The translations under genes were made by a program, and so were the position numbers. From assembly GCA_024734495.1 (NCBI GenBank), contig JALMQS010000681.1, positions 5,147,353 to 5,211,352 on the forward strand: a stretch of DNA of 64,000 nt, in the 5' to 3' direction. The notes below the pieces were generated by a model that was not told where the DNA came from, did not search any database, and saw only the letters and a list, made by a program, of their open reading frames with translations. Positions 1 through 64,000 of this stretch are shown here, piece after piece. This DNA comes from Forficula auricularia. Taxonomy: Eukaryota; Arthropoda; Insecta; Dermaptera; Forficulidae. Numbering within the stretch: position 1 is the first letter of the stretch; the number at the start of each line of letters is the position of its first letter.

Positions 1-65
1 TGCAAAGTCTATTATATAGAGTTGAAATATGATAAAAAAATTGCAAACTAAAAACACATGAAAAA
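1..65. repeat. Interspersed repeat fragment, copy 1
   Basis: The first ~65 bases closely match 49737-49805: both read GCAAA-TCTATTATATAGA, then GAAATATG, an A-run, TTGCAAA and AAAACACATGAAA. The window starts inside this copy, so its full length is unknown. No coding content or terminal repeat is visible and the family is not recognised. Confidence 0.6.
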
Positions 66-1304
66 GAATTCTACTCTCAATCTCCCAGGGGTTAAGTTGA
101 GAATCTACGACTCTGAATGGAGATAATCTGGTTTCAGACCGTGGGTTATTTAATTATAGGCGATTCTAAGATAAAAAGTTGGTGCGCCATTGGCATAGAG
201 ATTCATAGATAGTTACGTGATTTTTCGTTGTGTCAGTAGAAACGGTGTACACCGAGGCTATATTATTCCCTTATCTATATACAGGTACATACTATATTGA
301 ATTTAAATAATTTTCCAATTAATATTGGTTCGAACCATCGAACACAATTTCCAAGACAAATTCAAACCAGCCGCTTCAAATCATCATTTGAAAATCCCGC
401 GTTGGTCATTCCCAAAATTGCAAAGATTTAATAAATAATTATATACATATTTATAATTATTTGTAAGTGTAAAGACTTGCCCTGAATTAAGGCAAAATTA
501 AGATACCATTTTATTAATTTCCAACTTGACTTACATAGTCACCCCCCAACATCCGACTTACCAAACTACAAGCCAACTCTTCCTTCTTCATTCGACAGTC
601 ATCAGACAACCACATATTTATAAGTATAAAAATCCAATATTTTTATAATTCAATTGCTTATCAAAGCAATATTCAAATTCAGCAGAGAAGCATTCAAATT
701 AATATTAGATCATCGTAATATCCTCAGGCCAACACTGGTTTATTTCACCTAAAAGCTATATCAATAACATTTAAAAAACACCTCTGAATCATCAGATAAA
801 GGACATCAGCTTGATTAAACCCGTATACTCAAATAAATTATCCTGGACAGCGAACAGACGCCAAAGAACCATCTTTGGGACGGATCATTTCACCAGAAAA
901 ATATATTTAGAATCATTTGTATCTATAAATTCATTAGCAGAATTTATGACTCTGCTAATTGAATGGAATCAGGTTTTTCCTTAATTCATAATTACATAAA
1001 GTTACATATTACACAATAATCCCAGTTTATATATAAAAATTTTTTCTTTAAGTTACTTATATATAAATACAACACTGTGTTATATTTTATTTCTCATAAA
1101 TCTGTTAATCTTTTATATACATTTTCATCATTGTTAATTAAAAACTCTTTGCAACCAAATCCTTTGTAATTATTTGGGTACGCCTTCTTTCCACACACAC
1201 ACACTTTGAATCAGTAACATGCTACATTCCACTGGGTTTTGATATATTCCCGTCGAAGACTCATTCGTTTGCCTTAGGTCAAAAGACCCCTCAGAGCTTC
1301 CGAA
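66..1304. other. Unassigned AT-rich sequence
   Basis: No gene, terminal repeat or recognisable element was found here. The part from about 340 to 900 has somewhat more balanced composition and could be an eroded retroelement, but no domain could be read from it. Confidence 0.4.
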
Positions 1305-1565
1305 ACAAATATATTAAAGAATAATTAATATATTAAAGAGAATTGTTTTTGATCGCGTTGTTAAACAAGATATATATATCGTTAGACCACTGCTGGTTGA
1401 GGCTATTGGAGCCTGCTGAATCTTAAGTCTGGACCAAGAGAGAATGAAAAAGACATGATCCATCTAGCTCTGATCCAGCATCATTTCGCGATTAGCCCGC
1501 ATGACGCTTTATACCAAACACTGATATGGATCACCAAATGGATTTGTAGTCTGAGATGTTTACAT
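1305..1565 (+). repeat. Conserved ~240-bp repeat family R, copy 1
   Basis: This segment aligns with 35205-35445 (same strand), 19868-20105 (opposite strand) and the loop of the hairpin at 53509-53750. Shared blocks in order are: an AT-rich head with ATATTAAAGAATAATT, AGAATT then GATCGCG, CTTAAGTCTGGAC, CATGATCCAT, AGCCCGCATGAC and GGATCACCAAAT. The blocks stay conserved while the spacers drift, which suggests structure or function rather than coding. No tRNA A/B boxes or open frame were seen. The family is not identified. Confidence 0.65.
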
Positions 1566-2009
1566 ATATTGAACGCTAAGCATGCCACGATATAGTTTTT
1601 TTAACTTTGGAAACAATTAATTTCCCGCCATGGTAATCCGATTACTATTAAATGACTGCAATACTAAATGAAATTTCTTCCCTTATTAAAATATCATATA
1701 TTTAGTAATATATATATTAAAAAACAGTTTCACAGATTACATTATTAAATTTATATTATACTTCAATACTCTAATTAAAATATAATATTAGTTTAAATAT
1801 TTTAATTAATTATCATTTTCATTAAATAATGATAATATTTTTATATATCTACTATTATTATATTATAATATTTTCTGTATTAAAGCTATTATTATTAGCC
1901 TTCTTGAAATATTTTTTTCCTTTTTTTTTTACATATATAAATAAATACCTACTTTTAATCCCTACTCTATTCTCACACAGTTTTTGCAAATGTCTTGCTT
2001 CAATTAATT
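1566..2009. other. Unassigned AT-rich sequence
   Basis: Very AT-rich, low-complexity sequence. Nothing recognisable was found. Confidence 0.4.
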
Positions 2010-2063
2010 ATGAAGCTTCTCGGCACACCTCGGGAGCCGCGGCGCACATTTTGGGAACCTCTA
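2010..2063 (-). mobile_element. hAT-type terminal end (solo)
   Basis: The segment ends in GGGAACCTCTA preceded by GGAGCCGCGGCGCAC. Read on the minus strand this is TAGAGGTTCCCAAAATG followed by GCGCCGCGG, a typical hAT terminal inverted repeat of the kind also seen at 50540-50570. No matching left end or 8-bp duplication was found upstream, so this appears to be the remaining end of a decayed element. Confidence 0.55.
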
Positions 2064-2890
2064 ATTTAAAGAATTCATTATAAATGGTTGAATTTTGTCG
2101 CTTGATGATTTTCCATATATCCCCCCAAACAAATTAATGAATATCTTTTCATTAAAAAAAAGTTATTTATTCCTGAATTATTAACTCTGTTGATGACGGT
2201 GGGGAAATAAGGACAGGAATTTCCTTTTAGTTTTTTGACATTTATTTTTTTTTCCTCTCCTCTCTGGTTTTACGAATTTGTTTATTTTCTAAAAGAGATG
2301 CTTTTAAACCACAAGACCCTCCCCCATCCTTCTCACACTTTCTTCGTTCTCTTCACTTTCTTTACCACCTCTCTCCCCCCCGTCATAGTACATATCCAAT
2401 TCATTCTCCACGCCTGCTCTCATAGATTTTTTTTATTCGGCAAACTAGAAAAAAAAAATAAAGTGAAAAAACGCAGTGAAGACAAAAAAATCCAAAACTA
2501 AAGCGACAAATCACATTTAGGAAAGCGTGGATGGAGGTTTATTTTCAAACTTCTAGGACTCTGTCAATAGCAATACAATTTAAGGACTAGTCATATATTA
2601 GATTTATCTCAATAAAATAACAAAATGAAAGAATAGAAAAAAAACAATAAAAATATCCAGCCAAGTGCGAATTGGACTCTCACACCAAAAGTTCAATAAC
2701 TACTACTATCTGAATGACTTGTCGGCCCGGTTAGAGGCCAGCAGCAGCAGAAAAATCTTCCAAATTACTTGAGATATAAAATTCGGTACCCAGCCCATGC
2801 CTAGCCCACGCGCGGGCTATTTTGTAAAACTTAAATTTTGGCACATTCACATAAACAATTTTCCCTTTCTTTTCTTTTATTCTATATAAG
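2064..2890. other. Unassigned sequence with a pyrimidine-rich island
   Basis: Positions about 2250-2420 are strongly C/T-rich on the plus strand (runs such as CTCCCCC) within AT-rich flanks. No gene or terminal repeat is visible. Apparent frames here are composition artefacts. Confidence 0.35.
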
Positions 2891-2892
2891 TA

Positions 2893-3980
2893 GGGTAAAT
2901 CGGGGACAGACGCCACACTTGGGAGAGATGCCGCACCCCTTGTAGTTCAAAAAGTACCAGCTAGATTCTAGCGCAGGCCAGTCCGCCTTATCAGTTGGAC
3001 GTTTATATTTATATGATAGGAAAACTGTTTTTATCTGATTGTGAAGAATATTTTACTGACTACAAGCTAAAATCAAAGGTAACACTCTCATTACACACTC
3101 TAAAGTTTTTCTTAAGCTTCACTTATGAATTTATTAAGAGCTAATATTTTAAATATTCGAATAAAGTCAAATAGATAGTAAACATCGAACCCTTTAGTGA
3201 GGTTATGAGTCGGTTTTTGGTTTGTTTGCTACTAATCGAGGCAAGAGGGAGGGTGTGGCATCTCACTCGTACTAAATGGGAGAGATGCCTCACTGCGATG
3301 AAAACTACTCTTCAACTTCCAAGAAATGTGATTTTTTTCGTTGTGCAACATGCCAGATATGGCTTCTTGAGGACTGCACTATTTTGAAGAATTTTGTATC
3401 GATTGTCGGTGGAGGCCAAAATAGAAAAATTTCTAAAAAAGACTAAACATTGTCCAATTATTATTGTTTTCATTTGGCAAAATATTGTTTACAATCTTTA
3501 AAGAACTTTCTATGTTCAAAATATATATTATATTTTTAGCTTTTTTATACCTAAAAAATTTTTTTAGTACTTAAATACTTTTAATAACAATGTTTTTACT
3601 ACTATTGTAATTTGTAATTTAAAGAGGTGTGACATCTCCCCTGGCACCTGTGGGCGAGACGCCACAGATCAACGTTTTACAAATAAATCTTTTCTACTTA
3701 TTATACTGTTTTTAATTTAATAATAACCCATTACACACTTAATATCGAATGATGGCGGACTCCTTTGAGGTTACGGCGACCAAGGTTTGCAACGCACTGC
3801 CACTCAACGTGAGGAAGATTGGGCACCCTGAAGCATTCGAGGCAGAACTTCGCAAGCACCTAGCTTAATATTTTAGTTCTATTTTCTGTTTTTGTATCCT
3901 ATATCTTGTCATTATTATTTTTTTACTCTCGTTATAGGTATATATATGTATATATATATATATCTCTCCCGGATTTGCCC
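2893..3980. mobile_element. TIR DNA transposon remnant (GGGTAAATC ends)
   Basis: The left end reads TA-GGGTAAATCGGGGACAGA and the right end, reverse-complemented, reads TA-GGGCAAATCCGGGAGAGA, so ~16-bp imperfect terminal repeats are bounded by TA. Inside, the phrase GTG(T)GGCATCTC recurs several times near both ends, suggesting subterminal repeats. Ends of this type with a TA duplication suggest a Tc1/mariner-pogo or related superfamily. No transposase frame survives. Confidence 0.5.
3749..3868 (+). pseudogene. LINE reverse transcriptase C-terminal remnant
   Basis: An open frame of 39 codons ends in TAA at 3866-3868. It encodes VTATKVCNALPLNVRKIG, then a Phe-containing segment and LRKHLA before the stop. 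This resembles the end of CR1/Jockey-type LINE ORF2 proteins, where a W/CN-xLP-xxVR motif is followed ~20 residues later by the final KxHL. Upstream LINE sequence was not found, so this is a short 5'-truncated or eroded piece. It lies inside the TIR remnant at 2893-3980. Assignment rests on that short motif alone. Confidence 0.45.
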
Positions 3981-4239
3981 TACTAACAAGTAAATTAGAT
4001 AAAAAGCCTTAGAAATAACATAAATAGAATCAGGCAACACAGTTTTAAAACAATAGAACGGAATACTTTTGCTTATACATCTTTACATATAGAAATTTCA
4101 AATTTAAAGAAAAGGAAAGGAAATTGTTTATGTGAATGTGCCAAATTTTTTGAAATTTAAGTTTTTTATGGTCTTCAATGGTAACAGAGATAAAAGAAAT
4201 ATACTTAAGACGAATGTGTGATATAACTATTTGAAGCCC

Positions 4240-4275
4240 TGAAGAAGTCGGCAAAGTCGACGAAACGTTTGTGGA
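4240..4275 (+). ncRNA. Hammerhead-like motif (candidate), locus a
   Basis: CTGAAGA at 4240-4246 is followed by an extra A, a GTCG/CGAC hairpin and GAAACGTT (GAAA at 4262-4265). This fits the hammerhead core CUGANGA - stem II - GAAA with a self-complementary ACGT as a possible intermolecular stem III. Pairing of stem I around the core is weak here. The downstream text (GTCCTTATTTCCC) also follows the minus-strand motif at 26363-26389, so both are copies of one family, probably Penelope-like. Confidence 0.4.
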
Positions 4276-4528
4276 AAAATAAAATACATCAGACAAAAAC
4301 TTGTCCTTATTTCCCACATAAATTTTCAAATTAATAAAAATTGATGTGGAGCCTTAGGCAGTAGAACCCTTATATCTAAAGACTATACAACACCAATTCA
4401 AGGTGAACACAGAAACTATTCTTTCCAGAAAAATCTCATTATCCTGGCCGAAAATCTTAACTGGAATCCAAGTTTCATAATCTTCTTAGCTCTGCGGTCC
4501 AGATAATTCGTATAACAATATAAATCAT

Positions 4529-4531
<3 letters not shown>

Positions 4532-4566
<35 letters not shown>
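4532..4566 (+). repeat. Poly-A tract
   Basis: An uninterrupted run of about 34 A residues. It could be the tail of a decayed retroelement on the plus strand, but no element is recognisable upstream. Confidence 0.7.
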
Positions 4567-4571
<5 letters not shown>

Positions 4572-4768
4572 TAATTAAAATAATATACAACCAGATCTTT
4601 TAAGTGTCACGTTTATTTATAAGTATGTAAGGTTGACCAAGGATTTGTTTGTCCATCACTTGTTCAAGTCATTTTAGCCTTACAGCCAAAATGTCTGTCA
4701 GAATGCTACTTTTGAGGGCTGCACACTTATCCAACAGTTGGTTGATTTAGCAAATATATTTTATAGTT

Positions 4769-4932
4769 AGTTAGTTACTTTCTGTATTTCCTGAAGATGG
4801 GTTGATAGCCTGAAATATATATATTGAAAAAGAAAAAAAAAAAAAATTTAATTTTAATGTGAAATAAGTGACCCAGTATCCTTAACTCATAGTAAATCCA
4901 TATTAAATAAAATATTTATTTACTCTTATCTT
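4769..4932 (+). mobile_element. Retrozyme-like short insertion E1 with hammerhead motif
   Basis: A 164-bp insertion is flanked by an exact 12-bp duplication TATTTTATAGTT (4757-4768 and 4933-4944; the right boundary is ambiguous by up to 3 bases). It starts AGTTAGTTACTTTCTG, contains a hammerhead-like core at 4791-4815, an A-rich stretch, then AATGTGAAATAAGTGAC and CTTAACTCATAGTAAAT, and ends in TTTACTCTTATC. The same sequence forms the sense half of the insertion at 26930-27216. It has no coding capacity. The target duplication length fits target-primed reverse transcription. Penelope-like retroelements are the likely helper because they carry hammerhead motifs and mobilise small retrozymes. 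Confidence 0.65.
4786..4831 (+). ncRNA. Hammerhead ribozyme candidate, locus b
   Basis: The core is CTGAAGA (4791-4797), one extra T, a GGG/CC hairpin and GAAA (4812-4815). After GAAA, TATATATAT can form a minimal stem III by pairing with itself, leaving a plausible cleavage position before GAAAAAG. That GAAA can pair with TTTC immediately upstream of the core, giving stem I. The invariant C3, U4, G5, A6, G8, A9, G12, A13 and A14 positions are all present. The extra base after A9 is shared by the other loci in this window. Confidence 0.5.
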
Positions 4933-4944
4933 TATTTTATAGTT

Positions 4945-5699
4945 TGACCTGAGAGAAACAAACAGAGAAGATGATCTAAGTTAAATGAAACGTTTCTCTA
5001 GAAATCATAGATAAATTAACAAATAAATAAATAATTAAAATTGTTTTCAATATGAGAATAGAAATTTTAATTGAATATAAATAAATAATAAATAAATATA
5101 ATTGTGGACGATAAGCAAGAAGATGATAATACAATTTTGGTAATATTTGAGAGTGGTTGGTTGTCCATTTCATTTTCCAATATTTGAAATTTGGTCCAAT
5201 TTGCCTACCAAATGATTTCACAGGGAATTATGAAATTGAAGTGTTGCTAGAGTTCTAAACTGGATTACCTCGGGTCCATTTTTTTTTTTTTATTCACTTG
5301 TGTATTTACCGTTGCTTCCACTTCAACTTTGTTTATCGGATATGTTTGGTTGATTTTAGGTTAGTGCTTGAAAATCCAACGTGCCATGTTTTAGCATGCA
5401 AATGTGTTTTCCCATGATGACGTTCAAGAGTCAAACTATTTGTTATGTCTACGAACACAAGCCCAGGTCTTCTTTACATATTATAATTAGGTTAATTCAA
5501 ATTATTTTTTAATGAAATTCATTTAGGAACTAAATTAAAAAAATCAAACATGGGGTTGTGGGGAGGGGGGCTCTAATGGAAATTATCAAATAAGTCCTAA
5601 ACAATTAATTTTACGGCGAATTCTGTTAGAATCAAAGTTGTAGAAGAAGTGATTTTTGACAACTTTCGTTTAATGAAATTTCAAAAAAACTCCCTTAAG
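4945..5699. other. Unassigned sequence
   Basis: AT-rich sequence without a recognisable gene, terminal repeat or RNA motif. Confidence 0.35.
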
Positions 5700-6000
5700 G
5701 GGGGGGGGGAGGTTCAAAAAGTGAAAATTCTATCGCTTTGAAGGAAACTCAACCAAAATTTGTATACATTATCTGTAGGCTCCCAAAAAAGTAGAAATGC
5801 AAAAACTTGTCACCCAAAATGGGAGAAGGGGTCAAAAAATTAAAAGTCCAAGCCTTTGATCCAAACTCAATCAAGTTTTGTACACATAATCTGTGGGCCT
5901 CTAGGGATGTAGAAATGCAAAAATTAACCACTCGACAGAGAGAGTGAAAAAATGAAAATTCTAGACTTTTGGACCAAACTTAACCAAAATTTGTGGAAAT
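5700..6000. repeat. ~116-bp tandem repeat, about 2.5 units
   Basis: Successive units carry AAAATTCTA or AAAAGTCCA at about 5724, 5840 and 5955, each followed by a variant of CCAAACT(T/C)AA(C/T)CAA and TTTGT. Reverse-complement relatives occur at 49880-50160, and shorter relatives in the MITEs at 30480 and 52200. This is a dispersed tandem repeat unit, not coding. Confidence 0.6.
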
Positions 6001-6424
6001 CAATAGAAAGCAGGTACATATAGAGAAACAACTCTGCTACTCTCGGCAAAACAAAATCTTTTCAATTAAAACAAAGTACCTACATCAAATGGAAAAAGAA
6101 TTAATCCTCTACCAGTGTTGGTGAGGTTCGGAGAATGACCAGGGGGCATGTATAGGGTTGGCGGGATATATGATGACCGCAAGTGGCTCCAGGATGCAAG
6201 GATAGGTTTAGTGAGATGAAAAGGGATTAGAGGAGGCTAGCAAGAGGCCGTCAGTAAATAAAACCAAAATTCAGTTTTATGGCAAATCGAAATTATGGAA
6301 GACCATTTGGAGCATAAAGAGACCTTGAGAAGGCGGTTTGAGGTCCAGGGGGCGAAGTCCCCTGCCTATTAACAGGACCTCCGAATGCGGTCTTCGCAGT
6401 TATTAAAATCTAAAAAGTCTAAAC
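6001..6424. other. Unassigned, relatively GC-rich sequence
   Basis: About 6120-6400 is richer in G than its surroundings and contains a short hairpin around CAGGGGGCGAAGTCCCCTG. No coding frame or terminal repeat could be assigned. The phrase CTGCTACTCTCGGCAAAA near 6032 occurs again inverted near 6860. Confidence 0.35.
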
Positions 6425-7718
6425 CAGGTCTGTTCAAACGGCGGCCCAGCACGGCAATTAATGAGGCCCGACATAAAACTATAAATTTCCTTAAAACATT
6501 TTTATGTTACTGATACAATTTGACCTGATAATATTTTTTCTAAAATAAGAAGAAATTAGAAAATCCCCTAAAAGGTTTCGAAAAATTAAAGGCAGATTTT
6601 CAATTTTCAATGTGAAAAAATCGATATCGAGATTTCCGAAAAAATAATCACAATTTTGGCATATTTTGAACCATTTTTATTAGATTTAAATATTTTAACT
6701 GCAAACTTTCTGATTAAATATATGGCACTGCAATCAGACATGAAACTGAAATAAATATTTAATAATGTCTCTTTATTAAAATTTCATAAAAATGTTCTAC
6801 CCAGAAACAAATATTCCTCCTGGCCTAACAATAATTATTCATTTTTTAAAATGAAAGTTTTTGCCGAGAGTAGCAGAATTTTTATATATTGAAGGAGACA
6901 ATAAAAGAGTGTGTCTTCTGCTGGGATTGTAAATTTTATTTATTTATAACGAGACTATAGTTTCGTTATAAATAAATAAAATTTATAATTCCAGCAGAAG
7001 ACACACTCTTTTATTGTCTCCTTCAATATTAATTTTTTAGAAATATGAATTTACATATACCTACCTAAAGCTATTTTTGAGAATAAAATTCACTAAAATC
7101 CAAATTATAAACTCAACTATCAGGTGACAAAAATAACCCAGTTTAGAATACCTAATTAAAAATATTTTTTATCTCATATTTCCATTTTTTTAAATATTTA
7201 TTATTTCAGTATTTAAAAATCTAAAAAAAATGACTAAAAAGTGCGTGGATAGAATGATCTCTCTTTCTTTATAGCAGCTAAGGCAAGGATTTAAATACAA
7301 GTTCAGACATGTTTTAGAATAGAAGAAGTTAATTTCTTAATTTCTATTAATCTAGGAATGGCCTTTTGTCTATTTCGCTTGGACTAATTGGTTACTCGAT
7401 ATTATATATAGAGAGAACATTCAATTAATTCAATAATTTGGAAATGTTAAGAAATAATTAAACTCGATATACATATTTCTAAAAGACTTCAAATTGCTAA
7501 TAGAAGTAGATAAATGATTTAAAAACAAAATCCTGAAGGAAAAGAACTCAAAGATTATAATGCTATGATATTTTTGCTTTTTTTATCTTGGTGGATAATC
7601 TCATTGTTCTACATTATTAGCTATATTTTTATTAACAAATATCAATGGAATTAGTAAATTTAGGCATTTTTTTCCCTTCAAATGCGAGCCGTGTAAGCCA
7701 AAAGGTTGGACACCCCTG
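6425..7718. mobile_element. hAT transposon (1.29 kb, non-autonomous)
   Basis: The element is bounded by an exact 8-bp duplication GTCTAAAC (6417-6424 and 7719-7726). The left end is CAGGTCTGTTCAAACGGC. The right end, reverse-complemented, is CAGGGGTGTCCAACCTTT. These are classic hAT ends. No transposase frame remains. A 145-bp near-perfect hairpin (6886-7030) sits inside. The segment 7230-7390 resembles part of the hAT-like family at 14841-15846 (TGCG-GGATAGAA followed by a TTCAGACATG-type block). Confidence 0.8.
6886..7030. repeat. Near-perfect palindrome with ~66-bp arms
   Basis: The arms (6886-6951 and 6964-7030) read ATATTGAAGGAGACAATAAA out to TTATAACG and back, with a ~12-base centre GAGACTATAGTTT. 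The arms are nearly identical, so the inversion is young or maintained. The palindrome is nested in the hAT element. Confidence 0.8.
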
Positions 7719-7739
7719 GTCTAAACTATCTTTATTGCT

Positions 7740-7960
7740 TTTTTTTTATTTATGTATTATCACCGGAACAAAGTCCATTTCGACAACACATGAGTAAAGT
7801 TTTAGTAGGGTTAGTGAGGGAGCGGAGTTTTAGGCGGTAGAAATTTTTATATGCCAGCCAGGCTCGAACCCGGGTTTCCCACTTGAACATGGTCATCAAC
7901 GATGCTGAAGCGAGCCCAGCGCCTTAGCCAGTTCGGACAACCCGACTCCCCATATTTGTT
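7740..7960 (-). mobile_element. tRNA-derived SINE
   Basis: Read on the minus strand, the sequence has TGGCTAAGGCGCTGG (A-box-like) and, ~50 bases on, CCCGGGTTCGAGCCTGG containing the B box GGTTCGAGCC. This resembles a tRNA head with a long variable arm (serine/leucine-like). The body continues to a T/A-rich end near 7740. The 5' end (CGGGTTGTCCGAACTGGC) is at the right. Target duplications were not resolved. Confidence 0.6.
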
Positions 7961-8512
7961 GCTAAAAGCTAAAGAAATTTAAAATATTAATCTTCTACTT
8001 TGATATATTTTTGTTTTCTGAAAATTATGTTTATGTATTACCAATACTTAATCTAATAGAGTATTTAAATCCTTTGAAAAATATTCCAGGTTTGTTAATT
8101 ATAAATCTGGTCACTTTGTACGTAAATAAAATCCAAAATTCGAATAGAATATTAAATAGCGGTTCTATAGGACACAGAGAATCAGCCTTATAAAATCTAG
8201 GCTAATTGCGTTCTCTTTTTATTTTACCATGATAACAACAAACAAGTGCCACTTTATTTTGGTGAGCGTGTAACATGCACCAGGTCAACGCTCGCCAAAA
8301 AATAGAAAAGTCTAATTTGCAAAAATATATCAATGATATTATTACATTTAATTCAAAGATATTATTACAATTAAAATATTTACAACTCATAAATCTTTAT
8401 AAACTTAAATAAACAGCAACGGATAGTTGCTAAACTTTATCCAAATTCATTTGAAATATTAATATGTTTATTCCTTTATTATTACTCAGATATCACTTGC
8501 AATTTGCAGTTC
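7961..8512. other. Unassigned AT-rich sequence
   Basis: No gene, terminal repeat or RNA motif was recognised. Confidence 0.35.
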
Positions 8513-8870
8513 ATGTTGAGTTTAATTCAAAAATAATGATCTATTCTCATTTAACAGTCGAGAAATAACAATTCTACATTGGATTTTTGACGTTTCGGTT
8601 ATTATTGGTAACCATTGCTAAAGACATGGAGGAATCGACTTAAAATCAAAAATAGCAATTGATTCTCATCTATTACTTGAGGAATAATAATTCTACATTA
8701 GATTTTTGACCCTTCGATTATTATTGGTAACCATTGCTGAAGACATGGAGGAATCGACTTAAAATCAAAACTAACTATCGATTATTATCTAATACTAGAG
8801 GAATAATCTTATTGCATTCCATTTTTGATGTTTTGATCTATTAATGGCAACTTCTACGTGGAAGAATCAA
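8513..8870 (-). repeat. 119-bp tandem array, three units, with GAAACGTC motif
   Basis: GATTTTTGAC-type blocks begin at 8582, 8701 and 8820, a period of 119 bp. Each unit carries ATTATTGGTAACCATTGC and GGAATCGACTTAAAATC. On the minus strand a unit reads GGTTACCAATAATAACC-GAAACGTC, a hairpin joined to the same GAAACGTC found in the hammerhead-like loci. CTGANGA is not preserved. The third unit is degenerate (GTGGAAGAATC and TTTTGATG variants). Tandem short units with this motif resemble Penelope-like pseudo-LTR repeats or retrozymes. One further unit lies at 45127-45270. Confidence 0.6.
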
Positions 8871-8929
8871 CTTAAAATCAAAAAGACTAAATTCTTTTTT
8901 GGTAAACAACTCAAGCTTGAAAAACATCA

Positions 8930-9560
8930 AAAAAATAACGCAATTGCTATGGTTACTTATAAAATTTCCTCCCAAATTTTTAGCATTTCACAGAGAGAAG
9001 CCTATCCATTCTTACTTAAGCAAGGTTAAATGAGCTATATTAAAACGATCCAATGAATAAATTTTAAAGAATTTAAAATAAAAAATTAAAAAAAGGTACT
9101 ATATTACTCTAGAAATTTCATCAAAATTGGTTAAGTCATTTTCAAAATATTTAGAAAAAACTAAAAAAGTACTGAAATAAAGTACTAATGTTTGAGGGCC
9201 GATATGTACCAAAAACTAATCAGCGCTTCATTTTGTTAAACTAATGGTAGGTTTTCAATTTCATTTCAATCGGTGCAACGGTGTGGAAAAAATCGTCTGC
9301 CAAAAAAACGATAACATACATCCATCCATTCATCCATCCGCACGCACTAAATGAAAAAATCGCACTTTTTGGCCTCTCGACGAGACCCCATGTAATTTTT
9401 GTCAAAACAGTCACGTGCTAAAATTCAACCTAATTGAATACTACAATTTGTGACTTTAATTGAGACCATGGGTTCCGTAGTCTTTACCTGAGGACCCTTT
9501 GAAATCACGCTTGCCGCGAGACCGATTACAATACTTTCCCCATGCTTCGCATTGGATAAA
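8930..9560. repeat. Interspersed repeat K, copy 1
   Basis: This segment aligns with 45290-45935. Shared blocks include CAATTGCTAT-GTTA, AAATTTCCTC, TATGTACCAAAAACTAATCA, TTTTCAATTTCATTTCAATC, GAGACCATGGGTTCCGTAGT and GCG-GACCGATTA. No open frame or terminal repeats were found. At both loci it lies directly to the right of the 119-bp GAAACGTC repeat, so the two may form one element. Confidence 0.6.
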
Positions 9561-10248
9561 ATAAAAATTCTACACTGTATTATATACAAATTATAAATCT
9601 TGCAGTTGTAGCTTTGATAGACATATGATGAAAGATTGTTTGGATCATTTTATCTAAAGAGAAATTAGAAAATTATTCATAATATCTTAGCGTGTTTAGT
9701 GTCATTTTTAAATGAAGATTTGATTCTTTGATGGTTGAGTGTTTGTTTATCTGTAGAAGACTGAAACTAATATGAGACATTTTAATCAGAATGCACAAGG
9801 TTCCCATGCCTAATTCTGGAGTCGTTTTCAAACACTTAAGAATCAAAAGTTTTTATGTGAATATCACTTTTTGTAATTGTTGGTAGATACTGAAAGAATG
9901 GATCATGCCATTGTTATGAGTGCAAAGTAGCAAGAATCTCTAGTGGTTTCGATTTATATTTGTCGAAAACTGAACGAGTCTAGAAGCCGAAACGCTATAA
10001 TCTAAATTTAAAAATTGTTTTAAAATTTTCACGTAGAATGTCCTGAGTATATGGTGTATAATAAGAGAAATTTCGTACAAATTAATTAAAGGGTGTATAT
10101 TGAGACTTCTATTTTTTGACCCGCACCCCTATTTTATACCTCCCCCCCCCCCCCAAAAAAAAAAAAATATCTCTCTTTATTATAGGTTTCATTTTATAGT
10201 ATATTTCATTTTTCTTGTTTGTTGGTTTGTTTTATTTTAGTTTGAAAA
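9561..10248. other. Unassigned sequence
   Basis: No recognisable feature apart from a C-run and A-run near 10141-10168. Confidence 0.35.
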
Positions 10249-10890
10249 TCTTTCTAAAAAGGGTGCGGATAGAAAGTTTTAACTCCTTCCTGCTAGATAT
10301 ATCTTACAGTTCAAGCAAGTAAAAAACAAATCCAGACGAGTTTTAGTCGAATCAAAATTGTTCTCGCTGAAGAACTATTAAAATAATAATAATACAAAAA
10401 AATGATTAAAAATAAACAATTGTTGAATAATTTCAAGGGACAATTAAAATGAATTATTTTTTCCAAAAGGATGCTGATAGAAGATTTCAAATCCCTGCAT
10501 GGTATATCTTTCAAAGACAAGTTCAGACGAGTTTTAGCCGAATAAAAATTGTTCTCACTGAGGAACTATTAAAATAGTAACAATTCAAAAAATGATTAAA
10601 TAAAGATGATTCTATAATCTTTGGAATAATCCATTTCTAAAAACTCTCAAAATATATGATCAGAAATAACTAAGAGTTCTCTAGACAAGTCAAAGCTTTC
10701 TTATAGCAATAGAATTAGGAGAAATTTAAGATTTTCTTATAGAATAGGCTGATTTATTGTGGAAGATGGTCGATTTTCATCTCAGAATCTGGGTATTTTA
10801 AGTCACAAAATTTAATTTCTGACTACTACCCTCTCTCACACAAAGCAGTATCCGTTTGAGGCGAAGGTCGAAAAATATACTTTTATTAAA
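10249..10890. mobile_element. hAT-like non-autonomous family H, truncated copy A
   Basis: The sequence is nearly identical to 15070-15710: GGGTGCGGATAGAA, CCAGACGAGTTTTAG, AAAATTGTTCTCGCTGA, ACTCTCAAAATATATGATC and CAAAGCAGTATCCGTTTGAG. Both ends are missing compared with copy B. An internal block of ~190 bp is duplicated in tandem (10260-10440 and 10450-10620), as in copy B but not in copies C and D. Confidence 0.65.
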
Positions 10891-10919
10891 AAGAATTTAC
10901 TTTTTTAGGGACGAATCCA

Positions 10920-11090
10920 AGATTTTAGTGGAAACTACTTTTACATTGCACATCAGAGGGCTTCGCCCCTCAGAAATCGAACCCAAGCGCTAACTTGCTC
11001 TCCGAGAAGTTAGCCAAAGTCTTAGGACAAATCTCTCTCTGATTTGGAACATATAAGAAGAAAAAACTCCAAAAAGATACTTAAATCTTT
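10920..11090 (-). mobile_element. tRNA-derived SINE S3 copy
   Basis: Matches the SINE at 17496-18392: ACATTGCA-ATCAGAG, CCCCTCAGAAATCGAACCCA (B box inverted), GCGCTAACTTGC, TTAGCCAAAG and AAATCTCTCTCTGA. The tRNA-like head therefore reads on the minus strand with B box GGTTCGATTTC. An A-rich block with AAAAAGATACTTAAATCTTT follows on the right, as elsewhere in this family. Confidence 0.6.
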
Positions 11091-11099
11091 ACATTATTT

Positions 11100-11320
11100 A
11101 TTATTTTTATTTTTAACCCCCCTCCCGTCCCTTTATTTTTGGTTAGATTTCAACCAAAATCTAATCATCTCTTAATCTCAATGCGACAAAACTAGATATG
11201 AAATTTCGTTTTGAAATTTACACAAGTTTTTGAGCTAGAGTGTACACAAAATTTGGTAACGTACTACCAGACATTTTGACAAAATAATTAATAAATTTAA
11301 TCCTAATGTGTGTGTAGATA
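11100..11320. repeat. Interspersed repeat related to 50100-50320
   Basis: Shared blocks with 50100-50320 are: CCCCCTCC then TTTATTTTTGG, CAAAATCTAATCA, CTCTTAATCTCAATG, ACAAAACTA, TTTTTGAGCTAG, AATTTGGTAACG and ACATTTTGACAAAA. The copy at 50 kb lies inside a hAT element. Family unknown. Confidence 0.55.
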
Positions 11321-11379
11321 GAATGAAATTATATGAAATTTTTTTTTTTTTTACTTTTTATTTCGGTGATATTTAAATA

Positions 11380-11510
11380 CATAAGGTTTTAATATGTAAC
11401 GCCAAATGACGCAACCCGCAATTCAGAGCGTTCGATTCGAATGCATAACCTAGAACACTCAGGCGAAGCTCTCTATCTTTCTAATCGACCCGGAGACAAA
11501 AGTATTTTTC
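11380..11510 (-). mobile_element. Possible tRNA-like SINE fragment
   Basis: On the minus strand the sequence GGGTCGATTAGAAAGATAGA is followed at tRNA-like spacing by GCATTCGAATCGAACGC, a loose B-box match. This is weaker than the other SINEs in the window. Confidence 0.3.
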
Positions 11511-14500
11511 TCCGAATTAAAGAAATTTAATTTTATAATTTTTTTTTCATTAGATAAGGGAAATTTAAAATATAAAAGCTTGAATTTTGTTTAAGAGTTC
11601 CGCGCAAATGTGAATAGGAACTCTCTATTTCTGACGCCACTTAGTCCATCTTTTTTTCCGTTGTGAATAATTTATAATCATTTACGAAAGAACTCCCCTC
11701 CATTTGAATTTTGGACTCTTAACAATTTATCATAATGCCTTATAAATGAGAATCTACTAATGTAAATATCGACCTTCTTCGATTATTGTTTTTAAATTTT
11801 ATTATTTTAAAAATATTTTTGAACCGCCACGCCTTTAGTGGGATTAAAATTAATAGAAAAAACACAATATAATAAAATACATGATATTTTAATAAAATAA
11901 AGTAAAATTTTGTATCTTTCTCTTAAATTGAAACGATCTTTTTTATCTGTATAGCAGTTTTTAATCACATTAAAAAGGAAATAGTCTTTATTCGAAGAGG
12001 AGATTATTTATAAAGGATCTCATTTTATCGTTATATAAAAAAACAGATGTTATAGATATTAACGATCTTTTGTTCCCGTTTTGAAAAGGCCTCTATAATT
12101 CAGCTCGAGCTCTACCTTATCTGATAAGGAAGCGATTGTCTTTTAGACAGTTATTTCAAACGGATTAAATTTTATATAAAGCTTGCAACAATGCTTTTTT
12201 TAGTATCGATGACCAGATAGTCATGAAAATTCTTAATTTATTATTGTTGTCAGCTCAATTTTTATACAAAAGTTTATCTTTTGCTATCAAAGCTTATTAT
12301 TCGAAGTTATTGATCCATATCTCATAAAAAACCCCAAAGGTTTATTTTTTATTATATTATTATCTATTTTATCAAGTATTAAGCAAATCATTATTACTAA
12401 TAGTGATGATAAAAGTACCTAATATATTTTTTATTTCGATTGGCGAAAAATCTTTTAAAAAATTTATGATATATCGTAAACAGTAACACTAATGAATTTT
12501 TAATTATTAATTATAAGTACTTTCGTCATAGTACCTATTTCAATAGTTCCTGAAGTAAAAAATGAACCTTTTAATATACCTATGCTTTTTAAAAATAACC
12601 TATAAATTTAGCAAAGTGGAATATATTATTTTAGTATTAAGTTGATAACACCTATTACACTTCGAATTTAAGCTTTTCAAAGTTTCTGTGCTTCCCGCGA
12701 GAAGTAACAAAAGTTTGCTTCCTTCCATCATTTCCATCAAGTATATAAGGTAGTCCTAAGACTGTTTTGACGCAACCGTCCTGTGCCCTATCATTTAAGC
12801 TCTTATTTTCTTCGGTTTCTTCAATAGTTTTTACTTCCTCTAAGTTTTTCAAGAGCTTCCTCGTTTCTACTAATTCATTTAATTTTTAGCACCGTTACGA
12901 CCACAGAGTAAAAATATTTTGTTGTTGTTGTTTTTTTTTAATCAATATTAGGTGCTTTTAATTAATTGTTGTTTAAATATTCAGCTGCCTGTTTGTTTTG
13001 ATTCAAATACACATGCTTTATATTAAGATCACAGACACAGGGACTGTTTTGTTATGATTACCAACATGTTTTGTTTATTTTAATCCACCTGTTAATAAAA
13101 TTAGTTTAATTAATAAAACACTTATCAAAATGAATTTTCTCAAAATAGAGACCTAGTTAGAACTTTTTTTGTTCTTGGAACTGTTTAATCAATTTTGGTT
13201 CAACAAAATCGATTAAGTCGTTTTCGAGATAGGAACTTACGAATATACGTATATATTATGCTCATTTAATAAGATTAGACAGATATAAAGAAAAAATTTC
13301 TATTATGTTTCTAAGTATTAGTGTTTACTCTAAAGAATAAGCTAATATGCACTTTACTCCTAATTTAATTTTGATTATTTATTATTTTATTTTCCATATC
13401 GTCGCCTTAGAGAATAAACCTGTTAACTCACAACAAAGAAATTTTGCATGTCAGAGAAAAAAACAAACAAAATTTAATATTGTTCTTATGGAAAACACTA
13501 TTTTTCACATTTTTTTCTACAACGATCGTAATTTTAAGTAGCAGTTTTAATTGGACGATTATGCATCTCTTTTTCTTTCGAACGGTATTAATATGTCATA
13601 TATGTTAAAAATGGAGTTACCAGGTTTACACTCTAAGCCGAAAATATGTATCGAAGTCAAGAATTAAATAAACCCATATAATCCCTTCTTTTTTTAGATA
13701 AATTGAATACGTAATAGGATTAGCAACTTTCATATTAGAATAGAATAATAGTATTAATAATTTCTTGTCATCAATAATTACACCTTTTTGGGTAGAAATG
13801 AAATTATTAGCTCTTTTAAACTTGCTTTGATCATTAAATAGAAAACCCTTTGAGATTAGAATGAATATCCGTTCATCCGACAAGGACATATAAATGCATT
13901 ATGTATAAAACCAAAAATGAGAGCCCTGCCACAGAGCAACTTCTGATCCTGATGCTGAGTATGGATATATGGGAAGAATTCGAAGAGTTAATATTAAAAT
14001 AATACATTCATATTTAATCAAACATCCATTAGTAAAACGTCACTCTCAAAGTGTAGTAAATAAATAAATAAATAACTTCCCGAATCAATAGATTCTATAT
14101 TTATACATGTAGGATGTAATTATATAGGATTAATTTTTCAAATTAAATAAATGTATAGATATTAGTAGAATAATTAATTAATTTATAATTATATGGATAT
14201 AAATTACATCTAAAAACAATAATAATAATAATATTAATAAACAATAATTTATATTTATAGCATTTGGAATCGAATATTTTGGAGTTGTTCCATTATATTT
14301 AATGATAATATTCAAAAGGACTATAGCTGGGAATATTAAAATTATATTAGCATTTTTGTTCCAAATCAATATTTTAGAAATTTATAATGAATTTGTTGAA
14401 AATAAATATAGAGTTCGATATTTAGTCATGTTGCAGAATTTAAATGGAGATTAATAATTAGGAAATGCAGAGCTATTTTTTGAATTAAAAAAATTTAATA

Positions 14501-14840
14501 GCATTTATGAAAATTAAATATTCACAAAAAATATAATCGGATATGTTTTAATAAAATAAAATAGAACAATAGAGTGTATGCAAAAAAATTGATATTTTAA
14601 AATGTTAATTTTAGTCGATAGCTTAAATATAGTGAGCGTATTTTTTGTTTTTGAAATTATTGAAAAATCAACTGATGTATGCGCCACATAACTTTTACTT
14701 CTTTGAAATCCATTCTATCAATTTTACTCTTTAACATTAGTCTCTCAGAGTGTTTTAGTAGAAAAAAAAATAGAATACTTTCTAAGCTCAGCGATTTTTA
14801 AAAAATCGTGAGAATCATTTTTGATAAAAACCATCCCAAG
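11511..14840. other. Long unassigned AT-rich stretch
   Basis: No mobile-element ends, SINE boxes or recognisable protein were found over 3.3 kb. The only sub-region of different texture is 12655-12890, which is described separately. Confidence 0.4.
12655..12852 (-). CDS. Unrecognised 65-codon open frame
   Basis: A 65-residue frame, acidic in its first third (EEVKTIEETEEN) and basic near its end (RGKHRNFEKLKF), lies in sequence less AT-biased than its surroundings. No family is recognised. Upstream sequence on the same strand stays open for a few codons (KLLKN-type). It could be a fragment of a retroelement protein, a host exon, or chance. Confidence 0.15.
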   Translation of the reverse strand: MKNLEEVKTIEETEENKSLNDRAQDGCVKTVLGLPYILDGNDGRKQTFVTSRGKHRNFEKLKFEV

Positions 14841-15846
14841 GAGTGGCGTGCGGTCTATGGATGCTGTGGATGCGCCGCATTCCTAAAATTTCAAACATTT
14901 AGACTTAGAGTATTTTCATAAATATATAAGGTCGACTTTAAAATTTCAGGAGGATCTTTAAATTTTCAAATTATTATCCGCTATTTCAAATATTTTTATA
15001 AAAAACAATTTTTTGTTTTGAAAAGTAAATTGTTCCCGAAATTAAATAAAATTGTCACATAGCAATGATTTTTCCAAAAAGGGTGTGGATAGAAGGTTTG
15101 AACTCCTTCCTGGTAGATATATCTTCCAGTTCAAGCAAGTAAAAAACAAATCCAGACGAGTTTTAGTCGAATCAAAATTGTTCTCGCTGAAGAACTATTA
15201 AAATAATAATAATACAAAAAAATGAATAAAAATAAACAATTGTTGCATAATTTCAAGGGGCAATTAAAATGAATTATTTTTTTCCAAAAGGGTGCTGATA
15301 GAAGATTTCAAATCCCTGCATGGTATATCTTTCAAAGACATGTTCAGACGAGTTTTAGCCGAATAAAAATTGTTCTTACTGAGGAACTATTAAAATAGTA
15401 ACAATACAAAAAATGATTAAATAAAGATGATTCGAGAATCTTTGGAATAATCCATTTCTAAAAACTCTCAAAATATATGATCGAAAATAACTAAGAGTTC
15501 TCTAGACAAGTCAAAGCTTTCTTATAGCAAGAGAATTAGGAGAAATTTAAGATTTTCTTATAGAATAGGCTGATTTATTGTGGAAGATAGTCGATTTTCA
15601 TCTCAGGATCTGGGTAGTTTAAGTCACAAGATTTAATTTCTGACTCCTACCCTCTCTCACACAAAGCAGTATCCGTTTGAGGCGAAGGTCGAAAAATATA
15701 CTTTTAAAAAATCTAATGTTAAATTTGAAAAATAACGAAAATGATGCCGTATTCAAGAAATTTGCACAAAAAAGCGAAGATTAAAATAAAATTTCAAAAA
15801 ATGAAAGGTACTTTTTTCCTGGTTGAAAAGTCAGCAATCGCCACTG
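14841..15846. mobile_element. hAT-like non-autonomous family H, complete copy B
   Basis: The left end is GAGTGGCGTGCGGTCTATGG and the right end, reverse-complemented, is CAGTGGCGATTGCTGAC, giving a short CAGTGGCG terminal repeat. Flanks are ATCCCAAG (14833-14840) and ATCTTAAG (15847-15854), an 8-bp duplication with two mismatches. This copy has the internal ~190-bp tandem duplication also seen in copy A. No transposase frame is present. Confidence 0.7.
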
Positions 15847-16068
15847 ATCTTAAGCTTCAAGTACAAGGGTTTGCTTATCATACTGCTGTACTGGTTGAAA
15901 TTTTGTTTGTCTGTAACTTACTGATGCTGAGATATAGCAGTGTTCATGGACTCACACACACCGACCAATGACTTTTTAGGTGAGGTTTGGCTCTAACTCA
16001 ATTTCTTAAGCTTAATGGCATCAATTATCACTTGGAGTTGTCCGAGTGAAATTAACATTTATATTTTG

Positions 16069-16210
16069 GAGAACTAGCTGTTCGGAACCGGCGTTAAAAT
16101 CTAGGTCCCGTATATCTGTGTAAAAACAGCTAAACACACTCAGCACAGGTATATGTGGAGAGGAGCCGAAACGTCAGGGAGACCTGTTATGGCACTTAAA
16201 GGAAGAAGAT
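16069..16210 (+). mobile_element. SINE S1 fragment (5'-truncated)
   Basis: This reads on the plus strand as the 3' part of the complete SINE at 32710-32994: GTTCGGAACCGGCGTTAAAA, GGTCCCGTATATCTGTGTAA, AAACACACTCAGCACAGG, TATATGTGGAGAGG, GGCACT and a GAAG-rich tail. The tRNA-like head is missing. Confidence 0.7.
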
Positions 16211-16688
16211 TTTGGAGATAGAAGACTTCGAAAATTGAACTTCCTGAAAGTATATACAATACTTTCATGCTGCTCTACAGTATTAAGTGAAAGTAACAAA
16301 AAAGAACCATAATCAATGATGATAACGATAGAGGTGGGCTTAAACACTTTTCTTCTTGAAGATATACAGAGTTTTAAAAGAACAAAAAATGTTTTTTTCA
16401 AAGTGAGAATACTTTTTTTAAAAAGTGTTAAAATTAAGTCTTATGCTATTTTCAATTCATAATTGCTCATTTAAAAATTCTCTGTACATTTTAAAATGAG
16501 AGAAAAGTCTATAAACCGATCTCTGATATCTTGTTATCTATTTTCAGCTATAACTATTTTATTTGTCAATAATTTTCAAAACAAACATAACATTTTCAAT
16601 GAGTTTAATTAATCTCCAAGTATTAAAACTTAAATTTGTACAAACACTAAAAAATCAATGTAAGTTTTTAAAAGTCATAGGGATATCC

Positions 16689-16918
16689 TCTTCTTCTTCA
16701 AAGGCCATATACTCGATTCCGAGCATTGGCGATTACTGTAAAGAGTATTCTCTCCATTATAATTTTCCTGGGGAACCTCTTTCACAGTGGTGGTTTCCCA
16801 TTGCCTTCCTCTGAAAGGATCCGATTATACCCGGTCAAGAATTTGTAGCGAGTTGGGTTTGAATCGTGAATCCGCGCTAGCTTGATTAGAAGGCATGCTC
16901 TATAACAAACTGACCTTA
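16689..16918 (-). mobile_element. tRNA-derived SINE S2 with target duplication
   Basis: A ~230-bp element is flanked by CATAGGGATATCC (16676-16688) and CATAGTGATATAC (16919-16931), 11 of 13 identical. On the minus strand a tRNA-like head carries AGCATGCCTTCTAATCAAGC and GATTCAAACCC (B box). The body includes GGAAGGCAATGGGAAACCAC and ends in a GAAGAAGAAG tail at the left. The same type of tail is present on S1. Confidence 0.7.
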
Positions 16919-17495
16919 CATAGTGATATACAAGTTAACAAATAAATGGGTTTGCTCAATTTGTATCCAATTTAGCCCAGAAGAGATATCCAATGTTTGG
17001 AAATTGCGAGTTATTGTTTTAAATTTTATCAAATAAAGACAAAGATTTTGAAATTGTTGACTTTTAGTTGGAAACGTTTCTCTTATCGGCAAAGTAAATA
17101 TAAATTATACATGAAATCCACTTGTTAATCTTTAATTCAAATGTTTGTTATTGCTTTTATAAATACGAGTACTCTATGGATTAGTTCTTATCTAAACTCT
17201 TTGCAGTATTATATCGTGAATATCAAGATGCCCTGATGGAACAACCTGGAATTTCTGAATTGCCCTGAGATAGGAGTATAACAATAATTAAAATATTAGC
17301 AAGGGATGAACATAGGAGGCAAGTTAGGAAAAATATGGTAAAATATGGGACCGTTAATTTTTGTAGTGCATTTTCATTGAAAGAAAAGTAGACTCCTGTC
17401 ATTTACTTGTAATTACTTTTTCCGTCATGTTTCAATTTCTTATTTAAAAAATGGATATCTACGGCAGTCTATTTTTATTTTGATATTTAAAGTGA

Positions 17496-18392
17496 AAGCA
17501 AAGATTTAGGTATCTTTTTGAGTGTCTTTTTTTGAAAAAAGATGGAAATTATTTCAAAAATCAACCCAGACCTATAATATTAATAAATGAATTTAACTTT
17601 TAAGGACATCATAGATATTAGAGAAATATTTTTACATTGCATATCAGAGAGGTTCGTCCCCTTAGGAATCGAACCCAAGCGCTAACTAAGCTTGCCGGGC
17701 CAGTAGCCAAACCCTTAAGACAAATCTCTCTCTGACATGCAACATATATAAGTATTATAGCTAAAGATCTTTCACTCCCTTCAACTCAAAGGGAATAGTG
17801 AAAATTCTCGCTAAACTGAAAAAAGTTTTCAGTGAGGGACCCATTATATTTTACAGTGAAAGCAAAGATTTAAGTATCTTTTTGAGTGTCTTTTTACTTT
17901 TTTGAAAAAAGATGGAAATTATTTCAAAAATCAACCCAGACCTATAATATTAATAAATGAATTTAACTTTTAAGGACATCATAGATATTAGAGAAATATT
18001 TTTACATTGCATATCAGAGAGGTTCGTCCCCTTAGGATTTTTGAAATAATTTGCCATCTTTTTCAAAAAAAGACATAACAAGATACTTAAATCTTTGCTT
18101 TCACTGTAAAATATATGGGTCCCTCACTGAAAACTTTTTTCAGTTTAGCGGGAATTTTCACTATTCCACTTTGAGTTGAAGGGAGTGAAAAATCTTTAGC
18201 TAATAATACTTATATATGTTGCATGTCAGAGAGAGATTTGTCTTAAGGGTTTGGCTAACGGCCCGGCAAGCTTAGTTAGCGCTTGGGTTCGATTCCTAAG
18301 GGGACGAACCTCTCTGATATGCAATGTAAAAATATTTCTCTAATATCTATGATGTCCTTAAAAGTTAAATTCATTTATTGATATTTAAAGTT
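17496..18392. mobile_element. tRNA-derived SINE S3, direct plus inverted composite (palindrome)
   Basis: A minus-strand SINE unit (17496-17855) is followed by a direct partial repeat of its 3' part (17862-18037) and then a near full-length inverted copy (18038-18392). The head in the inverted copy reads TTGGCTAACGGCCCGGCAAG and GGGTTCGATTCCTAAGG (B box GGTTCGATTCC). The body contains AAAAATATTTCTCTAATATC and the phrase AAAGATACTTAAATCTTTGC. The whole forms a ~900-bp fold-back. Single copies lie at 10920 and 19635. Confidence 0.7.
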
Positions 18393-18447
18393 GAATTTTT
18401 TTTTAAATTTTCAAATTATCAAATTGTTGTTCCAACAGAAATATTGT

Positions 18448-18692
18448 AAATTATAAATTGTGGTGTTTTTTGAGGCTCTTGAAAACATTGAGAAAACAGA
18501 TGTAATGTCTTCGTTGGAAAAAGGAGATGTAATGTCTTCGTTAGGAAAAAGGGAAATAAAATTTATCATAAGTTTTGCATGAAGATAAATTTGTTAGAAT
18601 ATAAAGAAATTTTATTTCCTTTTCCTAACGAAGACATTACATCTGTTTTCAGGGTTTTCAAGAGCCTCAAAAACACCACAATTTATAATTTT
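18448..18692. repeat. Palindrome with ~80-bp arms
   Basis: AAATTATAAATTGTGGTGTT, GAGGCTCTTGAAAAC and GATGTAATGTCTTCGTT on the left return inverted on the right as AACGAAGACATTACATC, GTTTTCAAGAGCCTC and AACACCACAATTTATAA. The left arm contains a short direct repeat of GATGTAATGTCTTCGTT (~18510 and ~18527). Family unknown. Confidence 0.7.
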
Positions 18693-19634
18693 AAAACTTG
18701 ATATAAGTACCATATCTAGAAATATTGTAAATTGAATGAAAAAGATCTAAACATTTCCGGGACTTGGTTTTGGTGATTTGAACTTTTTTCTACGACCGAT
18801 TTAGTCTAGAAAGTTGAAACATAGCAGGCGTTACTACAATTGTTCAAGAGATTCTAATATAACGACTTGATTTTTTTCTCTGATTTTCTGCAATTTTGAC
18901 ATGAAAGTTTTGAACTTCGAGATTCCAAAATATAATTACTTCTAGTTTGGGAAATAAAAATAATTTAACACCAGAACTACACACTTCCGATTTGAGAAAT
19001 CATGGATACTGGATACCTATTTGATAAACATGACAGATAGGCAGAGATAAAAAAAATATGCCCAGAAATTTTTAAACAAGAATAAGTAACAAAAATAAAA
19101 TTAAAAAATTTTGAATGAATTCAATATTTTAGAAGTTGAGCGTTTTGAGAATATGGGGAAAAATATTTACTCATAAATTACTTCTTTCATATTTGTACAA
19201 AATGAAAAATACTTGACGTTTCATAAAACTTTCCTTTTTAAGTAACTTTAGTAAAAAAATATTGGAAATACTGAAGTACGATTTTATCTTTATAATTATA
19301 AAGTATCTTCAACCGTCGACCAACTAATAACAAGTATACATATTCAATAAGGAAAACTGAGATTAGAATTCATACAAAATTAAAACGAGACTAATAGTAA
19401 TAATCGATGCAATATCTGTCAGCATGTCTGTATGTCTGTCAGTCTGTCTATTTATCAAAGCCTTAGTGTAGCTCGTAAAAACTAAATATGAAACAAGCCT
19501 GAAATTTACGCGTTAATGTTGTATATATTAAATAATTTATAGATATGTAGATGTACATACATTCCCACAAAATAAAAATTGTATTAAAATATTATTTTGC
19601 TTATTAGTGGCTGAAGATAAAGAAAACTTATTTT
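18693..19634. other. Unassigned sequence with (CTGT) microsatellite
   Basis: Nothing recognised apart from an imperfect tetranucleotide repeat of CTGT at about 19415-19455. Confidence 0.35.
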
Positions 19635-19855
19635 TGAATTTGAATTGGGTTCGATTCCTGAAGGGACTAGACCTCTTACTATGCAATTTAAAAATATTTT
19701 TAACAAAATCTTGATTCGTTCCTAAATAAAATTCATTTCTTAATATTATAATGGGTATATACTACATATATACCTAGCCTGGGTTAATTTTTGAAAAAAT
19801 CCATCTTTCTTCAAAAAAAGAAACTCAAAAAAGATACTTAAATCTTTAAATTAAT
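19635..19855 (+). mobile_element. SINE S3 copy, 5'-truncated
   Basis: Starts within the tRNA-like head (GGGTTCGATTCCTGAAGGGA) and continues through ATGCAATTTAAAAATATTTT, GCCTGGGTTAATTTTTGAA and AAAAAGATACTTAAATCTTT, matching the sense half of the S3 palindrome at 17496-18392. The A-box half of the head is missing. Confidence 0.65.
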
Positions 19856-19867
19856 TAATGAATTATT

Positions 19868-20105
19868 TTTGTCATTTGGTGATCCATCCGAGTGTCATGC
19901 GCAATACGGCTATACGCAAAATGACGTTGGATTGTAGATAAATGGATCATATCTTTTTCTATCTTGGTCCAGACTTAAGACTCCGCAGACTCCAATAGCT
20001 TCAACCGCAGTAGTCTAGCGATATATTTCTTTTACAAAAAGCGTGATCAAAACAATTCTCGATAATATGTCAATTATTCTTTGATATATTAATGGGAAAA
20101 TTATA
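19868..20105 (-). repeat. Conserved repeat family R, copy 2
   Basis: Reverse-complement match to 35205-35445 and 1305-1565: GGTGATCCATCC, GTCATGCGCAATACGGC, AATGACGTTGGATTGTAG, GTCCAGACTTAAGAC and the AT-rich head ATTATTCTTTGATATATTAA. Confidence 0.65.
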
Positions 20106-21585
20106 AATTTATTTTTGTCTGTCTGGCTCTGTCTGGATTCTGTTAAAAGTTTGTTCCAGTGTCAATGTTTATATTTCCAAAGTGAGAACTCATTATATTT
20201 TGAGATCTAATGATTTAGAACTTCTTTTTAAAAAATACAGATAAACAGACAAAATCCAATTGATATATGAAAAGTATTAAACAGTTAAAACCAAAAGTCG
20301 ATAGTGAAAAAGCTTGTATTAGAATGCAGTACTTTTACTTGTGTGTAAGGTTTCAACTTTCAAACTCAAACTGTTTGCTGACAAAAATTGCCAAAACACC
20401 AAAAGTTGCAGAGACATGAATTTTTCACTTTTTCCTCTTTATAGTTGTAGGGAATATACATTTTTATCCAATTATAAAGGTCATACAATTTGAAATCTCG
20501 AGATGAATCGTTATTTTGCTATTTTGTTGTTGTTTTTTTAATAGCTTAGTAAATATTATTGGAACTAATATTTTGTAATGGTCAAAAGCTGTTACGTGAA
20601 GCCGCCATCTGCATTCCCTTTCGTTAGTCTCCAATTATCGGTATTCATTACAATAAAATACATATGATTTTAGGTTCGAGGGAGAGAGTGTGTGGATAAG
20701 AGGAGAGGATTCGAAACGATCCATTTGGCACCTGCATAAAATGACATGGGCTTTATGCTCTTGAAGGGAAGAATGAAAGGTAGGCCAGAGCCATTTGCTA
20801 GAATGGCTACAACAATGATTATTACACCTATCTGAAGCCTCTTCTGTTCCGTTGCTGTCGTTGGCTAAATGGCCACTACACGATCAAATAGAAGTGGGAG
20901 GTGGCTCATCAAACAGGAGGGAAAATAGCAATGCAAGCAGATATTTGCCAAATCGTGACCTACCGAGATAAAAAAATATATATATATATTAGAAATGCAA
21001 ACAGCCACTCTACTGGATTTGTAACAAAGAGCTAGAACTAATAACATTACATATCTGAATGAGAATTCTTATGTTTCTTTTCAATTATGTACTCTATATT
21101 TATTAGGTTAATCATGTTAAATATATTACTTGGGTTAATAATATTATTTTCTTAAAAATTTTAAAATTTGTCTCCGGCAGCTAGGACCAAACAGGAGTGT
21201 ACTTTCCTCTCACTCCAAAAAATTTTCATAGTCTTTTTAGCAACAAAAAATTTGACTTCTCTAATAAAAATAATAATCCATAAAAACATAATATAAATTT
21301 AAGTATTTTAGTCTTTTGTCAATCTTTTTAGCGGGAAAAAAATGTGTATTTTTAAAAATTTAATAAAATTTAATTTATTCATTTGCTATTTTGATATTTA
21401 AATTATGTACTCTATATTTATTAGGTTAATCATGTTAAATATATTTTTTTTAATATGTATTAAAAAGATTGATGAAATTTATTTTATTTATTTATTATTT
21501 TGTTATTTGATATGTACTTTTTGTCTTAATTAGGTTAATATAATCAAATACATATAGATAATTGATAGCGTTTTTCTTTAGGAGA
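20106..21585. other. Unassigned sequence including a less AT-rich island
   Basis: Most of it is AT-rich. About 20640-20905 is less AT-biased, purine-rich in parts, and not repeated elsewhere in the window (GGAGAGAGTGTGTGGATAAG; CTCTTCTGTTCCGTTGCTG). No convincing exon or protein could be read, so it is listed only as an island of different composition. Confidence 0.3.
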
Positions 21586-21860
21586 CTGACTGGTATAAAT
21601 ATGCAATTGGATGTTGATGAAGGCAGTCCACGGTGGTTGTAAAAAATAAGACTAAAATGGTTTTATTAATTTACATTTATTCGTTAAACCGACGTTTCGG
21701 AGATTTATTCTCTCCTTCTTTTACGTTACCCTGAAGAAGGAGAGAATAAATCTCGAAACGTCGGTTTAACTAAATAAATGTAAAATAATAAAACCATTAT
21801 TAGTCTTATTTTTTACAACCACCGTGGACTACCTTCATCAACATCAATTGCGTATAGATA
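21586..21860. mobile_element. Penelope-like/hammerhead palindromic insertion
   Basis: Inverted arms (about 21603-21720 and 21731-21851) carry GCAATTGGATGTTGATGAAG, CAGTCCACGGTGG and AAACCGACGTTTCGG, meeting at a hammerhead-like core. Flanks GTATAAAT (21593) and GTATAGAT (21852) could be a target duplication. The outer arm text (ACTGGTA, AAGGCAG-CCAC) recurs at 28700-28947, so these are two members of one family. No coding sequence is present. Confidence 0.6.
21725..21770 (+). ncRNA. Hammerhead ribozyme candidate, locus c
   Basis: GTTACC (21725) precedes CTGAAGA (21731-21737), an A, a GGAGA/TCTC hairpin, GAAACGTC (GAAA 21755-21758) and GGTTTAAC (21763-21770). GGT pairs with ACC and AAC with GTT, giving stem I with a two-T bulge. 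GAAACGTC contains self-complementary ACGT, so two transcripts could form stem III together, and cleavage would fall after GTC. The left arm carries a truncated inverted copy with TCTCC, which restores a fifth stem II pair. Confidence 0.55.
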
Positions 21861-22982
21861 ATATATATATATTGGTCCAAATATCAAAAAAGTTTTATAA
21901 AAAATCATAATTAAACGTGAATTTCACATATGGGATTTTACCTTGTCGGGATTTTGGCTGTTGGGATTTTGGGTTGTCGGGATTTTTTGTGTTAATAAAG
22001 ATATTAAAGAATTAATAGAGATATTAAATAAAAATTTCGAAGCTATTGAGGGAGATTTAAACATTTCATGTTTAGTTTTTTTGTTTATTTCATATTTAGT
22101 GTAGGTTATTCGAGTACTTTGTTACTTTCACATATTTATTCATTAAATTATGTATTCATATATAGGATATAATGTGAAGTATACCGATCTGAAAAATTCT
22201 AATTGTTATGTGAAGAGCTATCGAAAGCTCGTATTCAAAGCCAGATAGTAAGACAAAAGAGGATGCTTGAAAATTATTTCTCCCCTATTTTAAATAATAT
22301 CTAAGTATGAAAAAAACAAAAACAAAAAATACCTTTGTGGTAAGTTTTAAGCAAATACTAAAATTTTTAGAAACGTAACTCTAATGGCCTTAGGCTCCTG
22401 GCAACAGACGTTTCTGGTAAAGATTTAAGTGATAGTGCGGGAAAAACAAATGCCCATTACTAGGCTAGCTAAAATGTGACTTGAGCCCTCGTGGTATAAT
22501 ATTTTAATTTAAAAAGATTTTTATAAAACGAATCATTATTTCATTAGCACGAGATCAAAAAAGAATTTGCGACTTTTTGTAAAAATTTCGCGGATAGACG
22601 CATCCCTCTCTTGCTATTTTTTAACAAGCTCCAACTCGCAAAAGTCAAGTCCAGACAAGTCTTATTCGATTAGAGATTATTCTTGAATTCTGTTATTCTA
22701 GGAATGACCATGCAAACTTTGTTATAAACGATATTTGTTATATAGGGAGAAATTCTACTCTTGTAAAATTCAGAATAAATATGCAAATAAAGAAATAATT
22801 TTAAGAGAATTGTATGCCTAATCCTAGGAGTGGATGTGAATCCAATTTTTTAAAATGCTTAAGTCACTAACAAAACAAGCAAATCTTACGCCCTTTTAAA
22901 AATATTCGATTCATGTATCGAGTTCACTCGACAATTTTCACTTTTTTATACATTGGTCGTGTGTAGGTACCTATACATATAT
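21861..22982. other. Unassigned sequence; weak family H relic near 22580-22710
   Basis: AT-rich. A stretch near 22580-22710 (CGCGGATAGACGCATCC, AAAGTCAAGTCCAGACAAG, AGGAATGACCATGC) is a distant relative of hAT-like family H and of the hAT interior at 7230-7390. No other feature was found. Confidence 0.35.
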
Positions 22983-23766
22983 GTATGCGCCGCCGTGAGT
23001 TTCGCAACCATAAGTCTCAGAGCTGCGAAATTAGAAACTTAATCTCTCTATATGCTAGAGCAAGCTTTTGGTTGAAATCGGACACCGGAAGTTGACATTT
23101 ACATGAAAGATTTTTTTTTATTTTCTCAAAAACGGTTGTAACGATTTTTTTTTTAAACTAGTACATTTATAAAATGTCAAGAGCTATTAGTCGTGTATAA
23201 ATTTTAATCAGATTGAAATAAAGGAAGGAGGGTGTAAATTAGAAGTGTCGCGATGATTTCAAATAAGTGAGAATTTGATTTATCCTACTTATAATATTTT
23301 AATCGTCCTCGAAAATGATAATAATTAATTTCACATTACAATACAAATCAGCTGGTGTGCTCACCACACAACTTCCACATTTCCATTTATTTGAAGTAAT
23401 CGCGACACTACTAATTTACAGCCCATTCCTTTATTTTTTTTTTTTTTGATTTAGGTACTCAAAAAAAACTAACCATTTTTTTTCGTAGCACGACACACCT
23501 ACTTTACACCCCCTTCCTTTATTTCAATCGGATTAAAAATTTGACACAACTAATAACTCATGACACTTGATAAATACACTAATTTTCAAAAAAATCGTTA
23601 AAGCAGTTTTTGAGAAAATAAAAAAAAAACGAAAAATCTTTTATGTAAATGTCCACTTCAGGTTTTCCGATTTCAACCAAAAGCTTGCTGTAGTCATAGC
23701 ATATTTCGAGCTTACCGTTAAGTTTCGAATTTCGTAGCTCTGAGAATTATTGTTGCGAAATAAGAA
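22983..23766. mobile_element. Fold-back element with ~260-bp inverted arms
   Basis: The left arm (22983-23245) and right arm (~23490-23766) are imperfect inverted repeats: CATAAGTCTCAGAGCTGCGA against TCGTAGCTCTGAGAATTAT, AAGCTTTTGGTTGAAATC against GATTTCAACCAAAAGCTT, and AAATAAAGGAAGGAGG-TGTA against TACACCCCCTTCCTTTATTT. Inside, GTGTCGCGATGATTTCAAAT and its inverse at ~23391-23415 form a second pair. No transposase frame was found. This is a MITE or fold-back element of unknown superfamily. Confidence 0.6.
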
Positions 23767-24773
23767 CATACGTATATACCCATTGACCAATGGATTTTTG
23801 GCACCTTTTGGCCTCTGGAGACCACAATTTCCGGTTTCATGTCATAAGTCCGATTTTGAACTATCGGCATCGATTCCTTCCACCTAGAAGTTGCAAAATT
23901 AAATTAACTTTTTTCATTTCTGAGATACAAGCTCTCAAATAGTCAGGACCCAGACAGGTCATCGCAATACTTCCCCATTATATTCTATAGAATATAAATG
24001 TAAAAGTAAAAATTATTAATTAAATTAAACCTCGATAATAGTAATGATGATTAAAATTATTTACTCAAGAACTGATTATTTTTAGTGAAATTAAAAACTA
24101 ATTTAATTCAATTTTAATTAATTTTTATTGCATTTTTTTATTCTTTTATAAATTAAAAAGCTTAAAATTTCCATATTATCCAAATAATCTGCTCTATAAT
24201 TGCACTAATATTATTTCGCAACTGTCTTGAGATGCTCATCTCCGAGGCATCATCATCCCCTCTTGCTCGCAATCTAGTTTTATTTGCCCGCTCTCTTCCC
24301 TTATTTCTTGCACGCTTTGCAATCTTGATACTTCCGCCACTCCTACCCTACATTCTGCACCCCAGCCACCTTTTTCGCCCAATTTCTTTGTTAAATTTCC
24401 GCATCTTATCCTCACTAGCGAGTTTCTTTATCTTTTTCTAATCTTTTCTTTTATCTAGCCACACAATATTCCTCAAAAAGAATTTTTAACTACATCTTTT
24501 TACTCCTCAAAGTATTTCACTGGATAAGTTTATTTGCTGTTTAATTTAATTCTTTATTCAAAAATTTAGAACGTAATAAAACGGACTAGATGATTATTGT
24601 TACAGTAAAAGTACTTTTTCCTCTTTATTATTTTGAAAAAGGGAAATTGGTGATAATGGCCATGGCTTTCTCACCGCCAAACGTTAGAGTGAACTTAATT
24701 TAATCAGTGAAAAAAGATACTTTTTAAAGAATTTTACTTTTTGATAATACTACATTAAAAGAGCAGTTATAAA
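23767..24773. other. Unassigned sequence with C/T-rich island 24232-24441
   Basis: The island is pyrimidine-rich (CTCTTCCC, CGCCACTCCTACCCTAC) and stays open in one frame for 69 codons, but the product is low-complexity Leu/Ser/Phe/Pro and is most likely a composition artefact. The rest is AT-rich without features. Confidence 0.35.
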
Positions 24774-25680
24774 TCTATATAAATAAAAATGTACTGTTAC
24801 GCTTAAGTGATACGTTGAAGGATCTCCGAAAGTTCTTCATCGATTTCTTTGAAATTTTCACACCACAAGATTCTATTCAAATACACGAGTGTTTTTATAT
24901 ATAGTGTTTTTATAGATATCACACCTGTTGCATGTAAAAAATATTATTTTTTAGGAAATAACGCCAGCGCCTCTCTGGGGGGGGGTAAAAGCAAACAAAC
25001 AAGATGGCCGATAATAGCTTTTTGGAAATCTTTCAACTGTCAATATTATTTTTGGTTAAGGGAACAATTTTGACAAGTAATATATAATTCATTTACTGTT
25101 TTAATACCTATTCTATAATTATTTCCATTTTCAATTTATTTTCAAAACTATTATTATTTTTTAAATATATATAAATTTTTGATCAAATCAATTTTGACAG
25201 GAAAGCAATATATCAATATCATTTATCATTTTTTTTTAATATGTATATTGTTTTATTCTTATTTTATTAAAAGAAAAATCTTTGTCTTCTTTATTTAATT
25301 TCGTTTGTAGAAATATAAATATCACTTTATTCATAAATATAGTATTTTCTTTACCTCTGTTGTTTGCATTTCTTTGTTTAGTATTTATGTGTTAACCGCC
25401 CTTGCTCTTCTTCGTCTCCCATTAAATATTAAATATATATTATTTAATTATTTTACTTAATTAATTATAAACCTGGCCCAAAATTTAGATATACCAATCG
25501 GAACACCAAACGGACATATGTTGCGAATATAGTTTCGATACGTCCAGTGGTTTAGGCGTGAAGCATAAGTTAGTCACAGTAACGCGTGGCCGGGTCAGCT
25601 ATTATAAATTTTAACCATAAAACGAGACCCTCCCCGCCAGGGGCTGGTGGAAGCCGGGCCGAAGGCCGGGCGTCAGCTAG
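24774..25680 (+). mobile_element. Helitron 1 (non-autonomous, 907 bp)
   Basis: Starts TCTATATAAATAAAAATGTA after an A and ends GCGTCAGCTAG before a T, matching the Helitron rule of 5'-TC, 3'-CTAG and insertion between A and T without target duplication. Close to the 3' end, GCCGGGCC-GAA-GGCCGGGC forms the expected subterminal hairpin. It shares both ends with Helitron 2 but has ~400 bp of extra AT-rich interior (about 25070-25470). No Rep/helicase frame is present. Confidence 0.8.
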
Positions 25681-25753
25681 TAGTTATATAAGTTTATGAA
25701 AATTAGAGACGGTTTTTCACAATAAATATGTGATATAAAGCATTATAAATATG

Positions 25754-26221
25754 CAGGAATTATTTAACGGGTTATAGTGGTGTTTCACAAAGTGGAAATA
25801 AAATTAAAAAAATTAAAAATTCTTTTAAATTATTGTTGTTGTTGTTCGAACAAAGACATCCTATTTGAAATGTACCTGACTCTGACCAGACAATTTGTTC
25901 AAAACCCATTTTCTCCCTTCCACATACCTTTAAATTCAATCACTCAATTATTTCAACGCTCATTGGCTCACCCCCTCTCCACTCGCCCTGTACTATAATA
26001 ACATCGATACAATGTAAAAATTTTATATTCAGTTTTCTGTTAAACCTCCTGATGAAGGGTTCATAGCCCGAAAATATGTATAGAGATAAATAAAAAAATC
26101 TCCAAAATAATTTAAAAGAATTTTTAATTTTTTTAATTTTATTTCTACTTTGTGAAACACCACTATAACCCGTTAAATAATTCCTGTGTTTAATATGTTT
26201 CACTATAATCCCTAAACTTTA
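25754..26221 (+). mobile_element. Hammerhead-bearing palindromic insertion E5
   Basis: A 468-bp insertion is flanked by an exact 12-bp duplication ATTATAAATATG (25742-25753 and 26222-26233). Long inverted arms (CAGGAATTATTTAACGGGTT, TGGTGTTTCACAAAGT and AATTCTTTTAAATTAT, 25754-25837; mirrored at 26104-26187) enclose a hammerhead-like core at 26049-26073. A short extra tail (CACTATAATCCCTAAACTTT) follows the right arm. The inverted partial-copy layout fits Penelope-like elements. No coding capacity. Confidence 0.65.
26044..26085 (+). ncRNA. Hammerhead ribozyme candidate, locus d
   Basis: CTGATGA (26049-26055), an extra A, a GGGT/GCCC hairpin and GAAA (26070-26073) form the core. CTC just upstream can pair with GAG about ten bases after GAAA. 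The short AATATGTAT segment between would have to serve as stem III and pairs imperfectly. Confidence 0.45.
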
Positions 26222-26335
26222 ATTATAAATATGTGTTTTGTATATTTTTACTTTATTTTTACTATTATTTTTGATTAAAAGATTAATGAGTATTATTAAA
26301 GTTGTTATAGGGAAATAAGGACTATATCTTTTATG

Positions 26336-26410
26336 CAGATAATTTATATTTTATTGTCAACGTTTCGTCAACTTTGTTGACTTCTTCAGGAGCTCAAATA
26401 GTTAACTTCC
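26336..26410 (-). ncRNA. Hammerhead-like motif, locus e
   Basis: On the minus strand CTGAAGA (26389-26383) is followed by an A, GTCAAC/GTTGAC hairpin and GAAACGTT (GAAA 26366-26363). Flanking text (TATTTGAG before; GTCCTTATTTCCC after) matches locus a at 4228-4315. Stem I pairing is only two bases, so activity is doubtful. Confidence 0.4.
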
Positions 26411-26766
26411 CTGCATATTTGTCAATTTTATCATTATTCTTTCTTAGTAAATATATCAAGGCATGTCATCAACATCAATTAGACTGAAATTTTTTCTTTT
26501 TTAAAACTTAAAAATATCTTTCCTATATCAGCTTTAATAATTTAATCGACGGACATAAATAATCACAATAGTTAATGAGTATCGGAATATCGTATATATT
26601 TTATGTGAAAATATCGAACATTTTCTGCATCAGAGACATCACGATGCCACGCTGGAGCATTGATTATATATATTAAGCACGAGGGGGACTACCCCAAAGT
26701 ATCCTTGCTGTCTGCGGGCATCAGGGTAGCAAGTAAATGGTGTTTTTTTGTGTTCCAAGTGTTTGT

Positions 26767-26907
26767 GGATATGTCAAGTCACTTGTCTACGCCGATAAAC
26801 CAGAGACGATTGAACACTTGGAACACAACATTCGGCGAATTATTTGCGAAATACGGCCGCAATTGCTGCGAAAAGTGTGTGAAAACAAATATACACATAA
26901 TATGTAG
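26767..26907 (+). pseudogene. Tc1/mariner transposase C-terminal remnant
   Basis: An open frame of 46 codons ends in TAG (26905-26907). It reads GYVKSLVYADKPETIEHL followed by EHNIRRIICEIRPQLL and RKVCEN. This is the characteristic C-terminal end of mariner-like transposases: the (L)WGYVKSxVY motif just after the last catalytic acidic residue, then a helix ending in VxEN. LW is visible immediately upstream in a shifted frame, indicating a frameshift. The DDE catalytic core is absent. The following non-coding tail is shared with 50751-50998. Confidence 0.7.
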
Positions 26908-26929
26908 ACCAATAGAAAGCTAGAAATGC

Positions 26930-27216
26930 TTAGTAGAGATTGTGGTGTTGGTGCAAGGTGAAACATCTTTAATACAGATAAGAGTAAATAAATATTATAT
27001 TTAATATTGATTTACTATGAGTTAAGGATATTAGGTCACTTACAGTTACTTTCTGTACTTCCTGAAGATGGGTTGATAGCCCGAAATATATATATTGAAA
27101 AGAGAAAAAAATTATATCTTTTAATTTTTTAATTTTAATGTGAAATAGGTGACCTAGTATCCTTAACTCATAGTAAATCAATAGTAAATATAATATTTAT
27201 TTACTCTTATCTTTAT
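26930..27216. mobile_element. Retrozyme-like short insertion E2 with hammerhead
   Basis: A 287-bp insertion is flanked by an exact 12-bp duplication AGCTAGAAATGC (26918-26929 and 27217-27228). It consists of an inverted partial copy (TTAGTAGAGATTGTGGTGTT to TTAGGTCACTTAC) followed by the sense unit found in E1 (CAGTTACTTTCTGTACTTCC to TTTACTCTTATC). The inverted part carries ~50 bp (GGTGTTGGTGCAAGGTGAAA) missing from the 3' end of the sense part. No coding capacity. Confidence 0.75.
27057..27105 (+). ncRNA. Hammerhead ribozyme candidate, locus E2
   Basis: CTGAAGA (27062-27068), T, a GGGT/GCCC hairpin and GAAA (27083-27086) form the core. TATATATATT after GAAA can fold into a minimal stem III (or pair with a second molecule), placing the cleavage site before GAAAAG. 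That GAAA (or a nearby one) can pair with the TTC upstream of the core. Compared with locus b, stem II gains a C, restoring the third G-C pair. The extra base after A9 is again present. Confidence 0.55.
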
Positions 27217-27418
27217 AGCTAGAAATGCAAAAACTGGGTGCCGGTTGGGGTGGATGTGGGCGGTGCAGGAGATGGAGTGCAGTTGTGGGGGATGCGGGGG
27301 TGGGAGGCGCGGTTGGGGTGGGATTGGACCTAGTGGGGATGCCGTGGTGGGGGCGAGGTGTGTGGTTTAGGGAGGGAGTCAGGGGTTACCGTGCATCGCT
27401 CGGTGGCTCTAGGTACTA

Positions 27419-28390
27419 AATCTTTATTACTCGACCTGCTAAGAGGCACAAGTCCTCGGTGGCTAGGTCAACAAAACATCAATAGAAATTAACTATAGAA
27501 ACTAATAAACATAAATACAAATAAATTACAAGAAATTAACAATTAACAAACAAGAAAAAGAAAAAAAATAGAAATGTATGCTCATTAACAAATAACATGA
27601 TGATAGATTTCCATCAAAAGACAAAACGTAATTTAAATAATTCCGAGCAAAAACCCGATACCAGGAGTAAACGACGCATTAGCCATCCCGACATTTGCCA
27701 TGAGTTGTTAAGGAAACCTGGTCAAAACATTAACAAGAATGGTATGACCTCTCTTTACCTCAGGTAATCTCTGCTTGTGAGAACTAAATAAAATTTTGCA
27801 CAACTCTAGGACATTAGGATTTGGCAAAATGTATAATTAATTTAATCATAGGGGGCAGAGGGCTATAATCCCAAGTAGTAACAGACAGTCTATTCCACAA
27901 ACCAATGTCAGATCATACAAATGAATGTAAACCGATATTTTTCAATAATCTTGGCTTACGAATCTTTTTTCTATGATCAGCTTTACGTAAATAACCTGGT
28001 TCCTGAAATCTATTCGTTATTTCCTCCCAACTCCTAAAACCCTTATACGCTTTGAAAATCACTTTCAATTTAGCCCATTCCCTTCTCTCCAATAAACTAG
28101 ACCATACTAATTCATTAATCATTGAAGTGACACTATTAACCCTATCTAATTTATAATTAGTAGAGATTGTGGTGTTGGTGCAAGGTGAAACATCTTTAAT
28201 AAAGATAAGAGTAAATAAATATTATATTAAATATTGATTTACTATGAGTTAAGGATACTAGGTCACTTATTTCACATTAAAATATCTAATTTACCAAAAA
28301 CTAATCTCAAATCCGCCCTTCTTTGTACCATATCAATTTTTCTCTCTAATCTCAAAATTATCTTCCCAATAAAACCAGGTTCATAAATAT
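27419..28390 (-). mobile_element. 5'-truncated CR1/Jockey-type LINE, split by E3
   Basis: The minus-strand element is read from ~28390 to its 3' end at 27419. Coding remnants run 28388-28294, then after insertion E3, 28142-27814. Recognisable pieces are ERKIDMVQRRADLRLVFGK, VTSMINELVWSSLLERREW and DIGLWNRLSVTTW, matching the C-terminal thumb region of LINE reverse transcriptases (IQRRAAR..., LxxR, WNxLP). An in-frame TGA near 27915 shows decay. The ~390-bp 3' UTR ends in a TAATAAAGATT-type tail and matches 46383-46683. Confidence 0.75.
28154..28282. mobile_element. Retrozyme-like short insertion E3
   Basis: A 129-bp insertion sits inside LINE coding sequence with an exact 11-bp duplication TATCTAATTTA (28143-28153 and 28283-28293). 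Removing it restores the LINE reading frame, so the boundaries are certain. The content is the 3' two-thirds of the E1/E2 unit in inverse orientation (TTAGTAGAGATTGTGGTGTT, GGTGCAAGGTGAAACATC, ATTTACTATGAGTTAAGG, ACTAGGTCACTTATTTCAC). The hammerhead core is missing, as expected for 5' truncation. Confidence 0.8.
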
Positions 28391-28699
28391 TAAAAATATT
28401 TTCCTTTGTTTTATTTTAATTTAAAGTTGTGAACTTCTAAAAAAACATCCTTTACCTACCTATGTCGCCAGATATTTTCCAATAAAAAAAATATATGAGG
28501 TTAGTAATCTAACACGTAAAACTTGTCAAAACATATCATATAGTTTATGATATGATTTTTAAATTCAAAGAAGACTCTAAAATCCATGTAATAATAATAA
28601 TAATAATTAGATATCAAGATAGAGACACCGTTAAATTTTATATTCTTTAAATTTAGATAGAAATATTTTTGCAACGAAATTTTCTCTGGAGAGAGACAG
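28391..28699. other. Unassigned AT-rich sequence
   Basis: No recognisable feature. Confidence 0.35.
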
Positions 28700-28950
28700 A
28701 CTGGTAGAACTTTTAATTGAATGTAATGGAAGGCAGCCCACTGAACACTGCTGTGGTGAGAAGAAGGAAACATTTTATTTGTTTCATTCATTGACCCCTT
28801 GAAACCCTAAAGAAGGATGGAAGAATCCTCCGAAACTTCGGTTTGAAAGGAAAGGAGGAAGGATTCCAATAAATTTCACCTTATTTAATATGTGTTAATT
28901 TTTTTCTTTCCTCACTACCCCTGGACTGCCTTCCATTACATTCAATTAAT
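28700..28950. mobile_element. Degenerate Penelope-like/hammerhead palindrome
   Basis: Arms TTGAATGTAATGGAAGGCAG and GCCC (from ~28714) return inverted at 28921-28947 as CTGCCTTCCATTACATTC. They enclose a degenerate hammerhead at 28802-28844: AAACC, CTAAAGA, A, GGAT/ATCC hairpin, GAAACTTC, GGTTT. The five-base stem I (AAACC/GGTTT) is intact while core G5 and the cleavage triplet are mutated. Arm text relates it to 21586-21860. Confidence 0.5.
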
Positions 28951-29104
28951 AGATAGAAATAAAACCAGAGCAAAAATCTTCGGTGTAAACTGAATTGCAG
29001 TGAGTTAGAATCGAATGATATGTCTGGGAGATTTCTATCGACGCGCCTAGAGATAGGCAACACTGCGTTTTCACTGAATTAAAGCTAAGTTTTGGAATTG
29101 CCAG

Positions 29105-29235
29105 TTTTTTTTATTTATTCACCCTTCCGCCAACGATTCGGACCCTCAATGTTATCCTTCTTCAAGCATATTTAATAACTAGCCTCTGCCTTGAAGGAAT
29201 GATAACACTGAAGATCCGAAACGAATTTTAATTAA
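29105..29235. repeat. Degenerate hairpin with GAAACG-type motifs
   Basis: AACGATTCGGACCCTCAATG and TTATCCTTCTTCAAG on the left mirror CTTGAAGGAATGATAAC and TCCGAAACGAATTT on the right. It resembles an eroded member of the hammerhead palindromes, but neither strand keeps the full core. Confidence 0.4.
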
Positions 29236-29890
29236 AAAGTATGTATAGATATGGTATTTTGTCGCTGTACCCGTGTTTTTAATTCATAATTAATCAAATT
29301 CTTTCAATTGAAATTTTTTTAAATATAAATATGAAAACAGAGAAAAATAATTTAGAAACAATAACAAGCTTTTTTTTATTAAAGCCAATAAATTTCCAAA
29401 TAAAATAAAATGATGAATGATTGTGAAAGGAAAAGAGAAGATTAATAATATTCGAAATGTCCGATTGAGCTTAATGGTCCATTGAACAAAAAAAGAGAAA
29501 ATGGGCGAGCAATTGCAATTCAATTTTTATCGCGTATATAGGTATGCATATACTTGAGAAAGAAATTTATAGAGGAGACATTCCTAATATATAAAATGGA
29601 ACCTGGTTAAATTGATATAGGGAATATTCTGTATTGAAAATTAACAGAGGGAAAAAAGTAAATTTAAGAGAGATTGAAAAAATGTCGAGATCAATGGCAA
29701 TGAAAATAAAACTCAGAAAGATATGGTATCATGTGAAATGAAATTACAGCCCAAGTCTGGAACAAACTAAAATTGAAATAGAAATAAGTTTACTTTTTAT
29801 TCCTATTTGCTTTATTATTTATTTCAAATTATATTGAAAACTTATATATGTATTAGAAGAAAAAACATTTTAATTTAATTAATATTATTG
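29236..29890. other. Unassigned AT-rich sequence
   Basis: No recognisable feature. Confidence 0.35.
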
Positions 29891-29895
29891 TTCAG

Positions 29896-30207
29896 TAACA
29901 AATCAGAGAAAAAAGAAAACAATTAAACAACGTGTTAAATCGACCAATCGCAACGTTTCGCCAATTTATTGTGGCTTCATCAGGCTCATCTTGATCAAAT
30001 TATTTGAAAACACTAGTTATTCAATTTTTTTTCTTGCCAATTAGAATACATATGCAAACAATCTGAGTAATTTATTTATATAACACCATGCATTGTTTAG
30101 AGTAGCAATAAAATCAGACAGACCACCGTAAACCTTCGATTTCGACTTGTGATTGGATATAACACGGTGTTTAATTGTTTTCTTTTTTCTTCTGATTTGT
30201 TACTTTT
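29896..30207 (-). mobile_element. Hammerhead-bearing palindromic insertion
   Basis: Arms GTAACAAATCAGA, AAAGAAAACAATTAAACA and CGTGTTA (29896-29944) mirror TAACACGGTGTTTAATTG, TTTTCTTTTTTC and CTGATTTGTTAC (~30160-30207). The flanks AATATTATTGTT and AATATAATGTT are a possible imperfect duplication. A minus-strand hammerhead-like core lies at 29956-29983. Confidence 0.55.
29941..29992 (-). ncRNA. Hammerhead ribozyme candidate, locus g
   Basis: On the minus strand, CTGATGA (29983-29977) is followed by an A, a GCCA/TGGC-type hairpin and GAAACGTT (GAAA 29959-29956). GC upstream pairs with GC downstream, so stem I is short and imperfect. ACGT provides a self-complementary stem III for a dimer. 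Confidence 0.45.
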
Positions 30208-30299
30208 AATATAATGTTAGTTAAAATACATGTAGTTGGGTATATAAAAAAAAGAGCTCATAATAATATAAAAGATTGGGTTAAATATTATATTGGCAT

Positions 30300-30622
30300 A
30301 TGTTGCAGTAAAACCCCGTTTTTAGTAAGAACGGGTTCATACTAGTTAAAACGCATTTCACTGAATTTTTTAAACGAAAATGTCAAAAATTACATCCTCA
30401 TTAGAAGCAAAGTTGTAGAGGATGTAATTGTTTTCAATTTCGTTTAAAAATTTTTTGAAAAAACATCCAAAATGAGGCGGAAGGTTAAAAATAAAGATTC
30501 TAGACCTTTAGACCAAACTTAACCAACATCGTAAATTCTAGTTGCCATAAAGGTATTCAGTGAAACGCGGTTTAACTAATAAGAACAGGTTTTTACTAAA
30601 AAACGGGTTTTTAATGCAACAT
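30300..30622. mobile_element. MITE with long TIRs (ATGTTGCAGTAAAA), copy 1
   Basis: The left end reads ATGTTGCAGTAAAACCCCG then TTTTTAGTAAGAAC and TTAAAACGCATTTCACTG. The right end is its inverse (CAGTGAAACGCGGTTTAA, AAAACGGGTTTTTAATGC). Arms are ~75 bp. The interior has a second inverted pair (TGTAGAGGATGTAATTG against TTACATCCTC) and a tract related to the 116-bp repeat at 5700. A second copy lies at 52103-52519. Likely a TA-targeting DNA transposon derivative. Confidence 0.7.
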
Positions 30623-31101
30623 TTATATATATAACTGAAATGTATTCAGAAATTCCAGGCGCCAATGACCTTAGCAGCCGATGCGCCTTTAAACTCCCAC
30701 TAATAATAATAATAATAATTTAAAAATGCATTAAAAAATAGAAAATTAATTTTTCTTAAGTCTCAAAAAAAATTTACACTACGAACAAAAGCATGTGCGC
30801 TTATTTTATTTTTATTTCAAGTTCAAATCTCCCATGGTTTGACAGCAAAACTTCAACATTAAGGTAGAATTGGGCTGGTCATATGGCTCAGCTTTCGCAC
30901 AAGACAAAAATTGTAGTCTAAAAAACTAAAAAAAAAAAAAAAAAACGCTTATTATTTTTCATAAATATCTTACATTTGATGATAGAGTTATTGGTCTGAT
31001 AATTTTCAATTTGGAGGGGTTTTTTTTAATAAGATCATTATATTGGATTTTTTTCATTGATTTAGAATAATTTTGAAAGATGTTATTAAATAGTGTGAAT
31101 T
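30623..31101. other. Unassigned sequence
   Basis: AT-rich with small (TAA) microsatellites near 30700. No feature recognised. Confidence 0.35.
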
Positions 31102-31299
31102 ACACGATTTTCTAGGACTAAACACCCCAACGCACTTAAATTGGATACTAACCGAACGAACGCATTCGCCAACTCGTTTATCCCTATGACATCTAGAGAC
31201 TGGAACTCTCTTCCTCCGACCGTCTTCCCAGCAACATATAACCTTCAATCTTTCAAGACACGCATCCACGAACATATTCAACTCCGACCCAATCCCTAA
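31102..31299 (+). pseudogene. LINE ORF2 C-terminal remnant, open to its stop
   Basis: A 65-codon plus-strand frame ends in TAA at 31297-31299. It contains RFSRTKHPNALKLDTNRT, NAFANSFIPMTSRDWNSLPP and YNLQSFKTRIHEHIQL. This is the C-terminus of a CR1/Jockey-type LINE ORF2: NSFIPMTxRDWNSLPxxVFP followed by a YNLQxFKxRxHxH tail. The 5' part is truncated. The same family is seen at 59427-59560 (plus) and 62455-62900 (minus). This copy has the fewest lesions. Confidence 0.75.
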
Positions 31300-31402
31300 A
31301 TCTCTTCTTATTTCTAAGATACAAGGGTCCACCGCGGACTTCAGAGGTTGAACATTTTCGGTGCAACTTCTTCGTGTATCAGTATCATTATAAAAAAAAA
31401 TA

Positions 31403-31666
31403 CAGTAGAACCTCGTTTATCCGGACTAACTGGGACCAAAGGCAATCAGGATAATCCGGATATATGGGTCAAAGAGAGAGTAAATCCACTTCAATCCCCC
31501 GCGTCTCTCTTTACTCCGTTCCGACGTCAATATAAAAATATCAATATCAAATCAAATTTTTGGTGAAATTATAATTACATCAGAGCTAAAAATTATTATC
31601 TGTGTGATCATTTATTAAAATAAAAATGTCTACAAATCCGAAGGGCCGGATAAACGAGCTGTACTA
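31403..31666. mobile_element. pogo/Tigger-like MITE
   Basis: After a TA, the left end reads CAGTAGAACCTCGTTTATCC and GGA. The right end is GGCCGGATAAACGAGCTG followed by TACTA. These ends match pogo/Tigger-type terminal repeats (CAGT-GAACCTCG-TTATCCGG). ~260 bp, no coding sequence. Confidence 0.65.
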
Positions 31667-31705
31667 CTCTTAAAGTGTAGCCAAGGGGACTTTTTATACT
31701 AACAT

Positions 31706-31866
31706 TTATTAAAGATAAGAGTAAATAAATATTATATGTAATTTAATGTTAAACAAGTGACCAAGAATCCTTAACTCATGTAAATGAATATTACATATAA
31801 TATTTATATACTCTTATCTTTATTAAAGATGTTTCACCTTGCACCAACACCACAATCTCTACTAAT
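31706..31866 (+). mobile_element. Retrozyme-like short insertion E4
   Basis: A 161-bp insertion has an exact 9-bp duplication TACTAACAT (31697-31705 and 31867-31875). It begins with a short inverted piece (TTATTAAAGATAAGAGTAAA) and continues with the sense 3' portion of the E1/E2 unit (AACAAGTGACCAAGAATCC, TAACTCATG, ATACTCTTATC, AAAGATGTTTCACCTTGC, ACACCACAATCTCTACTAAT). The hammerhead core is absent. It carries the complete 3' end that E1 lacks. Confidence 0.75.
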
Positions 31867-31875
31867 TACTAACAT

Positions 31876-32698
31876 GTATTATTCCATTTTCCTTTCCATG
31901 TAAACAATTTTTCAAATTTAGCCCAAATTAATTTTTTCAGCACGATTGTTTAATATTATTCTATTGTACATCAATTACATATATACATCCAAAGTTTCAA
32001 ATCGAACGACAATTAGAAGTAGGAAAAAATCGACTTTCTAGATTTGCTTACATATTTACAAGTTAAACTAATAAAAGCGTTTAAAAAAATCCTTTATCGA
32101 AATCCACAAAGTGGTGAATATCTCAGCAGAAGTCATCTGCCAGCAAAGTGGACGGACAGAGGCCATATAAAGAATCGAGACAAACTGGATGAAGACAAAA
32201 TATAAAAGATTACGGGTGGTCCATATCCCGCAATGGACGCAGATGGCCGTTATGATGATGATAATAATTCTATTTTTAATTAAATCCCATTTTAGCTTGT
32301 GCAATTTCAGACTTAATTTCTTTCTGACTTGTTCCGTCCCAAGTTATTTTGATTCACAGATAGCAAAATCCCTTAACCCTTTTATGTTCTCTTTGCTTAT
32401 CTTAAAATGCTCCTGTTTCTCCATTTTACTTTTTTCCACAGACTAAAACCTTCGTCTTGTTTTTATTAATTTTCATTTTAATCCCTTCTGCTAGAATTTG
32501 ATTGATCTCGTTTAAGGCTGGTTATTAAATATTGTTTATCACATCCTATAGAAGATATATGTCATCGACAAACCTAAAACATGCCAATCTTTTTGTCCCT
32601 TAGCTTCCATTCCAACCCTAAATAATAATTTTATCTCTTATTTGAATATAAATTGAAAATTATGGATAAAATCCATTCATTAAGAGAAATAAATTATG
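31876..32698. other. Unassigned sequence
   Basis: No recognisable element. A possible LINE-like or host remnant cannot be excluded in the less AT-rich part 32100-32260, but no motif was found. Confidence 0.3.
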
Positions 32699-32709
32699 TT
32701 GTCCTCTGC

Positions 32710-32994
32710 TTCTTCTTCTTCGAGTGCCATACCCGAAACGGGTGTCGGCGCCTCTCCACATATACCTGTGCTGAGTGTGTTTAGTTGTTTTACACAGATA
32801 TAAGGGACCTACTTTTTAACGCCGGTTCCGAACGGCTAATTTGGAGAGGTCACTTGGCAATTATACTCTTGGTAGGTTGCCATTACTTTCCAAGAGGAGG
32901 CGACTGAAAATATCTACCTGCCGAGACTCGGTCTCGAACCAGCGATCTCCGAGTCAGCGACCCAACACTCTAGACACTGACCCACAGTCTCCTC
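32710..32994 (-). mobile_element. Complete tRNA-derived SINE S1 with target duplication
   Basis: A 285-bp element is flanked by an exact 11-bp duplication TTGTCCTCTGC (32699-32709 and 32995-33005). On the minus strand the tRNA-like head reads GACTGTGGGTCAGTGTCTAG (A-box region) and GCTGGTTCGAGACCGAG (B box GGTTCGAGACC). The body includes CCGTTCGGAACCGGC and ACACACTCAGCACAGGTAT. The element ends in a GAAGAAGAAG tail. A truncated copy lies at 16069-16210. Confidence 0.85.
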
Positions 32995-33005
32995 TTGTCC
33001 TCTGC

Positions 33006-33864
33006 ATGATTCAAATAAACATATTCATCTCCTATATACTAGCTGTGAAGCCCACCTTACTATAATGCGCAAGTCTAATATCCAGAATATACTATTATTT
33101 ATTGAATTCTATTGCTTATAATAGTGAATCGAAGATTCAAAAGAAAAGTAAATAAAGTAGGTGATTAATTTACTCAAAATGTATTTAATTATTCATCGAA
33201 AATAATGTCTGTTTTTTAACTGACTTCAAAAAATTTTCATTTCGACTGATTTTTTTTCTTTTTCTGTCTATGTTACCTGATATTTTCGCCAATCGTGAAC
33301 CGATTTTGATGATTTTTTTGCATTGGGTTTAGTCTAGTTTCCGATTAGTAAAAATATAAATTTCATTGGAATTGGACCTTTTTTGTTATGTTTCTCCAGG
33401 CATAACTTCTTTGTTTATGAACCGATTTTAATCATTATTTTTGCGTTTGGATCAGTATAGTTCCAAGATAGTCAAGATACCTAACTATTTATTTATTTAT
33501 TTATTTTATGTATGTTCAGCGAGAACTTTTTGCCACGTGGACCGATTTCGGTGATTCTTTTTTTATTGGAAAGAGGGTACCTTAGGGATGATCCCATATT
33601 AATTTTGTCAAGTTCTGATGATATGATCAATGATGAAATAACGTAAATCTCCAATTCTTATGAGCAAATAATCGAAATTATAATAAATAAAATCATTTAT
33701 AAAAAAAAAACTTATAAAATTCATTTAAAACACGCTAAAGTTTCGAGATAATTTCTCTATTTATGAATTGAATTTTATTATCATTTTCTGATTCATTCGC
33801 CCGACGCTTTCTCTTACGAGAATCATGCAATTAAGCTAAGCATGCAATTATATTAAGTCACTAT
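33006..33864. other. Unassigned sequence
   Basis: Repeated phrases such as ACCGATTTTGATGATTTTTT and ACCGATTTTAATCATTATTT (~33300 and ~33420) suggest an eroded repeat, but no ends were found. Confidence 0.35.
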
Positions 33865-34347
33865 TAATAACATCACTAAAAAGAGAAAAATAATAATAAT
33901 TTTTATAAAAAAAAATAAAACAGACTTCAAAAAAACTAAATGCAACAAATAGAATAATAAGAACTCAAAAATCAAATAAAATGCACTAAAAGGTATAAAA
34001 TAATTATCTAATTTAGTTACAAATAAAGGACGAAATATTTACATGAAATCACTTTTTGAAGTCGGTGCTAAACAAACTATATAAGCGAGCGTACCCGACA
34101 AACGTACTAAGTAAGTTCCGTCGAGTTCGATTCATAAAATTTATATTTTTGACACCGACTTCAAAAAGTGATTTCATCTTAATATTTCGTCGTTTTGTTG
34201 TAACTAAATTAGATAATTATTTAATACATTTTTGTTATTTTATTTGATTTTTGAGTTCTTATTATTTTATTTGTTGCATTTCGTTTTTTTAAGTCGATTT
34301 TTTTATATTTAATAATTATTATTTTTCTCTTTTTAGTGATGTTATTA
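33865..34347. repeat. Palindromic fold-back element with ~200-bp arms
   Basis: The left arm (33865-34068) and right arm (34153-34347) are inverted: AATAACATCACTAAAAAGAG against CTCTTTTTAGTGATGTTATT, and GAAATCACTTTTTGAAGTCG against CGACTTCAAAAAGTGATTTC. The ~85-base centre is unique (GCGAGCGTACCCGACAAACG). Repeats ending in ACCGACTTCAAAAAG are widespread in insects. Confidence 0.7.
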
Positions 34348-35204
34348 TTAAGTTCTCAATTTTCTTTATCAAGTTGAAATTTTATAAATCCTAATTATTA
34401 GAATTATTATAATTAGAATAATTTTCGAGTTTTATTTTAAATTTGGGGTTTTATCTTCTAGGTATAATTTCTATGTTTTTTAGCTATCTCTGGATATCAT
34501 GTTTCTAAATTCAAAAGTAAAATAATAATTTTATAAAGTTTCAACACTTTTTAAACATTTACTTTCAATTTAGAAAATTCGTTTTACTCAAACATAATTT
34601 ATAGTTAATATTATTATCCTAATTGTTGAATTGCTAATAAAATAGAAATGTCATTTGAACTTTAAAGCGGTAAATGTTTTGCTCTTGCTGTGAGACGTAG
34701 CGAGAGGAGTTTTTTTTCTAATATTTAATTTACAGTTTAATTCTATTTTGTTAATTATTTAATTATTTATTTTAAGAAGCTAAGCAACAAATGATACCTA
34801 GTTCTTGTGAGTATTTAGAAATATTGACTTATTCATTGATCTGAATTTCAGTATTGCTGTCACTTCACTGAAATTAATTGGTGTACCCGAAAGAAACATG
34901 GGATTACAGAACTGTGCCTTGTAGTTCAGTTAGAAGTTGAGTATTTAAAAAGAGCGTCAATTAGTTTTTCGTTCTAGTTGAGGATTTCAGAATGACATGA
35001 CATGACAAACCTCAGACATATACTAAGTTTGATATCTATACTATGTTAGAAACAACCGATATGTAAGTAATTGCATTTTTAGGACCATTGTAATGGAACT
35101 TTTGATAAAGCGTTTTCATTGTTATTCTATTATTCGAAGAAAACAGCCGCAAATACAAAAAGAAGTCAAAGCTGATTACTTAAATTTTTCTAATTTTTCT
35201 CATT
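34348..35204. other. Unassigned sequence
   Basis: AT-rich with no recognisable feature. Confidence 0.35.
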
Positions 35205-35445
35205 AATATATCAAAGAATAATTGATATATCAACGAGAATTAATTTGACCGCGTTTATTTGAAAAAGATATTTATCGCGAGACTACTGCGGACGACGCTA
35301 TTGGGGTCTGCAGAGTCTTAAGTCTGGACAAAGAGAGAAAAAGATGTGATCCATTTAGCTACAATCCAACGTCATTTCTCGTATAGCCCGCATGACATTC
35401 GGATGGATCACCAAATGAATTTGAAATCTCTGATGTTATAAATTC
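35205..35445 (+). repeat. Conserved repeat family R, copy 3
   Basis: ATATATCAAAGAATAATTGA, CAACGAGAATT, GACCGCGTT, GGGGTCTGCAGAGTCTTAAG, TCTGGAC, GATGTGATCCATTTAGC, TAGCCCGCATGAC and GGATGGATCACCAAATG align block by block with copies at 1305 and 19868. Blocks are conserved, spacers are not, and no open frame is present. Confidence 0.65.
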
Positions 35446-35504
35446 AATCTCACAGTCCAGAGCGCTCGGTCTATTGGCATGTATGTTAGATGCTTGCCAT
35501 TAAT

Positions 35505-35785
35505 TAATCGAATGTTTTCTACATTTTATTCAATCGCGAATCAAATGTAGGAAATTTTTGTCAAATATTGAATGAAAATAATATCTGAACTTATATATTT
35601 CTAACTTGAAATAATGGTGTTAAAGAAAATAATAAAATAATAAATAAATAAATTATAAAAATTTATTTAACATCATTATTTCAAGTTAGAAATATATAAG
35701 TTCAGATATTATTTTCACTCAATATTTGACAAAAATTCCCTACATTTGATTCGAGATTGAATCAAATGTAGAAAACATTCGATTA
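35505..35785. repeat. Near-perfect palindrome with ~115-bp arms
   Basis: TAATCGAATGTTTTCTACAT and AATATCTGAACTTATATATT on the left mirror the right arm. The centre is an AT-rich ~50 bases. CGAATGT(AG) and TTTTTGT-A-ATATT phrases also occur at 52605-52660, an eroded relative. Family unknown. Confidence 0.75.
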
Positions 35786-35868
35786 AAACTGATTACCTTA
35801 TTTGTTGATTAAAGCTCGTGATTACTCGTTTAAACGATTCAGATGTGGGGATTTTGATGTCACTGATA

Positions 35869-36097
35869 AGGGGCCGTCCATAAATTACGTAACACAATAA
35901 GGGGGGGATATCTAAGATTTGTGACAAATTGTGCCAGAGGACCACTTGAATTATCTAGAATTATTAAATTATAGGGTATAAAAGTGATAGTCTGACGCCA
36001 CAATACAGGGGGCTCAATGAAAATCTGACAGAATGTGACATAGAGGGGGTCTAAAAGTTTTGAATGTCGTCGTGTGACGTAATTCATGGACGGCCCA
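35869..36097. mobile_element. MITE with GGGGCCGTCCAT ends
   Basis: The left end AGGGGCCGTCCATAAATTAC and the inverted right end TGGGCCGTCCATGAATTACG give ~25-bp terminal repeats. TA lies on both sides (35867-35868 and 36098-36099). This GGGCCGTCCAT-AATTACGT end is common in animal Tc1/mariner-type MITEs. 229 bp, non-coding. Confidence 0.7.
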
Positions 36098-36226
36098 TAA
36101 AGAGCATTCAGGAGAAATTTAATCGTAAACTGTTGAGTTAAAAATTAATATGTATTTGCTTTAGAGTTACTTAAATTTTCCCTAAATTCTACAACGTCCA
36201 AACTTTGACCATGAATACTATCCTTT

Positions 36227-36572
36227 CGAGGGGTGAACCGCGACTTAATATGATGTACATCTACTTCCACTAGTACTTCCAAATATTTCCAAGTACTTCC
36301 AAATTTTTCCAAGTACTTCCAAATTTTTCCAAATACTTCCAAATATTTCCAAGTGCTTCCAAATATTTCCAAGTACTTTTAAATATTTTCAAGTACTTCT
36401 AAATATTTCCAAGTAATTCCAAATATTTCCAAGTAATTGCAAATATTTCCAAGTACTTCCAAATATTTCCAAGTACTTCCAAATATTTCCAAGTAATTCC
36501 AAATATTTCCAAGTAATTCCAAAATACTTCCAAAGAGGTGTACACCTACTTCCAATCGCGGATCACCCCTCG
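36227..36572. mobile_element. MITE with internal 20-bp minisatellite, long copy
   Basis: Ends are CGAGGGGTGAACCGCGAC and, inverted, CGAGGGGTGATCCGCGATT, with AGGTGTACACCT-type palindromic text next to the right one. The flanks TATCCTTT (36219-36226) and TATCCTTC (36573-36580) are an 8-bp duplication with one mismatch. The interior is about 12-14 tandem units of ~20 bp, TTCCAAATATTTCCAAGTAC and variants (36275-36525). The same element at 54788-54953 has hardly any units, so the minisatellite expanded inside the transposon. Confidence 0.75.
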
Positions 36573-37462
36573 TATCCTTCCCTTCGCTTTTTTTGCCTCA
36601 CATATAAGTTTTGAACTCATTCGGAGCCTTATTAAAATAATAAAATAACAAAAATATGATAACTTATTACAATCACTTGATAATAGCTCTAAATCTAAGG
36701 ATTATGTTATTTTTACCAACATTGTTCCAAAAGATCTGGTTTAAGCTGAAAAATGTCAACTTTTAAACATCACAACACTAAATAATAAGAGAATGAACTT
36801 TTATAATAATATAGATATAACAGAATATGATTAGATGGGTGTTTTATTATTAGAAACGAAATAAAATGATTGTAATTAAAAATGAAAGATTGATCTTCAA
36901 AATAGTTTATTGTTATTAATCTAACATTATATTTTCTGTTATTATATTTTTACTTGACGCTATTGTTAGATAAAAAAGTAAAGAAGTTGATTTAGTTTAT
37001 CTTCCTAATGCGATATTGTGCAATTTCAGTTGTGATAAATCACAGTCTTTAAAGGATAAACCTCGCTCTCAGCTTTTCCAAGTGTCATTAGCATAATAGA
37101 CAATATTTATATTATGTATCCCATTTAAAATCATGGCCTGGATTTAAGACGCGTTGTTATTTGGTCCATTTTATAACTTCTAAATTATACCAGTTCATTT
37201 TTGAAAATAAAATAAATCACTTGAGGTTTTAAATGACTATTTTCAAAACTGACAATATAATAGAGAAATATGAATTGCTAGAACTAGGGCAATATACCAA
37301 TTTATAAGGCTACCACATTAATTCGAAATCTTAATTATCTTGTTGAGACTTTGGGATTGATGAACTGGGATAATTTTCCGGGTTGGACCACCCATGGTAA
37401 AAAGGAAATTGGTTAACATTTTCTAGTTTTTTGAAGAAATTCCAGAACAGTTCAGTGTTGAA
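36573..37462. other. Unassigned sequence
   Basis: AT-rich with no recognisable feature. It ends at the LTR element's target site. Confidence 0.35.
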
Positions 37463-37464
37463 TT

Positions 37465-37597
37465 TATTACGATCATTTTAATTAAGAACTCGTAATCTCA
37501 TTAAAAACCATTTATTTAACAACAATATCAACATATAAATATAAATATAAACAATAGAACGATTAACAATACATCAAGTAAGCTTTGTACGCATCAA
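37465..37597 (-). repeat. 3' LTR (133 bp)
   Basis: Identical over 133 bases to 39033-39165. On the element's strand it begins TTGATGCGTACAAAGC and ends GATCGTAATA. It is unusually short for a Ty3/gypsy LTR and the ends are not the usual TG...CA. Confidence 0.8.
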
Positions 37598-37610
37598 TTC
37601 TCCCCTCCTT
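37598..37610 (-). promoter_or_regulatory. Polypurine tract
   Basis: AAGGAGGGGAGAA on the minus strand lies immediately 5' of the 3' LTR, the expected position for plus-strand primer generation during reverse transcription. Confidence 0.75.
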
Positions 37611-37776
37611 AGAACGCGGACGCAGCTTCCCACAGGATCATTCTTCTTTCTTCCTAGGTTTAAAATAACTCGAATGATATTTAACTAACCTTCCCCTTTC
37701 TTGACCATTTTCAATAATTTTTGCTCCATCCATCGATTCTTCTAAATATAATTTTATTTGATGAAGTAACTCTTCC

Positions 37777-38079
37777 TTATTTTGATTTAATTTCATGACC
37801 AGCATCCAGTTTCTCCTCTTCCATTATATTCAACTCACCCTCCTTGACTTCCTTCAACCAGTACGGAATTAAATCATCTTCATTAGTTAATGCCCTTCTA
37901 CTTTCCTCTATTTGTAATTTCATTGATGGCCTAATGATTTCCGAAAATTTATTCACACAACAAATAATATGACTAGCGATCTCACTTTCTATTCCTACTT
38001 TCTTAGGGAATCCTACTGCTTTTTGGACAAGGAACTCCCTTTTTCCTTGCCCCTCCACTCGTTTCCCTTCTTGAAGCAA
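37777..38079 (-). CDS. Second frame of the gag-only element, unrecognised
   Basis: A 100-residue frame overlaps the end of gag by 67 bases and is in the -1 frame relative to gag, the arrangement retroelements use for gag-pol frameshifting. Near the overlap, gag has an AAA-AAG pair just before CAG-TAG, which is a shift-prone but not classical slippery site. The product starts basic (KRVEGQGKREF), then contains HIICCVNKFSEIIRP and an acidic C-terminus (EVKEGELNIMEEEK). No protease DTG, reverse transcriptase or integrase motif is visible. It may be a remnant of a longer second domain or a novel accessory product. The first ATG may not be the real start if it is made by frameshifting. Confidence 0.4.
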   Translation of the reverse strand: MLQEGKRVEGQGKREFLVQKAVGFPKKVGIESEIASHIICCVNKFSEIIRPSMKLQIEESRRALTNEDDLIPYWLKEVKEGELNIMEEEKLDAGHEIKSK

Positions 38080-38885
38080 GTGTCTTCCCCATGTCCTTCC
38101 CGCCTACAGAATCCACAAAAACGTCTATCCTGAATGCAACTTCTATCCTGAGTGGGACTTGTCTTCTCTTCTTTATCCATATCCTTTAAATCCCTTTCTA
38201 TTTCTTCTTTATCCATATCCTTTAAATCCCTTTCTATTTCTTCTACCGTCTGCATAAACCCTTCAATATCAGTGAATTTCATTCCCCTAATGGACGATCT
38301 AACACGTGGAGTAATCATCTCCACTAAAACTTGAAGGATTGCACCAGCATCTTCGTCCGGAAAAACTCTCTTATATAAAGCCATCTTATTCTCAATAAAT
38401 AACCTTATAGGTTCGTCTTTTCTCTGTTTCTCCTCATAAAACATAACCTTTAACTTTGAGACTACGATTAAACTATCGTATTCTCGGAGAAATTTCATTT
38501 TAAAATCTTTCCAATCCAACGCTGGAAATTGATTGACCACCCGCCACCATGTCTTGGCCTTATCTAACAACTGATCCGAAACCACCATGAGCCAAACATC
38601 TTCCGGTACTTTATATTTTAATAGAGTATTCTCGACCTTTTTTAAAAATAACTTCGGATCTTCCTCTGGGAGAGCTCTAAACACCGGAAGGAATTTTCCC
38701 ACGTCTGCTAATTGAATATTCCTATTAATCTCGAAATCACTTCCCTTTTCCGAATTTTCCTTCCTTTTTATTATTTCTTCCAACTCTATCCTCTTGTTTC
38801 TTTCCTCTTCCAAATCATCCTTTAATTTCTTTATTATTTCTTCAAAATTATTTTTTAATTTATTCACCTCCTCTCCCAAATCCAT
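38013..38885 (-). CDS. gag: Retrotransposon gag polyprotein
   Basis: A 290-residue intact frame. Residues ~1-50 are a charged coiled coil (heptads such as LKNNFEEIIKKLKDDLEEE). Residues ~65-205 match the retrotransposon gag capsid region of Ty3/gypsy-like elements (FLKKVENTL, AKTWW, WKDFKMKFLREYD). Residues ~214-239 hold a 12-residue tandem duplication of EEIERDLKDMDK. Residues ~257-270 form one CCHC zinc knuckle (CGFCRREGHGEDTC), which binds nucleic acid. The product would assemble into particles packaging element RNA. The start ATG follows ~130 bases after the primer-binding site. The frame is uninterrupted, consistent with recent or continuing activity in trans. Ty3/gypsy rather than Pao or Copia is inferred from the capsid text. 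Confidence 0.8.
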   Translation of the reverse strand: MDLGEEVNKLKNNFEEIIKKLKDDLEEERNKRIELEEIIKRKENSEKGSDFEINRNIQLADVGKFLPVFRALPEEDPKLFLKKVENTLLKYKVPEDVWLMVVSDQLLDKAKTWWRVVNQFPALDWKDFKMKFLREYDSLIVVSKLKVMFYEEKQRKDEPIRLFIENKMALYKRVFPDEDAGAILQVLVEMITPRVRSSIRGMKFTDIEGFMQTVEEIERDLKDMDKEEIERDLKDMDKEEKTSPTQDRSCIQDRRFCGFCRREGHGEDTCFKKGNEWRGKEKGSSLSKKQ

Positions 38886-39018
38886 TACTCTATGCTCACC
38901 TTTTTTTATATCATCCTTGATCTTCGATATCTCCCCCTCGTTATTTCCATATTCGCAAAATCATTTTTCTTATTCCTCTTCGCTAGTGGTCTACTAGGTT
39001 TTCTTATCATTTTCACAT

Positions 39019-39031
39019 TGTTCGGGCGCCA
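39019..39031 (-). promoter_or_regulatory. Primer-binding site (lysine tRNA-like)
   Basis: TGGCGCCCGAACA on the minus strand starts two bases inside the 5' LTR boundary. It begins with TGG (complement of the tRNA CCA end) and equals the first 13 bases of well-known lysine-tRNA primer sites. Confidence 0.8.
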
Positions 39032-39032
39032 A

Positions 39033-39165
39033 TATTACGATCATTTTAATTAAGAACTCGTAATCTCATTAAAAACCATTTATTTAACAACAATATCAAC
39101 ATATAAATATAAATATAAACAATAGAACGATTAACAATACATCAAGTAAGCTTTGTACGCATCAA
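39033..39165 (-). repeat. 5' LTR (133 bp)
   Basis: Identical to 37465-37597. It would hold the promoter of the element. The AT-rich TATAAAT-type text near its middle (39101-39118 region) is the only visible promoter-like sequence. Confidence 0.8.
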
Positions 39166-39251
39166 ATTGAAGATATAGTTATGTTCAAAAATATTGACGC
39201 ATTGATAAAAAATTGTTTATATTTTGTGACATAATTAGCATTGCACTAGAT

Positions 39252-39779
39252 CAGTGGTTCCCAACCTTTTGTGGCCCATCTCCCCTTTCTGGAGGTTCAC
39301 TAACACCTATCGCCCGCTTTTCATTTTCATTGTATGCCTAATTTTAATTTGAAGTAAAGGGTAAAAATAATAAAGCAGTTTTATTATTTTAAACAATTTT
39401 ATAATCATATATAAAAACAACCAAAGCAGTTTTATCCGGTCACTCTTAAATAAAATAGAAAAAAAATTAAAATATACATTTTTTACAGATTTTTTTTTTA
39501 AGAACCAATAAGTGAAATAATTAACTAAGAACATTGACGTACATTTAAAAAACAGGAGTACCTACATGTTTTCATTTTTAGATTGAAATCTGGAAAAATT
39601 AAGAAAGCTAACAGTTAAAATTTGAAAAAATAATACAGGTTCTACTGTACAGAACTATTTTAATTATTCCCCCTTGGAATACTCATCGTCCCCAAATCGT
39701 CCTCCACTTATTTATTGCCCCCCTGATAACCCAAATCGCCCACTTGGGGGGCGATCGCTCCCCAGGTTGGGGATCACTG
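39252..39779. mobile_element. hAT MITE, 528 bp
   Basis: An exact 8-bp duplication CACTAGAT flanks it (39244-39251 and 39780-39787). The ends CAGTGGTTCCCAACCTTTTG and, inverted, CAGTGATCCCCAACCTGGG are classic hAT terminal repeats. The next ~25 bases on both sides also match loosely (GGCGAT-type). No transposase is present. The minus-strand open frame inside is AT-driven. Confidence 0.85.
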
Positions 39780-40158
39780 CACTAGATGAAAGTATGCAGT
39801 ATATAGAATAGGCTCGTAATTATTATTATTAAAAAAATTTTGTCATATAAAAAAATAAAAATAAATGTAGCCATATACTTTTATATGTTGTGTTTAACCT
39901 GTAACTGCTACTATCCGGTCAGTTTGACCTTTTCACTTTTTAAAAATTAAATTAAATGTATAGAAAAAAATAGTCATTAATTATAGGTGAATTCTTAATA
40001 AATAACGCATTTTCTTTAAAAATTGCAATTTTTTGTGCATTATATACGTTTTAAATTGAAATATTAGAAGCAAAATATGTACTATATATGTGGCTCGCCA
40101 AAAATTTTTAAATTCTTGATTGGAAAAGCCAGCTTAAAGGTTGGGCACAGCTGATCTA

Positions 40159-41213
40159 GTGTAAGAGAATTTTTAATGAGATAAATCGACGCCTGCAACT
40201 CTTAGGAACAGAGTGAGAACTCAGTGAACAGAGGTGCTATGTTTATTGTATAGTTGTCAGAGATCAACGAGAAGTCCTAGGGGTTGATTAGGGTGGTCCT
40301 CATTTTACGACCATGAAAATTTTTTCGGGACACCCTCTCAAATTATCAGGTTATAAATATATGATTAATATATTTTTAATGATATTATAACGTAGAATCG
40401 CTACATTTTCAAATTTTCTCAATGAACTCCTAAGAGGTAGGCAAAGTGGCCATCATATAGAATTGACTTGAATTTGCTCTGTGTTTTAATAATGACTGAA
40501 TGACAAAGGTAGGGGCGGGATTTCACAAAAAATGTTTACTAATTTCATTGTCATCGATGTTTTTATTCTTTGTTTCAATTTAACGACCTATAACAAAATA
40601 GAGTAGTCGAAAATTTCAAATTTTCAAATGAGATGAGCCACCTCAAAGAGTTGTCCGATCGATCTCAAATTTTGTATGAATTATTATCTTACCCAACCTC
40701 ATAATTTGAGTCGGTGTCGCAAAAACTTTTTCGAAAAAAAAATTTCACCAGGTATAGCTAAGGACCACCCTAGTGCTCAACCTTTTGTATTACGCGAGCT
40801 ACCTTTGTATACCAAGGTATATGGCGATCGACATGTTATGATACAAATAATACAAATAAATTGCAAACAAAGTAAATGTGTGTATTAATCATTTACGAAG
40901 TACATAAAAATTCCCTACTGGGTGTACTGTGAGGGAGGTTGAAAACATAATACTTAAGATATCAATTAAATGCGTTCATAATTTTTTATTAATATAGCGA
41001 GAATTAGGGAATTGGTGCAATTTTTTCATTAATTTAAGTTTATCCATTTCTAAACGCAGGAAGGTAAAATAATTACCTAAAATTATAGCCATGCCTATTT
41101 ATTGACTTCTCATAATCCCTGACAACTATGCAATAAGGTGAGCATCTCTGCTCACCGAATGCCTACCCTAACAAATGCAGGCGTGTCCATTTATCTCATT
41201 AAAAATCTCATAC
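40159..41213. mobile_element. TIR transposon, ~110-bp TIRs, TA-flanked
   Basis: Ends GTGTAAGAGAATTTTTAATG and, inverted, GTATGAGATTTTTAATGAGA lie next to TA (40157-40158 and 41214-41215). The terminal repeats continue for ~110 bp (ATGAGATAAAT, ACGCCTGCA, ATAGTTGTCAG). A second TIR element is nested inside at 40291-40770. No transposase frame was found. Confidence 0.65.
40291..40770. mobile_element. Nested TIR element with GGGTGGTCCT ends
   Basis: Left TA-GGGTGGTCCTCATTTTAC; right, inverted, TA-GGGTGGTCCTTAGCTATA. TA is at 40289-40290 and 40771-40772. The TAGGGTGGTCC end is common to a group of TA-targeting DNA transposons. 480 bp, non-coding. Confidence 0.65.
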
Positions 41214-42195
41214 TAAAAGATTAATTAAGTCAAGTTAAGAATAATATTAAAATGCATCCCTCTATAGTTTAATAATAAAGTCAGGACAGTAAAGTCTCTC
41301 GAAAATGTATAAAGAGTAGATTAAATATTAAATAAATAAAATTCCAAATACAGCTCCTCTTATAGTGAGTGATATTATAATTTTTAAAAATACAATTTTT
41401 TCTTTTTCAAAATTCGTAAAACTCTTGTTTTTAATCGTAATATAAAATTTGGTCTTTCCCTGAAAATATAATTCAATCGCCAGCAGAATTGGAGAATCAG
41501 AATTAAGTAAAAGCTTATATACACACATGTCAGAAGAATTTAATCTTTAGGGCTACGCAAGAATAACACTGGTTCGATTCCTTCTGACATGAAATCAAAC
41601 ATATTTAATAAGATTCTTGATAAGGCTTTTAAATATTTATTAATGTAATGTTAATTATTTTTCTGGATGCTTACCCGTTTTTCTGTATGTATTTCGATAC
41701 CCATTAGAAGATGAAAAAATCTAATTGAAATTTCGTTCTGTTGCTAAAAAATTTTTTTTACTAGGAACTGATTAGATTTTCAGTTCAGTGAACTGGGAAC
41801 TTTCAGAAAAAAAATGCAGAAAATCAACATTATTCGAATCATTATCGGAAGTTCATAAACGGTCAAATTTGGTACAAACGTTCGTATTAATAAGTCGTGC
41901 CCTTCTGGCAAGTTTCACAGAAGCTCAAACCACTCCAAAGAATTGGCAAATCATATTATTGTATCTTCCATTTTTAAACCAAGCTTGCTTTTATGGCTTA
42001 CTGGCTTCTTTTGTTCTCTTTTTTTTACAACTTACTATTTTATTCTTTTGGGTTTCTAAGTTCTTATTGGTTAATTTGTTATCTCTTTACTTGAAACGGA
42101 GTTGAATTCTGTAAACACAAAGATGAAAATGGAGGATTGAAAACAAAATGACCGTGTCTTCAAGAAAAGTGAAAGAATCGAACGAACTAACTTGA
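41214..42195. other. Mostly unassigned; tRNA-like hairpin at 41525-41592
   Basis: ACATGTCAGAAGAA and TTCTGACATG enclose a segment with GGTTCGATTCC (a perfect B box), so 41525-41592 is probably a SINE head fragment. The remaining sequence shows no recognisable gene. The frame at 41788-42105 is hydrophobic and AT-driven. Confidence 0.4.
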
Positions 42196-42673
42196 TCTAT
42201 ATAAATAAAAATGTATTGTTACGCTTAAGTGATACGTTGAAGGATCTCCGAAAGTTCTTCACCGATTTCTTTGAAATTTTCACACAACATTCCATTCACA
42301 TGCACGAGTGTTTTTATATATAGTGTTTTCATAGATATCACACCTGTGGCATATAAAAAATCTCTGGGGGTAAAAGGAAACAAACAAGACGGCCGATTAT
42401 AGCTTTTTGATAATCTTTCAACTGTCAATATTATTTTTGGTTAAGGGAACAATAATTATAAACCTGGCCCAAAATTTAGATATACCAATCGGAGCACCAA
42501 ACGGACATATGATGCGAATATATGTAGTTTCGATACGTCCAGTGGTTTAGGAGTGAAGCATAAGAGTTAGTCACAGAAACGCGTGGTCGGGTCATCTATT
42601 ATCTATATATATGTTAACCATAAAACGAGACGCTCCCCGCCAGGGGCTAGGTGCTTGCCCGGGCGTCACCTAG
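42196..42673 (+). mobile_element. Helitron 2 (non-autonomous, 478 bp)
   Basis: Starts TCTATATAAATAAAAATGTA after GA and ends GGGCGTCACCTAG before T. It is ~90% identical to Helitron 1 at both ends (ACGCTTAAGTGATACGTTGA; AATTATAAACCTGGCCC; CGATACGTCCAGTGGTTTAG). The ~400-bp interior of Helitron 1 is missing between GGTTAAGGGAACAAT and AATTATAAACC. The 3' hairpin is weaker here. Confidence 0.8.
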
Positions 42674-43265
42674 TATACAAATAAACATTTGAATGATTTA
42701 ATAAATAATAGATTAATAATATATCAATTTTGGCTTGAAAAAATAAATATCACTGCTAGTTCGCTTAGTTGTTAGCCGTTGGCTTATTACAGACCCCATC
42801 TCAATCTCGTTTTAGAATAAAGTGCGAAAAAATTGAGGGGGTTGTAAAGAAAAGTGGAAATTTACACGCATCATATCGTGTAAGAAAAGTGTATGTACTA
42901 TAGTCATTCAGTCAGAAATCAGTCGGTTTACCTCCACAAAACGTCTCTCGAAAATTGGACTTTCGCAACTGATATTACAAAAAAATAATTTTGTGAAAGA
43001 AAAATATAAATGGAAAAACGAAGAAAAAAATCCAAGAACAAGTTTTTTTTTAGACTATGTATAAAATTTCGGTCTCTAATTATTTAATATTCATGATCAC
43101 TAGAGAGCGGGAAAAAAGAATTGGCTTTTTTCAATTTTGGAACTTTTAAAGTTGTTTTCTTTTTTTATATTTATAGCGATGTAAAAAAATCAAATAGATT
43201 TGGAGATTTAAAAAATCCCCTATATACTTATATACCTTATAGATTTTCCTATTACTGATTCATTT
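42674..43265. other. Unassigned AT-rich sequence
   Basis: No recognisable feature. Confidence 0.35.
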
Positions 43266-43473
43266 AGGTTAATCAACATTTACATCAATTAATGTATACA
43301 TTGTATTTGAGCTTCGACTTCGGAGATTACTTCTCCACCATCGACTGTCCTTGATCATCTTTTTAGTCCTTGTTTTAAATAAGAGGAAAAAACTAATTAG
43401 ATAAAAAAAACTCTTTTCCGATAATTATGCCAATTCCATAATTCACCCTCTGCCCCTTTCAGGTTAATCAACA

Positions 43474-44221
43474 TAATAATAAGAAATTCTTTATTTATAC
43501 AATTATAATTACAGAGTACATTTTTCATACAAGATGAATATACATTCTTTGTCAGCTTTATTTTTAACGGTGACTTCGGGCTTGCTACCCACAATTCATC
43601 CTCCTTTAAAAGTTTGTTTAACACTTCTTAGTTCGTTCGATTCACCAAATAATGATATAACGAGGAAAATTTTTAAAAAACCTCTAAAACCAATTTAAAA
43701 AAAAAAAAAAAAAAAAGAAGAAACTTAAAATAAAATATAACAAGAAAGCAAAACGAGATTAATAATTATCCGAGATCGATAGATGTAATTAATGGATTCG
43801 TATGAGTAATTAGCCTTTTTTGGAACTTGAACGATAATTTCCTAATGTGGTCTTGCAGGCTCTCAATTTGTAGTCCTTCTCTGATTATATAGTTGTTGAT
43901 TCCTGGCGGAGGGTTAGCAATTGTCCTGAGAGTTTTTGTTTCAACTCTTTCAATAAGCGAAACATTTGTTTTGGCCGCATGACCAAACCATAAAGGTGCT
44001 CCATAAGTAAGACGAGGGCGCACCATGGCCCTATATAGATTTAATTTCTGATCCAACTCAAGTGGGCTTCTTTTATTAATTAAAGGCCATATAATTTTGG
44101 CGGAAATTCATCCACTTGATGAAACTGCCTTTAGATGCGTAGCCCAATTTAATAATTTGTCCAAATGGACTCCTAAATATTTTGCTGAAGAACTCCAATC
44201 TAGCAGTCTGTCGTCCAATAA
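43474..44221 (-). mobile_element. 5'-truncated Jockey-type LINE with target duplication
   Basis: The element is flanked by an exact 13-bp duplication AGGTTAATCAACA (43461-43473 and 44222-44234). Its minus strand carries the C-terminal part of ORF2 and a ~290-bp 3' UTR ending in TTATTATTATG. The boundaries fit target-primed reverse transcription. The same 13-mer also occurs at 43266-43278. Confidence 0.8.
43766..44220 (-). pseudogene. Jockey-type LINE reverse transcriptase C-terminus
   Basis: From ~44220 the minus strand reads AKYLGVHLDKLLNWATH, an in-frame TGA near 44110, then NKRSPLELDQKLNLYRAMVR, RLTYGAPLWFGHAAKT, VETKTLRTIANPPPGINN and RKLSFKFQKRLITHTNPLI. These match the Jockey ORF2 order YLGVxLD - (L)NRRSPL - YK-xxxRPxLTYG-PxW - KxLRxIxxxPxxxxN - NPLI. 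The YxDD catalytic site and endonuclease lie in the missing 5' part, so the product is dead. The last 96 codons are open. Confidence 0.8.
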
Positions 44222-44234
44222 AGGTTAATCAACA

Positions 44235-45126
44235 ATGAAGAGTTATTCTATTTATCTTTTATGTAGTACAAAATATTTGCGAGACCCAAATGAATTTTTT
44301 TTTTCAATTTTATCATTGAAATTTTTTTTTTCGAAGTTCTATATAGGTAGTATTAGGTTAGGTACTCAAGATAAATAAAAAAGAAAGAAGAAGGCTTCCA
44401 TTTGGTTTTTGTAAATCATCAAAATCGAATAATGTTTCAAGTCGAAGTCTTGAAAAAGCGTAAAATTGGAAAGTTTATAGGATGAATTTTATAGTTTCCA
44501 TATATCAGATGAAAAATATTATTTGATCGTAAATGTTGGAGGTCGTAAATCGGACTCCTCTTGTTAAATACTTTGTATTTATTATCATAAATGTGTTCTA
44601 TAATAATATATTGTATGTATGCCATGCATTACAATAATTGTATTATTATCCTTTAATTTAAAATGTAAAAAGAGTCATTTTCATATTATCTGTTTTAAGG
44701 CTCATCTGTTGAACTACGTGCCCTCTCATCTTTGTTCAGAATATCTGTTTCCATATTCCGTATTCCCCAATATCTGTAAATTAAATTAAAAAGGTTTAAC
44801 TGGGAGTATCTATATAAGTAAATAAAATCCTACCCAAAAACACACTTATGTAAGAAAATAAGCCAAGTTCGAAGTAGTGAAATCTAGGGAGCAGCCTAGT
44901 TAAATTTACCAAGAATAATTATGTTGAGAAAATAGGATTTTCAATTTAAATATAATCTTTCCATTTTGAATGGCAATTTAGATTTATAGACTCTAAAATT
45001 TTAATTTTAATTATATTCATCAAAATTGGCTGGTCAGGAATTTAGATAATATACCTTGCCTCTCCACATATCAACATTTGGGCCTTCTCTTAATCAGATA
45101 AAAAGAATTTGGTCATTTTGATTTGA
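44235..45126. other. Unassigned AT-rich sequence
   Basis: No recognisable feature. Confidence 0.35.
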
Positions 45127-45270
45127 AGTCGATACCTCCATATTTTCAACACTGTGGTTACTATAAAAATAATCGTCGAAACGTCAAAAATGCAATGTTC
45201 ATGGATTATTCCTGAAGTATTAGATGAGAGTCGATCGATATTTTTGATTTCCTCCAGGTCTACAGCAAAG
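45127..45270 (+). repeat. Single unit of the 119-bp GAAACGTC repeat
   Basis: GAAGTCGATACCTCCATATT, GTGGTTAC, GTCGAAACGTCAAAAATGC, GATTATTCCTGAAGTATTAG and GATATTTTTGATTTCC match the minus strand of the tandem units at 8513-8870, here in plus orientation. It is followed on the right by repeat K, as at the 8.5-kb locus. Confidence 0.6.
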
Positions 45271-45289
45271 ATAACGGATACCGTAACAA

Positions 45290-45935
45290 CGCAGTTGCTA
45301 TCGTTATTTATTAAATTTCCTCTCAAATTTAAATTCTAAACTAAGGTTAAAAGAGTTAGCTATACTTATTAACAGACCAAATAAAAACATTATTTTTAAT
45401 TTTAGAGTAAAATACCTAATTTAAAATATAATTTTACTAAAAATTTTATGTACCTAATCTTTTTTGAGGTCCGCGGGGTACTTAAATAGAATATTAAATT
45501 TGATCAAAATTTGTTTAGTCATTATCAAGATATTTAAAAAAAAACTAAAAAAGTACCTACCTACTAATGTTTTCGGACCGGTATGTACCAAAAACTAATC
45601 AACGCTTCATTTTAATAAAGTAATAGTATGTTTTCAATTTCATTTCAATCGGATGAAAGTGGAAAAAATTCTCGATGTAAAAAACGAATCCATACATAAT
45701 AGATAAATGCATTTATGCACCGATATCCATCGAATAAATGAAAAAATCACACTTTTGGGCTCTGGACGAGAGCCCATGTAATTTTTGGCATCACCGTCAG
45801 GTTCTAAAATTTAACCTGATAGAATACTACAATTTGTGACTTGGGTTGAGACCATGGGTTCCGTAGTCTTTGTCTGAGGAGCCTTTGAAGACGCGCTTGG
45901 CGCGAGTCCGATTAAAATATTTTACCCATTTTTCG
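45290..45935. repeat. Interspersed repeat K, copy 2
   Basis: Matches 8930-9560 in the same orientation (AACGCAGTTGCTATCG, TATGTACCAAAAACTAATCA, TTTTCAATTTCATTTCAATC, TTGAGACCATGGGTTCCGTA, GCGCGAGTCCGATTA). No coding sequence or terminal repeats are visible. Confidence 0.6.
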
Positions 45936-46382
45936 CTATGAATAGAGTAGGTATAGAGTAAAAAAATTGAAATTTTGAATGGGGTGGTATCCAAAGATTG
46001 TAACTAATGAACTGAAATTCGAAACAAATTTTTTAATTAATAAATTACACGCTTAACCCGTTCGCTGACAAAAATTACAAATTCCTAAAATTTTGAGCAG
46101 GGTAATTGTGAAATTTATTTTTACATTTTCCTCCAATACCCAGGCATCTTTGGATATGACACTTTTCACCAAGAGACCATGACATTTAATATTATTGAAA
46201 AAACTTAATCACTCGAGCCAAGACAACAAATTGCAATTTAAATTAAAGAAAAATATTGCCCAATATTCAGGAATTTCTAATTTTTTAGGATATATGACGT
46301 ATTTCACTGAGATACCATGACCTAAGCAATTTAATCCATTATATTTATATACGAATTAAAAATAATAATAATAAATAAATAA

Positions 46383-46683
46383 ATCTTTATTATTCAACCT
46401 GCTTAGAGGCACAAGTCCTCGGTGGCTAGGTCAACAAAACATCAATACAAATTAACTACAGAAATTAATAAACATAAATACAAATCAATTAAAAGAAATT
46501 AACAAACAAGAAAAAGAAAAAAAAATAGATGTGTATGATCATTTACAAATAACATGATCATAGATTTCCATCAAAAGAAAAAACGTAATTTAAATAATTC
46601 CGCGCAAAAACCCGATACCAGGAGCAAACGACGCATTAGCCATCCCGACATTTGCCATAAGTTGTTAAGGAAACCTGGTCAAA
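46383..46683 (-). mobile_element. LINE 3' UTR copy, severely truncated
   Basis: ~90% match to the 3' UTR of the LINE at 27419-28390 (AAGTCCTCGGTGGCTAGGTC; CCATCCCGACATTTGCCAT; TTGTTAAGGAAACCTGG). On the minus strand it ends in GAATAATAAAGATTTATTTA followed by a (TTA)n tail. Only ~300 bp were retained, a typical extreme 5' truncation. Confidence 0.75.
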
Positions 46684-47756
46684 TTTAATTACACGTACTT
46701 TATACATAACGCACACATAAACATCTCTTGTAATTCTACTTCCACTTATAGATTTTTTATTAATATAAATTAAAACCAGGAACATAAAGTAATTTAATTT
46801 AATTTTCATGTTAAAAAACTACTAGTCTTAACTTTTTTAATAAAATTATTACCCTTAACTTTTTTATTAATATAATTTCTTTTTTAATTTTTTTTTGACA
46901 TTTTATCAATAAATTCATATTTTTAATAAAATAAAATTTATTTTATTATACTATGAAATATTAAAAAATATATATGGTATAGAAAATATACTACTTTTAT
47001 TGGATATTGGATTTTTTTTTATTAAAATTCAAAATGCTTGATCTTTAGGTAAAGTAGATACCTACACCTAAAAAGGCTATATATATTTTGACAAATTTAA
47101 GGGCAAAAGTCATTTCTGTTTCTATATAGGACAGAGTAGAATTGTCTCAAGAGTTCTTTTAAGCAATAAGCGACAGGCTGTCTAGCTGGTATAGCTTGGA
47201 ACACGCAAAATGAGGCCATTTCATGAAGAGGAGGAAAATACAGTTAAAGAGGTTCCAAAAGGAACATGGGGTAAAGCAATAAACGCAAACGCCTTCCCCC
47301 GGCTAGCTTTATACTAGAGAAATAGTCTTCCAAGATACAGACAGTCAGAAACAAAAGACCTGAATTGATATGGTTCCAGAAAGACACAGTCGTCGAGAGT
47401 TTAAGACTTTTATTAAAAGAGCCAAGCCGACCCAATGGCAGGCTGTAATCATACACCATCCAACTCAAGATAATGGATTCAGTCTTGCGCATAAACTTTG
47501 GGAAAATGCTTCTATGCAAAAAATTTTGACTTATATTAGTTATTTTTATGGACTGATAATCTCTTTAGAAAAGTTGGAAAAGTTGAATAATTTAACGATA
47601 TTTTTTTTATTCTATTTCAATATAAGAAAAATATTATTTTAGCATGTGGAAAGCATCGAATACCAGTCGTGTCTTTTTCATCCTACGGAAATTGATTCCG
47701 GGTTCTAATGTGTTACGAGAAGTTAAAACACACTATCTTCATTAAAAACTATAACT
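46684..47756. other. Unassigned sequence
   Basis: Mostly AT-rich. 47220-47540 is less AT-biased and holds a plus-strand frame (47370-47642) with RREFKTFIKRAKPTQWQ and LAHKLWENA, vaguely like a LINE endonuclease-RT linker, but too weak to assign. Confidence 0.3.
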
Positions 47757-48057
47757 CTTAAGAGGAGGGGTTCTCAAACCTTTCGGAGTCGCGGCGAATT
47801 TTTTCAATTAAAATATTTCCATGGCACCATATCCAAAGTAAAGGTATGTCTAATCGTAAAAGTAAGAGATAAAAATAAATAATAAATAAATCTTTAGCTT
47901 CTCACTTTGTTTTTTATCTAGTTAGCCAATAAATAAATAAGATTTGAATTCTTAGTTCATTCAAACATAATTAATTATTATTATTATTAATTTTTTTATT
48001 GTTAAGGATAAATAAATTGAATTGCTTCTTTCCAGTAATTTATTTTATTATTCAAAT

Positions 48058-48111
48058 GGTTAATCCAAATATTTCGAGAGCGCTCTCGGCATCTCTTCCT
48101 CAGTGGAAACC
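48058..48111 (-). ncRNA. Hammerhead ribozyme candidate, locus j (best fold)
   Basis: On the minus strand: GGTTTCCA, CTGAGGA (48103-48097), A, GAGA/TCTC hairpin, GAAA (48075-48072), TATT and TGGATTAACC. Stem I pairs TCCA with TGGA and GGTT with AACC, with a TT bulge, the same architecture as locus c. After GAAA, AUAU replaces the ACGU of other loci yet stays self-complementary, so the intermolecular stem III is preserved by compensatory change. All invariant core positions are present. Cleavage would fall after ATT. Confidence 0.6.
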
Positions 48112-48242
48112 GTGGGACCACACAATAGGCAAGTCAGTGAGTTATTATTAATTACAGATGTCAAAAGGTACTCATCCACTCCCCCACCAATGTGCCGACC
48201 CCATCAGTTTGTACAGAACATTGATAAAAGCTTGATTACACA

Positions 48243-48273
<31 letters not shown>

Positions 48274-49736
48274 CATACGAATTTAAAATGAGATAACATG
48301 CGAGTATATACAATTATTTACATCTCTTTATAATGAAGTCCGAATGAAATTTAAAAAATCAAAAATTAATCAGTACTCGAGCTGGTTTAAATTTAACATG
48401 ATCTAATTACTGTTAATGACCAGTCAAGGGAAGGTCAACGACCACAATATTGTCTACGTTTTTTAGCACGCGGAATTAATTAATAAAAAAGCATAAATGT
48501 TTATTTTTTTATCATTTCTATTAAAATTTTGTATTCCCTCATTAAAAAACCCGTGTCTACCTTGTAATTTACTGTGTTTTTCAGGCTTTGCTGGATGAAA
48601 CATATAATTAATTATGTGTAATTTAACTAAAAATTCAAATCTTAATAAAATTAATAACAAAAATAACAGCTTCAACAGCTTTATTACTAGAATTAAATAA
48701 TTTGAAATAAAAATAAATATCTGTAGGAGTTATTTTTTTTTTAATTTTGCTTTCTTTATTGTTTGTGTTTTGGTTTGAGAAATGTTCATTCGTCTGAGAA
48801 ATGTTCATTCGACTGATAAATGTTCATTCGTTTATGTACCATGTACCTATGTTAATTCGGATTTCTATACCCACGATAGCGGAAAAACGAAAGGTCTTAG
48901 AAAGTTTTGTTGGACCTGATTTACTCTCTTTCACTAGTCAAGAAAGCAGAATCGTTCAGTTTGTTCTAATGCCAAAAAATTGTATTTTATTTGATCACAC
49001 ACACACACACACTCACACACGCAGATAGAAAGAGAGAGAGAGATTTTCAATTTTTTGGATCTAAGGTACCTGGAAAATTGAAAAAAAAACGAATTCGAAA
49101 TTTTTTACGAAAATAAAAAATTCAATCATTTTGATTTGGAGATTTTATTATCAAATTAAATACGCCCAGCAGGGTTTAGCTTGCAAACCTAACGAGGAAA
49201 TTTTATTAGAAAAATAAATTAATAATTTTATTAAAAACAAGTTTTCAAAAAATGAACATTCCATTATAAATATCTGTTAATTCTTATTTATTTGATTAAA
49301 AATTTATCTAATATAAATGAATATTCATTGTATATAATTATTTAATGAAAAAAATGTATTGGATAAATTTTTTCTTTCTTTAAAAGCAAATGAAAATCTA
49401 CAGAAATTTCAAAAAAATAATTCCCTTATTTCATTGAAAATATTTTAAAAACAATTAAAGATAAAAATTAAAAAATATAATAAATTCTCTAAAATGCAAT
49501 TGTGGTAGAATGTCTCACCCTGGTATAGAAAGAAAAGGGTGAGAAATATAAGCATGGGCACTTTTATAATAATCCCGGATACATGTCAAGACAAGTCCAT
49601 ATCCATTAGAGACATTGAAACAAGCTCAGACACGAAATAAAGAATTTTCTATTAATCAAGTATAATAAGAGTTTTATCAATAGTGTTTACTTCTCCTTAA
49701 CACAAGCTAACGATTTTAATACTAATAATAAAATTG

Positions 49737-49805
49737 CATGCAAACTCTATTATATAGATCTGAAATATGTTAAAAAAAATTGCAAAATAAAAACACATGA
49801 AATAA
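49737..49805. repeat. Interspersed repeat fragment, copy 2
   Basis: Matches positions 1-65: GCAAACTCTATTATATAGA, GAAATATG, TTGCAAAATAAAAACACATG. Lies inside the decayed hAT element. Confidence 0.6.
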
Positions 49806-49879
49806 GCTGACGTGATCTGATCTGGCCATCCACTTGACTTTACCATACAACCTGGCCCCTAAAATTATTTATAATCATA

Positions 49880-50320
49880 TTGGGGGGGGGAGGTTAGTTT
49901 TGCATTTTTTACTTCTGGTGTCCCATTGATTTTGTTACAAAATTTGGTTGAGTTTGGTAAATAGCCATGATTTCAATTTTTTGACCCTACACTCCCACCC
50001 CCCATTTTGTGCGGTTAGAATTTGCATTTCTAGACTTTTGGGGGTCCACTGATTATGTATACAAAATTTGGTTGAGTTTGCTCAAACGAACTAGATTTTT
50101 CATTTTTAACCCCCCCCCTCCACCCCCTTAATTTTGGGTCGATATGCACCAAAATCTAATCAGCTCTTAATCTCAATGGACCAAAACTACGTGTGAAATT
50201 TGGTTTCGATATTCACTCTATTTTTTGAGCTAGCTCGTCCACAAAAATTTGGTAACGCACAGACTAAAGGACAACCAGACAACTGGACAGACTAACTAAC
50301 AGACATTTTGACAAAACAAT
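49880..50320. repeat. Inverted copies of the 116-bp repeat and the 11100 repeat
   Basis: Two units containing ACAAAATTTGGTTGAGTTTG (~49938 and ~50060) and AATTTGCATTTCTAGACTTT are inverse relatives of 5700-6000. They are followed by a block matching 11100-11320 (CCAAAATCTAATCAGCTCTT; TTTGAGCTAGCTCGTCCAC; AATTTGGTAACGCA). Confidence 0.55.
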
Positions 50321-50490
50321 TATTATCTCGAAAAATATAATTTTTTCGATGTTCACTTATTAGAGCTTTTTTGTAGAGCGAAATGCCATGGTTTAGCGCA
50401 ATTTTTTTAGTCAAAATAGTTTGAGCCTTTTTTGAGATATTTCGAAAAAAAGAAGGTAAAAAAACCACTTTTTTCATGCACGATTACAAT

Positions 50491-50517
50491 ACTTGACCAT
50501 ACCCTGTATGGTCAAGT
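50491..50517. repeat. Perfect short hairpin
   Basis: ACTTGACCATAC - CCT - GTATGGTCAAGT: 12-bp perfect arms around three bases, near the right end of the hAT element. It could terminate or structure a transcript, or be the remnant of another element's end. Confidence 0.6.
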
Positions 50518-50750
50518 AAAAAATTATACTCTTAATTTATCGTTCGCGGCTCACAGTTTTGGAACCTCTACTTAAGAGTAAGTGCAAAGCCAATACAAGC
50601 AAAAATATAGCTAAAAAAATTTTGCCTCGGTGATATTTTATTATATTTGCAGCTGTGATATTTATTTTATTATTTTTATTTTTATTTTATTTATTTTTTG
50701 TAAATGATTTTAATAAATTCATTAAAATTTCTAAAATCTATTTAGACTAA

Positions 50751-50998
50751 TAATTTATAGTACCTGGAGCCACCGAGCGATGCACGTTAACACCAGACCA
50801 CTCCCTCCCGAAACCACACATCTCGCCCCCACCACTGCGCTCCACCCGAGCCCAACCGCGCCTCCCACCCCCGGATCCCCAACAACTGCACCCCACTTCC
50901 CACATCCACCCCACCCCTCACCCAGTTTTTGCATTTCTAGCTTTCTAATAGTCTACATATTATGTGTATAATATTTGTTTACTCGTACACAAATTTGC
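50751..50998 (-). mobile_element. Mariner-like element 3' tail with G-rich segment, copy 2
   Basis: The minus strand reads TACACATAATATGTAGAC, GAAAGCTAGAAATGC, AAAAACTGGGTGAGGGG, ~150 bp of G-rich sequence and GCATCGCTCGGTGGCTCCAG then GTA, matching 26895-26929 plus 27229-27416. This copy is uninterrupted and so shows the empty site of insertion E2. The upstream transposase part is gone except for a few codons. Confidence 0.65.
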
Positions 50999-52102
50999 CC
51001 ACATTCGTTCATATTGATAAACATTATAAAAAAAAAAAAAATAGGAAATACATAATAATAAAAAAAATAATCGTATAGGATCTGAAATAAAAACATAAAA
51101 TTAAATAAGATTTATTTCCAAGTTATATAAAAAAAGACACACTTCAACCACTTTATTTGTAAACACACCTGTAATGTTATGATTTAGACACCTATTAATT
51201 AAAAACAAACAAAAAATTCCTAATTTTAATATAATATATTAATATTTGCTATAACCTATTTGTGGGTTTTAAAATTAAAAAAACAATTAATAAATAAAAG
51301 AATTGAAAAAATGTAAAAAAACTTTTTTATTGAGATTTTTATCTATAAATAATTACTTAAATTAAGAAAAGATTTAAGATGAATTTGTCGAGGTCCAGAC
51401 CTAGCCAGATCGTTTTCTCAACCTCAAAACTTGTTAATAGATTCATCAAAATCGGTAGCCGTTTTCAAAATAGAACTAAGATACAAATATATATATACAA
51501 ACAATTTTTGCTCGTTTAATAAGAGTAGATTAAATTCTATTATTATTAGACAATGAATAATGAAATAAAGCTCACTTCAAAGAGGATTAATTTCAATTTC
51601 TGCATTCATATGAATTTAATTTTCAAATGTAGGACTTCATTAAAGAAAATTATAAATTCTTGATTAAGAAATGTGAATCATAAAATCCAGGTGTTTGTTA
51701 AAATTACTCCTGCATGTTCAGGCATACAAAACAGTAATCTATAAAAGTGAATAAAATAAAAAAACTAGTTGATGTATTGATTATTTTTAAATATATTTCG
51801 GTTCGCTCGAGATTTTGGCATACCGGAATGAGTGAATTACTCAATTTCTTTTCTTGTTATCTTTAGAAATGTCTCGAACATGGAAGACAAATAATTTTCA
51901 ATCATGATTTTTTATGTGTGTGTCTATCTAAATTCTAATAATTCAAGGACCGAAAGTCGTAAAATAAATAGATTTCGCTTAATAATAAATATTTTCATTT
52001 AAATTTAGACTATAATTTTGAAGAAAATGAATTCATTATAATATAATTATTATTATATTGTAAGAGTTACGGTTAATGAGTTAACTTAATTAATGTACCT
52101 AT
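50999..52102. other. Unassigned AT-rich sequence
   Basis: No recognisable feature. Confidence 0.35.
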
Positions 52103-52519
52103 ATGTTGCAGTAAAAACCCGTTTTTTAGTAAGATCAGGTTCTTACTAATTAAAACGAGTTTCACTGAATACATTTGTGGCAACTAGAATTTACTGATGC
52201 TGGTTGAGTTTGGTTCGAAGGTCTAGAATCTTCATTTTGACCTTCCGCTTCATTTTGGGTGTTTATTTTCAAAATTTTTTAAACGAAAATGTCAAACATA
52301 AAATGCAAAGTTGTATAGGATATAATTTTTGACATTTGCGTTTAAAAATTTTTGAAAATAAACACTCAAAATATGGCGGAAGGTCAGAAAGAAGATTCTA
52401 GATCTTTGAATCAAACTCAATCAACATCAATAAATTCTAATTGCCACAAAGGTATTCAGTGAAACGCGTTTTAACTAGTAAGAACCCTTCTTACTAAAAA
52501 CGGGTTTTTACTGCAACAT
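52103..52519. mobile_element. MITE with long TIRs, copy 2
   Basis: Ends TATATGTTGCAGTAAAAACC and its inverse. Same inner blocks as 30300-30622 (TTTCACTGAATACATTTGTG; GAATTTACTGATGCTGGTTG; GGTATTCAGTGAAACGCG). It is ~90 bp longer than copy 1 because the GTTTGGTTCGAAGGTC-type segment is present on both sides of the centre. Confidence 0.7.
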
Positions 52520-52981
52520 ATACATTATACACTGACAATAGTTAATCTATAGATTAACTAAATTAATCATTCAGGCAAATTATACAATAATGTATCATGA
52601 GTTTTCTACATTTGATTCACTCGGTAATCGAATGTAGGTAATTTTTGTTAGATATTAAGTAATCTAATTTATATCTTGTTTAAAAATGTCGCGGTCAAAA
52701 ATAACTATGATATATATTCACTTAATATATTAATTAGAAAAATATTTATACAATAATGAATTTATTAATATTATAGTTTCACTAGATAATATTCACACGC
52801 TCTATTGAAATTTAATTAAAGTATTCACAAAACTTTTAACTGTAAAATAATTATTTTTTACTTTTAAATTTAAAATTTATATCTTAAGTTGGTGTTCATT
52901 AATCGAAATTTTGATAAGATTCGCACATCCTTTCAAGCGCAATAGAGAAATAAATTAAAACAAATTAAAAATTAATTTAAA

Positions 52982-53386
52982 GAATTACATTTTACTGAAC
53001 TTAACAAGCAACTGAATTTCATTAAACAAAGGTTTCAAGCATTGGAAGAAGTCAATAAAACTTTTAGTTTGTTAAATAGTCCCAATTCGATCAAGGTGCA
53101 AGTGGCAGACTTGAGAGGAAAGACAGAAAAACTCTCGGAAACTTACAAATGTGATTTGATTAAAGCAGAATTTCTAGAAATAGAGAGCTTTAAACATAAC
53201 GACTTGGCTGTGGACGGAAAACTGAAAACTGCAACTGTAGCAAATATGTTGTGATTAATAATATACCAACACAATCTCAAAGAAACTCATCCGAACTTAA
53301 CTATAGCTCTAAAGATATTCATGACATTTACCGCGACAGGTGCTTCAGGAGAAAGAAGCTTCGGTGAGTTAAAAATGTTCAATTTA
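52982..53386 (+). pseudogene. hAT (ZMYM1-like) transposase C-terminal domain remnant
   Basis: A plus-strand frame from ~52982 reads HFTELNKQLNFIKQRF, YKCDLIKAEFLEIESFK, then TGA at 53252-53254, and continues in the same frame with LKETHPNLTIALKIFMTF and ATGASGERSFGELK. The last block is the hAT dimerisation domain signature (ALKIxLTxPVxxASxERSFSxLK). Cys, Arg and the catalytic RNase-H residues upstream are missing. The protein family is that of hAT transposases and zinc-finger MYM-type 1-like genes. The internal stop marks it as dead. No TIRs could be paired with it. Confidence 0.7.
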
Positions 53387-53508
53387 AATAAATTATATAT
53401 ATATATATATATTAAATTGCATCAATTCCCATCTGTCTGATTCTTTGGGGAATCGAAACAGATGAATTTTGTTCAGATATTCAATAATAAATTTTATTTA
53501 GAATGTTT

Positions 53509-53750
53509 ATATGTTAACATTAGATGAAAGCGAAAGTTAAAACTTTTATCCGGCCACTGCCCTATTTTGGGACCAGACTCGTTTTGATAGTGAACCAAGA
53601 GTTGATAAAAAGATACATGACCCAGCCGGGTATGATCCGACATCTTCTGCGTTAAGCCCGCAGATGCCTTCTCCATTTAGGCGATGGATCCCCTGACTGC
53701 AGTGGCCGGATAAAAGTTTTAACTTTCGCTTTCATCTAATGTTGACATAT
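53509..53750. repeat. Hairpin whose loop is repeat family R, copy 4
   Basis: Arms ATATGTTAACATTAGATGAA, AGCGAAAGTTAAAACTTTTA and TCCGGCCACTGC (53509-53567) mirror GCAGTGGCCGGATAAAAG and on to GTTGACATAT (53698-53750). The loop contains GACCAGACTC, ACATGACCCA, TGATCCGACATC, TTAAGCCCGCAGATG and GGCGATGGATC, a diverged version of family R. The arm-plus-core layout recalls the hammerhead palindromes, but no hammerhead core is present. Confidence 0.6.
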
Positions 53751-53757
53751 ATATATA

Positions 53758-54560
53758 TCCCTAAAATTTCAAACATTTAAAGTATTTTTATAAATATATA
53801 AGATCAACCTCAAAATTTCAGGAGGATCTTTAAATTTTCAAATTATTATAAGTTAGGTATTTCAAATATTTCTATAAAAAATATTTTTGGTTTTGAAAAT
53901 TATAGGATTGGTTCTCGAAATGAAATAAAATTGTTGCGTGGTTTTAAGGGGCAATTAAAATGAATGATTTTTTTGAAAAGGGTGCGAATAGAAGGTTTGA
54001 AGTCCCTGCCTGATATTTCTTCCAGTTCAGCCATGTCAAAGACAAGTCCAGACGAGTTTTGGTCGAATAAAAATTGTTCTCGCAGATGTACTATTAAAAT
54101 AGCAATATTCAAAAAAGGTATAAATAAAGATTATTCGAGAATAATTGGTCTAATCCATTTATAACTCTCAATATATAAGATCGGATTTAGCTAAGAGTGC
54201 TATAGACAAGTTATAGCTTGCTTATAGTAATAGAATTAGGAGAAATTTAAGATTTTATCATAGGAGACAGGCTGATTCATTGTGGAAGATGGTCAATTGC
54301 CATCACAGGGACTGTGGAGCTTAAGTCACAAGATTTAATTTCGGACTCCTGCCCTCACTCACTCAAAGCAGTATTCGTTTGGGGCGAAGGTCCTAAAATA
54401 TAATTAAAAAAAATCTAATGTTGAATTTAAAAAATAACGAAAATGATGCCGTATTCTATGAAATTTCCACAAAAAAGCGAAGATTAAAATAAAAGTTCAA
54501 AAAATGAAGGCTACTTTTTTGGACAGCATCCCCTGATTGGTAAATCACCAACCGCCACTG
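53758..54560. mobile_element. hAT-like family H, copy C (left end lost)
   Basis: From CCTAAAATTTCAAACATTTA the sequence follows family H to its right end, inverted CAGTGGCGGTTGGTGATT. The first ~30 bp are missing where the hairpin at 53509-53750 abuts. There is one copy of the ~190-bp block, unlike A and B. No duplication is readable on the left. Confidence 0.65.
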
Positions 54561-54787
54561 ATATAATATATAGGTATAAACCTACATTAGAAATGCATGT
54601 TAAATCATTTATTTTTATGATTGATTTTATTAAGAGTTGAAATTTTATTAAAATCACACATAAATAACTATGTATGTTTATTTGCATCAAGCAGAGGACA
54701 AACTCTTTTCAGTTAGGGAATAATTGGATTTTTAGTCAATTTGACAGCGAATCCGGAGAATCTTACAAGTGAAACTTTAGAGGAAAT

Positions 54788-54953
54788 CGAGGGGTAAACC
54801 GCGACCTTATATCGTGTACACCTACTTCCACTTCCACTTTCATTTCCAAGTAGAAGACAATATATGAAGGGGCATTATCTAATGAATTCCAAAATAATTC
54901 CATATAATTCCAAAGACGGTGTACACCTAATTCCAATCGCGATTCACCCATCG
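54788..54953. mobile_element. MITE with internal minisatellite, short copy
   Basis: Ends CGAGGGGTAAACCGCGACC and, inverted, CGATGGGTGAATCGCGATTG. The flanks GAGGAAAT (54780-54787) and GTGGAAAT (54954-54961) are an 8-bp duplication with one mismatch. GTGTACACCTACTTCCACTT and GGTGTACACC match the copy at 36227-36572, but the tandem TTCCAA units are few. Confidence 0.7.
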
Positions 54954-55003
54954 GTGGAAATTATTGATTTAACGGCTAGCAGCAAACACCATGACACTAT
55001 ATA

Positions 55004-55523
55004 CAGGTAGCATCTTACAACACGGTTTCGCTTTAACACGGTGGAATAAATTGCGAAAACCTTTGTATTTACAACAGTTTACTTCTACATCACTAGTTAA
55101 CATGATTTTTGTTTAACACGTTTTGCTCAAATTATCAAACTTGACCGTTTTTATTTTTAACATATAATGCTAATTTTTCCACAATTTTCAACTCTCGCAG
55201 AAATTTTACTGACGTTCTCGTTTGATTGTATTGAGCAGTGATGAGGAAGAAATTTATTTAATTAAGGTCTCATTAAATGAAAATAGTATTTTTTTTTGTT
55301 TCTTTTCGTTTTGTGTTTGGGTTATAGATTTATATTTTTAATAAAAATTATTTTGCTTATATGGAATTAAAAAAATAATATATTTGTTTTTAATAAGTTT
55401 TCGGAAAATAACCCCCCCCCCTCCCCCTTTTTTTTGTACTGGCCCTGGCTCTCTTATAACATGGTTTCACACAACACGGAATTTTCTAGGAACCTATCTA
55501 CCGTGTTATAGGAGGGTTACCTG
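55004..55523. mobile_element. pogo-like MITE, 520 bp
   Basis: TA-CAGGTAGCATCTTACAACAC on the left and, inverted, TA-CAGGTAACCCTCCTATAACA on the right. The shared CAGGTA-C-CTTA(T/C)AACACGG repeat continues for ~25 bp and also appears internally (AACACGGTTTCGC; ACATGGTTTCACACAACACG). TA is at 55002-55003 and 55524-55525. Non-coding. Confidence 0.7.
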
Positions 55524-56478
55524 TATAACAAAGAGAAAAACAGAAACTGTCCTACGATAGGCTAAAGAATCGAGCGAGTTAGATAAGCTAGAACTTGGTT
55601 TTATTGTTCTATTCTAACTATTGGTTTTATTGTTCTATTCTGAATTATATCCAGGCTGCGAGAATATGCTTCGTGGTTTTAGTTAGAAATGCATTTTCTT
55701 TTTAAGAAGAATTATAGTATTTTTTGACACTAACAGAAAATAAATGCTAATAATTTAAAATTCATTTTCACACAAAATGTTATTTTAGTATAAGTAGGGA
55801 ATAACTAACTCCATATTGAAACTTTCAAATAGCCTCTAAAAATAATTAGTTTATGCATTTCAAAATTAATTTAAGATATGAGATTTTAAAATGTCAATTC
55901 CAAAAGGTACCCAGCATTCACGCGCTTTCATTTTATCGAACTCACTTGAAAATTTAATAACATTTATGACGTTAATAAAGTACCCTTAAAAGTCGATGGC
56001 TATTAATTAATCTTGTAGATTTATCAATTATGTAGAGACAATCTCGTTATATGAATTTAACTGAAGGATAGGATATATTCTTAAGCCACGCTGAATTATT
56101 ACCTACTATAATTCAAAGAAATTTAAAAAAATAAATAATTAACCTCAAGGGAAAGATTTCTCTAAAGATAAAAGAACGATTATTAAAATTATATACTAAA
56201 AAATAGTAGTATTAACGTGAATTTATTAAGAGAGATGCTTTTTCTTTATTGCATCTTAAAATGTTAAATTAGACACGAATACATGGGGATAGATTTTATT
56301 GCAAGTGAGAATTTGCAGCATTAGAATTTACTAGTGTTCGGAACAAAGAGATTACAGAATGTCAATTTTTTTATGAAATTTGTTATAAAACATAAAAAGG
56401 TACCGGATATTATTATTATTGGTCTTCTTCAGACTTCAAACTTAAAATGTTTAATCCCAATTCATTTTAAATTGTACA
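55524..56478. other. Unassigned AT-rich sequence
   Basis: Contains a 24-bp direct repeat around TTGGTTTTATTGTTCTATTC (~55596 and ~55620). No other feature. Confidence 0.35.
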
Positions 56479-57906
56479 TACAAGGTGTCCCATATCTCAG
56501 CGATAAACCCTGAACAGGGGTTTGCCAGTTTATGACTGTCCAGAACCTAATTTTTTTTTAATAAAAGTCTTCTAGTTTTCGAGTCATGGGCATTTTTTTG
56601 AAAATGGTGAAAGTCGCCACCTAGTACTATTGTCTATAATAGCCAAAGATTAGTTCAATCAAGATGGGACATAATTGATTAACATAGTAAATAAATAAAA
56701 ACTCTCAAAATATGTTTTTAAATTAGCTAATTTTGCCAAAAAAATATAAATATTTTTGACGTGACAACGTCTTATAAATCGATGAAGCCGCCTGCACGCT
56801 CGAAAAAACATGACTCATCTGAGGCGTTCCATTTAAGGCTTGAAGTGCAAGCGAGAGCGCGGAACGAGCTGTTTCTTTCTATCTTCTCTCTCACTCGCAC
56901 CCTCCCTAGCCCCAATGCCCAACTCGTATTCCATCTCTTTCCCTCGTGAGCGCTCTACTCTAGTCTGACTGCTTGCTTGCTCACTCATATATATATATAA
57001 AAATATAAACCCTACTATGTCCTATCTATTTTCAACTTCCTCTGATGGACATTCAACAAGTGATCTATCCTAAATAATTATAGATTTTTTTAAAAACTAA
57101 GAAAAACCTAGGGAACGGGGGGGCCTTTTTTATAAAAGGACAGAGAGAGGGAGAAACTCATGAGCAAGCAAGAAGGAGATAAATGAATGCGCAAGAAGGA
57201 GCGCGCGCTTTTAAATTAGATAGAACGAGAGGGAAGGAGATTTTCGATGGAAAGGATAAATACAGCACTCACGACGAAGAGGAAGAAAAAGAACAAAGTT
57301 AGCTGCGCAATAGATGGAGAAAAATCGGTTGTCTGTAAAGTCGGTTTACTGACGATAGTTGAACGTGACAACGTCATAAGAAAATACCATTCCATCAGTA
57401 TTTTCTTATGACGTTGTCCCGTTCAACTATCGTCAGTAAACCGACTTTACAGACAACCGATTTTTTTCTAAAGAAGGAGGTACAAAGTGCTGTACTATTT
57501 TGAAATCTAGACTAAATGGGCCAATTTTTAAATAACTTGCCATGCTTGTTTACTAGACTTATTTTTACATTAAAAGTTAGCTGATGAACATTTTTTAAAA
57601 TATAAGTCCGGCAAAAATATGTTGTTTCTCCTAAAGTATAGTAGGTACTTAAGGTTTTATTTTGAATAATTCTGGTCAATAGCAGGATTATTCAGGATTG
57701 AGTAACAAAAATTAGAATAATAAAATATGTCAATTTGTAGCCACAGCATCTCATTATTTAGGGTAGGGTAGCGATTTTCACCATTTTCAAAAAATGTCTT
57801 TAACTCGACAACTATGAGACTTTTATTTTAAAAAATTTTAGGTTCTGGACCGTCATAAATTGGCCTATCTCCTGTTCACGGTTTATCGTTGTGATACAGG
57901 GTGTAT
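56479..57906. mobile_element. TIR transposon with ~150-bp TIRs and an internal palindrome
   Basis: The left arm CAAGGTGTCCCATATCTCAG, CGATAAACCCTGAACAGG, TTTATGAC-GTCCAGAACC and GAAAATGGTGAAAGTCGC is mirrored on the right to TATCACAACGATAAACCGTG reading inward. The centre holds 56760-57000 (relatively GC-rich, with GTGACAACGTC and gagcgcg-type text) and a near-perfect palindrome at 57320-57466. No transposase frame. Superfamily not certain. Confidence 0.65.
57320..57466. repeat. Near-perfect palindrome with ~67-bp arms
   Basis: AAAAATCGGTTGTCTGTAAA, GTCGGTTTACTGACGATAG, TTGAACGTGACAACGTC and ATAAGAAAATAC mirror the right arm with one visible mismatch. The ~11-base centre is CATTCCATCAG. The GTGACAACGTC phrase recurs at 56760, near the outer left arm. 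Confidence 0.8.
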
Positions 57907-59400
57907 GAAGGTACTTAAGTAATTGCGATTTTTTATTATTTTTTTACAAAAAATTTCATGTTTAGTTGGCTCTGAGTTCAGCCGAAAAACCTTACGTTTC
58001 CAAAGTTCCGTAAAAATGAAAAACGGAACTCTATTTGTTGATACAATAATACAACGTATCTATCAGTCATCTGTCTGAATATGGTAAATTAGACTGGATA
58101 TATATAGTTTAATCAGGTAACTACATAGCCATGAAAATGAATATAGAGGAGGTTAATGATTAAATAAATGAAATCCCAAATTAATATAGACATTAGGTAT
58201 TATTAGCTTTAGATCGAGAATCCAGTGACTAAAAGAGGATATAAGAGTCTCTCTTATAAAAAGCACTCCACCGGACATGAAAAGATCCTAGGTTCGAAAC
58301 CCGGCTGATCCTTTTGTCTATAATAAAAAAATATTTTCATTGCTCTCTAATTTAATTTATAATTATCTTTCGAAGTTGTCTCGTTGTGATTGCACCCCAA
58401 GATAAAGAAGTAAAGAAAAAGTCATTTTCGAGCTTTGGTACGTGATTGATTGGGAGGCGTTTGAATATAGATTAGATTCAAAATAGAAATCAATAATTTA
58501 TATTTATTTATTTTCCCCCGAATTATCAAGTGATTATTTTAGGCAGAAATGAATTTTTGTGAGGTCGGAGATAAAAAATATTTTTAACATGGGGTGTAAT
58601 ATATTCCTGTAAAAAATAACATTAAGTAAAATTAGGCTGAATTTTTTTTTCGTTGATTTTAAAATAAAAAGGGTGGCAAATTACCCATTTTACCTGATTT
58701 TAGTACCTGATGAGATTTTCAAACTAAAAAAAAAGCGGTTGAACTATCCTAATCGATGTCAGATAACAAAAATTTTGATATGCCAACTATTTTCTAAGAT
58801 TTAATATAGTTTATCTTCTCTACAAAAATCTATGAAATATTATTTATTTGTGCAATTTCCTAACTAAAATCATGATGGTGTAGTGATTGCAATAAACCTT
58901 TCACAAAATATCACTACTGTAAATGAGATAATCTTGTAATATTTTTTGGGTATTCATTGATTTTTTAAATAAATTTCGAATCAAATATTTTAGCAATTGT
59001 TATTTATTTTCATGAATCAAAATTCAATTATGGATATCAGATAAATTAATCTCCATCAAAGTATAACATAAAGTATGGGAAATATTTATATTAAAAATCA
59101 AATTTAATCTCCAGATAAATTATATTGAATAAAATATTATTAAACAAATATCAGAGATTATTAAGCTTTAATTAAAACAAATTCATTGATTTATGATATT
59201 TAGAATGGAATGAAATTTACAAAAAGAGAAATATGGTCAATTAATTAAAGCTTATTATCCGCCTTTTCAAAATATAGATAGTTAACGCGCCCGTCTTGCA
59301 ATTTGGGAGATTAGAATTTTCAGAAAGTGACGCCGGCCAAGCAATGTCTAGTCTAAAAGAAAATGAAAGAAATAATCTTTATATTGAAAAAGTTAACATC
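57907..59400. other. Mostly unassigned; SINE head fragment at 58225-58320
   Basis: At ~58285-58305, CCTAGGTTCGAAACCCGGC contains a perfect B box (GGTTCGAAACC), and TCCACCGGACATG lies at A-box distance, so a tRNA-like SINE fragment is likely. No other feature was found. Confidence 0.4.
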
Positions 59401-59426
59401 TCTTCGGTATTAAACTATTTACAAAT

Positions 59427-59560
59427 CGAACAAATGCATTTGCCAAATCGTTTATCTCTATGACTCCTATTGGGTAATGAAACACCCTTCCAGAATCGGT
59501 CTTTCCTGTGACATAAATCTTCAATCTTTCAAGTCAAGATTCCACAGACATCTTCGACTC
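59427..59560 (+). pseudogene. LINE ORF2 C-terminal remnant (decayed)
   Basis: The plus strand reads RTNAFAKSFISMTPIG, two stops, NTLPESVFPVT, a stop and, after a frame change, a NLQSFKSRFHRHLRL-like segment. It matches the LINE tail at 31102-31299, with several stops and at least one frameshift. Confidence 0.65.
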
Positions 59561-59756
59561 AAATACATACAATTTCGGAATTTATTCCTTTTCTTATTCT
59601 TTTTCTGTTGCCGGGCTTATTGATATAGTAGGTACTTTATTTCATCAATATTATTAAAATAATAATAATAATCAAGTACATTATATAAAATACTGATAAA
59701 TTAAATTTGTCGTTCAAAATCTTTTCTTTTTCCACTCAATTTTAAAAATTAAAAAA

Positions 59757-60063
59757 AATCATAAGTTGGTGTTATTTATTAAATCCGATGGAATGGAATA
59801 TTTTTAATTATATGTCAGAGGGGTTGTTTTTCACCCCTCGGGAATCGAACCCGAGTGCCAGTTACAGCAATCCGGCCCATCTGGCTCACCTGCGTGTACA
59901 TATGTCAGAGAGGTTCGCATCCCGCAGGTGAGCCAGATGGCCCGGATTGCTGTTACTGGCACTCGGGTTCGATTCCCGAGGGGGTGAAAAACAATCCCTC
60001 TGACATATAATTAAAAATATTCCATTCCATTGGATTTAATAGATGACACCAACTTATGATTTT
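59757..60063. mobile_element. tRNA-derived SINE pair in inverted orientation
   Basis: Arms 59757-59902 and 59917-60063 mirror each other (AAATCATAAGTTGGTGTTAT; GGAATGGAATATTTTTAATT). The right-hand copy reads GTGAGCCAGATGGCCCGGAT and CTCGGGTTCGATTCCCGAGG, a tRNA-like head with a perfect B box in a 5-bp T-arm stem. The left copy is its inverse. The heads face each other at the centre, where a short direct repeat ATGTCAGAG-GGTT is found. Confidence 0.7.
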
Positions 60064-60328
60064 CTTAATTATATTTCTTAATTAAAAGTTTTATTCAAAA
60101 AACCAACTATTATTAATTATTAATTATTATTTATATAAAAACTATTATGTTTTACTATTTCTTTAAGATTTCTGTAAAACCTATGATTAAGTTTAAAATC
60201 ATTAACTGGGAAAAATTCAAGAACAAAATATATAATATGCCAATACCACTTTGTAAACGATAATTCAGTCTTTCTTTCATTAATTATTTGATAAGAAAAA
60301 TTAACAAGATATTAAGTTTCAAAGAGAA

Positions 60329-61051
60329 CAATGACGTGCGGTCCATGGATGCTGTGGATTCGGCGCATCCCTAAAATTTCAAACATTTAGAGTATTTTCA
60401 TAAATATATACGGTCGACTTCAAAATTTCAGAAAGATCTTTAAATTTTCAAATTATTATCCGTTATTTCAAATATTTCTATAAAAACATTTTTTGTTTCG
60501 AAAAGTATTTTGATTCTCGAAATGAAATAAAATTGTTGCATAGTTTCAAAGGACGATTAAATTAATGATTTTCCGAAAAGGGTGCGATTAGAAGGTTTGA
60601 AGTCCCTGTCTGGTAGATATATCTTCCAGTTTAAGCAGGTCAAAGACAAGTTGAGACGAGTTTTAGTCGAATAAAAATTGTTCTCGCTGAGGAACTAATA
60701 AAATATTAATAGTAATAATGACAAAAAAGGAATAAATAAAAATGATTCGAGAATCTTTGGACTTTTCCATTTTTAAGAACTCTCAATATTGGTATAAGAT
60801 CGGAAATAACTAAGAGTGCTATAGGCAAGTCATAGCTTACTTATTGCAATAGAATTAGAAAAAATTTAAGATTTTCTCCATCTCAGGGACTGTGGAGTCA
60901 CAAGATTTAATTTCTGACTCCTACCCTCCTCACACAAAGCAGTATCGGTTTGAGGTGAAGGTCCCAAAATATACTTTTAAAAAATCTAATGTTAAATTTG
61001 AAAAATAAGAATCGTTTTTTGAACAGGTTGAAAAGTCACCAAACACCACTG
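60329..61051. mobile_element. hAT-like family H, complete copy D
   Basis: An exact 8-bp duplication AAAGAGAA (60321-60328 and 61052-61059) sets the ends: CAATGACGTGCGGTCCATGG and, inverted, CAGTGGTGTTTGGTGACTT. This exact duplication establishes family H as hAT-like. 723 bp with one copy of the internal block. No transposase. Confidence 0.8.
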
Positions 61052-62454
61052 AAAGAGAAATAAAATAATGTAAAAAAATTCAATAAAATTTTGAATACCT
61101 CTCATTCTCAAACGTCTTATAATGGGCATCTGAGATTAATTCAATGTTAAATTCTGTAATGTAAGGTATAAAATACTATAGATTAAGATTATATAAACAT
61201 TAAAAAAATCAAAAATACTCTAGTTACAACTTGTTAGGCAGCCAAAGTACAGCTCAATTCTATGTTGTTATTGACGCATTTCAGGCAAATTTGGTAAAAA
61301 CTACTGCTCTTGACTTTTTTTACCCTATTATAAAAAAAATACTCTAACTTATGAAAAATAATCAAGGCATATAAATAATTTGTAGCGATTTCTCTTTTTA
61401 CGATTTGGAATGAAAAAGTAATTGAAAAACTTTTCTCGCTCATGAGTTATTATATTTATATAAACATGTTTATTAAAATATCATTAAGGAAATTTTTTAA
61501 ATTCTCAAAGAAAAAAGTTTTCATATCCTTATAGTAGGCACCTAAGTAAACTAAAAACTTTTCATCATTCATCTAAATAAAGTGTGAATGTTTTGTGTTT
61601 TTCAACAAAGTTTAAATTAATAATTTGTGCTTCAGACTGTTCTATTTATCTAGAAGAAATGAATATACCTTTTATATATATACATTATATATACGTATAT
61701 TATATATGAGATCGTTGCTTGTTTGTTTTTTCTCTGTTTGCTGTTTCCACGCGGATAGTCGGACAGGCAGCAAAATTTTGTAGAGATATGTTTAATCAAT
61801 GGAGACTCTAAACGAAAAGTTCGAGTTTAATATTAAGTATTTATTTTAGTAAAATTAAAATGTGACTGACGTCTCTCATTTTCCAACTAAAATAACACCC
61901 AATAAAGTACAAGACAATCATTATTAACTTATTTAAAAAAAAATGAAGTCAAGTGATAACTTCAAAAAATTGGTTTTTCAAATAGAGAAGTCTTAAAAAA
62001 CAAATTTCAATTAAACAAAAACAATTTTCTTTATTATTATTTTAACAGCCAGCCTCGCCTCTAAGGTCTTTTTAAAATATTTAGAGACCTTTCAGGAGGT
62101 TTCTGCAACTATGTGTTAAATATACATTTCTAAAACTCACCGTCTTATTATTAACACGGGCTTTTTTGACTTAGGACTACTACTAACTTCTAATCTATGT
62201 AAGTTAAATATGCCATCTTTTGCTGGCATCAAAAGTGCAACTCTGAATATTTATATATTCTATATAATCGACACCACCGCTCTCTTTCTCATTCTTACTT
62301 GAATCTCCGTACTTTGCCTTAGCCTATGCCCAAAGGTATATGTTATTATTAATTTTTAATTAAACTGATGAGAGAAGGTGTTGCACTAGAGAGGTGCATC
62401 CCCTAAAGACCTGGGTTGGCACCTCCATCATGAAAAGAAGAAGAAGAGGGGATT
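61052..62454. other. Unassigned AT-rich sequence
   Basis: An AT palindrome-like stretch lies near 61670-61710 (TATATACGTATATTATATAT). A GAAGAAGAAG tract at ~62435 may be a SINE tail. No gene was found. Confidence 0.35.
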
Positions 62455-62900
62455 TTATGGGCTGGGTAGCAATTGAAGGTGTCTATCGGTGCGGGCCTTA
62501 AACAGCTGAAGGTTATAATTTGCGGATAAGATGGTAGCTGGAAGCGAGTTTCAATCTCTCGAGGTCATAGGGATAAAAGAGTTGGAGAAAGAACTGGATT
62601 AATTTTTATCCGATTTGACAGCGAAAAGATGCTGAGCATTCGAAAACCGCGTGATTCTCGCAATGAGGGCTTTAGGAGGGATAATTGATTTCAGCTCGAC
62701 TGAACAGATACCATGATAGTATTTGTAGTACAGGAAAAGGGCAGAAACGGTTCTTCGGTGAGACAGTGAATCGATTGAGTTTGTTAGAGCCCGGTCTCCT
62801 ATTAGTTTAATTGCTCGCTTCTGAATTGCATTGAAGTTTGATCAACACTAAGATCTATCCGAAGCTGTTCACCAGCGCCAAAATTCCATCATTACTCAAT
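62455..62900 (-). pseudogene. LINE ORF2 C-terminal remnant (longest of its family)
   Basis: The minus strand reads GAGEQLRIDLS, then after a frameshift AIQKRAIKLIGDRALTNSI, DSLSHRRTVSALFLYYKYYH, GICSVELKSIIPPKA, NSFIPMTSRD, LPATILSANYNLQLFKARTD and ends in TAA (62457-62455). This is the C-terminal region of CR1/Jockey-type ORF2 after the catalytic palm. At least two in-frame stops (one at the W of RDWNSLP) and one frameshift show it is dead. Same family as 31102-31299 and 59427-59560. Confidence 0.75.
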
Positions 62901-64000
62901 AACATAAATTCTCTGAACTCCCAGATTCTTTGATTATTGATTAATCAAAGCCAAACGGCTAACCCGTACGAACACTATAAAATCCGGTTAGTATTAATAT
63001 AAACATAAAGTGTTTCCTTATATCTTCTTATATACTTTTTCTCACTTAAAACTGCGTGTCCAATTGTCCAAGTTTCTAAACTATACAAATAAATATCTAC
63101 AGTGTATTTTCCTAAAGGGTATAAAATTAAAGATCTTAAAACATTATTTTTCCTGAAAAAAAATCAATCATAAAATTTGAACTCTTTTAATTCCACCTAA
63201 ACCACAAAAAACGTTTACTAAAAAAATTTCTCAATCTCTCAAAAAAATCCCACTCAGGCCTACATCAAACAAAAAAACCTACAACATTTATCCAGTGCAT
63301 AATATCCGCACTTCATGTATCGAACTTGCTTTTTAAAAAATTAGAAATCGAGTTGCAAATCATAACTTGTATATGTACCTCGAGAGTACGTGACTCATGT
63401 ATCATAGCGGAGATAGTCCGATTACTAATAAGTATAACTTTTGTTGCTAGGCGCGTATGGAAGAAGAAAGACGTGCAAGTTTAGCATCCACGTTCTAACT
63501 CCTAGCCTGAGTTTGGGAGGTCGAGTAAAATTAACATTGTAGAGAGAGAGTCCAAAGAATACATTATATAAATAAAGTAATAATAAGTGTGAAATATGAA
63601 AAATAAATATATATTCAACAAAAACAGTAATGACTCCTCACAGTCCAAAGTCCTGAGTGTGTCCATAATATAGCCCTTCAATTCTTTAATTAAGAATTTC
63701 AAATAAAATTGACTTTTTAATTCCTTTGGTGACATATCGCTGGTCCGGAAGAAAAACGTCGTAAGTCAAAAATTAACTTTTTTCAGTAGAGACGATTGAA
63801 ATTTTCTTAAAAGTTGAAGTTGCTGTTACAGTGTGTTCTTTACTTAAAGTTTTTGGAGTAAATGAGATTTACCAAAATTAGGACTTTTAGTTAAGTTTTC
63901 ATGAAAATTATATTCAACAATTTATCTCTACAATATTCTTCTTAAAAATATTATAAATTATTATATTTTGACTTCTGACGTTTTTCTAGATATTTTTTCT
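62901..64000. other. Unassigned AT-rich sequence
   Basis: No recognisable gene, terminal repeat or RNA motif up to the end of the window. Confidence 0.35.

Follow-up and report, generated by a model that had tools for sequence, protein, structure and literature searches.

Probable pLTR-only insertions of a Penelope-like element, some with a hammerhead-like core, in Forficula auricularia

Results

The window analysed here, i.e. the whole 64-kb stretch of Forficula auricularia DNA under study, carries four short inserts, c1 to c4, each of which is bordered by an exact target duplication adjoining both of its ends. Insert c1 (4769-4932, plus strand; 164 bp) is a direct copy of a putative pLTR that has a hammerhead-like core and a tail-less 3' end, and it lies between two copies of the 12-mer TATTTTATAGTT (4757-4768 and 4933-4944). 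Its right end is ambiguous by three bases (4932-4935), as the trinucleotide TAT may be counted either as element sequence or as part of the duplication. Insert c3 (28154-28282, minus strand; 129 bp) comprises the 3' part of the pLTR in a single orientation plus a tail (about 28154-28198); it is 5'-truncated downstream of the hammerhead and flanked by the 11-bp duplication TATCTAATTTA (28143-28153 and 28283-28293). The two remaining inserts have a head-to-head structure with a shorter, inverted pLTR at one end, that is, an inverted arm is followed by a direct arm. In c2 (26930-27216; 287 bp), which is flanked by the 12-mer AGCTAGAAATGC (26918-26929 and 27217-27228), the inverted partial pLTR (26930-27042, minus strand) carries the tail on its outer end (about 26930-26971), and the direct pLTR (27043-27216, plus strand) contains a hammerhead-like core (27062-27086) and ends tail-less. 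In c4 (31706-31866; 161 bp), flanked by the 9-bp duplication TACTAACAT (31697-31705 and 31867-31875), the inverted partial pLTR (31706-31737, minus strand) is tail-less at its outer end apart from three bases, and the direct arm (31738-31866, plus strand) represents the 3' part with the tail and is 5'-truncated downstream of the hammerhead. Alignment and composition delimit an AC-rich tail of 42 nt at 31824-31865 (plus strand), and the join between the two arms of c4 is ambiguous by a few bases.

The inserts form one family, the ten pairs of pieces whose alignments exceed 40 bases being 84.7-97.3% identical. When random pairs of sites at matching spacing were compared with a leeway of ±3 bases, duplications equalling those of c1, c2, c3 and c4 (12, 12, 11 and 9 bp) occurred 2, 0, 3 and 8 times per 3000 trials, respectively. 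In addition, a paralogous empty site exists for c2: when joined, the flanks of this insert align with 50970-50801 (minus strand; 81.6% identity), where the overlap between left and right flank is precisely the 12-mer AGCTAGAAATGC, a single copy of which is present at 50931-50942 (minus strand) inside 50758-50970. No empty sites were found for c1, c3 and c4 in the 64-kb window. On account of the duplication statistics and the c2 empty site, chance repeats were rejected as the origin of the inserts. Thus, all four insertions and duplications listed at these coordinates by the first-pass annotation are confirmed, as are its statements that two inserts start with an inverted partial copy (c2 and c4) and that two carry a hammerhead-like core (c1 and c2), the other two being truncated.

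Six of the eight insert ends fall into two clusters located about 42 nt apart. The tail-less cluster comprises the right ends of c1 and c2 and the left end of c4 (reference positions 11-17), the tailed cluster the left ends of c2 and c3 and the right end of c4 (reference positions 56-59). For the right terminus of c1, where the 12-base match used by the script failed, the position (11-14) was determined by eye, and the left terminus of c4 was placed with one mismatch. Across the inserts the 3' tail is therefore optional, generating two discrete 3' ends, and the outer ends of c2 as well as those of c4 include one of each type. The termini look as if reverse transcription had started at two internal sites. 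The tail core is C-rich; only 0.56% of the 29-mers in the window (both strands) match its high C and low G content. The pair of 3' ends about 42 nt apart had been absent from the first-pass annotation. At the other side of the unit, the 5' ends of c1 and c2 nearly coincide, within about three bases of each other at AGTTAC, and those of c3 and c4 are located about 26-36 nt beyond the predicted hammerhead cleavage site rather than on it. The near-common 5' end of c1 and c2 also fits a true short unit and as such counts against a fragment of a Penelope-like element (PLE).

Inspection of the joins in c2 and c4 revealed no spacer-free palindrome, the best half-arms within 40 bases being 3 and 4 as compared to a random mean of 4.3. 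Since the script demanded arms without spacer, this result speaks only against spacer-free palindromes at these two joins. For the same reason a known inverted repeat at 21599-21855 was missed. The presence of the tail on one arm only and the non-palindromic joins fit priming from both target strands.

The hammerhead-like core of c1 (CUGAAGA-U-stem II-GAAA; 4791-4815, plus strand) has its predicted cleavage site after position 4825, and that of c2 (27062-27086, plus strand) after position 27096. In both cores one extra base separates CUGAAGA from stem II. A strict motif scan, which allowed no extra base and required stems I, II and III, returned no hammerhead, and a looser scan for core and stem II only, with zero or one extra base, returned seven motifs, all with the extra base (control: mean 0.22, maximum 3 across 100 second-order Markov sequences). 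Across the 64-kb window no Rfam family reached its gathering score, and at permissive settings (E up to 10) no hammerhead was obtained in 25500-32500, 27040-27160 and 26020-26420, intervals that lie outside the c1 region. Four hammerhead segments showed no folding advantage over shuffled sequences (z between +0.70 and -1.35), and for c1 the minimum-energy structure does not form a hammerhead. Reviews describe PLE hammerheads as devoid of helix III; for c1 and c2 a weak helix III, AU-only at best, is drawable. Both findings count against the PLE reading. The core is probably of the minimal PLE kind and represents a putative ribozyme. A hammerhead-like core is indeed present in c1 and c2 as previously annotated, but it is non-canonical owing to its extra base and is without Rfam match where searched.

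A six-frame Pfam search of 20001-35000 (E up to 0.05) yielded no reverse transcriptase or GIY-YIG domain, and no match of any kind. The other 49 kb were covered by seven chosen ORFs; weak matches only were obtained, in three of the ten chosen ORFs. The longest ORF encodes a gag-like protein (38016-38960), for which no relative was detected at E 0.001 among 6717 candidates. No full-length element carrying the pLTR of c1-c4 was seen. Viral contigs searched with two patterns (tail and core) gave no match, and neither did one of two general motif patterns. The loci L001 and L002 matching the second general pattern were treated as chance matches, the matching stretches being contained in or spanning open frames of at least 100 aa.

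Discussion

Likened to published descriptions, c1-c4 are very probably pLTR-only insertions generated by the enzyme of a PLE. The optional tail, the inverted partial pLTRs, the 5' truncation and the short duplications match PLE pLTR structures as portrayed in two papers (PMC3846280, PMC11167929). The first of these reports pLTRs of 193-218 bp, an inverted pLTR shorter by 37 bp, an optional 31-bp tail on one inverted pLTR and duplications of 8-10 bp. Adineta vaga elements such as Pen2a_Av share with our inserts a pLTR of about 200 bp, the shorter inverted pLTR, 5' truncation, the optional tail at one end and, in some copies, the short duplications (PMC3846280). They differ by an ORF between the pLTR pieces, which is absent in c1-c4, and by palindromes ascribed to self-priming, whereas the c2 and c4 joins are without palindrome. 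For Poseidon of Anolis carolinensis (PAc), reverse transcription is described to start inside the RNA, in an AC-rich stem-loop where two neighbouring sites delimit a tail of 30-40 bp; both target strands are cut and extended, and the hammerhead cut is located upstream of the start sites (PMC11167929). The AC-rich start region, the paired start sites, the tail, the upstream hammerhead and the extension of both strands have putative counterparts in our family. A difference is that the PAc ORF begins at hammerhead stem II (PMC11167929); when c1 is joined to the tail, the frames are interrupted by stops as far as the tail, and only within the latter does an open frame with ATG start. By this analogy, truncation, inverted copies, duplications and two 3' ends are the published Penelope pLTR/tail signature.

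As to mechanism, we infer that the template would be a linear transcript with the pLTR, provided by the PLE itself or by a short derivative. The PLE enzyme would cut the target with a stagger of 9-12 bases, and copying of the RNA may begin internally on one or the other side of the AC-rich stretch, the two start sites being separated by about 42 nt. Copying would end near a common point, possibly the RNA 5' end, in c1 and c2, and early in c3 and c4. For c2 and c4, extension may have taken place on both cut strands, from one start site each, with the two cDNAs then joined head to head.

A narrower form of the PLE reading, whose probability is included in that of the latter, is a stand-alone, SINE-like non-autonomous family relying on PLE machinery in trans, with its own short linear transcript starting at AGTTAC. 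We regard this variant as possible but rather unlikely. The c1 and c2 starts agree more closely than would often be expected from random truncation, the copies are without coding sequence, and no PLE ORF was found in 20001-35000; however, only two copies have that start, and an autonomous PLE transcript giving pLTR-only products would look identical. In its specific form, which likewise appears doubtful, the linear RNA would measure about 165-210 nt and be copied by the PLE enzyme from both strands of the staggered cut, with one of the two internal start sites used per strand. An unrelated non-coding RNA inserted by ordinary twin priming of the LINE type is hardly credible. Inversion combined with target duplication is known from LINE-1 insertions too, but twin priming predicts one variable internal site, and the outer ends of the inserts lack poly(A) or a simple repeat. 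Both outer ends of c2 and of c4 sit on the same two sites, and on these grounds twin priming was rejected.

The first-pass annotation had instead read the family as retrozyme-like. In a non-LTR retrozyme, a self-cleaving RNA circle, here of about 205-215 nt, would be the element itself and a PLE enzyme would only copy it. This appears very improbable. Published animal non-LTR retrozymes are similarly small, low-GC and hammerhead-bearing, and they are multi-copy, have target duplications and a suspected PLE enzyme (PMC7229834); two of our four copies carry a hammerhead-like core, and c1 and c2 have a 5' end in common. However, in the published elements the units are repeated head to tail, the hammerheads are canonical type I, and spread is presumed to proceed via RNA circles (PMC7229834, PMC7761336); neither tandems nor a canonical core were found in c1-c4. 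None of the four inserts has a head-to-tail arrangement, no such array was found, and a junction of tail to start, sought in five spellings, is absent from the 64-kb window. Moreover, c3 and c4 begin beyond the predicted cleavage site, and helix III is AU-only at best. The retrozyme identity is thus unsupported, because there is no head-to-tail copy, no unit-to-unit junction and only a core with an extra base and without Rfam match where searched. The previously reconstructed unit of ~215 nt is a union of different copies (about 205-215 nt) and not an occurring repeat. Nor would such a unit be unusually small, since animal retrozyme repeats measure 150-450 bp and their RNAs ~170-400 nt (PMC7229834). 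What stands of the earlier interpretation is that the inserts are retrotransposed, have true duplications and a hammerhead-like core, and likely have a Penelope link.

Under the favoured PLE reading, c1-c4 would belong to an already known class, namely PLE ends, rather than to a new tiny circular-RNA element, and small hammerhead-bearing insertions should not be named retrozymes absent tandems or circles. Being short and clean, the copies directly show where each cDNA was begun and ended. Priming on both target strands has been seen in vitro with the anole enzyme (PMC11167929). If the pattern of c2 and c4 holds genome-wide, it would favour such two-target-strand priming over self-priming as the source of inverted PLE copies, and should the SINE-like parasite be true, its insertions would preserve a record of two-strand priming in vivo, as a route to head-to-head PLE copies other than the self-priming proposed for them.

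Four related inserts with exact target duplications

Each of four related short inserts is flanked by an exact duplication, as the first-pass annotation had recorded: 12 bases at c1 (4769–4932) and c2 (26930–27216), 11 at c3 (28154–28282) and 9 at c4 (31706–31866). Random pairs with equal spacing were as good in 2, 0, 3 and 8 of 3000 trials, respectively. The strongest proof of insertion is that for c2, since a paralogue of its flanks at 50758–50970 is free of the insert and has the 12-mer in single copy; the joined c2 flanks are 81.6% identical to 50970–50801, gaps counted. Empty sites for c1, c3 and c4 were not found in the window. BLAST of the four insert sequences against the window (30% GC, no N) returned the four copies, and further matches at E ≤0.01 were A- or AT-rich pieces of 16–29 bases, with one exception of 57 aligned bases (26044–26099). 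Identity between copies is 84.7–97.3% (ten pairs of pieces, each >40 aligned bases). All conclusions refer to these four copies in one window; a limited literature search, in which absence is not proof, revealed no earlier report of the family.

In sense orientation, the longest copies run from AGTTAC through a hammerhead-like core, an A-/T-rich stretch and a hairpin-forming region to a first, tail-less end at CTCTTATCTTTAT, and some pieces extend past it by a C-rich tail of ~42 nt, up to CTCTACTAA. Of the eight insert termini, six coincide with these two ends, three with the tail-less one (c1 right, placed by eye without an automated match; c2 right; c4 left) and three with the tailed one (c2 left, c3 left, c4 right). 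The cDNA stopped at the remaining two, c1 left and c3 right. In c1 and c2 the direct arms start ~3 bases or less apart, and in c3 and c4 they also start close together, ~26–36 nt past the predicted hammerhead cleavage point. Folding of c3 with its tail gave a z of −2.04, 7 of 200 shuffles being as good.

A hammerhead-like core with one extra base

The core of c1 and c2 comprises CUGAAGA, one extra U, stem II (three and four Watson-Crick pairs, respectively) and GAAA; by eye, a helix III of AU pairs alone can be drawn. The hammerhead-like core previously claimed for two copies is present, albeit with the extra U and unmatched by stricter searches: a scan of the window also demanding stems I and III detected no hammerhead, and Rfam hammerheads gave no match in the regions searched (the window at gathering score, parts of it at permissive thresholds). 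Seven core motifs with one extra base occur in the window (4239+, 4791+, 26049+, 27062+, 48103−, 29983− and 26389−), and none without the extra base; 100 random sequences averaged 0.22 such motifs, with at most 3 in any one. An extra base at this place was reportedly described in a viroid hammerhead by De la Pena and Flores in 2001. We regard the core as hammerhead-like, with a predicted cleavage point.

According to reviews, hammerheads of Penelope-like elements (PLEs) are minimal type I, without helix III or loop contacts, map in some cases to the pseudo-LTRs (pLTRs) and may act as dimers (PMC7761336; PMC6155905). In the Poseidon PLE of Anolis carolinensis, the hammerhead cleaves only with protein present, and insertion persists in hammerhead mutants (PMC11167929).

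Other repeats and frames in the window

A second PLE-like insert (25754–26186) has 85 nt arms, 97.6% complementary, that end at one common site, a hammerhead-like core at 26049 and a possible duplication of only 6 bases, not adjoining the right end. At 29894–30204 (minus), inverted arms of 48–49 nt flank a hammerhead-like core at 29983, with AT-rich flanks that are alike, not exact. Another motif family is formed by 4224–4315 and 26310–26404 (~80% identical, opposite orientation; cores 4239+ and 26389−), whose stems II differ by one compensating pair and one G-U. A near-palindromic repeat of 257 bp (21599–21855, 91% self-complementary) contains a CTGAAGA...GAAA core at 21731. The window also holds an array of 13 copies of a 20 bp unit (36272–36533) and a dispersed repeat family (10248–10996, 15068–15817, 54005–54519, 60568–61008; several matched segments, 62–98% identity).

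Not counting frames that run off the ends, two stop-to-stop frames reach at least 120 aa. A 315 aa open frame at 38016–38960 (minus) matches the Pfam models Retrotrans_gag and Arc capsid domain weakly, with scores below the cutoff; it has a zinc-knuckle-like end as judged by eye, and no relatives at E 0.001. A tRNA search of the window found none.

Resemblance to Penelope-like elements

The first-pass annotation took the inserts for a retrozyme-like family. In animal retrozymes, units with canonical hammerheads are repeated head to tail, and the RNAs measure ~170–400 nt and are partly circular (PMC7229834). In contrast, neither a head-to-tail tandem of the insert unit nor a unit-to-unit junction was found in the window, which speaks against that assignment. 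The inserts do display the features published for PLEs: pLTRs measure 193–218 bp and come with an inverted pLTR that is shorter, a tail of 31 bp that is optional, and duplications of 8–10 bp that are absent in some copies (PMC3846280); the tail, described as unique to PLEs, is ascribed to initiation at two internal sites (PMC11167929); and a curation guide counts truncation at the 5' end, inverted pLTRs and short extensions at the 3' end among the peculiarities of PLEs (PMC8969392). A PLE open reading frame was not found in the 15 kb scanned. Because the PLE features are present and the retrozyme tandem and junction were not found, the inserts may be described as behaving like PLE pLTR insertions, which is short of proof of membership.

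Two inserts begin with an inverted partial copy, as had been noted before: the left arm is inverted in c2 and in c4. Both carry one tailed and one tail-less outer end, and the inner ends of their arms fall at different unit positions. For inverted PLE copies, the study of Adineta vaga proposes self-priming, because palindromes are common at the joins of such copies (PMC3846280). Within 40 bases of the c2 and c4 joins, palindromes without a spacer do not exceed the random average. Given these outer ends, the differing inner ends and the lack of such a palindrome, two separate cDNAs joined mid-insert explain c2 and c4 better than a single snapped-back cDNA. In vitro, both strands of the target are cut and extended by the anole PLE enzyme, and the start sites do not appear to differ from one strand to the other (PMC11167929). 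Taken together, while two copies do not settle the matter, the window fits two-strand extension as in the anole PLE rather than self-priming as proposed for Adineta.
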